Shown in pieces: positions 1-64,000 of a DNA stretch of 64,000 nucleotides. The notes beneath the pieces are model-generated. The model did no database searches and had not been told where the DNA came from. It saw nothing but the letters and a program-made list of their open reading frames with translations. The position numbers and the translations under genes are program-made. The number at the start of each line of letters is the position of its first letter. Position 1 is the first letter of the stretch. This stretch comes from Nereocystis luetkeana (taxonomy: Eukaryota > Sar > Phaeophyceae > Laminariales > Laminariaceae): contig JARUPZ010000005.1 of assembly GCA_031213475.1 (NCBI GenBank), forward strand, positions 10,239,260 through 10,303,259. Direction: 5' to 3'.

Positions 1-110
1 GTTCAGAAAAAAAGGGCACGTGTAGCAATGCAGTGACCAAAAACAACCTCGTCAACCATCTATAAACTGGTGACGAGATCATGTTGCGCCGGTTCCGCAC
101 GACTCCGTCA

Positions 111-205
111 CACCCTTTTAGGACTGCAGTCCCGTTTTGGGGACAGACTACTTGGAATCAGTGTGGATTGCCCCCAAAATGAGACTGCAGTTCTAAAAGG
201 GTTAA
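111..205. repeat. Family B MITE, copy 1 (family description)
   Basis: Family B is a ~95-bp hairpin: TTAACCCCTTTAGAACCGCA, then GTCCCGTTTTGGGGACAAAC, a ~15-bp centre, and the complement. Good copies have TTAA at both edges, so either TTAA is the duplicated target (piggyBac style) or TA is. No coding capacity. This copy has a diverged right arm. Confidence 0.82.
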
Positions 206-364
206 CAAGCGTCAAACTCGGAACGCATCATGCATCACACCCATCCCCCACCGATCGTCACGCGGTGGTCGTTGCTGCATGCAGGAACATAGTCGCCGCT
301 TTTTTTTTAATCGCCGACTTTGATCCCTCTGAAGAGGACTCAGGTGACGTTTTTTTTCCCACTA

Positions 365-477
365 TTACCGTGGACCATAGTAAATAGGACCAGATATTGT
401 TAGTAAGAAGAGGTAAATATATACCCTGGTAGGTTTTTGTGTGTACCGTAGGTCCTGTGCACTATGGTCCCCCGAAA
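365..477. repeat. Family A MITE, copy 1 (family description)
   Basis: Family A is a ~105-bp nearly perfect palindrome: TTACGGGGGACCATAG at one end, its complement at the other, and an A/T-rich centre (ATATTTGGTCC, TATGTATACC). Good copies are flanked by TA on both sides, as for Tc1/mariner-type MITEs. There is no coding capacity. This copy has an internal TACCCTGGTA micro-insertion at 422. Confidence 0.85.
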
Positions 478-887
478 TGGTATGGGTACACCACTGGAAC
501 CGTTTTTCTGCTGGTTTTTGTTTTCCCCCCACTCTATTTCCACGTAGTGTGTAGTGTACGAGTGCCCATTTTGAGCCCAGCCCGTGACTAGCCAATCCAC
601 GTTGTACTATCCCCATTTTGGTCTTATCTTCATGTACCACACCAGGTATATACTAGAAAAAATAATCCTATGCTACCTCCAGGTATTTTTTTATCGTGCC
701 TGAACCGTTTTTTTCTGGTGTTGTCTCTGTTTTTGAGGCTCGTCTTTTACTGCTGAAAATGTTATATCATTCTGCTTCCAAGTATTTTTTGTCTCGTGAC
801 TTAAGCCGGTTTTACCGGTCTTATATACGTAATATAGCCTTGAACCTCAAACCGAATGGTCTTTAAATGGGTAAACTATTCATACTA

Positions 888-992
888 TTACGGGGGACCA
901 TAGTTAATAGGACCAAATATTGTTAGTAAAAATGGCTAAATGTGTAGGTTTTTATGCACACCATAGGTCCTATTAACTATGGCCCCCCGTAA
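888..992. repeat. Family A MITE, copy 2
   Basis: Well-preserved termini TTACGGGGGACCATAG...CCCCCCGTAA, flanked by TA. Confidence 0.9.
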
Positions 993-1559
993 TAGAGGCC
1001 TTTTCCCCGGATGGGCTTCAATTAAATGGGTACACACCACTGTTCAGCCAAAAGTGTCCCGCACTATTTTTTCAAGTAACGTGTCTCCTCTAATTGGTAG
1101 CTATAGAATAAAGCGGGTCGCGTGACAGTTTTGTTGCTTGCAAAAAACGTCCTACACTAATTTTAAGTAGTTTAGCCGCCCAAAAATGTAGTAGAGAGGG
1201 AAAAACGCGTGGATCAAAAATGGAATGACGGGTCATGAGCATTGTCACCAACTTGAAAGTAACCCGGCTGCGCAACTCCTCCCTCCCAACCCTCCCTCCT
1301 CCCCCCCCCCCCCCCCTCCTGTTATATACCAGGTATAAGTATAGGTTGGGTTGGCGTCGGTTGGCAACGACACTGCTGTAAAACGTGCCGCTCACTACGT
1401 GAGCTAGACAACCAGGATACGTTTTTTTTTCTTTTTTTTTTTGGCGGTCGCCCACAGCTGGTCGTCGAGTTACATCTTTTGTGCGAGGTGAAGAATCTTT
1501 ACTCCGCACAAGGGGGTTGATCGTATCACGTAGTGTTCATGGTATGGCTCCCAAAAAGC

Positions 1560-1878
1560 AGTTACGTACCTGGTACAGTAGTGCTCCTATTGCTGTCTCT
1601 GGATTTGGCTACACCGGAAATTAAATCGACTCATTGAAGCTGTCATCCATATGCAAGTCCGCCTCACAAGCGGCCCTTGGTAGGATACAGCTCACCCTTC
1701 ATGCGACTCGCCAGACACCTCACGGCGCTTCGCGCTTAATGCAAGCAATGTCTGGCTGGTCGGTGAAAACCCGACATGATCCGTCCGGCATTCTAAGAAT
1801 GCGAGGGTCTATGGTCATACGACTACGGCCATGCATTAGATCGAGTACATCTCTCCTATCGAGTACCCCCCCCCTTCT
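1560..1878 (+). repeat. Family C dispersed element, long copy (family description)
   Basis: Family C is up to ~450 bp. In this orientation it holds GATTTAATTC-type sequence, GCTGTCATCC, CACCCTTCATGCGACTCG, GGCGCTTCGCGC, GGTGAAAACCCGACATG, CCGGCATTGTAGGGATGCGA, GGGTCTATGGTCATACGACT, ACGGCCATGCATGA, GATCGAGTACATCTCTCC and TATCGAGTAC, then a poly(C) run. Short copies always keep the poly(C) end, as expected of elements made by reverse transcription (SINE-like), but I see no protein-coding partner or convincing pol III box. Confidence 0.8.
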
Positions 1879-1931
1879 AGGGCCATACGACTACGGCCAT
1901 GCATGATAATGAGTACCCCCCCCCCCCCCGC
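1876..1931 (+). repeat. Family C, short terminal copy
   Basis: CATACGACTACGGCCATGCA followed by GAGTAC and poly(C). Confidence 0.8.
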
Positions 1932-2019
1932 CGCCGCCGCTGCTATTCTCCGCCCGTCCTGACTATTACGGAAGAACATATATGGACACCTCATGCAAGA
2001 TGGATCATCTACCGATCAT

Positions 2020-2345
2020 ACATATAATCATCTAAATCCGTCATGGCAGATATTTTCCCGATCTGATATGTGTGATATGCATAATCTGTATGATCTAGTT
2101 CATCTTGACGGGTGTGACCCGTCCAATCTGCTTCTGCCATGCTCTAGCACGTGTTTTCGGTACTATGCACAGGTCCTGCACGGCCTCTCGCGGCGCGGCA
2201 TGTGAGAGACTAGATGATACAGATAGATCAGGCGTATCAGATAGATCATATAGGTCATCCCCTATCGGTGCTAGACGTTTCCTGTACATGCAGTCATCAG
2301 AACTAAACCAGGGTGTGCGTATGCAGTAAACGTCGGGGGGTCTGA
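2020..2345 (+). repeat. Dispersed repeat E (three copies in window)
   Basis: Shares CTGTATGATCTAGTTCAT, ATGCACAGGTCCTGCAC, and GATAGATCA blocks with 37120-37415 and 57755-57895. It is rich in GATC palindromes. Function unknown. Confidence 0.65.
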
Positions 2346-2566
2346 TCACCATGTGTTACTGCTGTGTATCTATGAATTACTACTGTACCCGCTACCATGT
2401 ACTACTATGTTATTACTCTACCTCCCGTCATTACAATGATTTTCCTTCCCCCTCTCCTCGTCCTCCTCCCCCCACAACGCGCGTTCGTTTCTTTGTTTCT
2501 TTGTTTTTTTTTGTTTGTGCTGTTTCTTTGGTCCTTTGAATGTTTTGTTTGTGTGTTATCCTTAAG

Positions 2567-8366
<5,800 letters not shown>

Positions 8367-8584
8367 GGAGCCGCCGCTGCCGCCGCCGCCCCCCGCCCCC
8401 CCGAAGGGCTGCTTTTATTTTATCTTATTTTTATTCTGCGTGTTCGTTTCTTATGCCAGTTAGATGGCAGGGCGGACCAGCGTTTTTTTTTTGTGTGTTT
8501 TCTTCAGATCTCCTTGGGACGTACGAGGGGAAAAATTGAGACGATTACACCAACCATTGTGGCCGCTGCGTGATCGTTGAGTGA

Positions 8585-8715
8585 TACAAATGGTTGGTGT
8601 GAGTGTGACAGTGGTTGATGCAAGGAGTCGTACGGGGGGCACTGCGGGGCGCGACATGGATCCTCCTACCTGTGCTGCTTCGCTGCTCGCAGACGATTGG
8701 TGGATTGGTAACACA
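8585..8715 (+). repeat. Dispersed repeat I, second copy
   Basis: ATGGTTGGTGTGAGTGTGAC, AGGAGTCGTACGGGGGGCAC, GCTGCTCGCAGACG. Confidence 0.45.
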
Positions 8716-8861
8716 CGACGTGTTGGCGTTGTTTCGGTCGCTAACTTCAACACTCTCAAACGGCAAAGGGGGTCACAACTCGTTAAATTCATCGGCAGCG
8801 AAAAGTGCGCCGTGGGAGCTCTTCCTTCTTCCTCAGCCTGACCGGAGCGTCGGAAATCGTG

Positions 8862-9180
8862 ATGGGGATATTACGATACGGCGGTTTCGATACGATATCG
8901 ATAAGGTATCGATAGTTACAGGTGAAGATGTAAAATCGATACCTGGTACCGTATTGTGCATTTCGGGTGTTTGTGGTGGATATCGGAATCGCGTTCGATT
9001 TCGATACCATATCGATGCGATATCGGTGCAATACTCGTATCGATATTCAGGAGTGAAAATCTAAAATCGATGCCATTTTGGTATTTTGTGGTGGGTATCG
9101 GAATCGACTTCGATTTCAATACGATAGCGATAGGATATCGATCTTCATAAGTGAAAATATGAAATCGACACGATTTTGGT
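8862..9180 (+). repeat. ATCGAT-rich tandem repeat, block 1
   Basis: About 2.5 units of ~125 bp: GGTGGATATCGGAATCG, TTCGATTTCGATACCATATC, GTGAAAATCTAAAATCGATG. Dense in GATATC and ATCGAT. Confidence 0.75.
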
Positions 9181-9556
9181 TGCGGATTGCCTGGTTTAGT
9201 GCGTTTAGCCTTTTCTCCTTCCGGATAGTTACTTACTTCTTGAGTGAGGTGTCGAAGCCTCTCTACGAGGTGTGGGGTATAGATTTTTTACCTCACTCTG
9301 TGTTGAATAGCCGCATCTTCGATCTCTCTTCCCGATTTTGGGATGATGTGGTCACCATCCTTTCATCGTCGTGTGACCTGCGTTTACGACTATTCAGAGT
9401 GGGCTAATGTGATGGAGTACCACCGTATAGGAACGTACATACCCGTTTGCGAATATTATATGGCTACTCGTACGTGGCGCATCGGGAATCTTCTTTATGG
9501 GAATACTCGGTGTCTGCATACCAGGTTGTGTTTGGTCGACGTCTGGGCTGAGTTGT

Positions 9557-9779
9557 GTTCCCGACGAAGCCCACCTCGCTCACTCGAGCTCTCTGTCTCT
9601 CAACTCACTTGAGGAGCCACAATGAGAAGATCGTGATCCACAAGCAGCGTGCCCTACCCAGGACGTTGTTCCCGACGAAGCCCACCTCGCTCACTCGAGC
9701 TCTCTGTCTCTCAACTCACTTGAGGAGCCGCAATGAGAAGATCGTGATCCACAAGCAGCGTGCCCTACCCAACACGGTA
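9557..9779 (+). repeat. 111-bp direct duplication
   Basis: TTCCCGACGAAGCCCACCTC recurs 111 bp later with one or two differences; it separates the two ATCGAT-rich blocks. Confidence 0.92.
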
Positions 9780-9824
9780 ACCCCTGTGCCTCTCCCCAGC
9801 TTTTATCTCTGCAGCTTCTTGACA

Positions 9825-10330
9825 CGTTGTGGTGGATATCGGAATCGGGTTCGATACAATATCGATATCGGAATCGAGTTCGATACTATTTCGATATTGT
9901 CATCAAGTCCGATGCGATATCGATATCGGAGTTGTAGTGGATATCGAAATCGGTTTCGATACGATATCGATCTTCTCAGGGGAAGCATCAGATCGATGCG
10001 ATGTCGATATGTAGTCGATATGTTGGTAATAGTGGTGGATATCGATATCGGAGTCGAATTCGATGCGATGCCGATAAGTATCAGATCAAACCAACGCACT
10101 ATACCTCGGTTTCTACGACAGTGATATATATCAAACGAGAGTCGAGTGCGACACGGCGGTATCGATAGACGAAGGATCTCGTGTGATGTGTACGGTCTCG
10201 ATGTACGATACGGGTAGCTCGCAACTTGAATTACAAACACGGGGGTGCCAGGGGGTCGAGAGCGAAGCGCGTCCTATACGATATCATGTATTACGATAAT
10301 AATTCCGATATTTCGATATATTGAACGAAA
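9825..10330 (+). repeat. ATCGAT-rich tandem repeat, block 2
   Basis: The same GGTGGATATCGGAATCGGGT phrase as block 1 but with shorter, more irregular units. Confidence 0.7.
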
Positions 10331-10624
10331 ACCAAGTGGCTTTTTCCACGCCTTTTCACTAGAGTAACGAAATTGCTCTGTGCGGTATTCACGTGAGCAA
10401 CGAGAATGCTTTCTCCGGAATTCGCTTTTTGCATAGCGACAGTTTTTACTTCGGAGTTCACGTGATCAATGAACAGGGCTACGTATGACGAACTTGAGCA
10501 TCGATAGCGCTTGCGTACTCACTTTTTAACGCCAAATATTCTCAATCGGGACATTGGCGCGTGCCACGTATGGGCTATAGCACTTTTTTGCCGTATGAGG
10601 CTCTCAACTGAGCAACTACCCTAT

Positions 10625-11450
10625 AGGGCATGCGCTAGCACCCAACAAGGCGCACCTTATCACCCAGTACGAACGGCATACCAGGTATGCCTCATCCCCC
10701 CGTAAGGTATGCCTTACCTACCCAACAAGGAATGCCTTCTTACCCAGGAAAACATGCCTTCTTACCCAGGAAGACATGCCTTATTGCCCAATAAGGCATA
10801 CCTTATCTACCTAACAAAGCATGCCTTATCTGCCCAATATGGCGTGCCTGATCACATAAACAAGGCATGCCTCATCACCCAGTAAGGCATGCGATATCAC
10901 CCAATAAGGCATGCCTCATCACCCAATAGTACATGCCTCATCCCCTAATATGGTATGCCTTATCCCTCAATAATGCATGCCTGACCACCCAGCTAGGCAT
11001 GCCTTTCCACCCAATAAAGCAAGCCTTATCACCCAACAAGACATGTCTTGTCTCCCCAATGAAGCATGTGTTATCACCCATCAATGCATCCAATAAGGCA
11101 TGACCTACCACCCAACAATATGTGCCTCATCACCCACAAAAACATGCCTTGCCTACCCAATAAGGCATGCATTAAATTATCTACCCATAGATACCTGTCT
11201 TATCTCCCTCAAAGGTATGCGTAATCACCCAGTATTGCATGCTTATCATCCAATAAGACATGCTGCACCACCCAACAAAATGCATGCCTTATCTACCCAA
11301 TAACGCTTGCCTTATCACCCACTAAGGCGTGCTTCACCACCCAATAAGCCATATACCCTAATCACCCAATTGAGGTATGCCTCACCACCCAATAAGGCAT
11401 GTCCTAATCACCCAATTGAACTGCCTGGTCACCCAACCAGGCAAGCCTCA
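10625..11450 (+). repeat. Degenerate ~21-23-bp tandem array with GGCATGCC palindrome
   Basis: About 36 units of the type AAGGCATGCCTTATCACCCA, strongly diverged. No spacer/repeat pattern and no cas genes, so not CRISPR. Confidence 0.85.
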
Positions 11451-12884
11451 TCGCTGGAATACCATTAATTTGTTTGTTACGATAATGAGCTGGGGCATGA
11501 GAATAAAATTGTCCCTTGGGTTGCACATTCATTCATTCTTTCTCGAGGTCATTTTCCGCGTGTTTGTGTGTATACCACGTATCACTCTCTCCCGAATAAT
11601 AAGAGGGCTTGCAGACAAATTTCAAGACGAACGCTCATCATACTCAGGGGCAGAGATAGAGCTCCTCGAACGAGGAGCGTCGAAAAACCAAGTGTACCTG
11701 TGAGGGTGCTACCTTCTGAGGCTATACGGGTAAAATATCGATCGATTACCCAGCCCAGGGTAAATAAATCCTTATACCGCTTCGTTTCGACACCTACCTG
11801 GGGAACCAGGGAAGTTTGTTTTGAGGGACGCACGCGCGCAAGCGTTTCAATAAAAGAGAAACATTCGAAGTCAGATTCGAACCCGTGTCCTCGACGGTCG
11901 CAGCATGCCTCCGCTTTTGTATACAGTAGCACTGACACCACGTGACACGCTCTGACCCTTGGCCGAGCAAGTTGTGCCGAGTGTATTCCTCAACCCACCC
12001 GCTACCTACCCACCATATGCTCGGAAGGCACTGGTACGTATATATATGGGTTTTTGAGTCGAACATCACAGCACTCTCCTCACGACAAACACCTCCAGGG
12101 GGGCAACTACTCCCAAACAAACTGATCTACAGCCTCCTTAACTGGTACGAAGTAGATAACACTGACTGTGAGTTGGCTGGCTATTGCAACTAAGTCGCCG
12201 ACCATGAATAGTTTTTTTTGGGGGGGGGTTGGCTCCAAATAGGTAGGGAATAATTATTGTAGTTGTAGCGCCCGGTAATTTGGGGGAGGTTCTGTTTTTT
12301 GTTTTTGTTTTTTTTCTTGTATCTGACTGTGGAGCCGGGTTCGTTTCGTGGCCCGACGTGCTTTCGTTATTTGTTGAGAAAAAAGTAAGTCAGTCCGTTG
12401 GCTTTATTTTCGCCATCTAACTTGAACAAGAAAAAATCTGACGGGGAGAACACACCGCGATATTCAGAACGAAGTATGGTGTGTGTACACATACATACGG
12501 GGGGGATAGTGCGGTCTTTGGGTCCACCGTGTGTTCTGATTACCATGATATGGCACCCTTTTTTTATCAGTCTGGTCGTAAAATTGAGGGGTATTTAGTT
12601 CAATTGCGCGACGGGAGAAAGGACCGAAGTCTCCTCGCGAAAAAAGGAAGGCACGGACCGTAGAAGAAGTGGGGAGGGGGGGGGAGGAGGGCCTGCTATG
12701 TAGTCCCCGATCTGAGTTACGACCGAGAGGGAGAGAGGAAAAAAGGGCGAATCTAATACATACTAAGGGGAAAACTGAATAAAGGTTGGCCGTGAAATGA
12801 AAAATGTGTCTTGTAGTTACGACTAGACTCTGGTAGTCGTGTGGTCCCCACGTGGCCAGCCCTACAGACTGCCTTACTCACTGC
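11451..12884. other. Intergenic, no gene recognised
   Basis: Unique-looking DNA. The minus strand at about 11870-11935 has a GGGTTCGAATC box-B-like word but no cloverleaf. The segment 12660-12730 resembles the distal end of family C (CTGCTATGTAGTCCCCGATC). Confidence 0.5.
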
Positions 12885-13155
12885 TCACTGATTGGCTGAC
12901 TGACTGCTCACAGCCCTACTGAGTGGCTGACTGACTGCTCACAGCCCTACTGAGTGGCTGGCTGGCTACTCACAGCCCTACTGATTGGCTGACTGACTGT
13001 TCACAGCCCTACTGAGTGGCTGACTGACATCTCACAGCCCTACTGAGTGGCTGGCTGGCTACTCACAGCCCTACTGATTGGCTGGCTGGCTACTCACAGC
13101 CCTACTGATTGCCTCGCTGGCTACTCACAGCCCTACTGATTGCCTGACTGACTAC
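12885..13155 (+). repeat. 31-bp tandem array
   Basis: About 8-9 units of CACAGCCCTACTGAGTGGCT plus GACTGACTGCT; variants swap ATTGGCTG and GAGTGGCT. Confidence 0.92.
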
Positions 13156-15500
13156 CAGTTTCTGGCTTCGTCTACACGGGCAGTATATAGTGCCTACCAC
13201 GTTTTAAACGATACCAGTTGATTGGTCTAATTCTGAAGTTTCGGGATGTTTTATTGGCCGACAAACACATATGTACACCCTGCTCCCGATTGGAACCTGT
13301 GATCCCACCCGGACCTGAGCCCTCCGAACCGGCCCTGGGTATTACCCAGTGATGCACTGCGGACTCTATCAGAAAAAACGCATGGTTTCCGTCCTTAAGT
13401 CCTCACTTCTCGTTGACCCCGGGCATGAATCTCGCCGGTTTCCCATTTTTTTCCTTCTGTCTTCTGATCCCTGGAGCCGGGGAATTGCTAGCAGAATATA
13501 ATCGTTCCGCGTCCGTCCGTCCGTCGGTCCTGTCTTCTCGTTGGCGTCAGGCATGACTCTACAGTAGCCGATTTTTCCTTTTTTCACGGGTGCCTTGTGA
13601 TTCCCCCGTCCTTCGGCCTAGAAAATAGGACCACATTTTCTGGTCGGGATTCAAAATTCCAACCCCCGCTTGGACGCTGGCGTGGAAATCAATCGTGGAT
13701 GATAGTATCGGCCAACTCGGTAAACATTCGTGGATAATAATATCATCGGCCAACTCGGCAAATACCATACCTGGTACGAGCAAAATGGCATCAGCTAGTT
13801 GCCGGTACAATGTCAAGGCCAAGTAACAGAGGGGTTTAGAGTTGATCACCCTCAGTCGAAACACCACCAGATCCCGGCATACATAGCAAGCGAACCCCCT
13901 GGAGCTATATATGCTGCAGCGACTCGGCGCCGAGGATCAAGGGCGCACCTGGCGGCTGGAGAGCCCCCCCTGAACCGACGATAGTTCATTGTCGGGCAGG
14001 GGGGGGGTTACAACGCAGGCCCGCCAATGGGGGGTCGCATACGCTGTTACCGGGCTTCGCCCGGAATGCCCGTTTTGCACCGACGATAGTTATGCGTCGG
14101 GCAGGGGGGGGTTGCTGCAGGGCGATGGGGCGATGTGGTTAATACTTGCTGTGAAACGTAGCGACTGTCGTGGTCAGTGTTTCCTGGAGGGTCTGCTGTC
14201 AGAGCAGAGGTCGAGCAGATCGATGCGCACCGCTAGAATCACCGAGTCTGGAGGATGAGGTTCCGACATCAGAACGCCATTGGTGCCTGTGGGAAGCCGA
14301 AGGCAAAATCTACCGTGACGCGGGCACCAACGCCTGGGTTTCAGTCAAAACTACCCGAAACATGAACGATCAAAGCCCAACCCCCATGCCCACTGTCGAA
14401 CGATATGTCCGTTGTCCACGTGTCCACCTGTCTGTGGATATCGCCAGCAACGCGCCTGCTTTTCGTTTACCAAGGCGTTGCTCGTCCAACATGGGAGCTG
14501 GCACGAGGCTCTCCCCTCCAAAAAAAACTCAAGAAAACCAGGTGAGTCCTCTAGTCGTCTCGGGGGCTGCCCGAGACCTCACGCTACTGTGACAGCTAAC
14601 ACAGGCTCAAACAAGAAAGTGCAGTGAAAGATATCCAAAATATTATCGGTGCTCAAAAATACATGCAGTCCTGTCATGGCGTGACACAGTCCAAGCGTGG
14701 GCACAGGTCCATGGTTCGCCCTGTGTATCGTGGCCCCCGGTCTATAAAACATGTGCTCCCGGCCGCGTGGGGGATAACTGCAAACCAATAAATAGCTGCC
14801 TCCGCTCAAAACAAGAGAGGTGTACCGACGAACAGTCAAATACCTGCCTCCGCGGTACATACAGTTCTTCCGACGAAAATGGTTGATACTGACCTCTGCG
14901 ACTCTTACAAATCTACCGACGTACCAGCCAATACATGCCTGCGCGACACACAAAGATCTGGTCAGTCGGTGAGTGCCTGCCTCCATGCTGGATGCAGGTC
15001 TACCGACAGATAGGCCTCCGCGCCATATACCGACGAAGAACAGTCCTCCGATGTTCATGCAGGATGGTGCGTAACAATAATGCTGGAAATAACAGTACAC
15101 GTCCTTTACGGAAAAGATACGATTCATACACGTGCTACTTTTACGCTTGCAGCAAAGGTAGTGGAAAGCTAGGTTTCATATGAGACAGAGAGCAGCGACT
15201 TCGACTTGCTACTGCTACAGACAGGCAACGTGCGCGCCCGAATTAGCACGAGCGAGAACAAAGGCAGAGGACCGAACCAAGCCCTCTCATAAAATATCGC
15301 TGACATGTACCACCAGGTAGGGAATGCCGATGTCTGAAAATACCGTTGGCATGCAATATCGTCTCGCCAACCCGAATTGAACTAATAGGATAATACTCGT
15401 ACCCGTTGACCTGAAATATCGTCTACCAACACGAGTTGTGCATGTACTGCGATACACAGCAGCACACCGAAAAATACCCCCATCAAATAAAAAATGGAGG
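13156..15500. other. Intergenic, no gene recognised
   Basis: Contains a small repeat (CGGCCAACTCGG at 13705 and 13752), GTCGGGCAGGGGGG at 13990 and 14095, and an open stretch 14170-14592 on the plus strand reading EAEGKIYRDAGTNAWVSV, which I cannot assign to a family. Confidence 0.45.
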
Positions 15501-15597
15501 TTAACCCCTTTAGAACCGCAGTCCCGTTTTGGGAACAAACCACTCAAATTTCAAGTATTTTGTCCCCAAAACGGGACTGGGGCTCTAAAGGGGTTAA
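15501..15597. repeat. Family B MITE
   Basis: Near-consensus copy with TTAA at both edges. Confidence 0.92.
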
Positions 15598-15734
15598 TAT
15601 GCAGACGAGAACACCACAGAGAGAGAAATGCCCTATGGTATCCATACATGACACGACATCAACTCGAGCGAAACTACAGACTGAGCACGCCAGGAGCTAA
15701 CGTACCGGCGGGAGCAAAAAAGAAGCGGAGAGGA

Positions 15735-15985
15735 AGCGGGTCTGAGCTAAATGCTCACGGCACCGTTGTCAACACTACTGCCACAGCGGCAGATCAACCG
15801 CGCAGAGTCAACACCGCAGGGACAACCGCGCAGATCAACGCTGCAGACCGACAACGCTGACGAAACACTGCCGAAATAACATCGCAAATCAACATCGCAG
15901 ATCAGCACTGAATTGATAACAGAGAATTGATCAACGCCGCAGACCAACATCGCACATCAACACCGCAGATCAACAACGCAGATTC
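15735..15985 (+). repeat. Degenerate 15-bp-scale array
   Basis: Repeats of CAGATCAACACCGCAG and close variants. Confidence 0.7.
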
Positions 15986-16009
15986 ACACTGCAGCAGAGG
16001 CGTTCTACG

Positions 16010-16215
16010 ATAGAGGTTCACCTTCATTTTTCTGAGGCGCCCCACTAAGGAGCTCCATACCTCACCCGAAAACTGACTTCAGCAAAAATCGAAATGCATC
16101 GCGGCAGATAATCCCATGGCCCAAGTCTACAATTTTTCTCTTTTTTTTAAATCAAGATTGGTATTCCGACGATTTGGGGTTGAGGAACTCCGTCTTTCAG
16201 AAACAAAATAGCGGT
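16010..16215 (-). repeat. Dispersed repeat G, first copy
   Basis: The reverse complement aligns with 43425-43620: CGGAGTTCCTCAACCCC, GGCCATGGGATTATC, TCAGTTTTCGGGTGAGGTAT, GGAGCTCCTTA. Confidence 0.65.
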
Positions 16216-16295
16216 AATCTGCTACCTCTATCGTAGAACGGGTCAGCAGAGTTAACCCCCCCCCCCCCCCCACTCCTGAATCAACACTACTACTA

Positions 16296-16402
16296 TTACC
16301 GGGGGGCCATAGTTAACAGGACCAAATATTGTTAGTAAAAATGGTTAAACATACAGGTTTTTATGTATACCATAGGCCCTGTTAACTATGGCCCCCCGCA
16401 AA
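16296..16402. repeat. Family A MITE, copy 7
   Basis: GGGGGGCC variant of the terminus; serves as an uninterrupted reference for the micro-insertion sites. Confidence 0.88.
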
Positions 16403-17844
16403 TACTAATACCATTAATAGTAAAACTGCAGACGAACATTTCAAGTCCCCTCACGTCAGTACTATTAGTAGCGCAAAAGTGGCGTCACAGCCACAGCACC
16501 AGGGTGAGTGACTGCAACCATCTGCTCTCACAACCGACACACATCAGCTGGTATGATTAGTACTACTGCTTGTGGCGCAAATCCCACCGGCCAACAAAAA
16601 ACGGGTCGCAAGTCTTTTATTTCGTTGCCGCAAAACTCGCTAGGCACATGTTTCAAGTGTTTTTACTTTTGATGTGGTAAAAGCTCGGAAGGTACGAGTA
16701 CATTAACTTTGTTTTGAGCAGTTTTGCAAAAAACAATCGCAAAAAAAAAAACGCAAAAAAAAAAAAAAACACACAAACTGGTGTGAACAAAGATCACTCT
16801 CAAAAAGGACTTTGTTTTGGACGAAAAGTCGTAACTGTTTTCTTCATCAATCAGAAGTGCCACTCCAAAAGCAGCTCACATTTATGTATGTGCCTCCCGC
16901 CCTTTTCCTGTTTTCGGCTTCCAGCCTCTCTCTATCCCCTCACTTTCTGCGGTCTTGTTGAAAGCTCCTACACGCTTTCTTTTCACCAAGAAACTAAGGT
17001 AGATGGCACGTCACGGTCTACCGCGGCCTCAGCGAGAGATAACAGCAGTGCCCAAGGCAAAACTATTTTTATTGCACCATCGGAACACCACCACCACCAC
17101 CACCACCACCACAAAGCAGTGGCCCAGGCTGCTTCTTAGGCGTGGCTAAGGGACACACAAAAAAAAATAGAGTCCCCGACGACCGAGCTACACTTCCATA
17201 ACGTATACAGCACACCGCCATCAAAAAGACGCTTGGAAAACGTACCGCGACGTACCCACCGCAAGAGCACCTCACACACCAACACAGGTAGTTCCTAAAA
17301 ATCGCGTGAGAAAAAACCGACAAAATACCCATGATACAGCAGGAGGCAGGAAGCAAAAAAGAAAAAAAAAAACCACACACACACGAACACATCACAAGCC
17401 CGGGAGACCACAAAAAAAACGCGGAATTGGAAATTCCGAAGAACGCCCCTGCAAGGACGGTTTATAAGGCCGTACTGGTGCCCTGTAGACGGCTATGTTA
17501 CTATCAATGCCACATATATACTATACTCCGACCGGGAGTATGAGCTCCGTTTGATAGTACTTTCAGATTTAACATGGGGCTTGTATTGGACGCATACAAG
17601 ACACCCCGCGGGTTGAATTTTCGAACGAAGTTCCTCCAAAAAGAAGGAGGGGGGGGGGGGGGGGGACACGCAACCCACAACCCAGAATGGTGGTGGCTTT
17701 GGGAAAAAAAAAAAAAAAATGCATGATAATTAAGAAACATTCCCGACGCATCGCTCGCTCGCTCGTCGGCGTTTGTCGCGCGCTCTCCGTTATTGTTGCC
17801 GAGGAAATTTCCTTGGAAAATTCGTCCGAGGGAGGGGGGTTTGG

Positions 17845-17960
17845 TATCCTATCACCCGGGTGTGGCACCCTCTCACCCGGGTGCGGTATCCTATCACCCG
17901 GGTGTGGTATCCTATCACCCGGGTGTGCTATCCTATCACCCAGGCGTGCTATCTTCTCAC
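17845..17960 (+). repeat. 21-bp tandem array
   Basis: Six units of GGTATCCTATCACCCGGGTG(T); contains the SmaI-like palindrome CCCGGG. Confidence 0.92.
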
Positions 17961-18079
17961 ACGTGAGCAGTATGTACGGTAATAAAAGTGCACATATCAT
18001 ACCTAATAAACGTGCGTCCACCCGGGGGAAAAAAACATTTTAAAAGTTTCTAAATATGTGCACGAACACACTCCCTGAA

Positions 18080-18245
18080 TGACCCCCTTCGTCTTCAGAT
18101 CTAGTCCCCCTCTTACGAGGGGCGTCATTCCTGCATGAGGCCATCTAGAACCCGTACTGAGTACGCGCGATGGAAGTATCACGTACAACTCGGGAACACG
18201 AGTTTCGGCGACATCCTCGATCTCACAGCTCCATTTCTTTTCTTA
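18080..18245 (+). repeat. Dispersed repeat F, first copy
   Basis: Aligns with 57265-57420: CATGAGGCCAT, CGCGATGGAAGTATCACG, ACGAGTTTCGGCGACATCCT CG-type blocks. Non-coding, function unknown. Confidence 0.5.
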
Positions 18246-18964
18246 TTACAAATAAATATATCACACGTACGCAGTTCCGCACAGGACGATTGGTAACACT
18301 ACGTCGTGCATACCATACCCACGTGGTACATATCTGGTACGGTATGTAGCATGGACTATTGATGATACCGTTCCATATTATAAAAAAAATAAGCACACCG
18401 GTCGTATACACCATATTTTGCAACAAGCATACGTACCATATTGTGAAAGAAGCACAGCATACCACACCACCATGGTATGAAATATGAAAGAAGCGTACGG
18501 TATCATACTATATAATAATACTATAAATAACAGTAACACCAGCCGCCGCGGCACAATCAGTCAACCACGACACAATCAGTCAACCCACTGTTTCTTTGTT
18601 TTGTTTGTTTCTTCAAAGGCCGATTGCTCAGAAAAAAAAAAACAGAACAAAAAAGACCGGGTTATGTATACATCCGTACACAGCAAACAACTCCCACCTC
18701 TACCAGGAAAGAGACAAAAAGGCAACCCACTCATCTTACACCGTGTGCTGAGACGAAAACAAACCATACAGACGGCTGGTCGGTCGATGACGATAACGCC
18801 GTCACTTGGTTGGTCGCTCGCCGTTTTGGTCCGCAAAAAAAAAAAAAAAGCCTCGTCACACGAGGTTTCGTCCCCCAAGCGCGTGTCTAGCCTTGCGACT
18901 ACAGCATGACGCATACTGCTACAAAACATGAAAAAAAATAAAATAATAATAAGAACCCGACTCT

Positions 18965-19073
18965 CGACCCCTTAAGGCCAAAAAAAAAATGCAGCAGTCC
19001 CGTTGTGGGGACAAACCAGTCAAATAGCAAGTAGTTAGTCTCCAAAACGGGACTGCGGCCCTAAAAGAGTTAA
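18965..19073. repeat. Family B MITE
   Basis: Complete but with an A-run in the left arm. Confidence 0.85.
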
Positions 19074-19429
19074 ATCCAACTGATCACTCTTTCCCCCCAG
19101 AAAACATGGGGTGCAACTCTTCGGGAGGCTTTCTCAAAGGCGGGTGTAGACTGCTGTATATGTCGACCCGAGTCCGGAACCGGACACGGGCAACTCCCGC
19201 CGCCAGCGGGGGGCTGTTCAACCCTGTTGGAGTGGTGAAATGGACAGAAACCTAAGGCTGACTCTAATTCCGAGCGTTTTTCCCCACAGGGAGGGCCTTG
19301 CTGAAGGGGTGTAGTCTCCTTTCACCGCCGCATCCCTTGTCCATCCCACACTGCTCCTACTGCAGTAGCCCCCCCCCCCCCCCCCCCCCCGCCCCCCTCA
19401 GGAAATAACATAGGGGACAGTTATTCAAG

Positions 19430-20240
19430 GGTTAGTTAACGGCGAAATATCGGTTCCTCGTCCAGAAATGGACGAGGCAAAAGCGGAACGCCTCCGTCCC
19501 GGCATTGGGTCTATGGTCATACGACTACGGCCCTGCATGAGATCGAGTACATATTACCTCCTATCGAGTATCCCCCCCGCCCCCCCGCCCTCAATAAAAA
19601 ACCATGGGGGTCAGTTATTGAGGGGTAAGTTAACGGCGAAATATCGGCTTCTCGTCCAGGAATGAAATGGACGAGGCAAAAGCGGAACGCCTACCCAAGC
19701 CACCGGAACTCTCTCTCCGTTTTGCTCGAGGGGGATCCACTATCCCTGCTACGACCACTGCAAAAGCGATATCAGTCCTAACTGCACCTAGGCGCGCGTA
19801 AATGAAAGTTGATGTCGCGATCGTCCGGTAACAGGACAGGGCGAAAAAACAAAACGCCCACCAAAGTTGCACCAACTCCCACTCCCTGACCCTGCCACCA
19901 TGGTGACAGCGGCCCGACTCAAATTCCAGTTTGGGCACCCAAAAAAACACTTCGAAGAAATAGGGGGGCTCGTAAATTAATGTCGATATCGCGATCGTTC
20001 AGAACGGGACGGGGCGAAAGCGCCCACCAAACCCGCACCAACTCCCTCCCTAGAACCTGTGTCCACCGTGAAAATGATCCAACTCTGATTCCAAGTAGTT
20101 TTACACCCACAAAAAAGTGGATTGGTAGCACTTCTCGAAAAAAGGGCCTGAGCTAATTACTACTGTCGATATCGCGATCGTCCAGAACCGGACAGGGCGA
20201 AAACGCCCACCAAGGCGACGGCAACTCCCGCCACTATCCC
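19430..20240 (+). repeat. ~175-195-bp tandem array
   Basis: Two units with TTAGTTAACGGCGAAATATC (19432, 19627), then three with TCGCGATCGT and GGGCGAAA...CGCCCACCAA (19816, 19990, 20173). A degraded relative lies near 19155. Confidence 0.7.
19494..19582 (+). repeat. Family C, short copy
   Basis: GTCCCGGCATTGGGTCTATG to the poly(C) run; sits in a tandemly repeated region. Confidence 0.8.
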
Positions 20241-20367
20241 TGTCCAGGGACGGTTAGCCTTCCTGTACAAGAGGCGAAAAGTGCAAAGACAGACAGACGC
20301 GTTACACAGTAACTCGCGAAAAACGGCTAGGGGTACAAGAAAAAAAAAAAAAAAAAAAAACTACAAA

Positions 20368-20568
20368 ATGCGGACGTCGGTTTCGATTTTTTGTGTCAGC
20401 CTTCTCGTCACAGTAACTTCCATCTCACCTCGCGTATGTTTAGACCTGGTACTTCGAGGTATTGTAGCTCTAAGAGGCCTTCCGGACAAGCCTCGGTCAC
20501 AGATTTTTGATGCCTACTCCCCTCGCACATCGCGATTTCATGGTGTATACACCAATACGCAGCAATGA
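20368..20568 (+). other. Short open frame with signal-peptide-like start
   Basis: 66 codons: MRTSVSIFCVSLLVTVTSIS then a basic stretch and stop. The hydrophobic start looks secretory, but the frame follows a 20-bp A run, contains a degraded ACCTGGTA micro-insertion, and has no recognisable family. Possibly chance. Confidence 0.2.
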
Positions 20569-20714
20569 TAACTCATGAGATCAATAAGTTTGTACCATTT
20601 TGTCCATCACATTGGCGAGCTTCTAAACAAGGTAGCAGTTTGTCACAGGTAGGTGTACGGTCTACTACCCCTCCCCCCCCCAAATGTTGGACGTGTCTCT
20701 AAAAGGCGCAGGAA

Positions 20715-20812
20715 CGGTGCTAACGGTGTCCGTCCCGGAAGGGATACGTGGTCAATGGCCAAATGACTAAGGCAAGCAACAAATGAATACGCCCCCCCCT
20801 CCCCTCCATCCC
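20715..20812 (+). repeat. Family D element
   Basis: GTCCCGGAAGGGATACGTGG to CAAATGAATACGCCCCCC. Confidence 0.78.
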
Positions 20813-20824
20813 CCCCAGCCATGC

Positions 20825-20990
20825 ATGACAGCAAGGTAACTCCCCCACACCTCACGGCGCTTCGCGTTTGATGCAAGCAATGTCTCCCGGGTCGGTGAGA
20901 ACCCGACATGCTCCGTCCCAGCATCGTAAGGATGCGAGGGTCTATGGTCATATGACTACGGCCACGCATGATCGATGAGTACACCCACCC
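20825..20990 (+). repeat. Family C, mid-length copy
   Basis: CACCTCACGGCGCTTCGCG to CGATGAGTACACC. Confidence 0.85.
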
Positions 20991-21077
20991 TCGACCTTCC
21001 ACCCTCCTTCCTTCTACCCCGCCCTCCCCGCCTTTTACCCTGCCCCGTCCCACCCCGAAGGAGTTATCAACACCGTC

Positions 21078-21150
21078 CCGGCATTGTAGGGATGCGAGGG
21101 TATATGGTCACACGATTACGGCCATGCATGAAATGATGGGAGCACTCTCC
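21078..21150 (+). repeat. Family C, short copy
   Basis: CGTCCCGGCATTGTAGGGAT, GGCCATGCATGA. Confidence 0.75.
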
Positions 21151-21152
21151 CC

Positions 21153-21232
21153 TCTATGGTCATACGACTAAGGTCATGCATGAGACGTGTACACCCCTTC
21201 CTCCCCCCCCCCCTCCCCCCCCCGCCCCCGCA
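21153..21232 (+). repeat. Family C, short copy
   Basis: CTATGGTCATACGACTAAGG to a 40-bp C-rich run. Confidence 0.75.
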
Positions 21233-21539
21233 CAAAAACGCCTGGGGCACATGCGGGGTGGAGGAAAAAATTGTGACATTACACCCATCTCGTCTGTGTC
21301 GACAAAGAACGACAATCTGCCAAGGTTGCATGTGCAGAACCTTGGCCCAGGTCCGACAAAAATGATTCGACACCTGTGTTTCGCTGTACACCCTATAGCC
21401 CTAATTTTAATCCTGACCGGCTGGGAATGTGCTGGGAAATTTCTCCGAATGAAGAAGACGTACAGAGGGATTTGGCAGCGTGGATTACTGTGAACTGGCC
21501 TCGACAGGCCTGGGATTATTTTTCGGGTTGAAAATGTTC

Positions 21540-22290
21540 ATCAGGAGTTATTGTGGACTATCATCAATCGTGTCATCCGATGACCTCGACTGGACCGGAC
21601 CGGACCCGACTCCCACCTGTCAGACGACACGCTCCCTCCGTCGCCGCTACCATCTCCATCACCGGCACCACTAGACAAACGCCAGGCCGACCTGGCCGAC
21701 CCCTCCCCTCCCCGCGTCCGCCTTCCGCCATCACTACCACCACCACCACCACCACCACCACCACTATCGCTCTCGCCCCTTCCGGACGCTTCCAAAAACG
21801 CCTTCTCAGTCGCACCAATCGCGTCGTGGTTTGGATTGGCCCCTCGGTCCTTCTCCCTGTCCCCTTCCCCTTCCCCCCGCCCTGCGCCTTCGGGGGCGTC
21901 CGCCTCTCCTTCTCCTATTCTTCCACCCACGCCCTCCCCTCTCCCTTTCCCTCCCCCTCTCCCTCCCCCTCCCCCTCTCCCTCCTCCCGCCCCGTCCATC
22001 TTCCCCCCCCCTTCTCCTCCTCCTACCAGATGGCTCTCGCTACCACCGCCACCACCACCACCACCACCACCGCTGGATGGGTTCCCTTCTCCTTGGGCAC
22101 GCAGCGCACAATCTGAAACGCTTTTCTCCTCCTCCTCCTTGTCCTCCTCCTCCTCCTTGTCCTCCTCCTCCGTTTTCGCAAGGCCATCTCCGCTCTCGGC
22201 ATGGTGTTCCTTTGAACCCAAGGCTATCACACGGCAAGGTACCGAAACGAAGAGATGGCATGAATGGGGTGTGGTAGTGTTGGGGAAGGG
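21540..22290. other. GC-rich pyrimidine/purine-skewed block, open in several frames
   Basis: CCT, CCACC and TCC repeats leave long Gly/Glu-rich (minus) and Pro/Ser-rich (plus) frames without stops. The overlap of open frames on both strands and a family C copy at the edge argue for composition, not a gene. A VIP1 3' exon here is possible but unsupported. Confidence 0.4.
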
Positions 22291-22302
22291 AGTGACGCGG
22301 AG

Positions 22303-22530
22303 AGGGGGGGGGGGTGTACTCGATAGGAGAGATGTACTCGATCTCATGCATGGCCGAGGTCGTATGACCATAGACCCTCGCATCCCTACAATGCCGGGAC
22401 GGAGCATGTCGGGTTTTCACCGACCAGGCAGGCATTGCTTGCACCAAGCGCGAAGCGCCGTGAGGTGTCTGGCGAGTCGCATGAAGGGTGAGAGCTGCAT
22501 CCTACTAGCGGGGGGGGGGGGGGGGGGGAG
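22303..22530 (-). repeat. Family C, mid-length copy
   Basis: Poly(G), GTACTCGATAGGAGAGATGT to GAGAGCTGCATCCTACTAG. Related unassigned DNA lies on both sides (about 22190-22300 and 22540-22650). Confidence 0.88.
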
Positions 22531-23435
22531 GGCGTCAATCTCCGTTCTCCGTTCTCGGGATGGCGCTCCTGTGAGCCGAAGGCTATCACACGACACGGGA
22601 CACAAACGGCGGACGGCATGAACAGGGATTTTGTATTGCTAGGGAAGGGAGGAGGGGGGGGGGGGGGGAGGAATCAACCAAAACAATCACGACTATTAAT
22701 AATCATGATACTACTGTAGATACTACATGATACTGATACTAATCACACCACTCAGCCCCGCTATAGTGCCGGTATGATGTAGCGGTACCTTGTTAGTGCC
22801 GCTTAAGCAATGCCGGCCGCCCCCCATAGTGCCTACCCTGGGGTGGAAAAGAAGCCGGCCACGACGCTCATGAGATCGTGATACTTCGTATTTTTTAGAG
22901 GGCGGGTTTATTTCGCGCTGGAAATAGAAGTTTCATCGTTTTTTTTTTTCAGAGTTCGGGCTCCCAAAATCGCTTGGCACAGACTGCCGCTATCGTTGGC
23001 AGGCACTACAGAGGGGCCATCGCTGTGAAAATAACCATAAAAACGATTGTCATACGTGGGGAATGAGTCGTACCTACTTGAAAACATGAATAGCTTCTGT
23101 CTAAAAACAATCACGTCAACCGCGCCTTGACACTGTGCCTGTTGTGTATTGCTCGCATGGTACTCTAAACGCCATACAAATACCCGGTATAAAACAGCTA
23201 CCGCGACCAATCTCCTAAACATAATTGTACATTGTTAATCGAACACCTAAACTAAATGATACATTGCTACTATGGTATGCTAAACGCCATACTCGTACAA
23301 ACAAACAAAAAAAACGAAAGATTTGTTACCGTCATCAGTCACCAAAAAACCCAGAGCAACCAAACCTGGAATCAATTTTATTTTGCGGATTCCCAACATA
23401 TAGGGAAGGGGAGGAGGAGGAGGGAACCGGGGGGG

Positions 23436-23570
23436 AGGGGAGGGGTGGGGGGGGGGGAGGGGTACTCGATCTCATGCATAGCCGTAGTCGTGTGACGATA
23501 GACCCTCGCACCCCTATAGCCCCGGGACGGGGCACGCCGGGGTTTCACCGGCCAGGTAGGCATTGCTCGA
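23436..23570 (-). repeat. Family C, short copy
   Basis: Poly(G), GTACTCGATCTCATGCATAG to GGCCAGGTAGGCATTGCTCG. Confidence 0.82.
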
Positions 23571-24000
23571 GGGGGTAGGGGGGCGCGTACTTGCTAGCAT
23601 AAATGGCCCTAGTTATCGTACGCCCATAGACCCTCGCATCACTACGACGCCGGGACGGAGCACGTCGGGTTTTCGCCGACCGAGCAGACACTTCTTGCAC
23701 CAAGCCCAAAGCGCCGCGAGGTGTCCGGCGAGTCGCACAAAGGCGAGAGCTGCATCCTACTATTAATAAGAACTGCTTGTGAAGCGGTCTCGCACGCGGA
23801 TGACAGCTTTCAATGAGTCCATTTGATTTCCGGTGTGGCCAACTTCCAGAGACAGCAGCGGGGGTACTACGCGACTGCCTCGTCGTTGCCCCTTTGCCAT
23901 AAGCACTGGGTGATACGACAACCCCCCTTGTGCGGAGTAAAACTTCTCCGCCCCGTAGCAATGGTCCATGACTCGACGACCAGCTGTGCCCGATCGCCGA
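23571..24000 (-). repeat. Family C, long copy
   Basis: Follows head to tail on the previous copy and includes the distal region (TTCCAGAGACAGCAG, GATACGACAACCC). It ends at a poly(A) run inside a 172-bp duplication. Confidence 0.82.
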
Positions 24001-24196
24001 AAAAAAAAAAAAAAAAAAAAAAACAGCAGCGGGGGTACTACGCGACTGCCTTGTCGTTGCCCCTTTGCCATAAGCACTGGGGTGATACGACAACCCCCCT
24101 TGTGCGGAGTAAAACTTCTCCGCCCCGTAGCAATGGTCCATGACTCGACGACCAGCTGTGCCCGATCGCCGAAAAAAAAAAAAAAAAAAAAAAAAC
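23853..24196 (+). repeat. 172-bp tandem duplication, each unit ending in poly(A)
   Basis: CAGCAGCGGGGGTACTACGC begins at 23853 and 24025; both units end CGATCGCCG followed by 20 or more A. Confidence 0.93.
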
Positions 24197-24647
24197 GGGA
24201 CCCTGGTCGCCCATCGAGGCGGAAACATAGGGAAGTACGAGGCTTGTGAGCGAGGGGGGGGGGGGGGGGGGGTGAATGAAAGAGGCGAGGGAAAGCTCCT
24301 CGCGTTATGTATGTGCACGCCCCCCTCGTCTCGGTCGCTAGGGTGTGTGGGGGGGGGGTTATCGTCACAATCGTTCGTTTGCATCCCCCATTGCGAACTC
24401 TACCAACTGTGGTAGGTACGTCGAAGCTCCCATTACTAAATACCGCTACCGATGCTACTGCAGCAGCAGCAGCAGCAGCAGCAGTACAGTGCGGTCGGTA
24501 CGCGTACTGCTGCTATTAATACTCGACGCGCCCGGCAATGATACTCCTACAACAGACTACTGGCGCGACTTTATCACGGGGGGGGGGGGGGGGGGGGGTT
24601 CCTGATTGTTGGGCATGTTTTTTCGGGGTTCTCACTGCCATGCACTA

Positions 24648-24752
24648 TTACGGGGGACCATAGTTAATAGGACCTATGGTATACATAAAACCCTATATAT
24701 TTCAACAATTTTACTAACGATATTTGGTCCTATTAACTATGGTCCCCCGTAA
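24648..24752. repeat. Family A MITE, copy 8
   Basis: Clean copy with TA on both sides. Confidence 0.92.
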
Positions 24753-24769
24753 TACCATGCCCCCCCTCC

Positions 24770-24860
24770 CCCTCCCCCCCCCGCGGGGGTGCGAGGGTCT
24801 ATAGTCATACAACTACGGCCATAAATGATGCTACAGTAAGTACACTCCCTTCCCCCCATC
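24770..24860 (+). repeat. Family C, short diverged copy
   Basis: GTGCGAGGGTCTATAGTCAT, ACAACTACGGCCATAAATGA. Confidence 0.7.
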
Positions 24861-24984
24861 AGTGAGACTTGTTCAAGTACAGAATGCGAGTGTCAAGCGA
24901 GCATGCACCGCGCAAAAAGAAAAAGAAAAAAAACAAGGACCCCTTTCGATAGGGGGACGTGGCAGTTTTTCGGCCAGAACGTTT

Positions 24985-25345
24985 TCTGAAAGGCGGGGCT
25001 CCTTGAAAATAACATCCCACAATCGTTGGAACGATCTTTTATTATTTTTTTCGTGTGGTATTATTAATAGTTTTTGTACACCTTTCTACTTATATATAGC
25101 TATTAATAGTGGGCCATGGGAGTGTTCCTTAAAAACAACAACCCAGAATCGTCGGAACGATTTTCTACTATTTTTTTCGAGCGATATTAGTATGTGTACA
25201 CCTATAACGGTGTACCTGGTACCAGGTATAGCTATTAATTGCAAGCCATGGGAGTGTTCCTTGAGAACAACTCAACATCATCGGAACGTTTTTTGTTTTG
25301 TGTTTGCACACCCATTAGCTACAGCAGTAGGTCGTGGGAGTGTTC
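24985..25345 (+). repeat. Tandem triplication of ~125-bp unit related to repeat G
   Basis: Three diverged units, each with TCGTTGGAACG-type centre and CCATGGGAGTGTTCCTTG-type end. Units differ by TA micro-insertions (TACCTGGTACCAGGTA at 25213 in unit 2 only). Confidence 0.7.
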
Positions 25346-25551
25346 GTTGGCCTGCCCTTTCATTTCTTGAAAAAAAAAAAAAACGTTTCTATTACTTGGT
25401 AATAGCGTAGCATAGAGCTACCTCAAGCGAAGAATCTCAGAAAACAAAATCGGCGCATCTCTACCTCAGCTACGTCACCTCCACCACTGCTGCACTACTC
25501 TTATACTTCGAAGTATACCCTATCTTCTCACTCTCTTTTCTTTCTCTTTTT

Positions 25552-25716
25552 TTATCTCTCTCCCTCACCGATGGCTTCGCCGAGGGCAGCTTCCACCTGC
25601 GCGCACGACAGGTCCTTGTGAAGCGGCACGAGAGGCGCCGCATGCAGATGCTCCCCCTTAAGCAAGGCGTGTTTCACCACGCCGGGGCTGAAGGAAACTT
25701 CCACCCTGAAGCGGGC
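25552..25716 (-). CDS. VIP1: VIP1 exon 21 and stop
   Basis: [54 protein letters not shown] and [14 protein letters not shown] matches human RFHVELHFSPG, the last conserved block of the family. A GGTGAG donor-like site sits six codons before the stop, so a further 3' exon is not excluded. Confidence 0.88.
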   Translation of the reverse strand, partial: ARFRVEVSFSPGVVKHALLKGEHLHAAPLVPLHKDLSCAQVEAALGEAIGEGER

Positions 25717-25757
25717 CTGGTCGTCCGGATTCTTCACTCATCGCGAGCGACAACAAG

Positions 25758-25831
<74 letters not shown>

Positions 25832-28575
25832 AAATGAAATAAAAACACGGGGACGAAAAACAGAAACACTGAAGCGGAAAAACGAATAAGCGAATGAATC
25901 AAGCGAAGTAGTTATCTACCAGTATTCATTCCTCGCCGTGAGGAAAGATAACCGGAAAAAATAATGAAATAAAAACGAGGGGAAAACAAATTATTGGCGC
26001 ACGAGAAACGGAAACGAAAAACGAGATAGCTATTAAATAATCGAGCGAAATGGCTACACTTCGTAGTTCTTCATTGACTCATCGCCCGAAGAAAAGAGAA
26101 CAAAAACAGTGCAATAAAAATGAAAAACAAGTGGAGACAAAAATTGGCGCACGAGAGAAAAAAGCAAGCAAAGTAGCCGTTCAGTACAATTCTCGTAGTT
26201 CTTCATTCACTCATCGCCCGAAGAAAAGAGAACAAAAAACAGTGCAATAAAAATGAAAAACAAGGGGAGACAAAAATTGGCGCACGAGAGAAAAAATCAA
26301 GCAAAGTAGCCGTTCAGTACAATTCGAAAGCGTTCAACGAAAATTCACGTGCGAAACTTGAAGCACACACAACACACAGAGCAACACAACAGCAACGGAA
26401 AAAAACAAACAGAAACGAGAGTAGCGTGCGCTTGCCTTCGCCCTGAACTACATGCGTCATGTGGAAGAAAGTGGCCTAAGTCACAGATCAGTCACAAAAT
26501 ACGAAACTCGCCGATCGCGGCACACACATAAATCGGGCCGACTAAAATCGGGGCCGACAACAAAAATTCCAGTCAGAATCGACAGACAGAAGTGGCCAGT
26601 CCAGATCGGGCATACATTTTTTTTTTCCAATAATATTCGGCAGACGAAACTGGGCGATCAGAATCGGGCTGACAAAAATCCCCATACCAGAAACGGCAGA
26701 CGAAATTGGGCCACCGAAATCGGCAGACAAAATTGGCCAACCAGAATCGGCAGACACTATTGGGAAACCAGGATCGGCGGGCCAAATTGGACAACCAGAA
26801 ACTTCAGCCAACGTTGGCCTACCAGAAGCGGCAGACAAAATGTACAAATCAGAAACGGCAGTCAGGATTGCCCAAACAGAAGCCGGCAGACGAAAACAGG
26901 CAGACAAAAACAGGCCAATCAGAATCGACGGACACAACCGGCCAAAAATTCAGAGACGCCCCAGACCTTGCTGGTGTCCTCGAATAGCCGCATGACGATC
27001 GTGGTGAGGTAGCAGAGCTCCTTCGTTCTGCTCAGCATGCGTTTGGCTTCCTCGGTGATGATGCACCCGGGATCGCCCACGTTAAACCTGCGAGACAAGA
27101 TAGCCAAAAATAGAGATCAAGGCTGGGAGTTGGCCAACATTACAACGACAATTTATACATCAATCTAAAGACCAAGCGTTTCTTATATTTTCGGCCAGAT
27201 CAGGTACGATAGGGGTCCACCACCCTAATTTTCCCTTAAAAAATCACAGAAAAACGCACCCACACAAATAAATAAATGGTGCGTACAATATACGATTTCC
27301 CAACAGCGTCTTGGCCGAGAAAAAAAACTCTACTCTTCATGTCCAAATCAGAGTGAAAAACGGGCGTTATAGTATATTCCCGGGCGTGTGGACCTTCTTT
27401 CGAAGCTCCGCCGTCTTTTTTCTCCCCCTGTTATTGTTTTTTTTGCTAGCTTTTAAGGCCGCACCTCGCACGGACAGGCATATCCTCTGACCATTCCTAA
27501 TTTATGGTTCTACGTTTGATATTTCCGGGCAGATAATGGATACATTCCTGATCTGTACGGTCTAACGTTGCATGATCCGGCACATGCCTCAGGGGGTGTG
27601 TCATCTTATCACCCAGTGTGATAGTTTTATATACGCTATCACCTCATCTACTATTGCGGGGGGGCATAGTTAACAGGACCAAATATTGTTAGTAAAAATG
27701 GTTAAATATACAGGTTTTTATGTATACCATAGGTCCTGTTAACTATGGTCCCACGTAATAGTGGTAAGACATTACTGCAGTAAGTCACCGGAAACCCGAA
27801 TCCGATGAAGCATGTACAGCCCTTTTAAGCAGCAAAACACACACAAATACATACCACTATCAGATATCAACATCAGTATCGAGTTATCAATTTCCGATAT
27901 ATATACGTATAAAAAATTCCTCGCACTACAGTAGCAGCTCAAGTTACCGGGTGAGAACCGTACAACCTTCGTGGACTAATACCTAGCCCGATGTTATCCG
28001 GGCTCTCAACATTTCCCAACAGCAGGGCAACACCCTCCCCCCCCCCCCCCCCCCCCCCCCCCCGCCCCCCCTTCCGAACGCAGGCGTGCTTTGTTCGCCC
28101 CATGCGGCGCAAAAACCGCGCTTGTGACTGTGCAACCATCTCCTTTTTCTCAAACAGGCTGGGCAGGAGCTGGGTAGGAGCTGGGTAGGAGCTGGGTAGG
28201 AGCTGGGTAGGAGCTGGGTAGGAGCTAGATCATAAGACGATCTACAGTAGCTCATCAATCACCAGGAGGAAAAAAACAAAAAAAAACAAAAAAAAAAACT
28301 ACAGTACAGAAAGAGAAGGAATACCTGAGCACGTTGATGATGGTGTGCAGGTGGGACTCCGAGGTGAAGTAGAGCCTCGTCCTGACGCGCCGCCCGAGGG
28401 AGCTCAGCGGGAGATCCTCGATGTTCCTCAGGTCCAGCTGGTAGCGCATGTCTACCTCGTCATCCGATCGCGCGATTATTCTGCTCGGGTTACAATGATT
28501 GAGGTGGTGGTGGTGGGGGGGGGTTGAGGGCTGGCCTTTAGTATTATTACTTTCCTCTGGTGGCTTGGTTTTAAA

Positions 28576-28606
<31 letters not shown>

Positions 28607-31600
28607 CCGCTGCTACGGGGGACCATATTAAATAGGACCTACGGTACACACTAAAACCCATACATTTCGGTATTTTTACCAACAGTATTGGTCTTATTAA
28701 CTACCCTGGTATGGCCCCCCGTAATAGTTGGGACTGCAGTCTCGTTTTGGGGGCAAACCACTCGAATAAAAAAAAATCAGCCCCTTCAGGGTAAAACAAA
28801 AAAAATCAACCCTTTCAGGGCAAAAAAAAAAACTTTCAGAGCAAAAAAAGTAAAAAAATAAACAAACAAACAAACAAATTCCAAGTGGCTTGTTCCCCAG
28901 AACGGGACTGCAGGCCTTAGGCTGGGTCTTATGCAATTTTTTTTGAGTGATTGAAAAAGGCAGGAAGTCGGATTTTCCACCGGCAAAAAGCCACACCAGA
29001 TCGGTGCGCCATGTGCCGTCTTATCGTGATTTTGGTTTTATTTCATGGGAGAACTAAAAAAACAGAACACAACCGACATTTTGAACTCCACGTGGACCAC
29101 GACACGAACGAGAGTCGCTCACGCCGGGTTGGGCGATCGACCTTCACCACCAGCTCCTCGAAGGAAGCAGCGGAATGTGGAACCCCCTGGGGAGCTGCGT
29201 AAGGGGTTTGCTAGTCGCTGGACCAGCAAGGAACTCTCGCCTTCGCGGAGCATGAGCTGCTTGCGGCGGTCGTAGTCAGAAAAATACCGTTTGATTGTTT
29301 TGATACTGCTGCTGTAGTCTCGTCCGATTCGTTTCCAAAGTTTTGCCTCGAGCAGCTGCAGTTGGGCAGCCGCAAGAGACACGATGGTGGCCAAGGTACT
29401 GATGCCCTCCCTCTCCGTGGTGGCCGATGCACAAGTGTTGGAGCCCAGCTGTGTACAAGCGTAACCAAGCATGTAGCGTCGTGACCCGTCATGAACCCAT
29501 TCTATAACCTAGACAAAATTGTATAATGCCACCGAGGTCTAGTGCAAAGCCAAATTTTATCACTTTCAGAGTTGATCAGAAAAGGCTGCCAAAAAAAATC
29601 ATTTCATGGAATTTCAGGAGTGATAAAAATCTCGGAGGAACATTTTTTCCACCAAACAGGCCCCATAAGACGTGATTTTGATAAAATCTGATCAGATATC
29701 GGACCAGATACCCCGAAGCCTCCGTAAACAGTCATATAATCACCTAAAAAAAAAATTGCATAAGATCCGGCCTTAACCACACAACAGGGGTGGGGACAGG
29801 GGGACAGGCACCGCAATCTCTGTGATATGACGTACAGCGAAAAAGTTAAAAAGCCGTTTACGTACACCGTATTTTCTCCTGAACTTTGTACTGAAACACG
29901 AACAAAAAAAAGCCTCTCCGGGCGCCGCCGTGCATGCGGCACACACAGATGTACGCATTTTCTCGCATTTTTTTTCGCGCTGTACGCATTTTGCCCTCTA
30001 GGTGTTTCTTACAATAAACCTGCCCGTCGTTTTCCCCTGCTTATCGTACCCCTTGCACGGAACACCAGGTATAGTTTTTTTTTTTTTTCGATCCCACAGT
30101 TTCGATTTGTTTTCTCCTCCTTCTTCGTATACATCCAGGACTGCTGGTATTAATGACGAGCATATATCCCACAGCAGAGGGGTGTGTGTGCGTGCTGTTC
30201 ACATTAAACGTCGACATCCAGCACAACCAGTGTCCGCGCCGATTCTTCCAATCCTAGAGAGAGAAACAAACTCTGTGCTGCTGTGGTCACAAAATTACTG
30301 CTGTGCGACACAAAGATGCTCCTGTACATTGTGCCGAGAGAAACAAGCTCTGTACTGTGGTGACTAGACTACTGTGCGACACAGATACACTATTAACGCC
30401 GTACATTGTCCCGCAGAAAGGAGACTAAAACAACCAAAACGCCATGCCATCGCACCGGGCACGACAACCACAACATACAAACCCCAGAAACCCACACAGC
30501 AGGCAAATAATGTAGGCATCCCGAGACCCCTATCTATAACCTTGAGAAAACGTACACCAGGTACACAGGAGGGATCGGTTTTCTCCGCCCCTCTGAGAAC
30601 GTTCACCCGGCACCGGGTGGGGGGTGCTGACGCCCAGAAAAGCAAAAAAGGTCGTCGGTAATCCAGGAAACAGCAGCGCTACTAATAGTACCACCTCGGC
30701 TTACAGGTCGTCCTTGATTTTGTCCAGGAGAGCACAGCACATTTTAGAGCCGATCACCAGCTTGTCCCTGGGTTGGTGCCGTGCGGTGATCCGAGGTGCG
30801 GTGCGGAGGGTTGGGGTAGGGCGGGGTGGGATGCGATGGGATGTCATGCGATGGGATGTGATGTGATACTATCGGTGTTCATGTAGCGTGATGCGAGGTG
30901 GTGTTACGCGATGCGAGGTCTCGTCCGAGCAATGCGATGCGATGCCCGTGCGGTGCGGGGTGCGCGGTCCAGTCCGATCCAGTCCGGTTCAGTCCGGTCC
31001 GCCCCGGCCCGGCCCGGTGCGTTGTGTATATCGACGCTAGATAGCCGACAGCGCCAGGACGGACGGAGGGCATCCTTCAGATAAGAGGAATAGTACAGGG
31101 GCCGGAGAATCTCGGAACGGAATACACCTTACGACTGGACTACACAGCCAGCGGCAGTGTGTGTGAGTGGTGAAGATACATAGCGACCAAAAACAATGAT
31201 AGGCGGCCTCGGTGTCATCCGCCGTTTAGGTAGGTGGGGACCACTCCACTGCGCCGTTGCCATGACATTCTTCGGGTTGCATTTCGTACACCATAGTGAG
31301 TCATCCCCCCCCCCCCCCCATCACGCGCAGCAGTGGCCGGGGCTGTAAATCTTCACTTTTCAAACGTCAACTTTCCCGTCTTGCGTCCGAAGAGGCTCAG
31401 CTCATCGCCCTATTCTAGAAATATTCTGCGGTCACAAGGCAAGGCTCCCAACAACTCTGTGCCGTAAAAAAAAAAACAGGTTAAATCGTACCAGTGAAAC
31501 CGAAGCTGACAATAAAAAAAAAAACTCCCCCAGCAAAACAAAACAAAAACAACAACAACAACAACAACAACAGAAAAAACGGGTAAAAGAGTACCAGTAA

Positions 31601-32718
31601 AACCGCCAAGCTGACGAAAAGCGCTCCCGCAGCAAAAACAAATACAAGAACAAAAAACAGAAAACAACAGCAGGAAAGAAAAGGGAAAAAGTACCGAAGA
31701 ACAAAAAAAAAAACAGCAACCGAAAAAACAAAAGAGGACAATGTGCGGCGTGTCCTACCTCGCCATGATGCCGTACTCTTGCGGCACGCAGCAGTCCGCC
31801 AGGCTCTTCGACACGTCGTACAGAGCCGCCAGACCCTCGAGCCCGAGGTGGCCGTTATGGAGGCATTCGTAGCGCGCACTGTCGTGGACGTCAGGGATCT
31901 GGCGAGGCGTTTTCGTTAAAGGGGATGTTGAAACGTGTTTTGGTTCTCGCTCTCGCCGCACAATATGCTCGTATCTATTTTTTTTTACATAACACGCTCG
32001 CCCCAGTATACCCTCGAATACTGCTTCATGGAGCTGATTCCGTGAGTTTCAAATAAAGCGCACTGTTTTGTCGTGCAATACTTTCTCGATTTGCAGAAAA
32101 ACAAAAAAAAGGAATCAACTGCTGAGAGCGCGTAGTAGCGTGGGTAGGCGCGATTCGACGCGAGGGGGAAGGGCTGAAGTATTTCTCGTCATGAAAATGC
32201 AAGGCAAGAACCGTCGTGGAGGGGGGGGGGGGGGGGGTACTCGATAGGAGAAATGTACTCGATCCCATGCATGGCCGTAGTCGTATGACCATAGACCCTC
32301 GCATCCCTATGCCGGGACGGAGCATGTCGGGTTTTCACCGACCAGGCAGACATTGCTTGCGCCAAGCGCGAAGCGCCGTGAGGTGTCTGGCGAGTCGCAT
32401 GAAGAGTGAGCTGCATCCTTCTAAGAACCGCTTTTGAGGCAGACTTGCACATGGATGACAGCTTCACTGAGTCGATTTAATTCGCGGTGTAGGCATTTCC
32501 AGAGACAGCAGTGGGAGTACTATGTAACTGCCTTACCATAAACACTACGTGATACGATCATTCCCACGTGTGCGGGGTAAAGGTCGTGGGGAGGGGGGAA
32601 GGGTGGAAAGCCTGCTTGCTATGTATGTGACCCCGGATCCGAGTTGCGATCAGGGGGGATGGAGATAAAAAACAACAGCGAACACCATAAATGATGAGGA
32701 AAAATAACAACAACAACG

Positions 32719-32784
<66 letters not shown>

Positions 32785-35700
32785 ACAACCAGGACTTCGA
32801 CCGAATATTTAATGGGTACACGTCTACAGTACATGGTGGGACATATCTCGTAGTTTGGAACAGCGCGCATAGTGCGAGAGTGATGTAGAGCACCGCGAGC
32901 AATACAGGGATCTCGTACGGCGTAGGCTTTACTGTTGTTGACGTCGAACACCTCGTACGTTGCTGCTAGATCCAAAACTGTGGCCGACCCGCCATCGGGA
33001 CGGAGAGGCTTATCCTAATCCCTACATGAATGTATTTACGTATGTATTGCTGACGCACCTCACAAAAAAAAACACATGCCGCATCTCATTCACGCCCATC
33101 GCATCGAACTACACCTCTTGCCCCGCCACGACGACCACCAACACCAACACCACCACCACCACCACCACCATCACCATCACCAACACCACCAACACCACCA
33201 ACACCAACACCACCAACACCAACAACACCAACACCACCACCACCACCATCACCATCACCAACACCAACACCAACACCAACAACACCAACACCAACACCAA
33301 CACCAACACCAACACCAACACCACCAACACCAACACCACCACCACCACCACCACCATCACCATCACCATCACCAACACCAACACCAACACCAACAACACT
33401 AGGGTGACACGATCAGTATCCCGCGGTCGAACATTTACAGAACGCTTCGCCGGCGGCCTGAAGGGCCACCGGTCGCCGTCTCCCGCCGTGCCCACAGTGT
33501 CACACTGCCATCGATCCCCCTCCCGCCACCCCGCCACTACCAACACCAACCCTCCACCCTCCCCCCCCCTCTCCCTCACACAGGCAGCACCGTTGCCTCA
33601 CCTTCGTGATGTCGAACAAACCGGTCGCCTCATCGTACAGATCACCGTAGAGCTCGCTCCAGCGGTCGAGCATCAACAAAGGCGTTTCGCCTCGCGCGGG
33701 GACGCCGCGAGCCCCTCGTCCCTCCTCGGAGCAAGAAGGGGGCTCTGCCCGTTGACAAGGGGAAGCGGCGGGTGTAGGGCTTGTTCCCCCGCCCCCCGAG
33801 TATTCGCGGGTAACGCTCGCCGCAGCTGCTGTTGCTGGTGGCGGTGATGATGATGATGGTGGCGGTGGTGGTGGTGGTGGCGGCGTTGCTGCTGCTGCCG
33901 CTGATGGTGTCGTTGTCGCTCCTAGTGTTGTTGCTGTTGCTGCTGGCGCTGGTGCTCCTGCTCCTGGTGCTCCTGCTGGTGCTGCTGCTCCTGCTGCTTC
34001 CGCTCCTCCTGGTGCTGCTGTTGTTATTGCTGCTGCCGCCGCCGCCGCCGCTGCTGCTGCGGCCGTTGCTCTTGCCGCTGCCGACGCTTCCGCTGCTGCC
34101 GCCGCCGCCACCGCCGCCATCTCATCCGATTCCCGCGATTTGATGCTCAGCTGCCGCACCAGGTCGGCCATGAGAGCCCTCAAGTGTCGAAGCTTGGTGA
34201 CCGGGTTTCCCAGAGACTCGAGGGCGGTTTTCACGGAGGCCTGCCCTGCGGGGACGATGGCGTCGATGCGATCCGCCGTTAGCTCGGCGTCTTGGTTCAG
34301 CGCGTGTCCCAAGAAGTCCTTGCTGCGCGGCGGTCGCCGAGGGGGAGAAGAAAAAGACAAGAAAACGAACAAGATGCAGATGAAGGCCAACATGCATCAC
34401 AACAACAGTAAAAACAAGACCAAAGACGAGAGAAAGAAGAAGAACGAGCAACACGAACGAGAGCAATAACAACCAACAACAAACACACCACCACCGACAA
34501 CAAACCCACACCGAGACAAGCCAAGCCGACCGCAGACCGAGTCGAAATCGACACCCGACATTTACCTGTATGGAGAAAATCGTAGTGAGCCCAACATTAC
34601 ATTTAACCATCTCAGCCTGCAGCATGTTCCCTATTTATTACGGGGGGCCATAGTTAACAGGACCAAATATTGTTATTAATAGTAAAAATGGTTAAATATA
34701 TAGGTGTTTATGTACACCATAGGTCCTGTTAACTAGGGTCCCCCGTAATAGTAATGGCATGAGTATTCAAACGGTGAGCATCTTCACGGCCAGAGCGGAT
34801 GAAAGCATTTTTACCCATCTGCCAGCGCATTTTGAAAAAAACGGGAAAAAACAGAACGGGAACCAACACGGAAAACAAAGCGGGAAACAAAAACAGAAAC
34901 AGAACCAGCCCAAAACACACACCAACCAAACCCCAACGCACCATCGATCCATGTCCCTCTTGATGTCCTTATTCCCCGTGTGGTCGAGCATCATCTCGCC
35001 GTCGCTCTGGTTCTCGCCCTTCTCCTTGCTCACCAGACTCACCAGAATCGGGGTCAGCTCGCCTTCCAGCTCCAGGAAACCCTTGGCGAAAGCGGCCGCG
35101 GTGTTCATCACTCGTCCTTCGTCCGAGGTCCTGATTTTCAGGTCGTGGCGGAAGGTGCTGGCGGCGAATGAGGGGGGGGGGAGGAGAAGGGGGGGGGGGG
35201 GTAATCATGTCATGCATGGGCGTAGTCCTATGACCATAGACCCGCGCACCCCTGCGATGCCGGGACGGAGGAGCACGTCGGGTTTTCACCGACCAGGCAG
35301 GCATCGCTTGAACCAAGCGCGGAGCGTTACGTGAGGTGTTGTTCGGCGAGCCGCATGAAGGGCGAGAGCTGCATCCGACGTACTACAGCAGGGACCGCTT
35401 GCGAGGAGGACCTTCTTGCACATCATGCTAGGGAGACGTGTGTTCCCAAATGGCACCCCGACAACGGTGCGTTGTCCCAATGTTTTTTTTTTCGGGCCTC
35501 TCATCATTGAAAATCGCTCCAATTATACCTCTCCTCTAATCACAGCACTCACTTCGAGAAGAAGAAGGGGGAAAAAAAAAAAAAACAAGGCGACACGCGA
35601 CGAACAAATGTTCCCCACCCATGGCCTACATACATGCCAAAGAAAAATGTTGTAGCAAAAGGCAAGAGGGGATGTATCACGCAATGGCGCTTCCCCTCCG

Positions 35701-38700
35701 CCGAGGAAACCCGTCGGCGCCATAAATGCGTCAGCGCGCCAAAAAGTGCTACCTCTACTTGGTTGAAACCAAGGCGCGTCGAGGAGCGGGGGATTTTCGG
35801 CCGGCATCCTCCCTCTCACCTGTGAAGCCTGAGCAGACCGCCGCAGCCGACGTCTGGGTAAAGGATCGACCGGAAGCTGTTGCCGAGCTCTCTAGCCTGG
35901 TTCTCGCCGAGCTTCGTCAGCTCTCCCCCCCACTTGAGGATCAGGAGAAGCTTCGTCACGCGCTCTTTTGGGCCTCCTCGGTCCTTCTCCTCGTCGTCAT
36001 CATCATCCTCCTCCTCGTCGTCGTCATGTCCGTTTCCGACCCGTGTACCCCGCTGCCGTTGCTCGTATTGCTGCTGCTGCGGCGGCGGCGGCCGCCACGG
36101 GCTTGGTTTGAACGGTAGATGTTGATTTTTTTGTTTGTGTTCGTGACGCTGCCGTCGATCTCGATGCTGGGCCTTGTCGGCGGGGGGGCTCTTTTCGGCG
36201 CCTTTCAAAGGCCGCACAGTCGCCGGGCTCTGTATGATGTGCACGCGTGGCGAGGTTGAGACAAACCGGTACAGAAGACCGGCATACATGCGGCGGTGTT
36301 GAGGCGGCGGACATGTTCTGCAGCGGTTGTAGGGGATTACTCTTGCCCATTACGCCTTGTCCCTACGTACCCTACCCTACCCTACCCTACCCTACCCTAC
36401 CCTACCCTACCCTACCCTACCCTACCCTACCCTACCTACCCTACCTCACACCCACACCCACACCATGACCCCCCCCCCTCACCTCGACAGGCGCCCACGA
36501 CTGCGGCTTGAGCTGCAGCTTGCGATTTATCCCCGATATTTCCCACCTACATAGGCGGGGGGGGTCACAGGACACGGGGAAAGGGGATGGACGCACGAAC
36601 GGATCAGTTTAGTTTGCCCTGCCTGGACGTAATCCTACGCACATATAGGGGGGGGCGTTCCAAAGGTGATGGCACTATTAATAGTTGTGCTGGATGTCGA
36701 TGGGGATAAAAAGCACGGCTTGGTGTGAAGCACAAAACACACACCATAAAAAATGTCCTCGGTTTATCGTGCCTATAATACGTAGTACAGCAGCACGGCA
36801 TGAAGAAGGAGACAGACCCCGATCTCGCGAGGTCCGAAAGACTTTTTCGTTTTTCCACCGACGAGGGGACGTGACACTTGTTTGTTTTCCGACGTCAGGG
36901 AGACACAAAATAGATGTACCGATTTTTTTCGCTGGTCGTTCGGTGAGTTATTTTGGTTCGCTTTTTGGGGATGTATGTTGTACGAGAGTAGACTCAAACG
37001 TTCGACGGCTGAGGAGTGAGCCTTTCGCGTTTTTTTTTGTTTGTTTCTGTCAGCTGCACAACCAAAAACGACATCGGTATCTACTTCGCGCCAGTCACAC
37101 CCCCGAAGCGGAACCTTGCCCAACTCGTACAGATCATACAGATCATGATCTAGACCTTTCAAAACAGATACCTGGTAGCTCATGATCTGTATGATCTAGT
37201 TCATGTTGCTGGGTGGAACCCTTACAATCTGCCTATGATCTGTATCACTAGCACATGTGTCCCGAGTTGGGTCTGTACCATGCACAGATCCTGCACCATC
37301 TCTCACAGCGGCAGGTGAGTGAGGAACTATTAATAGATAATATACTGCTGTATACAGATCAGATAGATACTAGTAGATCATTATTTGTCTGGGGTATGCA
37401 TACCATATTGCAAAACATTTCACGCGGAGGACTCACCTGGTGAGCACGTGCTCAATCTGACGGAGCTTGGAACAGGTGCCGGGGTCCACGTCTCCAGGCG
37501 ACTGCACACACACAGCAGTAGTTCACGGGGGGGGGGGGGGGGGGGGAAGAAAAAAGGTTTACATTTTACATACCAGGTATCACGGAAGCGAAAAAAAAAG
37601 CGAAAGAGAGAAGCGCGGGTGGCGCGTGCAGAATCGTGTATCATCAGACGCTGTTAACCCCTTTAGAACCGCAGTCCCATTGAGGGGAAAAACCAGTCCA
37701 ATTCCAAGTAGTTTGTCCCCAAAACGGGACTGCGGTCCTAAAAGGGTCGAACCCTGTTATTTTGTCAATGGAAAATAACTTCCTGCACGATATCACCAAA
37801 GGCAGAATGAACCGGACCGGGAGGGGGGGGTGTACTCGATAGGAGAGATGTACTCAATCTCATGCACGGCCGTAGTAGTATGACCATAGACCCTCGCATC
37901 GGGAGCGGGGGGTGGGGGGGCATCTGCGGGCACGGCTTTGCTTCAAAAGGCCGCCGAAGGCAAACACCAAACTCCTTGCGTGTATGATACCGGGCACGAG
38001 TGTAGCTGAGAGCTGGAGAGAAAAAAGTGATAATCGAGACGGAAAACTGATGATAACTCGGGTCTTCACCCTTCTACCGTAGGGGTGCAGTCCCGTTTTG
38101 CGGACCAAGCAGTCAGAATTTCAGCGGTTCGTTCCCACAGGCGTGACTGTTGTTCGTTCCAAAAAAGGGATCAAGAGGCAAGGGTGTCGGAAAGTATAAC
38201 AAAGCAAAAAACAGTCAGGATAACACCCTCTCGGGTCTTGACCCTCCCACACTAGGGGTGCAGCCCCGTTAACAAAAACAGTCAGGATAACACCCTCTCG
38301 GGTCTTGACCCTCCCACACTAGGGGTGCAGCCCCGTTTTGCGGACTAAGGAGTCAGAATTTCAGCGGTTCGTCCCCGCAGACAGGACTGTTGTTTGTTCT
38401 CAACAAGAGGGAAGAGTGTCGGGAAGTCGGGAAGTCGGAAAGTCGGAATAATACAACGACGGCCCTCAGCATCGCCCAGGATAAGCAGCTGGAATAGTAG
38501 GCAGTTGTGTTTCCGAAGTGCTTACGACGGTGCCGGTTGCCCGGTGCGATGGTGCTGGTAGTGCTTGTGGAGTCCCTCGGCACAGATGGGATCAATTCCC
38601 CGGCTTGGTATTACGGGGGACCGTAGTTAATAGGACCAAATGTTGTTAGTAAAAATGGTCAAATATATAGGTTTTCATGTATACCATAGGTCCTACCTGG

Positions 38701-41700
38701 TATCAACTATGGTCCCCAGTAATAGCACGCGGAGCAGTGCCGGTTGCCGCTGCAGTTCCGACACTGCACAGAGAAACCGGCAGTACTACGGGAGACCATA
38801 GTTAATAGGACCTATGGTATACATAAAAACCTATATATTTGAGCATTTTTTCAAACAATATTTGGTCCTATTAACTATGGTCCCCCGTAATACCATATTT
38901 ATGCTTACGCATTCTGCTGGCACATCATTCAGCAAAAAAAATTGAGAGAAGAGCGGCAGGGGTAGAGCCTAATTTGGGTCATTTTTGGGCACATTCTTAA
39001 AATTATCAGGTATACACTCGAAGTATTAATAGCATCATTGGTCATAGGACTGTTTTGTAGGGAGCGTCAAGAGGCAGTTCTGATCGAAAACTAATAAGAA
39101 ATCAATCAAGAGCATTTCAACGAAAAAAAAAACATAAAAAAACGTAACTTTTTTGGGGGGGGGGGGAAACGACAAAAAAAAACAGAACGAGCACCACTCT
39201 GGCCGAAAATATAAGAAGCATTTATGCACTAATATGAAGAACACCATGAATACCAAGCCCAGGCGGTCCTTATATTGACAGACACCAAGAGCGGCAGTTA
39301 AAGTAGTACCTAAGAATTTGGGAAATTACGGAAGTTCAGGCTCGATGTTTCGGACGAACATAAAGAATGTGGCCATTTTAGATATTTAGATATGGCAAGG
39401 ATGCAAGGCAAGTCAACTCATCCCCCCCCCCCCCCCCCCCCCCACTCTATGGTCATACGACTACGGCCATGCATGAGATCGGGTACATCTCTCCTATCGA
39501 GTACACACACACCCCCCCCCTTCCCCCCCCGACCGATTCTCGAAGATCGTTTGGTCCACAACCAGTAGAAGGCTGCGAAAAAACCGACCAGCTCGTCCGA
39601 GGAGCGCTCTCTACGAGATAGTTACCAAAATCACCCTCTACTGTATTGGCACCCTCCCGGTTACAGACCAATCGAGCTCCACAAAATCGAGGCTGTAAGG
39701 GGGGGGTGCAATGACTCGCATGCCGTAATAGAAAAGCAAACATAACTTATAAAACGCACGTTAGAGTCGGACGCAGCCTCCTGCCTTGCATAAACACTTC
39801 GAACCTGGCTGGCGCAAGATAAGGCAGACGCCTGAAAAAAAAACAAAAAGTGGTATCGCATACTATACCTGGTGTACATTTTGGAAAGAACAAAGAGCGG
39901 GATGGATGTACATGAGCCTACCGGAATAATGCGCGTAAACACCCCCCCCCGCGTCTCGAAAGGGATGCGTGGTCAATGGTCAAATGACTAAGGCAAGCAA
40001 CAAATAAGTACCCCCCCCCCCCCCCCCCCCCGGACCGACTGATCGAGCTCGACAACCTCCGCAACACAAAATAGTGCCAGTGTCGAAAAGGGGTGGCGCT
40101 GAGGGCTGCCCTAAAACGTGTCGCTTGTTTTGGCACTTTCTTTCATACGGAGTTTTCGAGCTCGAAAGGTCGGGGCGGGCGGCGGGGGGGGGGGGTTACT
40201 CGCAACATTTGCGAGAATCGGCGCGTTTTTTCTGTAAAAGAGACACTCACCGCTCCTCGGAGGAACCCGCGGGTGACGGCGAGGAAGTGCTTCAGGTCTT
40301 TCTTACCCTTTATCCTTAGCTCCTTGCGCGGGTCTTGTTTTTGTTGTTGTAATTGTTATGATTGTTGAGGGTTTTTATCAAATCGAGAAAAAAAGAGGGG
40401 GGGGGGGGGGGGGGTGGAGGAACGGAAGGGCATTGAAGTCGGTGTACGCCTGATACGAGCACACAAAAAAATCGTGACAGCTGGTTTGGTGAAGAAAGCA
40501 CAAGGAATCTATCAACATCCCCATCACCACCACCACCACCACCATCACTATCACCATCAATCACCAACAACAGCACACACAACAACGACTAAGGCTGCGG
40601 GTTACTAGTTGGGTGGGTTTCACCGCTAGTTTTATCAGGTGGGTGGCGACAAATCAAACCAACTAACCAACTAACCAACCAACTGAACCCTTTTAGAACT
40701 GCAGGTCCAGTTTTTTGGGGGACAAGCCACTCAAATAAGTTCCCGAGAATTCGACCCCAAAACGGGACCGAAATCCCACGCAGTTTGTCCCCAGACCGGA
40801 CTGCAGACCAAACAGGGCTTACTAGCCATACGTCGAGCCGCAAACGCACCAGCCACACGCACCAGCCAGACGCACCAGCCAGACGCACCAGCCGGACGCA
40901 CCAGCCAGACGCACCAGCCAGACACACGCAAGCAGAAGTCCGAGCACTACCGGACGCATCTCCGAAGCTTTACTTGCTGTCGCTCTCACACCAACCCCAT
41001 ATGTGGTCACAGGCAGGATGAGTCTGCCCCGAAGACTCCGGAGTGGAAGAAGACATTTCATGAAAAACAAAAACGAACAACCAAAAAAACAAACAAACCA
41101 AAAAACAAACATACGAACAAACGAACAGTGCTACTTGGTAGACGAAGGATACACAAATCAATGCACACCATACCGTTCCATACTAACAAAACATCAAATA
41201 AATAGTCGCGCCACATATATAGCGTTGTATACCAAGCCAAAACTACATATCTACCAGAAAATAATTAGTCGCGGCGACTTCTATTGTACGATACCTAGCT
41301 AACTGAAATTAATAGTCGGCGACGTACACCCCTCCGACATAGAGCATAGACGCGGTGGCAATCAATCATCTCACCGTCCGAATGCTTGTTGTAAAACTCC
41401 AAGAAGACAGGCAGGGATATGTTGAGCTTCATCTTCTGCTTGGGAGTTCGATCACCGTGGCGCGTTATGGAGATGATGCACCGTAGCTCCTCGGGCGCTT
41501 CCGTCGCCTCGAGGACGCGTCCTCCTCCCCCTACACAAAATATTGCGCGGGGTTCCCCGGGACAGAAGGCGTTACAAAGGGTTAGCCGAGAGGAGGTAAA
41601 TATCTCCATTGACTGTCTGGCTTCGACCCGTCAAAAAGGCCTCCTTACACTCGACATTCCTTGGCCGCTGACCGTCAAGAAGGACCTGCCAAATACCTCC

Positions 41701-42362
41701 TGTACTTGACGTACCGCTGTTGGGGCGGGGAGTTCCATGGTGGCTGTCTGTCAAGGACCCATCAAAGTGTCATTTTAGACTAGATAAGCAGGATGTAGAT
41801 AATGATATCTCCATCTCAAAATATATGCGTATCTCATAGCTGGACGTCGAGGAAGAGGTACCGCAGTAAACAATTAAAGCTATATATCGAGAGCCGCAGA
41901 CGTCGAGAGCTAGTCGTCCGGAGTGGGGCATCAACGCTACAGAAACTACGCGTAGGAAATAGAGCTAGAGAGCGCGGGCTCTTATGTCACGAGCTAGATC
42001 TCAATGCATGGCTAGATTCCGACAGCTAGGTACTTCGAGAGCTAGATACTCCCAAGAGCTAAACATCAAGAGGCACGATATCAAGGGCTCGACATCTGAT
42101 CGCAGTATCTAGGCGATCATTTAATAGATTTTCAACAAAAACGTATACTTTCCAGCTCTTCTGGACTTGCCGTGATCGCGGGTGTCTTCCCTCCCGCCCC
42201 CCCCTCACCCTTCATGCGGCTCGCCGAACACCGAACGACGCTTCGCGTTTGGTGCAAGCGCTATCTGCCTGGACGGTAAAAAACCCGACGTGCTCCGTCC
42301 CGGCATCGAGAGGATACGAGGGTCTACGGTCATACGACTACGGTCATGCATGATATCGAGTA

Positions 42363-42394
<32 letters not shown>

Positions 42395-43908
42395 CATACA
42401 TGGGTTTATTTTATTTGCGCGTACGTCTGCTGTTCACACGCGGTAGTCACAGGTGTCACCCCCCCCTCCCCTCGCGCCCCCTCCCTCCCCGGTACCTACA
42501 TGCCTTCATTTTTATCGCGCATAGGGTTCAGCAGCATTATCGCTGCTCGTCGATTTTCATCGAATGTTACTACTACGGGGAACCATAGTTGATAGGACCA
42601 AATATTGTTGGTAAAAATGGTTAAAACATGTAGGTTTTTATGTGTACCATAGGTCCTGTTAACTATGGTCCCCCGTAATATTACGGGGGGGCATAGCAAA
42701 CAGGACCTATGGTACCCACAAAAACCTATTACGGGGGACCATAGTAAATAGGACCTACGGCACACACAAAAAACTATATATTTACCTATTTGTATGAACA
42801 ATATTTGGTCCTATTTACTATGGCCGCCCGCAAAAAAAAAAAACTCACCTCATTTTTACAAACAATATTTGGTCCTATTTTACTACGGTCCCCCGCAACA
42901 ACAACTCACACTCTCGCTTTCCCCGGCATTGAGAAAAAGGAACACAAACAATTTCTTGGTTTTTTTTTGTCCTTTTGGTTTTGGGAGCCCGCCGGGTATC
43001 GAACACCAACAGAGGTAGCATCAAATCTGTTGAGCTAACGAGTAATGGTCACATATCCCATGTGTGCGACGCCTCCAGCGGGTATATCGTATCTGCTGCA
43101 GCAGCAGCAGCAGGAGCAGCAGCATCAGCAGCTGCGGTGAGCTTTGGCTACTTTTGGCATGCTTATAGGAAGCGAGAGAGTTTCTTCAACGAGGAGTGTC
43201 CGATTTTGTAGACCGCTAGAAAAACTGCCACGACTCGTGGCACGCGCGATCGAAGTGTCAACATCACACCAGCGAGCGCTTGCGAGGATGGGTTTCCAGT
43301 TCCCATCTTTCGCAAAAATACGGCTTTCGAGGAGGCTTTCCTCTTTGCCAAATATGAGATTCGAATAAGAAAAAACGATCTCACACAGGGGAAGCTCGGC
43401 AAAGAGACAGAGGTGTCACATTTCCGCTGGAACATTTCCTGAATGACGGGGTCTCTCAACCCAAAACCGTCGGAAGGCCAAATCTTGTTTCGAGAAAAAA
43501 CAACGTTTTTGTATACTTGAGCCATGGGAATGTTCATCGGAATGCCATTTGATTCTTACTAACGTCAGTTTTCGGGTGGGATATGGAGCTCCTTAAGGTC
43601 AAGTGAGGAGCCTCAGAAATTTTAGGGTGGGCCTCTATCGTAGATATCCTCTGAGCTTACCCTCGGAGGGGAGAGTGGCGCCGCCGACGAAGAGGAGTCG
43701 TTTCCTGGAAAAGCGCCCCAGTCCCTGGCGAGGGGGCGGAGAGAGAAAAACGCGGAAAAGAAAAACAAAAACGAACGCACTCAGCCACAGCAGCAAGAAC
43801 AGCAACGGCACCAACATCAGCAAGAGTGTGCGTCGACAACAGCAGCAAAAACCGCAACCACAGCGCAACAATAACAACAGCAGCAGCAACAAAAACAACA
43901 ACACCACC

Positions 43909-43993
<85 letters not shown>

Positions 43994-44164
43994 GCAACAC
44001 CAACAGCAAGTGAGTCGCACCAGCAACATCATAAAAGCAGCAGCTATAGACTCAAAACAATACGCGTAGCGGCAGCGGCAGCTACAATGCTTTCAGCGCA
44101 ACCCAGCGGCAGCAACAGTCCGTACAGCATCATCAACTATTCATCAACACAGCAGCAGCAACAG

Positions 44165-44202
<38 letters not shown>

Positions 44203-44214
44203 GCAGTTGTTGCA

Positions 44215-44245
<31 letters not shown>

Positions 44246-47200
44246 CAACAGCAGCTACCTGGTTGACCGGTGGCGCTCGAAAAAAATGTGCCCGCAAGAT
44301 AGGCCGAAAGACAACAAGAGCAGGACCACCAACACAACACACCACCACCACCAACACCAACACCAACACCAACACCATCCCCAACACCACTACCCCCATC
44401 ACCACCAACACCAACACCACTACCCCCATCACCACCACCAACACCATCACCAACACCGCCACCACCACCACCACCACCACCGCCACCGCCACAAAGGAAT
44501 CACCTGCTGTTGGTGCTGGCCGTTCCGCAAGACGATGCCGGGGACACCGGGGCCGAGTTAAGCCGGTGCCCGCCTCCGCCTCCGCTGCCGCTGTGCCGGG
44601 AAAGTACGGTCGTTACATGAGGAGGGGTGCGTTTGTGTGTGTGAGTGGGGGGGGGGGGGGGGGGGGGTACTTGTGTGTCGTACGACGATAGACCTTCCTT
44701 CGCATCCTTACAATTGCCGGGACGGGGCATGTCGGGATTTCATCGGGGTACATGTTGGTGGCAAGCGTTTTACATCTCCAGAGTTGTTCCATGGATATGA
44801 ACGCAAGGTGAACTGGGCGGGAGGAGGGGGGGGGGGGGGGGGGGGGGGTGACCTCTTGTCCAGAAGATCGTGGGGGTAAAACCGCCTAATGGTAATGTTA
44901 GTACCAGTTGAGCTGGAAGGCAAAAAATGATGAGCAAAAAAAAAAAACGAAAACCGAAAGAAAAATAAATAAAAAAATGATGGGGAGTAGGGGAGGTTCG
45001 AGATACGGTTCGTAGCGCAAAACCGACAATAACAACAACGCCAACTGGACACAACACCACCATGACCATCCCCAACACCAACAACACCAATTAACACCAA
45101 CTACCCCCGGTACCATCACCAACAGCACAACAACAAAAAAAAAACTGTGAAGAACAACACCGCCAACACCACCACCTGCCTCACCCCCCGACCCCCCGCC
45201 CCCCTCCCCCGCCTGGCCCCGTCTACCTAAATTGGTCACGGTCGCTATGATGGGTGCACCGATGAGGACCGCCAACCCCACCCCCACCCCCACCACCGCA
45301 ACCAACAACACCCCCCCCCCCCCCACACACACACACCCCTCACACCTCCTCCCCCACCCCCCTAATGTATATGCTGAACACCACCACCAGAATGGGTGCG
45401 CCGATGGGCACCATCACCCCCACCACCACCCCCCACCACGAACAGCATGAACACCACCACCACTTCCTCCGCTCCACTACACCACCCACTCCCACCCCCC
45501 CCGACCCGGACACCACCGCTGTCATGGGTCACGCCGCCGAGTGGACCGCCACCCCCAACCCCTCACCACCACCGCCACCATCAACAACAACACCACCACC
45601 ACCACCACCACCACCACCACCCCCACCCCCACCCCCACCCCCACCCCCACCACACCCCACCTATGTTGAAGACCACCGCTATGATGTGTTCGCCGATGAG
45701 GACCGGCAACCCCGCCATCGCCACCGGCACCACTGCCACCGGCATCGCTCCGGTGCTGCCGGCGGCGCAATCGGGAGAAGTAGTTGAGGGGTCCGTAGAG
45801 CGGCTGGTAGTTCACGAGGGGTGCCTCGGTGGAGAAGAGAGACAGCTTGCGGCTGGGCTTGACGGCCGCCTCGATGAACTCCTCCAGCAGCATCGCGCAG
45901 TCGTCGGCGTACCTTATTTAATTGTTTACATACATATATACCAGTATGTATTTACGTAGGGCGGGGAGGGTGGCCGGTGGTGTGGGTTCGGCAAACGAGA
46001 ACAAGGACAAAGACGTGAACAAGATTAAGCTCAAGAGCAAGCGCAAGAGCGGAACGAGAGCAAGAACAGGATATCATAAACAAGAAAAATAACAAAAATA
46101 AGAACAACAAGAACGAAAACGAGAACAAGAATAAGCTAACAAGAACAAGATAACAATAACAAGATCACACGAACAAGATAACAACAAGAAAACAACAAGA
46201 TAAAAAGAACAAGATAACAAGAACAAGATGAAAATAACAAGATGAAAATAACAAAATAACAAGAACAAGATAACAAGAACAAGATAAAATAACAAGATAC
46301 CAAGAACAAGATAACAATAACAAGAAAACAAGATAACAAGATAGCAAGAAAAAGACGACAAGAACAAGATAACAAGAACAAGATAGCAAGAAAAATACGA
46401 CAAGAACAAGATAACAAGAGCAGGATAACAAGAACAAGATAACAAGAACAAGATAACAAGAACGAGATAATAAGAACATGAACCAGACATACGTACCTGC
46501 TATATATTAACCAATCGTGATTTTTTTAATAAGAACCTGACAAAAAAGGGGGGGAATAACCAAAAACTGCTCCCACAAAAAACGAGAACAAGAACAAGCA
46601 CAAAAACGAGCAAAATTACAAAACAAAAAAGGGACAAATTATAATTCGTATGTGCACATCAACAAATCGAAAAATCCAAAAGAAAAACAAAATGGACGAA
46701 AAAAAAGGGGGGGGAAAAGAAGAAAAACCCTAGGAGAGTAGCTGCTGCTATTAATAGCTGTGCTGCTGCTCCTGCTTTCTGTCTAAGCATAGAAGCGGCT
46801 GCAGCCTGCTTTGATGAACATACTCCTATCGGGGGTAAGGTCAGGTCGGGTCAACACGCGCAAGCCGGTGGTGACAGCGGCCAGCCTTCTCTCCGCTGTT
46901 GCGACGGGAGCTACGTATGGGTGAATTAAATTGGCACAAGAACCACGTAATCTAGACGTGGAAGCGTGGTGAGCTTGCGCTTTCTGATGAAAAATAAAAT
47001 AAACATGAATGAATACCTGGTACATGAATAAATGAATGAATAAATGAATAAACCAATCAATAAATAAATGAATAAACGAATAAATGAATACATGAATAAA
47101 TGAGTAAGTGAATAAATGAATAATAAAAGAATGAAAGAATAAATGAAAAATGAATACATGAACGAATGAATGAACACATAAAAAAAAGAAAATATATTAG

Positions 47201-50200
47201 GGATCGCTAACCGACATGATAATAATATGCAGCGTGTTGTTGCAGATAAATGAACAAATAAATAGACAAATAAAAAAAAATAAAAAAATAAAAAAAAAAT
47301 GAATGAGTAAATGAATGAATAAATACTTCGTAAATACCCTTGGTAAAAAAATAATAAATAAAAAAACAAATAACTGAATGAATGAATAAAAATGTATTAC
47401 ATTCAAAAACAACAGAGCGCAAGCAAAATTACAAGATATCGAGAAAACAAAACAACAGCACAACAACGGCACAACAACAACATAACAAAACCGAACCGAA
47501 ACCATAACCGAATCAAACCAGACAAAAAAAAAACGAAACCACTACCAACCGAATAAACCAGACCAACCAAAACAGCCACCAACCTTAGCAACGCAGTCCC
47601 GTTTTGGGGACACACTACTTGAAATTTGACAATTAATAGTTTGTCCCCAAAACAGGACTGCAGTTTCAATAGGGTTGCTATAACCCTTTCTCTCACTTTC
47701 TGCTGTTTTCGACGAAAATCCAGCCGTTCGCATCGCATTCACGTCGCAGACAGCACTCCGCCCGCCCTTGCATTCTGAAAAAACGAAACCACTACCAACC
47801 GAATAAACCAGACCAACCAAAACAGCCACCAACCTTAGCAACGCAGTCCCGTTTTGGGGACACACTACTTGAAATTTGACAATTAATAGTTTGTCCCCAA
47901 AACAGGACTGCAGTTTCAATAGGGTTGCTATAACCCTTTCTCTCACTTTCTGCTGTTTTCGACGAAAATCCAGCCGTTCGCATCGCATTCACGTCGCAGA
48001 CAGCACTCCGCCCGCCCTTGCATTCTGAGCACGCCAAGTCAAACTGAACCAACTCGAACCAAACCAACCCTCACCAGCCCCCCCAGGCCAAACCAAACAA
48101 ACCAAACAAACTAAACTCTGAAACCGCCGCCAAGCCAAAAACCCTTCACCCTCCCCTCACTTTCGGCTGTTCTTGACGAAGCTCCACCCATTCACGTCGC
48201 AGACGAAGCTCCGCCCCTGCACCCTCAGGATGTCGAACCCGCACACGCACTGCAGAAACGCCGTCGAAATCTTGCCAGCATATTCCTTCTCCGAGGACGA
48301 CAGTATCACCGGAAACCTGCAAGAGGCGTGCCGTGGGGGTGGGGGCGGGGGTGGGGTTAGGGTAGAGTAGGGGTGGGCTAAGGGTAAAGGTCTAGTGGGG
48401 GGGGGGGGGGGGGAGTGGGGTTGGAGTATAGGGCGAGGCGGAAGGGTGTACTCGATCTCATGCATGGCCGTAGTCGTACCGCCGTAGACCCTTGCACGGA
48501 GCATTGTAGGGCTTTCACCGACCAGGCAGACATTGATTGCTTGCACCAGGCGCGAAGCGCCGTGAGGTGTTGGGCGAGTCGCATCGAGGGTGAGCGGTAT
48601 CCTACTGAAAACCGCTTGTGAGGCGGTCTCGCGTATGGATGACAGCTTCAGCGAGTTGATTTAATTTCCGATGTGGCCACTTCCAGAGACAGCAATGGGT
48701 TGACTTTGTAGATATATACCTGGTACCTCGTACAGGCTGTGGGGCTGTTAATCGGGTCGCGTTGTTTTGCTCATTTGTTTCATAACAAAGTCAGCGACTG
48801 CAGGTATTGAGGCACGGAGCTCCCATACTATAATCAAGTGAGGAAACATCACAAAATTTCGGCTGCTCCCCGCTACGGACCTCTCCGGCCGTCCCCTGTG
48901 TCTCTTTCACCGTACTCTTCGACTCTGGGGGCATCGCATTTAGTAGATGTTTCCTACTACAAACAAAAAAAGATGTTTCCTACGATATATATATATATAT
49001 ATTATATACCTGGTACGAAGTAAATATATATATATATACTATACCCTGGTATATATATATCGCTCCCCCCGATCCCCTGACAACCTTTATCAGTACATGC
49101 TTTCGTCGAATATTGTGTCCTCGATCATCTCTATTAAGCCACACACGTCTACGCTCTGACCATAACAGCAACCGTCCGCCCCCTCTTTCATGCCGTCTTG
49201 CTACTTTTATCTTCTCCTCTTTACCCATGCAGATTCTCCAACCTTGCATCCTACCCCCCCCCCCCTCTCCCTCTTTTCTCCCGCGACTCTTGAAATACCA
49301 CTATATCTAGGTCGCGCTCATTTACTTTTTGTTCGGCTATTAGAAAAGCCGTGTGCGCTCTTCCGTGGCGAAATCCACGCGCGTTCCTTGATACCTTTTC
49401 TCGGCTTCTATTTCGTTTCACAACATCCACTCCGCTCTTGTCTTGACCCCTTTAGAACCGCAGTCCCGTTTTGGGGACAAACTACTTGAAAATTTGACTG
49501 GTTTGTCCTCAAAACGGGACTGCGGTTCTAAAAGGGTTAAGCGTTCCGTCTGCTCCGTCACTATTCCTACCCTCTCTTTCCGTTTCCGGCTCCGGTTTCG
49601 CCTTTCGTCTGTTCTTATGTCTCTCCTCCCCCCCCCTCGGACCACTAACTGTTTCCTGCCTCCTCTCGCCCCCGTCTAACACCTATCTGCAGGATACTCC
49701 ATCCCAGTCTCCTAACCCATACCGACACTCTTTCTGTCTCTACTCCCTCTGCCACTACATGCTCGCTTCCGGGTTTAGCGTGACTCGGAAATGTCTTCCC
49801 CCTCCCTTCTTTTTTCCGCTCTTCCTATCGCAAACCAATACGGTCCTATTTTCGCCGCACTTCCTGTTGAGCTCTGTTTTCGCCGGCGCCCCTACGAGTA
49901 GGAACTTCAAACACCAGCGCTCCTATTACTATTACGGGGGGCCATAGTTAACAGGACCAAATATTGTTAGTAAAAATGGTTAAACGTATAGGTTTTTATG
50001 TATACCATAGGTCCTGTTAACTATGTTCCCCCGTAATAGTGCTCTGCTCTTACAACAAAATATTCTCCACCCACCCACCCACCCACCCATCCACCCACCC
50101 CGCCTCACCGTCCCTCTCCCCCCATCTTCCGACAATACCTCCAGCTTGTTGTTGTTCAGATTTGTAGTGGGAAGTGCTCAAGTTGCTGGGACTTCCCAAT

Positions 50201-53200
50201 CCTAGTACTCGTGCTCGTTGAGGGTCTGGTGTCTTTCAGATCGCTTCGCCGGCGCACCACGCGTCCAACACTGGGCTCGTAGCCTGGAGCCAAGTCCAAC
50301 ACCCTTCACAAAAGTACCCCACGTTTTGTGTCAGGCGATCTGCATGGTAACCACCATCCTGACGTCCCACGACCGTACCTCCTCTCTTCTTGCCTCGCTG
50401 CTGTACTGGCTACTACTTTCCTTGCGGGAGGGACGGTTTTTTTTCCGTGCAAGCTTCAATCAAGGACGGCTTGCATAACACGAAGCCTTACCCACACATC
50501 GGGATACCCCGCACGTCATACGGCTTAGACACGTCAGCGGCATACAGGGCAACGAATACGGTCGTGGGTCGCCAGGATGGTGGTTACCATGCCCATCGCC
50601 CGACACAAACGTGGGGTACTTGTGTGAAGGGTGTTGAACTTGGCTTCAGGCTACGGGTCTGTTTTTGGAGACACAACTTGGAGCCGGGGTGGGGCTAGGC
50701 CAGGGTGGAGCGAGGTGGGGTGCGTCAACAAACAGCAACAACAACAACAACGCATCAACACCAACACCAACAGCAACACCAACACCAGCTAGGGCAACAA
50801 CACCATCACCACAACGGCAAACCAATAACACATTAGCATCCACGACACCAACATCAACATCACCACCAACGTTGATGATACCACCACCACCAGAAGAACC
50901 ACCCCATCGAAACCAGGAAGGCAACGCACGGACACGCACCATGGCCGCTCCCGAAACGTCCCTCTCCCCCCCCCCCCCCTCCCTCCCTCCCTCCCTCCCT
51001 CCCTCCCTCTCTCCCTCCGCTCCCACCTGATCTCCTTGCCCTCAGCATTGCGGTTGACCTTCCCATCCAAGGCAGGTGATTTCCGCGCCTCGGCGTGGCC
51101 ATAGTCGGGGCCGACGGTGTAAACCTTTCATTGGGCAAAAACGAACGGAACGATGGGAACGATTGAAAAAAAAGAAAAGAAGACCAGTCCCCTGTAGCAC
51201 GAGCGGGGGATTCGAGCATCACACGAAGCTTGGAAATTTGGACTTAATCCTTGCACATGATCATTGATTTTGAAAAAAACATACCCATTTACATCAATAT
51301 TACATTACAGAAAGCAGCGCACACGGCTCGGTGGCGTTGCGGGCGTGAAACGTCTGCGACTGGCTGGGAAAAAAAACCCCATCGAATCCAAAAAAAAATA
51401 AAAATAAATAAAGGGACTGAAAGAAATGAGCCTCACAATATAAGCAAGGAATACGATAGTGTTGGACGGTAGTCCCGTAGCTTGTGCGGCGCAAACCGCA
51501 GGCTGGGGGGTTAACAACGAAAAATCATCTCGGAGCAACCCTCCCGAGGAGACTGCTGTGGGTGGCCTCGAAGAGTTCCAGTGATATGATAGTGCGTCGG
51601 TACGACTGAGTACGGAATAGGACCCGGTACCCCACCATACGAGTACTGATATTATTCGTACGAGGCGTAAACACCAGCGTGAAAAAGGAGACAAAGTTAC
51701 TGGGACATTGACAAGTACCTGGTACCAAACATAGCACATACACGAGCACGGCCAAAAACACAGAGGAGAGGGTGGGAGCAAGGAAGACAGCTTGCCAGTG
51801 ACCCCGGCTTGCCGTCGAGGGTAAAAAAACCGGGAGGCAAAAGCGAGCCTGAGGCCGACAACTACGGGATCGGAAAGCCAGGAAACACTACAGCTTTTGT
51901 GTTTCTTTCACCCGTCATCGCGCAGAAGCCCCGCGAGCAGCGCCGTCGGTATGGTGATGGGTCAACGTTTCGTATACTATTGCGGGGGACCAAAGTTAAT
52001 ACCTGGTAGGACCCATGGTGCACACAAAAACCTATACGTTTAACTATTTTTAAAAACAAGATTTGGTCCCTTATGTACTATGCTCCCCCGTAATATCTAC
52101 CCACAAAAACAAAAACAAAAACAAAACAAAGAAAGTGTTGAAAATAAAAACTTCGAAAAAAGTGTTTTTCGCACATAGTATACTGCCGTAGCACCAAACG
52201 CCGCCACGAGCGCTCTTCGCCTCGCAGAGCACGGATCGGATCGCATTGAAACTTCCACGGACGGTATGCTCCTTTGCTCTTCTTGATAATCAATCCTCCT
52301 TGCCAAGTTTGAGGGGCCGTAGGCGGAGGAGTCGCTTAGAGACGTATGTGAGACCAAGACCCATTTCCGTGAGAGAACACAAAAAAAAAAAAACTTTTTT
52401 TTTTCTTCTCTGGTCGAAAATGGCCTCGGCTTCTCTGTAGGAAACGGCTGATGCGGAAGCGGATCAGGCTCACCACGCCCCAAGCGAAGCTTCCTGACGC
52501 AGACCACTTACATATGTACGGCCCTCGAACTTGCCGCCGACGACTCTTCGCTCAGGGAGATCTCTCGGTGGTCGACGGTTACAGTGCCGTGTACAAAAAA
52601 ACACGTATTTTTAGTACAGAAGAAAACTAGTTTTTTTTTTTGCCGATCCCACATCTGTCTGCCGTGAAAAAAAAAACAAAAAACAATACTTCGAAGTATG
52701 GGTTTTACCGCCACAAAGGTGGACCCCTGTTTAGTTTTTTTCAGTTTGTGCCGATCCCACAATTGTCGGTCTTGAAAAAAAAAACGAAAACAACAACAAT
52801 GGAACCATGATTTAGCGACTATTCACAAGGTACCCGGGTGACACACCTCCGGTAAATTGAGAGATACCCGGTACATCCAGAGCGTATACCCGACTAAACA
52901 CACACCCTCCGAGTGTTCCTGCTGATATGTCGGCACACCATCACCCCTCCTGCGGAGGACCATACACAGCACGCGACAACAGTCGAGAACCTCCTACTAC
53001 GGGGGACCATAGATAATAGGACTAAAATACTGTTAGTAAAAATGGCGAAGTATATAGGCGTTTGTATGTACCGTAGGTCCTATTTACTATGGTCCCCCGT
53101 AATGATATATATGTTGGCTAAGGCTCGCGGCTTATTTTGACACCAAACGACGAGCCTGTGCAAATATCTGCCATTGTGTAGGGCTCAGAGTGCCATACCT

Positions 53201-53657
53201 CGTCGAGCACAAAATGCTTATTTCAGCCGGAAATTCTCAAAAAATCCAAATATTTCAGCCCCGAGTTCTTAGCCAACAATTTTTATTTGCCACGTGTGTG
53301 TCGCGCACTGTACAGGAACCGGGACCCACGATACCAGGCAGATACTAACACACAGCCTTGAAGTTGTGTTTATCTCCACGATACCCGCACTGTACCAGCA
53401 GCGACGGCCCGCACTACACTGGTTGACTGGTTAATCCCATCCGTACCAAGCGACTTCACAGGCGCTCGAAGCCGGCAACCGAACGGCGCCCCTGAAACCA
53501 TCACCCTAGAGGGACCCCTCGCTGCTGTGCCCTTACCTTGACGTCGGTGCCTTGCGTCTCCACGAAGGCCTCGTAGATGAAAGAGCCCTCGCGCCGAATC
53601 TTGTGATGCTCGGGGTAGAACTCGCTGCTCCGGTCACCGATCTGGCCGAAAGAAGAC

Positions 53658-53689
<32 letters not shown>

Positions 53690-56600
53690 AAGCGTTCGTT
53701 TTGATTTTTCAAGCATCCGGCGTCGTGAAAAAACAAAACAAAACAAAAAACGGAAAAACGATGCCAAGTATAAGGTAATAGTTAGTTACACAACATAAAC
53801 GGCCCTTTATAATTGGGGACACATACAGTGACGAACCGAAAAAGTTCCACTGGAAGGACGGACAACGATCTATCTGTGGATGAGCTGAGGAGCTGTGCGG
53901 TATCTGTGTAGTGACAGATCCCAACACAGGAAACATCGGGCTGTTGTATATCATTGCGGGTTCTTGCGCGGCTCCAACCCGGGACAACACGAGCCACACA
54001 GAGGCCGGACAGATGAGCAAGCTAACTGACTGCCGTATATATATATATATATATATATACTTGAGTATATACGAAGAGGGGTGTGTAACGGTGCCACGTC
54101 ATAATAGCCTCCGCAAGCACGCTGGTACGCCAGCCTCCGCGAACACACGCGCACTCCACACAACGCGCACGCCCGCACACACGCAACCAAGAGTAGCGAA
54201 AAAGTGTAGTACCGCAGTCCCGCTTAGGCGACAACGGCAACCTTAATTAACCCTTCTGCAGTGCCGCAGTCCCGTTTTGGGGACAAACCAGCTGTCGATT
54301 TCAATTTCGACGTCGATTTTTTGTTTCATCCCGTCTTTTTTATTTCCCCGGGGGCATTATTATTTATCATGCTGTCTCCTTGGTTTGGGTTTGCGACCTC
54401 TTACAGCGTATCACACCTACCATCTACGTGCGTATGCTCATCTCACTTTTTTGTCCTTTTTTTGAGGTACAGTACTCGTACACGATTTTTTTTCAGTTTC
54501 TAGTATTTTAAAGCTGTGATACAGCAGTTTCGTGTGAATCGTCCTTCCGTTTCTATTTTTCCCTCCTGAGGCAACTTTCATAGTACACTCCAGCGTTATT
54601 GGGGCCTGTCCTGTGACCACAGACTGCATTGCTGAGGCGATGATATACCGTAAGAACAACGACAACAACCAACTTTGGGTCTGAGCAGAGGCTTCCCTTC
54701 CATTTATTCGACAAAATGGTTGACACAAGCTGTGTACGAGACGGGCATAACTAACCCTAATCCTTACCCGATCCCTAAGCCAATCAGAACGATCTCATCG
54801 CTGACCCTAAGCCAATCAGACCAGCCCTAACCCTGATACTAAACCATATCAGATAAACCCTTACCCTATCCCTAAGCCAATCAGGCCAACCCTAGCGCTG
54901 ACCCTGAGCCAATCAGAGCAGCCTTAACCCTGACCCCGAGCCAATCAGACCAAACCTCGAATAAGCGGCAAGCTTTACTCTCGGCTTACCACGCTCCCCG
55001 GTAACGGCGACACGGCGACAAAACTCGGACGCTCGAGTGGTCACAAATTCGGAGAGGCACAGCGTGCAGCGCGCTGGTTTATACAGCGACACACGTGTTT
55101 CTGGCAGACACGAACGCGCGCCACACCCCACCGCGTCGCACCCCTCGTTAAGAGCAATCGCGTTCACGTTAGAACCGTCCAATGGCCGGTCGACGAATAC
55201 CATAGCAGCAACGACACTACCGCCAACAGCAACAACTCCGACAACAACGTCGACAACAACTTCGACAACAACAATAACAACAACAGCAACGACAACAACA
55301 ACAACACAAACTACCCGCCCCTCCCTCGTCTCCCCACTCCCTTTCCAAGAAACGCAGAAAAAAAACGGCTCACCTTACGGAAAAGGCGCTTCGAGCCGCC
55401 GCCCGCGCTCATGGGGTAGTAGATGTAGACGTTGTGGTCTTCCGCATCGACCGGTTTCTCGACGAAGGGCTTGTGGATGATCATGCTGCCGACCTGCGGG
55501 CAATACCACGTTGGTTGAAATCGATCCGTGGATCGGTCCGTTGAGAAGCCGTTACATCACGACCTTTGGTGGAACCACCAGGTGAATCTGACGTCAACCC
55601 GTCCCAACAACGAGGACCAGTTGGAATAAGTATTAACAGGTAAAAAGGCCCTTACATTGAGGTGCAACGTGGCTATACACTACGATTAACAGGGAGTTAA
55701 TTGGAACTCTTTAGTCATTAGTATGACTGCAAGCCGCAGCACGGACTGATCCTCGATTCCAAGTTTCATGATACAGTTATTGCAGCAGAGCAAGAGTCGA
55801 GTCCTCCGCTCCTGCTCTGTACCAGGCAGGCACACATGATCTATCAACAGCTCATTTTCTGGGCTTTGGTGGGAGCCGTACAGCCTGTACAATATATATA
55901 TTTTGCTCACGTACGTACAAGAAACACGCCATATTGAAAAGCGGAAACCCACCGAATGTGTGAACGGGAGAAGAGAGGAACGAGGACAGACAGGATTCTG
56001 CTGCACCCCAGTGCCCAGCCCTAGCCCCTAGATCATCTACATGATGTGGATCGCGGTTAGTGCAATTTGTGAAAACATGCATTGAACAATATAAAAGGTC
56101 CATATACCTGTATCGAGTCGTCGCCCTCAACAATGTCCCGCTCCTCCGTCGGGGTTTCCCCGTACCTGCCGAAAGGAAACGTATCCAAAACGTAGCCGGA
56201 ACAATATCCAACAAGATACGGTCGGACGCGCATACAAAAATCATCAAAAGCAACAACGGGGGGGGGGGGGGGGGGGGGGGGAGGGGGGGTGAGGATGAGG
56301 AACAATTGCGAGCACGGGAGCAAACGAGCTAAGAAACGAAGGCTCGGAGAAACAGAAAAACAAAACAAGCGAACCAATCAACACACCGCGGAAAACACAG
56401 TGAAAGGAGAAAAAAAACAAAACAACTACGACAACAAGAAAAAAGCGAAAAAGTAACCCCGAGAAACGACCTCAACAAGAAAACGAACAAAGACAAACAA
56501 CAAAACAGGCTAGATAGAACACCGAAAAACGAACTAAGCCCTTTGCATAACATAAACGAAAATAAAAAAAGGAACGAAGCACGAAAACGACAAGAAAAAA

Positions 56601-59600
56601 AAAGAAAAAAAAAAAGAAGCTCACCCGTCCCTGCTGACGTAGACGTTTTTCGGCGTGGGCACCTTGAGCTCCTTCAGCAGATCGTACACCTGAAAGCCGG
56701 CGAAAACAGCGACATCAGTGACTAAAAGAGAGAACCGGTCCGATCGCCGGCCCGCAGACCGGTCCGGGGACCGCTCCCCAGACAGGAAGTAGTGCACAGC
56801 GGTCAGCCCCTCGGGTGAACCATCATCGGCTGTGTGCATGTCTGGCAGGCGCGTTTGTGTGGCTTCGACATTTTTTTCGACAGGGCAAACGTCCCGAACA
56901 GATGATCGGTTTACCGACATCACGATCTAGATACCGATCCGCCTTTCAAGGCAAATATATACCAATCTGGCCCTTATTCTAAGTTTCATTTGTGTACCAA
57001 CAGTGAAACAAAAAGTTCCTTACATTTAGGAACAGAGTGGTATATTTTAATGCTGCTCGGTACTAGCACTGACGAAAATGGTACCCAAAAATATACACCA
57101 GGTACGAAGTATATTTACAAAACTGCGAATAGTACCAGGTATGAATGAAGTACGTACACACCGGAAATAAATCGGCCACCCGTGACAAGCTACGTACGCG
57201 CAACCTCGAAATACATTATTTTTATTTCCCGAACATGGAGCCACCCACTCCTCGAACTCTGCAGCGCTAGCTTCAGATTTTGTCTTCCTCGTGTACGGAC
57301 TGTACTTCCTCCATGAGACCATGTAAACCCCGTGGTAAGCGCGATTGAAGCATCACGCATACAGCTTGCGAAACAGGAGTTTCGATAAAATCCTCGACAT
57401 CGCAGCTATTGTTTTGATGTTTTTATTTTTATTTATATTTATATTTTTATCGCCCGGCGGATTGGTAAAATACATTTCCCCCCCCGAATATACGGGCATA
57501 CCCGGTAAATATTTTATTTTTTCATTTTTTTATGTCATCCGGGGGATTGGTATATATATATACTTTTTTTGTAAAAATATATAAAAATATGCCCGACCTG
57601 GTAAGCATGGTCTACAGCAGCAGCTCATGTTTCCATACTTCCGGGTGGATCATAGTGTTCAGGACCCATTGTACATAATAAAATATGTACATTACGGTAT
57701 TTTTACTAAGCATTTTTGGTCCTGGTTGTTAGGTTCCTTCGTAATACAGTAGCGCGTGTTTTCTGGGGCTGGATCTGTACAATGGGCAGATCCCGCACAA
57801 TCTCTATAAGAACGGCAGATGAGGAACTGAATGATTCGCTGTAGATAGATCAGATAGATCATGATCTATCTACTTGTCCGAGGGGTATGTATAGGTGCAC
57901 AAAAAGTCAGCGAAAACTCTCTCCTGGGACTTGATTTCGAAGGGGAACAGGAACGATAAAGCGCCACGACGCGGACCAACCGCCGAGATGGGCAGGGTGA
58001 CTCGTGCGCTGAGTCAACCAAAAGCTGGGGAGACTATCGAGAGGTGTTCTCGCGGGGATCAACTCCCACACTACCCCCGAGGAGGGAGAGAGAACACTAG
58101 ACTCGGGTGCCTCGTACATCCTCGGAGTAAACCATCCGTTCGACGGCAACCACAGAGAGGCCCGACCAAAAAAATGGAAGAAACGATGCGGGTTCGAACC
58201 GGTACACAAAAAAACTGGAGACGTAGGTGTGGGCAAAGAATTTCCTCACGCCCTCCGGGGTACAAGGCGAAAAAAAAAGTGAGACGTTACAGAGGACAGA
58301 GGACGGCCACCGCGAACTTGGGGGGGTGATACTGATAGTAGTTTCCGAGTGGCGCCTCTAGGCTCTAGGACTCGAGCGGCAAGGGTGTGGCATGGTCCTG
58401 CCGGTACTGGCTGGGCACACGCCGTGCTCCTAGGCCGCTGTTATAACACCGAAGTTGTCTCTCGTGTCGGTCGCTAGCTCGGCGTCGCCAAGGGGCTCAA
58501 ATATGGCGCGCCTTCGTCACCCCACTGGATGAAAGCAGGTCGTGAACGTTCGGCCGACTCACGGACCTGCGGGTTGCCGGTTCTCGCGGTAGACTAGTAC
58601 GTACTGTCTCGACAGTAGTAGACTACAACGTACTGTCTCCTACTGCTGTATAAGTGTGTGCCGCTCTCGCCGGTTAAAATACTGAAGGACCAGCCACCTC
58701 ACAGCCCGACCGTTTGCCTCCACAGTAGGCTCCTACTGTATACGGGTATACTGCTCTCGTCAGTAGACTACTGTACGTACATACTCAAGAGAGCGTGTCG
58801 AATTTGGAGGCAGACAGGGTTCTCGACAGTGCACTATTGCTCTACCGTAAGCGGGCATACCGCTCTCGTCAGTAGACTACTGTGCGTATTTACTCGAGAG
58901 AGCGTGTAATATTCAGAGGAAGCCTCGCGTGCACCATCTGAGAACGTACATACGGTTCTCGACAGTAGCGACAGTAGACTACTACTGTGAACCTGGCATA
59001 CCGCTCTCGTCAGTAGACTACTTCTGTACGTGTACACTCAGGGGAGCGTGGAATATTCAGAGGAAGCCCTGCGCGCACTATCTGAAACTGTACATACGGT
59101 TCTCGACAGTAGCGGCAGTAGATTACTAATGTACACGGATACACCGCTCTCGTCAGTAAGCTACTGTTGTACGTATACACTTTAGGGAGCATGTTACATT
59201 CAGAGGATGCCTCGCGTGCACCATCTGAAACTGTATATACGGTTTTCGACAGTAGCGACAGTCGACTACTAATGTACACGGGTATACCGCTCTCGTCAGT
59301 AGACTTCTGTACGTATACACTCAAGAGAGCGTGTAATATTCAGAGTAAGCCTCGCGTACACCATATGAAAACTGTACATACCGTTCTCGACTGTTATACG
59401 GGTATACCGCTCTCGTCAGTAGACTACTTCTGTACGTATACACTCAAGATAGCGTGTAATATTCAGAGGAAGCCTCGCGTGCACCATCTGAGAACGTACA
59501 TACCGCTCTCCACAGTAGCGACAGTAGACTACTACTGTGAACCTGGCATACCGCTGTCGTCAGTAAACTACTGTATACACTGTTCTCGTCAGTAGACTTT

Positions 59601-62541
59601 GTACTGCACGTATGTATTCAAGTTAATGAGTCATATTCATAGGCAGCCTCGCGTGCATCATCTAAAACTGTATATATACTCTTCTCGGCGGTAGACTACT
59701 GTGTACACTCGGAGAGTGTGTCATATTGTCACAGGATTGGGCAAAAATGGCGGGAACAGTTACGCAGACCCCGTCACGCCTCACAGGCATACTCCGCCGC
59801 ACGTGCACCACAGAACAGCGCAAACAGTCATAAGTTTTTTGTGTGCGAGTATCACTGCACGCACGTATAATACGCCCCCCCCCCCCCCTCCCCCCGTTAC
59901 CCCATTAAAAAACGCCTCCCCGCCGCCACCCTCACGCCAAGAACAAAACTGAACACCCCCCCACACACACCTAGCTCCCATCCCATCGAACAAACTAGAC
60001 ACCTACCCCCTCATACGGCTACGGCCATGCATGAGACCGAGTACACCCCTCTTATCGAGTGCACCCCCCCCTCGCCCCCCACCTCCCCCCATACAAAAAC
60101 CGAACGCACGCCCCTCTCGCACCCTCCATCGATTGTTCAAGGCCTCCTCCATCTTCTAAAGTTGGACGCACTAACTATCAATACCTCACCCCCGCTCCCC
60201 CTCACAAAACAAAAACTACCTCCCCCCCTTCTAGCAATGCCTGCCTAAACCCGACGTGCTCCGTCCCGGAATTTTAGGGATGCGAGGGTCTATAGTCATA
60301 CGACTACGTCCATGAATGATAAAGAGTACACCCCCACACACACACCCTTTCCGCCTCGAATGGGACTCGTGGTCAATGGCCAAATGACTAAAGCAAGTAA
60401 CAAACGAGTGCCTTCCCCCCCCTCCTTTTCCCTCCCTCACCCCCGCCCCTCATCCCATACAAAAACCGAAGCAAGCGCATCCTTCGTCCCCTTACCCTCC
60501 GTCGATCGCGCAAGACCTCCAGCTCTTAAAGCTGGACACACAGCCTTCGCACCCCCACCCCCCGTCGAAAAACAAACAAACTACCCCCTATGGTCGTACG
60601 AACACGGCCATGCATGTTATGAGTACACCCCCCCCCCCCCCCCCCCCCCCCCTCCCTCACCGCCTCCCATCCCACACAAAAACCGGACACCCCCTGGTCA
60701 TACGACTACGGCCATGCATGATATCGAGTAGTACCTCCCCCCTCCCTCCTCCCCTCCGTCGTCTATGGTCACACGACTACGGCCATGCACGGCACGAGTA
60801 CACCCCACCCCCCACCCCCCGTCCCTCACCCTCCGTCGATCGTGCAAAACCTCCTCCATCTGCAGGCTGTTGAGCTCGTAAGGTCTCCTGAGCGCGATGT
60901 ACGACCTCGCCTTGGCCGCGGGGAAGCCGGTGGAGAAGAACGCGATGATGCAGTCGCACATCGGCCAGTCCTCCACAGGGTCTTCGAGGATGCACTTGTC
61001 TCCGAACACGATCACCTACGATAGCAATACGAGGCATATATGTATATATCAGTACTAGGTATAAAATACCTGGTAATAAGAATCACAACAGCAAAAATGT
61101 GGGATGGGACCCGACGACGCCAAATATGGGACGGTAGATACTTCAAAGTAGTCCCGCAGCAAGCTATTATTACCTGGTGTATATTTCTGTGTAATCTCAG
61201 AGTGCCCCCCACCCCCCTGCTTCCCAAGAGGAGCCAGGATGGTACGATCCATATATTTTAGTTTTTTTTTTCTTTCTTAACCCTTTTAGAACCGCAGTCC
61301 CGTGTTGGGGACAAACCACTCAAATTTCAAGTAGTTTGTCCCCAAAACGGGACTGCGGTTCCAAAGGGGTCAATCGTCACTTTTACTTCCCAGCGAAACT
61401 CGTACGGCAGGAGGTTTCGACCCTAAGCGGTCTTCTTCTGGACAAGCCACCGTGGTCACAGGTGTCGTGCCTTCTCCCCCCCGGTGCGCGCCTTTATTTT
61501 TTGTCGCGCATAGGGTTCAGCATTCCCACTGCTCGTCGATTTTCATCGAATGTTTACAGCACGATGGACACAGACTCCAGTTCGTCTGCCACACGCCGCG
61601 TCGAGGTGGGCTCCCTAATCGTAAAAAAAGTCATGTTGGTTAACGTCCCGTGTGGGGAGGCATCTTGTCAAAAAAAAAAAAACTCGGGTAAGAATGTTAC
61701 GAACGGGTTTCCTGCATTTTGAGTACGCAGGCGTTTCGGTTCAGGGGCACCAGTTTTCATGATCGAGTCACGCCACGGTAAGGGTTGCACTTTTTGGGCC
61801 AAAGGTTTCTGACGGACTGAGTTCACCAAGTGAAGAACCAGCTGTTAGGATGAAAGTTTTACTCGTGTATTCGTTTTAGGACTAGCGCATACAAGTGCCG
61901 GTCGGGTGGCGCGAACAAATTTCCTTCCAAGTATGGTATCGGGTGAGATATTGAGCTCCTAAGATGAGGGGCTTAGGAACTTCTGGTGCACCCTTACCGT
62001 GGGGTGGCTCGATCATGTTTGTGTTTCCATCGTCACAGGAGAAGAAAAAGGGGCAGCCGCGAAAGATAAAAAAAAAATGTCCCACAGTAGAGTACCCTCG
62101 CACTAGTGCTACGGCTACGGCAACTGCTGCCGCTACTGCTGCCGCTACTGCTGCCGCTACTGCTACTGCTGTTGGTGGTGGCGGGCTTGCTGTACTCACC
62201 TGCCGTACAGGTAACACAACATACTACACTCCACGCCAGCAGCAGCCGCCTACACCCCCGTCAACTTCCCTCGGGCTTACTCAAAGCCACCCACACACAC
62301 ACACCTCGAACTTCCGTGGAATACCGCTACCGGCATACCCTGGAACTCTCGTGGAATACGGCCCCGTACGATAGCATACCTTGAACTTCCGTGGGTTTAG
62401 CCTGGAGGTGATGGCCACCATGTGCTTCGACAACGCCTTCTTTTCCCTAGCGCAAACCCCTACCGTTATGTGCCCGTCCGCGCGCACCAGCGTCCCCCGC
62501 CACTGGGCCTTCTGCCCGTTCCATCCCTTTCCCTCGGTCAT
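25552..62541 (-). CDS. VIP1: VIP1/PPIP5K: bifunctional inositol hexakisphosphate / diphosphoinositol-pentakisphosphate kinase-phosphatase (21 exons)
   Basis: Complement of join 25552-25716, 26967-27087, 28325-28480, 29123-29311, 30705-30767, 31759-31898, 33602-34322, 34942-35157, 35820-36227, 37437-37501, 40251-40333, 41375-41530, 45740-45912, 48161-48316, 51027-51124, 53537-53641, 55374-55493, 56108-56165, 56625-56689, 60830-61015, 62380-62541. All introns are GT-AG, phases agree, and the CDS is 3606 nt (1201 aa), a normal size for the family. In known members the ATP-grasp domain phosphorylates InsP6 and 5-InsP7 at position 1, and the phosphatase-like domain removes that group, linking phosphate and energy state to signalling. 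Seen: VGVCA start of the kinase fold, [20 protein letters not shown] (about 165-184), [10 protein letters not shown] metal-binding strand (304-313), RHGDR (398-402), [33 protein letters not shown] (about 1088-1098) and the SFSPG tail. Least certain points: the start Met (an acceptor-like CAG lies about 18 bp upstream), the 5' edge of exon 13, the 3' edge of exon 9, and whether exon 18 is constitutive. Confidence 0.93.
25742..25831 (+). repeat. (AAC)n array
   Basis: About 28 AAC units just upstream (VIP1 sense) of the last VIP1 exon. Confidence 0.97.
25855..26335 (+). repeat. 131-bp tandem array
   Basis: Three diverged units with TTGGCGCACGAGA and TTCATTCACTCATCGCCCGA (26063 and 26194). Confidence 0.85.
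26530..26950 (+). repeat. Degenerate 22-25-bp array
   Basis: Repeats of CAGACAAAATTGGCCAACC and AGAATCGG, highly diverged. Confidence 0.75.
26967..27087 (-). CDS. VIP1: VIP1 exon 20
   Basis: One base completes Arg, then [40 protein letters not shown]. Matches human [23 protein letters not shown]. Acceptor TCGCAG; donor GTCTGG is a weak but usable GT site. Confidence 0.92.
27654..27757. repeat. Family A MITE, copy 9
   Basis: In a VIP1 intron; terminus TTGCGGGGGGGC. Confidence 0.88.
28155..28235 (+). repeat. 11-bp tandem array
   Basis: About six units of GGAGCTGGGTA. Confidence 0.92.
28325..28480 (-). CDS. VIP1: VIP1 exon 19 (SESH motif)
   Basis: One base, then [51 protein letters not shown] and two bases. 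[22 protein letters not shown] is the second phosphatase signature; its His is predicted residue 1098. Donor GTATTC. Confidence 0.95.
28613..28724. repeat. Family A MITE, copy 10
   Basis: Carries TACCCTGGTA at 28702 in its right arm; a family B copy begins a few bases further on. Confidence 0.88.
28730..28920. repeat. Family B MITE with A-rich internal expansion
   Basis: Arms GACTGCAGTCTCGTTTTGGG and CCAGAACGGGACTGCAGG are separated by ~130 bp of A-rich direct repeats of CCCTTTCAGGG. Confidence 0.75.
29123..29311 (-). CDS. VIP1: VIP1 exon 18 (probable cassette exon)
   Basis: Open segment with acceptor TACAG and donor GTGAGC whose length (189 nt) and phases fit exactly between exons 17 and 19: [32 protein letters not shown] and a Ser/Gly-rich tail. 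Animal VIP1 has nothing here; plants have a variable charged insertion at the same place. Exons 17 and 19 also join in frame without it, so it may be alternative. Confidence 0.6.
30705..30767 (-). CDS. VIP1: VIP1 exon 17
   Basis: One base completes Arg, then [20 protein letters not shown] and two bases of Leu. Corresponds to human [21 protein letters not shown]. Acceptor CCCAG, donor GTAAGC. Confidence 0.93.
30800..31020 (+). repeat. GC-rich pentamer/decamer region
   Basis: GATGCGATGGGATGTGATG-type and CCAGTCCGGTTCAGTCCGGT-type short repeats. Confidence 0.7.
31759..31898 (-). CDS. VIP1: VIP1 exon 16
   Basis: 46 codons plus two bases: [46 protein letters not shown]. Matches human IPDIYDCIKYD...LYRLSKALADIVIPQEYGI. 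Acceptor CGCCAG, donor GTAGGA. Confidence 0.96.
32218..32665 (-). repeat. Family C, longest copy
   Basis: Poly(G), GTACTCGATAGGAGAAATGT through GACAGCTTCACTGAGTCGAT and TTCCAGAGACAGCAGTGGGA to GGATCCGAGTTGCGATCAGG. It gives the best view of the full element. Confidence 0.9.
32704..32791 (+). repeat. (AAC)n array
   Basis: About 28 AAC units; GTT on the VIP1 strand. Confidence 0.97.
33130..33400 (+). repeat. (ACC/AAC)n array
   Basis: 270 bp of CACCAACACCAACAC with CATCAC interruptions, in the VIP1 intron before exon 16. Confidence 0.96.
33602..34322 (-). CDS. VIP1: VIP1 exon 15 (large Ala/Pro-rich insertion)
   Basis: One base completes Cys, then 240 codons. The first 68 ([20 protein letters not shown]... 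[20 protein letters not shown]) match the human LIKNPVKTCDKVYSLIQSL helix region. The last 28 ([28 protein letters not shown]) match LELMLRRWSKLEKDF..YDISK. Between them lie about 145 residues of Ala runs, Pro/Ser runs and Gly, absent from animal and plant VIP1. Donor GTGAGG. Confidence 0.93.
34638..34748. repeat. Family A MITE, copy 11
   Basis: Contains TATTAATA near 34673 where sister copies have a single TA. Confidence 0.88.
34942..35157 (-). CDS. VIP1: VIP1 exon 14
   Basis: One base completes Ser, then [56 protein letters not shown] and DIKRDMDR. Almost identical to human [24 protein letters not shown]. The acceptor CGCCAG lies just downstream, on this strand, of the poly(C) end of a family C element. 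Donor GTGCGT. Confidence 0.95.
35168..35445 (-). repeat. Family C, long copy next to VIP1 exon 14 acceptor
   Basis: Its poly(C) end, on the coding strand of VIP1, lies 10-45 bp upstream of the exon 14 acceptor at 35158. Confidence 0.85.
35820..36227 (-). CDS. VIP1: VIP1 exon 13 (LKWGGELT; acidic and Gln-rich insertion)
   Basis: The conserved end reads [43 protein letters not shown], as in human [23 protein letters not shown]. Before it lies HLPFKPSPW (compare plant QLKPLKW), a Gln run, and an acidic run of Asp/Glu. The 5' edge at 36227 is the AG that fits the required phase and follows a pyrimidine-rich stretch; it could be shorter by up to about 40 codons. Donor GTGAGA. Confidence 0.8.
36368..36445 (+). 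repeat. (CCCTA)n array
   Basis: About 14 units of CCCTA in a VIP1 intron (TAGGG on the coding strand). Confidence 0.95.
37120..37415 (+). repeat. Dispersed repeat E, second copy
   Basis: CTGTATGATCTAGTTCATGT, ATGCACAGATCCTGCACCAT; carries TACCTGGTA (37169) and TATTAATA (about 37327). Confidence 0.65.
37437..37501 (-). CDS. VIP1: VIP1 exon 12
   Basis: [20 protein letters not shown] then T and two bases of Arg/Ser. KLRQIEHVL matches KLEQLKTVL of PPIP5K. Acceptor TGTGCAG, with a 20-bp poly(C) run 25 bp upstream on this strand; donor GTGAGT. Confidence 0.9.
37653..37750. repeat. Family B MITE
   Basis: Begins TTAACCCCTTTAGAACCGCA; well preserved. Confidence 0.92.
37820..37900 (-). repeat. Family C, short copy
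   Basis: Poly(G), GTACTCGATAGGAGAGATGT, CATGCACGGCCGTAGTAGTA. Confidence 0.82.
38070..38160. repeat. Family B-like element, diverged subfamily
   Basis: GGGGTGCAGTCCCGTTTTGC...TCGTTCCC. The same diverged form recurs at 38310-38400. Confidence 0.55.
38205..38338 (+). repeat. 67-bp tandem duplication
   Basis: AACACCCTCTCGGGTCTTGA to AGGGGTGCAGCCCCGTT occurs twice without differences I could see. Confidence 0.93.
38310..38400. repeat. Family B-like element, diverged subfamily
   Basis: Sister of the copy at 38070; its left end lies inside a 67-bp tandem duplication. Confidence 0.55.
38611..38722. repeat. Family A MITE, copy 12
   Basis: Right arm interrupted by TACCTGGTA at 38694. Confidence 0.9.
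38786..38890. repeat. Family A MITE, copy 13
   Basis: Only 63 bp from copy 12 and in the other orientation of the centre; flanked by TA. Confidence 0.9.
39444..39530 (+). repeat. Family C, short copy
   Basis: CTATGGTCATACGACTACGG to CGAGTACACACAC and poly(C). Confidence 0.85.
39945..40035 (+). repeat. Family D element
   Basis: CTCGAAAGGGATGCGTGGTC to AATAAGTACCCCCC. Confidence 0.8.
40251..40333 (-). CDS. VIP1: VIP1 exon 11
   Basis: Two bases complete Asp, then [27 protein letters not shown]. Corresponds to the human [21 protein letters not shown] helix. Acceptor CAAG, donor GTGAGT. Confidence 0.9.
40684..40815. repeat. Family B MITE, rearranged
   Basis: Left arm CCCTTTTAGAACTGCAGG, then two right-arm-like segments, suggesting internal duplication. 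Confidence 0.65.
40840..40925 (+). repeat. 13-bp tandem array
   Basis: Six units of GACGCACCAGCCA. Confidence 0.92.
41375..41530 (-). CDS. VIP1: VIP1 exon 10 (phosphatase RHGDR motif)
   Basis: Two bases complete Gly, then [63 protein letters not shown] is the diagnostic histidine-acid-phosphatase motif of VIP1 proteins, with catalytic His at predicted residue 399. Acceptor TGTGTAG, donor GTGAGA. Confidence 0.97.
42190..42390 (+). repeat. Family C, mid-length copy
   Basis: CACCCTTCATGCGGCTCG to a 32-bp poly(C) run. Confidence 0.85.
42436..42566 (+). repeat. Dispersed repeat H, first copy
   Basis: GTCACAGGTGTC, then ATCGCGCATAGGGTTCAGCA and GCTCGTCGATTTTCATCGAA. Also at 61450-61557. Confidence 0.7.
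42573..42677. repeat. Family A MITE, copy 14
   Basis: Directly followed by copies 15 and 16. Confidence 0.9.
42681..42898. repeat. Family A MITE, copy 15 (outer, interrupted)
   Basis: The outer copy is split by copy 16 after CCTA; its right half resumes at about 42834. Confidence 0.85.
42729..42833. repeat. Family A MITE, copy 16 (nested in copy 15)
   Basis: Complete copy inserted at a TA inside copy 15. Confidence 0.88.
43425..43620 (+). repeat. Dispersed repeat G, second copy
   Basis: GACGGGGTCTCTCAACCC, GAGCCATGGGAATGTTCATC, TCAGTTTTCGGGTGGGATAT. A weaker relative lies at about 61900-61980. Confidence 0.65.
43862..44265 (+). repeat. CAA/ACC/CAG triplet arrays
   Basis: (ACC)n and (AAC)n at 43900-43990 and (CAG/CAA)n at 44145-44260. 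They give long Gln or Asn frames on the plus strand, but these are intronic repeats opposite VIP1. Confidence 0.93.
44340..44495 (+). repeat. (ACC/AAC)n array
   Basis: CACCAACACCAACACC with CATC interruptions. Confidence 0.93.
44645..44750 (-). repeat. Family C, short diverged copy
   Basis: Poly(G) then GTCGTACGACGATAGACC, TTGCCGGGACGGGGCATGTC. Confidence 0.75.
45225..45720 (-). repeat. Minisatellite, four ~140-bp units
   Basis: Each unit has a ~50-bp core, on the minus strand like GTCCTCATCGGCGAACACAT and CATAGCGGTGGTCTTCAACA, followed by GTGGGG repeats. Cores start (plus) near 45227, 45365, 45510 and 45661. Directly follows VIP1 exon 9. Confidence 0.75.
45740..45912 (-). CDS. VIP1: VIP1 exon 9 (end of kinase domain, linker)
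   Basis: One base completes Lys, then [64 protein letters not shown] matches YYDDCAKILGN of human PPIP5K. The 3' edge is inferred: the donor GTGGCA at 45739 is the one that gives the phase required by exon 10. The following GTGG-rich repeat offers other donors. Confidence 0.75.
46040..46485 (+). repeat. AAGAACAAGATAAC array
   Basis: About 30 units of 12-15 bp, purine-rich. Confidence 0.93.
46990..47395 (+). repeat. GAATAAAT-type array
   Basis: Degenerate tetramer/octamer repeats of GAAT and AAAT; contains TACTTCGTA and TACCCTTGGTA at 47323-47345. Confidence 0.9.
47583..47676. repeat. Family B MITE (first copy of tandem duplication)
   Basis: Arms CGCAGTCCCGTTTTGGGGAC and GTCCCCAAAACAGGACTGCA. 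Confidence 0.88.
47833..47926. repeat. Family B MITE (second copy of tandem duplication)
   Basis: Same as the copy 250 bp upstream; arose by segmental duplication, not transposition. Confidence 0.88.
48161..48316 (-). CDS. VIP1: VIP1 exon 8 (metal-binding strand)
   Basis: One base completes Arg, then [42 protein letters not shown] and two bases of Lys. Carries the Asp and Asn that bind Mg-ATP in the family. Acceptor TTGCAG lies after a CCCTAACCC/poly(C) stretch on this strand. Donor GTGAGG. Confidence 0.96.
48398..48715 (-). repeat. Family C, long copy upstream of VIP1 exon 8
   Basis: Poly(G), GTACTCGATCTCATGCATGG to TTCCAGAGACAGCAATGGGT. Its poly(C) end faces the exon 8 acceptor at 48317, about 80 bp away. 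Confidence 0.85.
49443..49540. repeat. Family B MITE
   Basis: Near-consensus copy, TGACCCC...GGGTTAA. Confidence 0.92.
49932..50036. repeat. Family A MITE, copy 17
   Basis: Clean termini, flanked by TA. Confidence 0.9.
50255..50672. repeat. Foldback element with ~115-bp arms
   Basis: Left arm about 50262-50378 (AGCCAAGTCCAACACCCTTC, GGTAACCACCATCCTGACGT); right arm about 50556-50665 is its reverse complement with some changes. Loop ~180 bp with no open frame of note. No related copy in the window. Confidence 0.85.
51027..51124 (-). CDS. VIP1: VIP1 exon 7
   Basis: [32 protein letters not shown] and two bases of Arg. Nearly identical to animal and plant VIP1. Acceptor GAAAG, donor GTGGGA; a run of GGGAGG repeats follows the donor in the intron. 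Confidence 0.96.
51980..52093. repeat. Family A MITE, copy 18
   Basis: Left arm interrupted by TACCTGGTA at 52000. Confidence 0.88.
52997..53102. repeat. Family A MITE, copy 19
   Basis: Termini CTACGGGGGACC and GGTCCCCCGTAA. Confidence 0.9.
53537..53641 (-). CDS. VIP1: VIP1 exon 6
   Basis: 35 codons, phase 0: [30 protein letters not shown]. Matches human IGSRSSVYSPE...GSYIYEEFMPTDGTDVK. Acceptor GGCCAG, donor GTAAGG. Confidence 0.96.
53660..53692 (+). repeat. (CA)n(CG)n run
   Basis: ACACACACACACACACGCGC and GCGCGCGC, 20 bp upstream (VIP1 sense) of exon 6. Confidence 0.93.
54245..54294. repeat. Family B MITE, solo half
   Basis: Only the left arm is present (TTAACCCTTCTGCAG, then CAGTCCCGTTTTGGGGACAA). 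Confidence 0.75.
54750..54960 (+). repeat. ~45-bp array of CCCTAA-like units with AGCCAATCAG
   Basis: CCCTAACCCTGACCC, AAGCCAATCAGACCA and variants, five units. Confidence 0.88.
55374..55493 (-). CDS. VIP1: VIP1 exon 5
   Basis: 40 codons, phase 0 both sides: [40 protein letters not shown]. This is the most conserved nucleotide-binding block of the ATP-grasp domain. Donor GTGAGC. Confidence 0.97.
56108..56165 (-). CDS. VIP1: VIP1 exon 4 (short linker)
   Basis: 58-nt exon: one base completes Gly, then [19 protein letters not shown]. It fills the gap between RD and HKPFVEKP where other VIP1 proteins have an acidic E-D-x-x-x-V strand. Acceptor GGCAG, donor GTATAT; both phases fit. Confidence 0.85.
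56625..56689 (-). CDS. VIP1: VIP1 exon 3
   Basis: [20 protein letters not shown] then D and two bases of Gly. Corresponds to the human [21 protein letters not shown] segment. Acceptor TTTCAG, donor GTGAGC. Confidence 0.93.
57265..57420 (+). repeat. Dispersed repeat F, second copy
   Basis: CATGAGACCATG, GCGCGATTGAAGCATCACGC, AGGAGTTTCGATAAAATCCT. Confidence 0.5.
57637..57744. repeat. Family A MITE, copy 20 (decayed)
   Basis: Recognisable by GGACC...ATGTACATTACGGTATTTTT and TTTGGTCC; many changes, probably old. Confidence 0.6.
57755..57895 (+). repeat. Dispersed repeat E, third copy (partial)
   Basis: GGGCTGGATCTGTACAATGG, CAGATCCCGCACAATCTCT, GATAGATCAGATAGATCATG. Confidence 0.6.
58590..59720 (+). 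repeat. ~110-150-bp satellite in VIP1 intron 2
   Basis: About eight units with CTCTCGTCAGTAGACTACTG, ACTCAAGAGAGCGTG, TATTCAGAGGAAGCCTCGCG and CACCATCTGAGAACGTACAT. Units vary in length by internal loss. Confidence 0.9.
60008..60075 (+). repeat. Family C, terminal fragment
   Basis: CATACGGCTACGGCCATGCA, CTTATCGAGTGCAC and C-rich run. Confidence 0.8.
60253..60355 (+). repeat. Family C, short copy
   Basis: ACGTGCTCCGTCCCGGAATT, GGGTCTATAGTCATACGACT, GAGTACAC. Confidence 0.8.
60350..60425 (+). repeat. Family D element
   Basis: CTCGAATGGGACTCGTGGTC to AACGAGTGCC and C-rich run. Confidence 0.78.
60588..60655 (+). repeat. Family C, terminal fragment
   Basis: TATGGTCGTACGAACACGGC, ATGAGTACAC and poly(C). 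Confidence 0.78.
60692..60745 (+). repeat. Family C, terminal fragment
   Basis: GGTCATACGACTACGGCCAT and ATCGAGTAGTACC. Confidence 0.78.
60760..60830 (+). repeat. Family C, terminal fragment abutting VIP1 exon 2 donor
   Basis: CTATGGTCACACGACTACGG, CACGAGTACACC, C-rich run reaching the donor site of exon 2. Confidence 0.75.
60830..61015 (-). CDS. VIP1: VIP1 exon 2
   Basis: 62 codons, phase 0 on both sides. [31 protein letters not shown] and [11 protein letters not shown] align well with the human segment VVVFEEEVILNEPVENWP...CDCLISFHSKGFP. Donor GTGAGG at 60829. A short family C copy in opposite orientation abuts the donor. Confidence 0.95.
61277..61373. repeat. Family B MITE
   Basis: Near-consensus copy in VIP1 intron 1. 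Confidence 0.92.
61450..61557 (+). repeat. Dispersed repeat H, second copy
   Basis: Same blocks as 42436: GTCGCGCATAGGGTTCAGCA, GCTCGTCGATTTTCATCGAA. Confidence 0.7.
62105..62178 (+). repeat. 12-bp array (ACTGCTGCCGCT)
   Basis: About six units, 200 bp downstream of the exon 1 donor in VIP1 intron 1. Confidence 0.88.
62380..62541 (-). CDS. VIP1: VIP1 exon 1 (candidate start)
   Basis: 54 codons from ATG at 62541: [10 protein letters not shown]..., then [18 protein letters not shown], the first strand of the kinase N-domain (human PPIP5K has VVGICAMSKKSKSKPM). Donor GTATGC at 62379, phase 0. The frame is open upstream to another ATG at 62595, and a CAG near 62560 could be an acceptor, so a further 5' exon is possible. 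Confidence 0.8.
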
Positions 62542-64000
62542 CCGTCTGTCCGCACCTGACAGGCCATGATAACAGACGCCAGGTAGTAAAAACAAACGAA
62601 CGTTCGTAGATGAAAAAAAACAACACGAACTTACGATATACGAAGTCTAAAGCCATGCGAGGTGTTGACCAAATGGATCAATGGTCACATATTACAGTAT
62701 TTTTTTTTAATAGTAGATCAATCTACGAGTATCAAGACCACAAAAACAAGCTGCCCGCAAGCAAAACGAGCCGGCGCGCATACAAAACAAGCCAGCGCGC
62801 TGTACGATCAGCCATACGCGCCAAGTACTGCCCGTTGCTCTTGCTGCTGGGCGGCAGGGTTGTAGTGCCGTAGGCAGTTGGGGGTAAGCACGCTCTGTGC
62901 GCTGCTGCTTTTGTGTCTGGGCTGTGGGCTGTGCTCCGTGCAAAAAACACGAAAACACGTATCAGTACGTCAGCCTGGGTACGTACGTATGAAAACAAAC
63001 AAGGCCTCGTGCTCAAACCCCCGGGAAATCGTTTTATCTAGCCCCGCCGAAAAAAAAAACTTTGAGGGATTGCCACGCGCTCCAGAGTGCACGGGCGAAC
63101 TCGACCATTGTGTCCGGTTGGGCTTCCCGTGTCGACTACTTGGTGTTTTGCCCAAACGTGCTCGAACGAAGAGATATGTTCGAAAAAGTACGAACATTTC
63201 ACAAACATAACTACACGTATCAATGCACTGAATACAGGGTATGCAAGGGCTCCGCATGGTAGCAGCTCGACTTGTTCGACAGAGAACGAACAAGAACACT
63301 TCGTACGCACACGGAAAACTAATCCTCTTGTACTTTGTAAAGTAATGCCGATAATTTAGTGTAGCTACGGGGGTCCATAGTTAGTAGGACCTATGGTATA
63401 CATAAAAACCTACCAGGTACCTGGTATATATTTTACCATTTTTACTAACAAGATTTGGTCCTATTAACTGTGGTCCCCCGTACTAAACCGTCTACGCTAC
63501 TAATGGAATTGCTGTCTACGTAATTTCTTACGCGAATCCGGTGCCGAGCTTCAGATTTCGGTCGGATCATCAACCGAAACAACTACGAGCGGCATGGCGG
63601 CATGTATGTATGTGTACATTGTACCTGGTACCGGTTGAGATAGACGTGTGACTCGGAATAGCCTTCTTGTGTTCGCAAATTCCGAGCCCACGCCGACTGG
63701 CCCTCTTGTCCCGTCACGGAGAGACGTGTCGACTGCCTTTAAAGTGGTAAGTCGACTCAATCAAGCATCCGGGGCTATAGCGGGCTGGCTGACTGCTGAC
63801 TGCTTTTCGCTGCATGTTTTCCACCTATTAATAGCCTTAGAGAGTAGCCGTCTCCGTCTCCTCTTGCTAGGTCCGAGCCTCGCAAGCCGATTGGATGTAG
63901 TCAGAGCACAGGGAGACGAGCTGATGGCCTGACGCCTTTGTCGTTCAGCTCTTCGGTTGTTAGCATACTGCTTGCTGCTTTCTGCTGCTGTTGTATTATA
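62542..64000. other. Upstream flank of VIP1
   Basis: Presumed promoter and 5' UTR side of VIP1. Contains family A copy 21, TACCTGGTA at 63622, and a 94-codon plus-strand open frame (63648-63932) of no known family. No core promoter motif could be assigned. Confidence 0.4.
63365..63483. repeat. Family A MITE, copy 21
   Basis: Upstream of VIP1. Carries two tandem micro-insertions (63411-63426) at one TA. Confidence 0.9.

Follow-up and report, generated by a model that had tools for sequence, protein, structure and literature searches.

The window, the whole stretch of 64,000 nucleotides that was analysed, holds 23 copies of the word TACCWGGTA, each exactly where the first-pass annotation had placed it, against an expectation of 0.40 (sd 0.60); none of 100 dinucleotide-preserving shuffles reached 23. 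Several copies lie within family A, an inverted-repeat MITE of about 110 bp that is flanked by TA and has TTACGGGGG at its ends (a word found directly after TA in 28 of its 33 places). Three variants of the form TACCCTGGTA, at 422, 28702, and 49042 (minus-strand coordinates 431, 28711, and 49051), were likewise present as annotated. An Rfam search gave no match, nor did a Pfam scan of ten ORFs of the window. The features are as follows (footprints are putative; the extent of each family A copy with an insert is that of one alignment; a dot denotes no strand).

361..482, minus: family A MITE copy with the 6-nt variant TACCCTGGTA at 422 (alignment)
1327..1335, dot: TACCAGGTA footprint (exact word); a gappy 68.7% alignment to L025:3309 has TACCTGG in common
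1567..1575, dot: TACCTGGTA footprint in a high-copy repeat, mostly absent from other copies
5241..5249, dot: TACCAGGTA footprint (exact word)
6523..6641, minus: family A MITE copy with TACCTGGTA at 6584-6592 (exact word and alignment)
6988..7105, minus: family A MITE copy with TACCAGGTA at 7052-7060 (28 clean-empty alignments)
8940..8948, dot: TACCTGGTA footprint (exact word)
10679..10687, dot: TACCAGGTA footprint on the margin of a tandem-repeat array (exact word)
13768..13776, dot: TACCTGGTA footprint (exact word)
24601..24800, plus: empty family A copy within the stretch, the query for the copy set (alignment)
25213..25228, dot: two abutting footprints TACCTGGTACCAGGTA with 7-bp spacing (exact words)
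28614..28728, plus: family A MITE copy whose 6-nt variant TACCCTGGTA at 28702 occupies a third TA (alignment)
34674..34681, dot: TATTAATA (TATTAA inserted at TA) in a family A copy (alignment)
37169..37177, dot: TACCTGGTA footprint (exact word)
37571..37579, dot: TACCAGGTA footprint (exact word)
38609..38722, minus: family A MITE copy with TACCTGGTA at 38694-38702 (alignments)
47014..47022, dot: TACCTGGTA footprint adjoining an array of AATGAATA (exact word)
48717..48725, dot: TACCTGGTA footprint (exact word)
49007..49015, dot: TACCTGGTA footprint in a TA-rich tract (exact word)
49042..49051, dot: 6-nt variant TACCCTGGTA (word search)
51716..51724, dot: TACCTGGTA footprint (exact word)
51980..52095, plus: family A MITE copy with TACCTGGTA at 52000-52008 (alignments)
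57133..57141, dot: TACCAGGTA footprint (exact word)
61067..61075, dot: TACCTGGTA footprint (exact word)
63366..63485, plus: family A MITE copy with the double footprint TACCAGGTACCTGGTA (14-bp insertion) at 63411-63426 (alignment)
63622..63630, dot: TACCTGGTA footprint (exact word)

The excess extends to the whole assembly (465,085,209 bases in 1,987 contigs). The genome-wide count, which by the first-pass annotation would have spoken against its proposal had it lain at background, was 182,395, against 1,744 for a control word of the same letters written backwards; the spacing is one per 2.55 kb. Sample DNA of 330 kb, the window included, contains 125 copies at an uneven density (0 to 9 per 10-kb piece), with A as the central base on the strand read in 52 and T in 73; a fresh 60-kb sample contains 27 copies and none of the control word. 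Among TA-N5-TA words in 270 kb, TACCWGGTA occurs 98 times where an order-3 Markov model predicts 2.4, and the next word 18 times. Two other words are mildly enriched in 270 kb, TACGAGTA (42 against 16.5) and TACAGTA (90 against 54). Microsatellites of the TAC/CTA type (TACTACTA and TACTCCTA) are very abundant in the genome sample, for example in L022 near 3925-4200, and a degenerate CCCTAA-like array (a telomere-like unit) lies inside the contig at window positions 54762-54957.

Insertion at TA and Target Preference

According to the first-pass annotation, the word results when 7 bp, CCWGG and a second TA, are inserted at TA, an account supported by alignments of paralogues, by a catalogue of indels, and by a palindromic target preference. 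For 92 sites, the flanks were joined with a single TA, and filled and empty versions were aligned to the sample sequence. Paralogues were found for 23 sites, the other 69 having none in the sample; for 15 of the 23, the paralogues include one or more clean (gap-free) empty copies. The alignments comprise 142 clean-empty, 112 gappy empty, 4 clean-filled, and 20 gappy filled cases and 19 ties, totals that do not count independent loci. Site 38694 contributes 29 clean-empty alignments (the best at 94.7% identity) and 1 clean-filled, site 52000 contributes 25 and 1, and site 1567 contributes 9 empty alignments (all gappy), 1 gappy filled, and 2 ties.

At 38694 and 52000, the contrast between filled and empty copies that had been described earlier holds: the inserts are (TACCAGG)TA and (TACCTGG)TA, and the consensus of 36 family A copies (out of 40 places found, shorter ones being excluded) is without them. 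Inserts occur in 7 of the 36 copies, at three different TAs of the one repeat, two of the three places being mirror positions in the two arms; they are of the TACCWGG type, of 8 bp (TACCAGGG or TACCCTGG), or, in one case, a 14-bp double. Two further copies, in L016 and L025, have the insert at the second of these places according to pairwise alignment. Because the consensus has no insert at any of the three places and two of these are mirrored in the arms, parsimony makes the empty state ancestral.

The catalogue took in every indel of 3-14 bp between paralogues, and TACCWGGTA was not named as input. It lists 909 indels, 164 of them with a duplication of TA; 19 of 58 7-bp indels have the duplication, 14 of these being TACCWGGTA, as do 7 of 10 14-bp indels, 4 of these being double scars. 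The leading words with TA duplication are TACTA and TACGACTA (17 each), which we read as microsatellite-like or tied to one family, followed by TACCWGGTA (14) and TATTAATA (12). What is inserted is CCWGGTA, into a pre-existing TA that is thereby duplicated.

The left and right sides of TACCWGGTA sites agree in their preference. Across 250 half-sites, A or T stands at -7 in 85% (background at TA, 48%) and A at -6 in 53% (23%), and T at -1 is rarer than background (6%, compared with 17%); with half-sites adjoining another scar excluded (14 of 190), the values are 86%, 52%, and 7%. The preference is weaker, yet present, in 52 fresh half-sites from the 60-kb sample, where 40 have A or T at -7, 24 have A at -6, and 3 have T at -1 (77%, 46%, and 6%). 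Judging from the sequence, such a palindromic preference in the flanks is the signature of a transposase, not a functional motif. Among 125 sites there are also 8 pairs of scars that abut at a spacing of exactly 7 bp. The scar itself supplies a TA whose neighbours (C at +1, T at +6, A at +7) fit the preference as a half-site, which would explain such pairs; in the pair at 25213..25228, the second footprint is taken to have arisen at one of the TAs of the first. In one high-copy repeat, a family A element appears to lie in one copy (L003, ~826-935) and a CCWGG scar in another (L012:7563), judging from the flanks at the same TA, which appears to be a hot spot common to two systems.

A Second Palindrome, Variants, and Decay

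A second TA-bounded palindrome, TATTAATA, is over-represented (93,112 against 10,689 genome-wide; 77 flank-distinct copies in 330 kb), and in the window it occurs at 22694, 23761, 24514, 25062, 25101, 34674, 36676, 37328, 39024, 46749, and 63826. Its flanks agree in preference with those of family A ends, and both differ from those of CCWGG sites: T at -3, A at -2, and C at -1 have frequencies of.65,.65, and.59 at family A ends (n = 49; L003 offers a clean insertion at TA) and of.56,.58, and.49 at TATTAATA half-sites (n = 154). On account of this common target preference, TATTAATA is best read as a putative excision scar of family A, in which a 3-nt TTA overhang on both sides would pair over TA and be filled in to give TA-TTAA-TA. 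By the same logic, CCWGG would have been left by a different TA-targeting element that uses a transposase of its own, and TA-targeting transposons of this genome seem, on excision, to leave terminal bases with a TA on either side. The reading of TACCWGGTA as an excision footprint, already proposed in the first-pass annotation, is supported and gains further strength from the target preference of TATTAATA and family A, which that annotation had not used.

Further words may belong to the same class. TACTTCGAAGTA, possibly a third type of scar (TA-CTTCGAAG-TA), occurs four times in 330 kb (window 25504 and 52687, L021:5938, and L023:9133), and another copy in L063 adjoins a CCAGGG scar within a family A copy. 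TACTCSGAGTA, likewise bounded by TAs and nearly palindromic, with an ambiguous central base, has 13 flank-distinct copies in 330 kb.

Decayed relatives of TACCWGGTA had been suspected from the start and are real as an excess: in 330 kb, words with one mismatch (the centre excluded) exceed the Markov expectation by ~59, compared with 125 exact words, or about 6% per site. Some 16 of the 59 are supplied by CACCAGGTA, perhaps a variant of the scar instead of a product of decay, and without it the excess is ~42. It would appear that the scars are inherited and decaying and that their ages differ widely. Variants of 6-7 nt (CCAGGG 10, CCTGGTG 6, and CCTGGCA 4 in 270 kb; CCAGGG 1 and CCTGGTG 0 in the fresh 60 kb) are not all accounted for by a simple pairing model. 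Words with S at the centre (TACCSGGTA) are in excess as well, at 12 against 2.3 expected in 330 kb; in their 22 half-sites from 270 kb the preference at -7 is not strong, and some of these words may therefore be of another nature. TACCWGGTGTA is enriched in the genome (5,219 against 240) and resembles what we take to be the end of Mos1 (CCAGGTGTAC), but it was rejected as the end of an element: its relatives in the sample, compared by BLAST and by eye, diverge beyond it, and since they have no sequence in common further on, it looks like a scar variant.

Search for a Parent Element

TACCWGG without TA next occurs 91 times in 264 kb. Extension by BLAST of 89 sites from 294 kb (leaving out those with TA or GTA next and those too close to a locus end) yielded no repeat beginning at TACCWGG. 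Ten boundary words after TA were found in 330 kb, namely two of family A, four scar words, and four others (GTAATAGTAAA, CAGCAGTGTGC, CTACTACTGCA, and TATATATATAC), none of the last being an element with a CCWGG end; the only boundary words starting with CCWGG were scars. A looser boundary count is headed by family A (TTACGG, 247), with several other words besides, and words starting with CC reach 8 at most (CCTGGT 3). TIR pairs of the form TACC..GGTA in 264 kb, and those from TACC(A/T)G in 330 kb (513 pairs), were not above control start words. Among 193 repeats split by insertion in 355 kb, none has CCWG ends on both sides, and the 9 with CCWG at one side are all ordinary TACCWGGTA.

At the family A hot spot, TAAAAACCTACCWGGV, which picks out junctions where T does not follow, has 127 matches in the genome against 1 for its control, and TAAAAACCTACCWGNTB has 34 against 0; ordinary scars at this hot spot number 2 in the sample. 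Twenty of the first 100 matches listed for TAAAAACCTACCWGGV were inspected, 16 picked as atypical and 4 as typical. By eye, family A resumes within ~20 bp in 17, which are scars, double scars, and decayed scars; 2 leave family A after an apparent decayed scar, and 1 (L048/L065), whose upstream sequence is without family A, looks like a chance match. No element was found among these 20 of the 127. By the rule of three (0 against 125), resident copies number at most ~1 per 40 scars, a bound limited by what pieces of 5-64 kb show.

Transposase families were sought in the genome as well. PF13358 has no match; PF01359 has none either, nor has it any in 14 control genomes, and it is hence little informative. 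PF03184 (the pogo-like DDE_1) has 28 matches, the best at 3.4e-28, and no ends fitting CCWGG were found at the two loci examined. Two inverted, equal-scoring DDE_1 matches ~2.4 kb apart lie at G000:C34:4445281-4448513. A Pfam scan of 76 of 296 filtered ORFs gave a reverse-transcriptase RNase H in one ORF as its sole match; ten of these ORFs, scanned again at E up to 1, gave weak matches, including an integrase-like PF00665 (L010, E 0.0037). This integrase-like stretch has 529 relatives; the best named among the matches listed is from Ectocarpus sp. CCAP 1310/34 (65% identity), and the 120 listed include four named ones, each from that strain, which points to a brown alga as the source of the DNA.

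Excision Model and Known Systems

We consider TACCWGGTA, with a probability of about 0.84, to represent the accumulated excision footprints of a TA-inserting, Tc1/mariner-like cut-and-paste transposon with CCWG(G) ends. A full-length element with such ends would insert at TA and duplicate it; at excision, its transposase would cleave the outer strand 4-5 nt in from either end, so that the flanks keep 3' overhangs of CCWG or CCWGG, which would pair save for a central A:A or T:T, and repair would fix A or T to give TA-CC(A/T)GG-TA. With ends CCAG/CCTG and a 4-nt overhang, pairing would extend over three bases with A:A or T:T at the centre; with ends CCAGG/CCTGG and a 5-nt overhang, over five. 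Both yield CC(A/T)GG and, having the same product, are not separable here. The CC(W)GG termini and 5-nt overhangs posited in the first-pass annotation are putative, as no element with such termini was found in the sample. Pairing with a central mismatch underlies the Sleeping Beauty footprint, TAC(A/T)GTA. The scars, neutral and heritable, would have piled up to ~182,000 exact copies, and the parent element would now be rare, extinct, or not recognised. Modest but lasting activity would suffice, since for neutral scars the substitutions per generation should equal the excisions per haploid genome per generation.

A bolder form of the excision model, which we regard as doubtful, is that insertions are so reliably removed (by a very active transposase or a programmed purge in the life cycle), and with one stereotyped repair outcome, that the transposon is nearly all scar, having put a uniform, frame-shifting 7-bp insertion into the heritable genome at intervals of ~2.5 kb. 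Scars would perhaps exceed resident copies by >100:1, of which the sample bounds only ~40:1, and several systems (CCWGG, TTAA, perhaps CTCSGAG and CTTCGAAG) would act in parallel.

Scars accompanied by no resident element in 294-355 kb would also fit a programmed elimination, in which the parents reside in a germline or other life-cycle genome and are excised in development in the manner of ciliate IESs, leaving CCWGG scars in an assembly that is the processed form. This is improbable: one-mismatch forms are in excess (~59, compared with 125 exact words), the scars vary among paralogues as old inherited insertions do, and the TA-flanked MITE family A, still resident in this genome in many copies, seems to leave an analogous TTAA scar; to our knowledge, brown algae have no germline/soma split. 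Quite unlikely, too, is an abortive micro-transposition that inserts 7 bp directly (two tips joined, or a minimal CCWGG unit), with never a full element. The failure to find a full element in 294-355 kb and the 8 abutting pairs among 125 sites speak for it, but those pairs are accounted for by the matching half-site of the scar itself, TATTAATA indicates an ordinary excision route in this very genome, and we know of no transposase that integrates 5 bp.

The high abundance and near-palindromy of TACCWGGTA might instead suggest a functional motif under selection (a binding site, origin, or nucleosome or recombination signal). Against this, which we hold very improbable, the word is an insertion into TA at differing places in repeats, the preference sits in its flanks, and its decayed forms are in excess. 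Least credible is that it belongs to one abundant repeat family and is copied along with it, for although several scars lie within family A copies, the sample offers no paralogue for 69 of the 92 sites, flanking sequences differ in the window, and most family A copies are without the TACCWGG insert.

Excision footprints are usually observed singly, in assays. If the excision reading is true, one class of sequence logs ~182,000 past jumps in one genome, together with the target site of each jump, the base (A or T) set by repair, and the decay since; this would provide a dated log of transposon activity and dense, near-irreversible phylogenetic markers, and the ends of a lost transposon could be inferred from its scars. 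At one invariant 7-bp word per ~2.5 kb, repair would then have added ~1.3 Mb in total. Such scars may also be mistaken for regulatory motifs by motif finders.

A literature search found no account of this scar phenomenon, which does not itself prove absence; the 9-mer occurs in 109 papers, and among the 20 of these that were listed there was no transposon title. Ciliate IESs are, like the sites described here, TA-bounded and very numerous, but their excision leaves a single TA and no CCWGG scar. PiggyBac has in common with these sites a short palindromic A+T target; it was rejected, because it targets TTAA and leaves no footprint (parts of PMC7351741), whereas here the target is TA and the scar 7 bp. 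In Ectocarpus, also a brown alga, Mariner-Tc1 comprises 17 families and 11,912 copies, the most among the classified DNA transposons tabulated, and consists mostly of non-autonomous MITEs, which family A likewise resembles; the main text of that account has no words beginning with footprint or excision (PMC12477816). Footprints differ by cell type, and non-canonical ones occur, according to parts of PMC3770610.

The closest likeness is to the Tc1/mariner group (IS630; Sleeping Beauty, ZB, and Minos), which targets TA, duplicates it, and keeps a few terminal bases between the TAs. TACCWGGTA sites display the insertion at TA with its duplication and the palindromic preference around it, as ZB does with an A+T-rich target (PMC7913693, in part), and family A is a TA-flanked inverted-repeat element inserted at TA. 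The footprint matches in form, as terminal bases between two TAs, but retains five bases (six or seven in variants), whereas the sources give 2-4 bp for Tc1/mariner excision (PMC7913693) and 0-4 bp among relatives (PMC7913693 and PMC9976928), lengths that we read as not counting the TA. Unlike in those relatives, the preference extends here to +/-7, one footprint is present in ~182,000 copies, and a resident element with TIRs ending in the footprint bases was not found in the 294-355 kb sample. Excision of the Tc1/mariner type is known; what differs here is a scar of five bases, its abundance, and the apparent lack of the element that made it.
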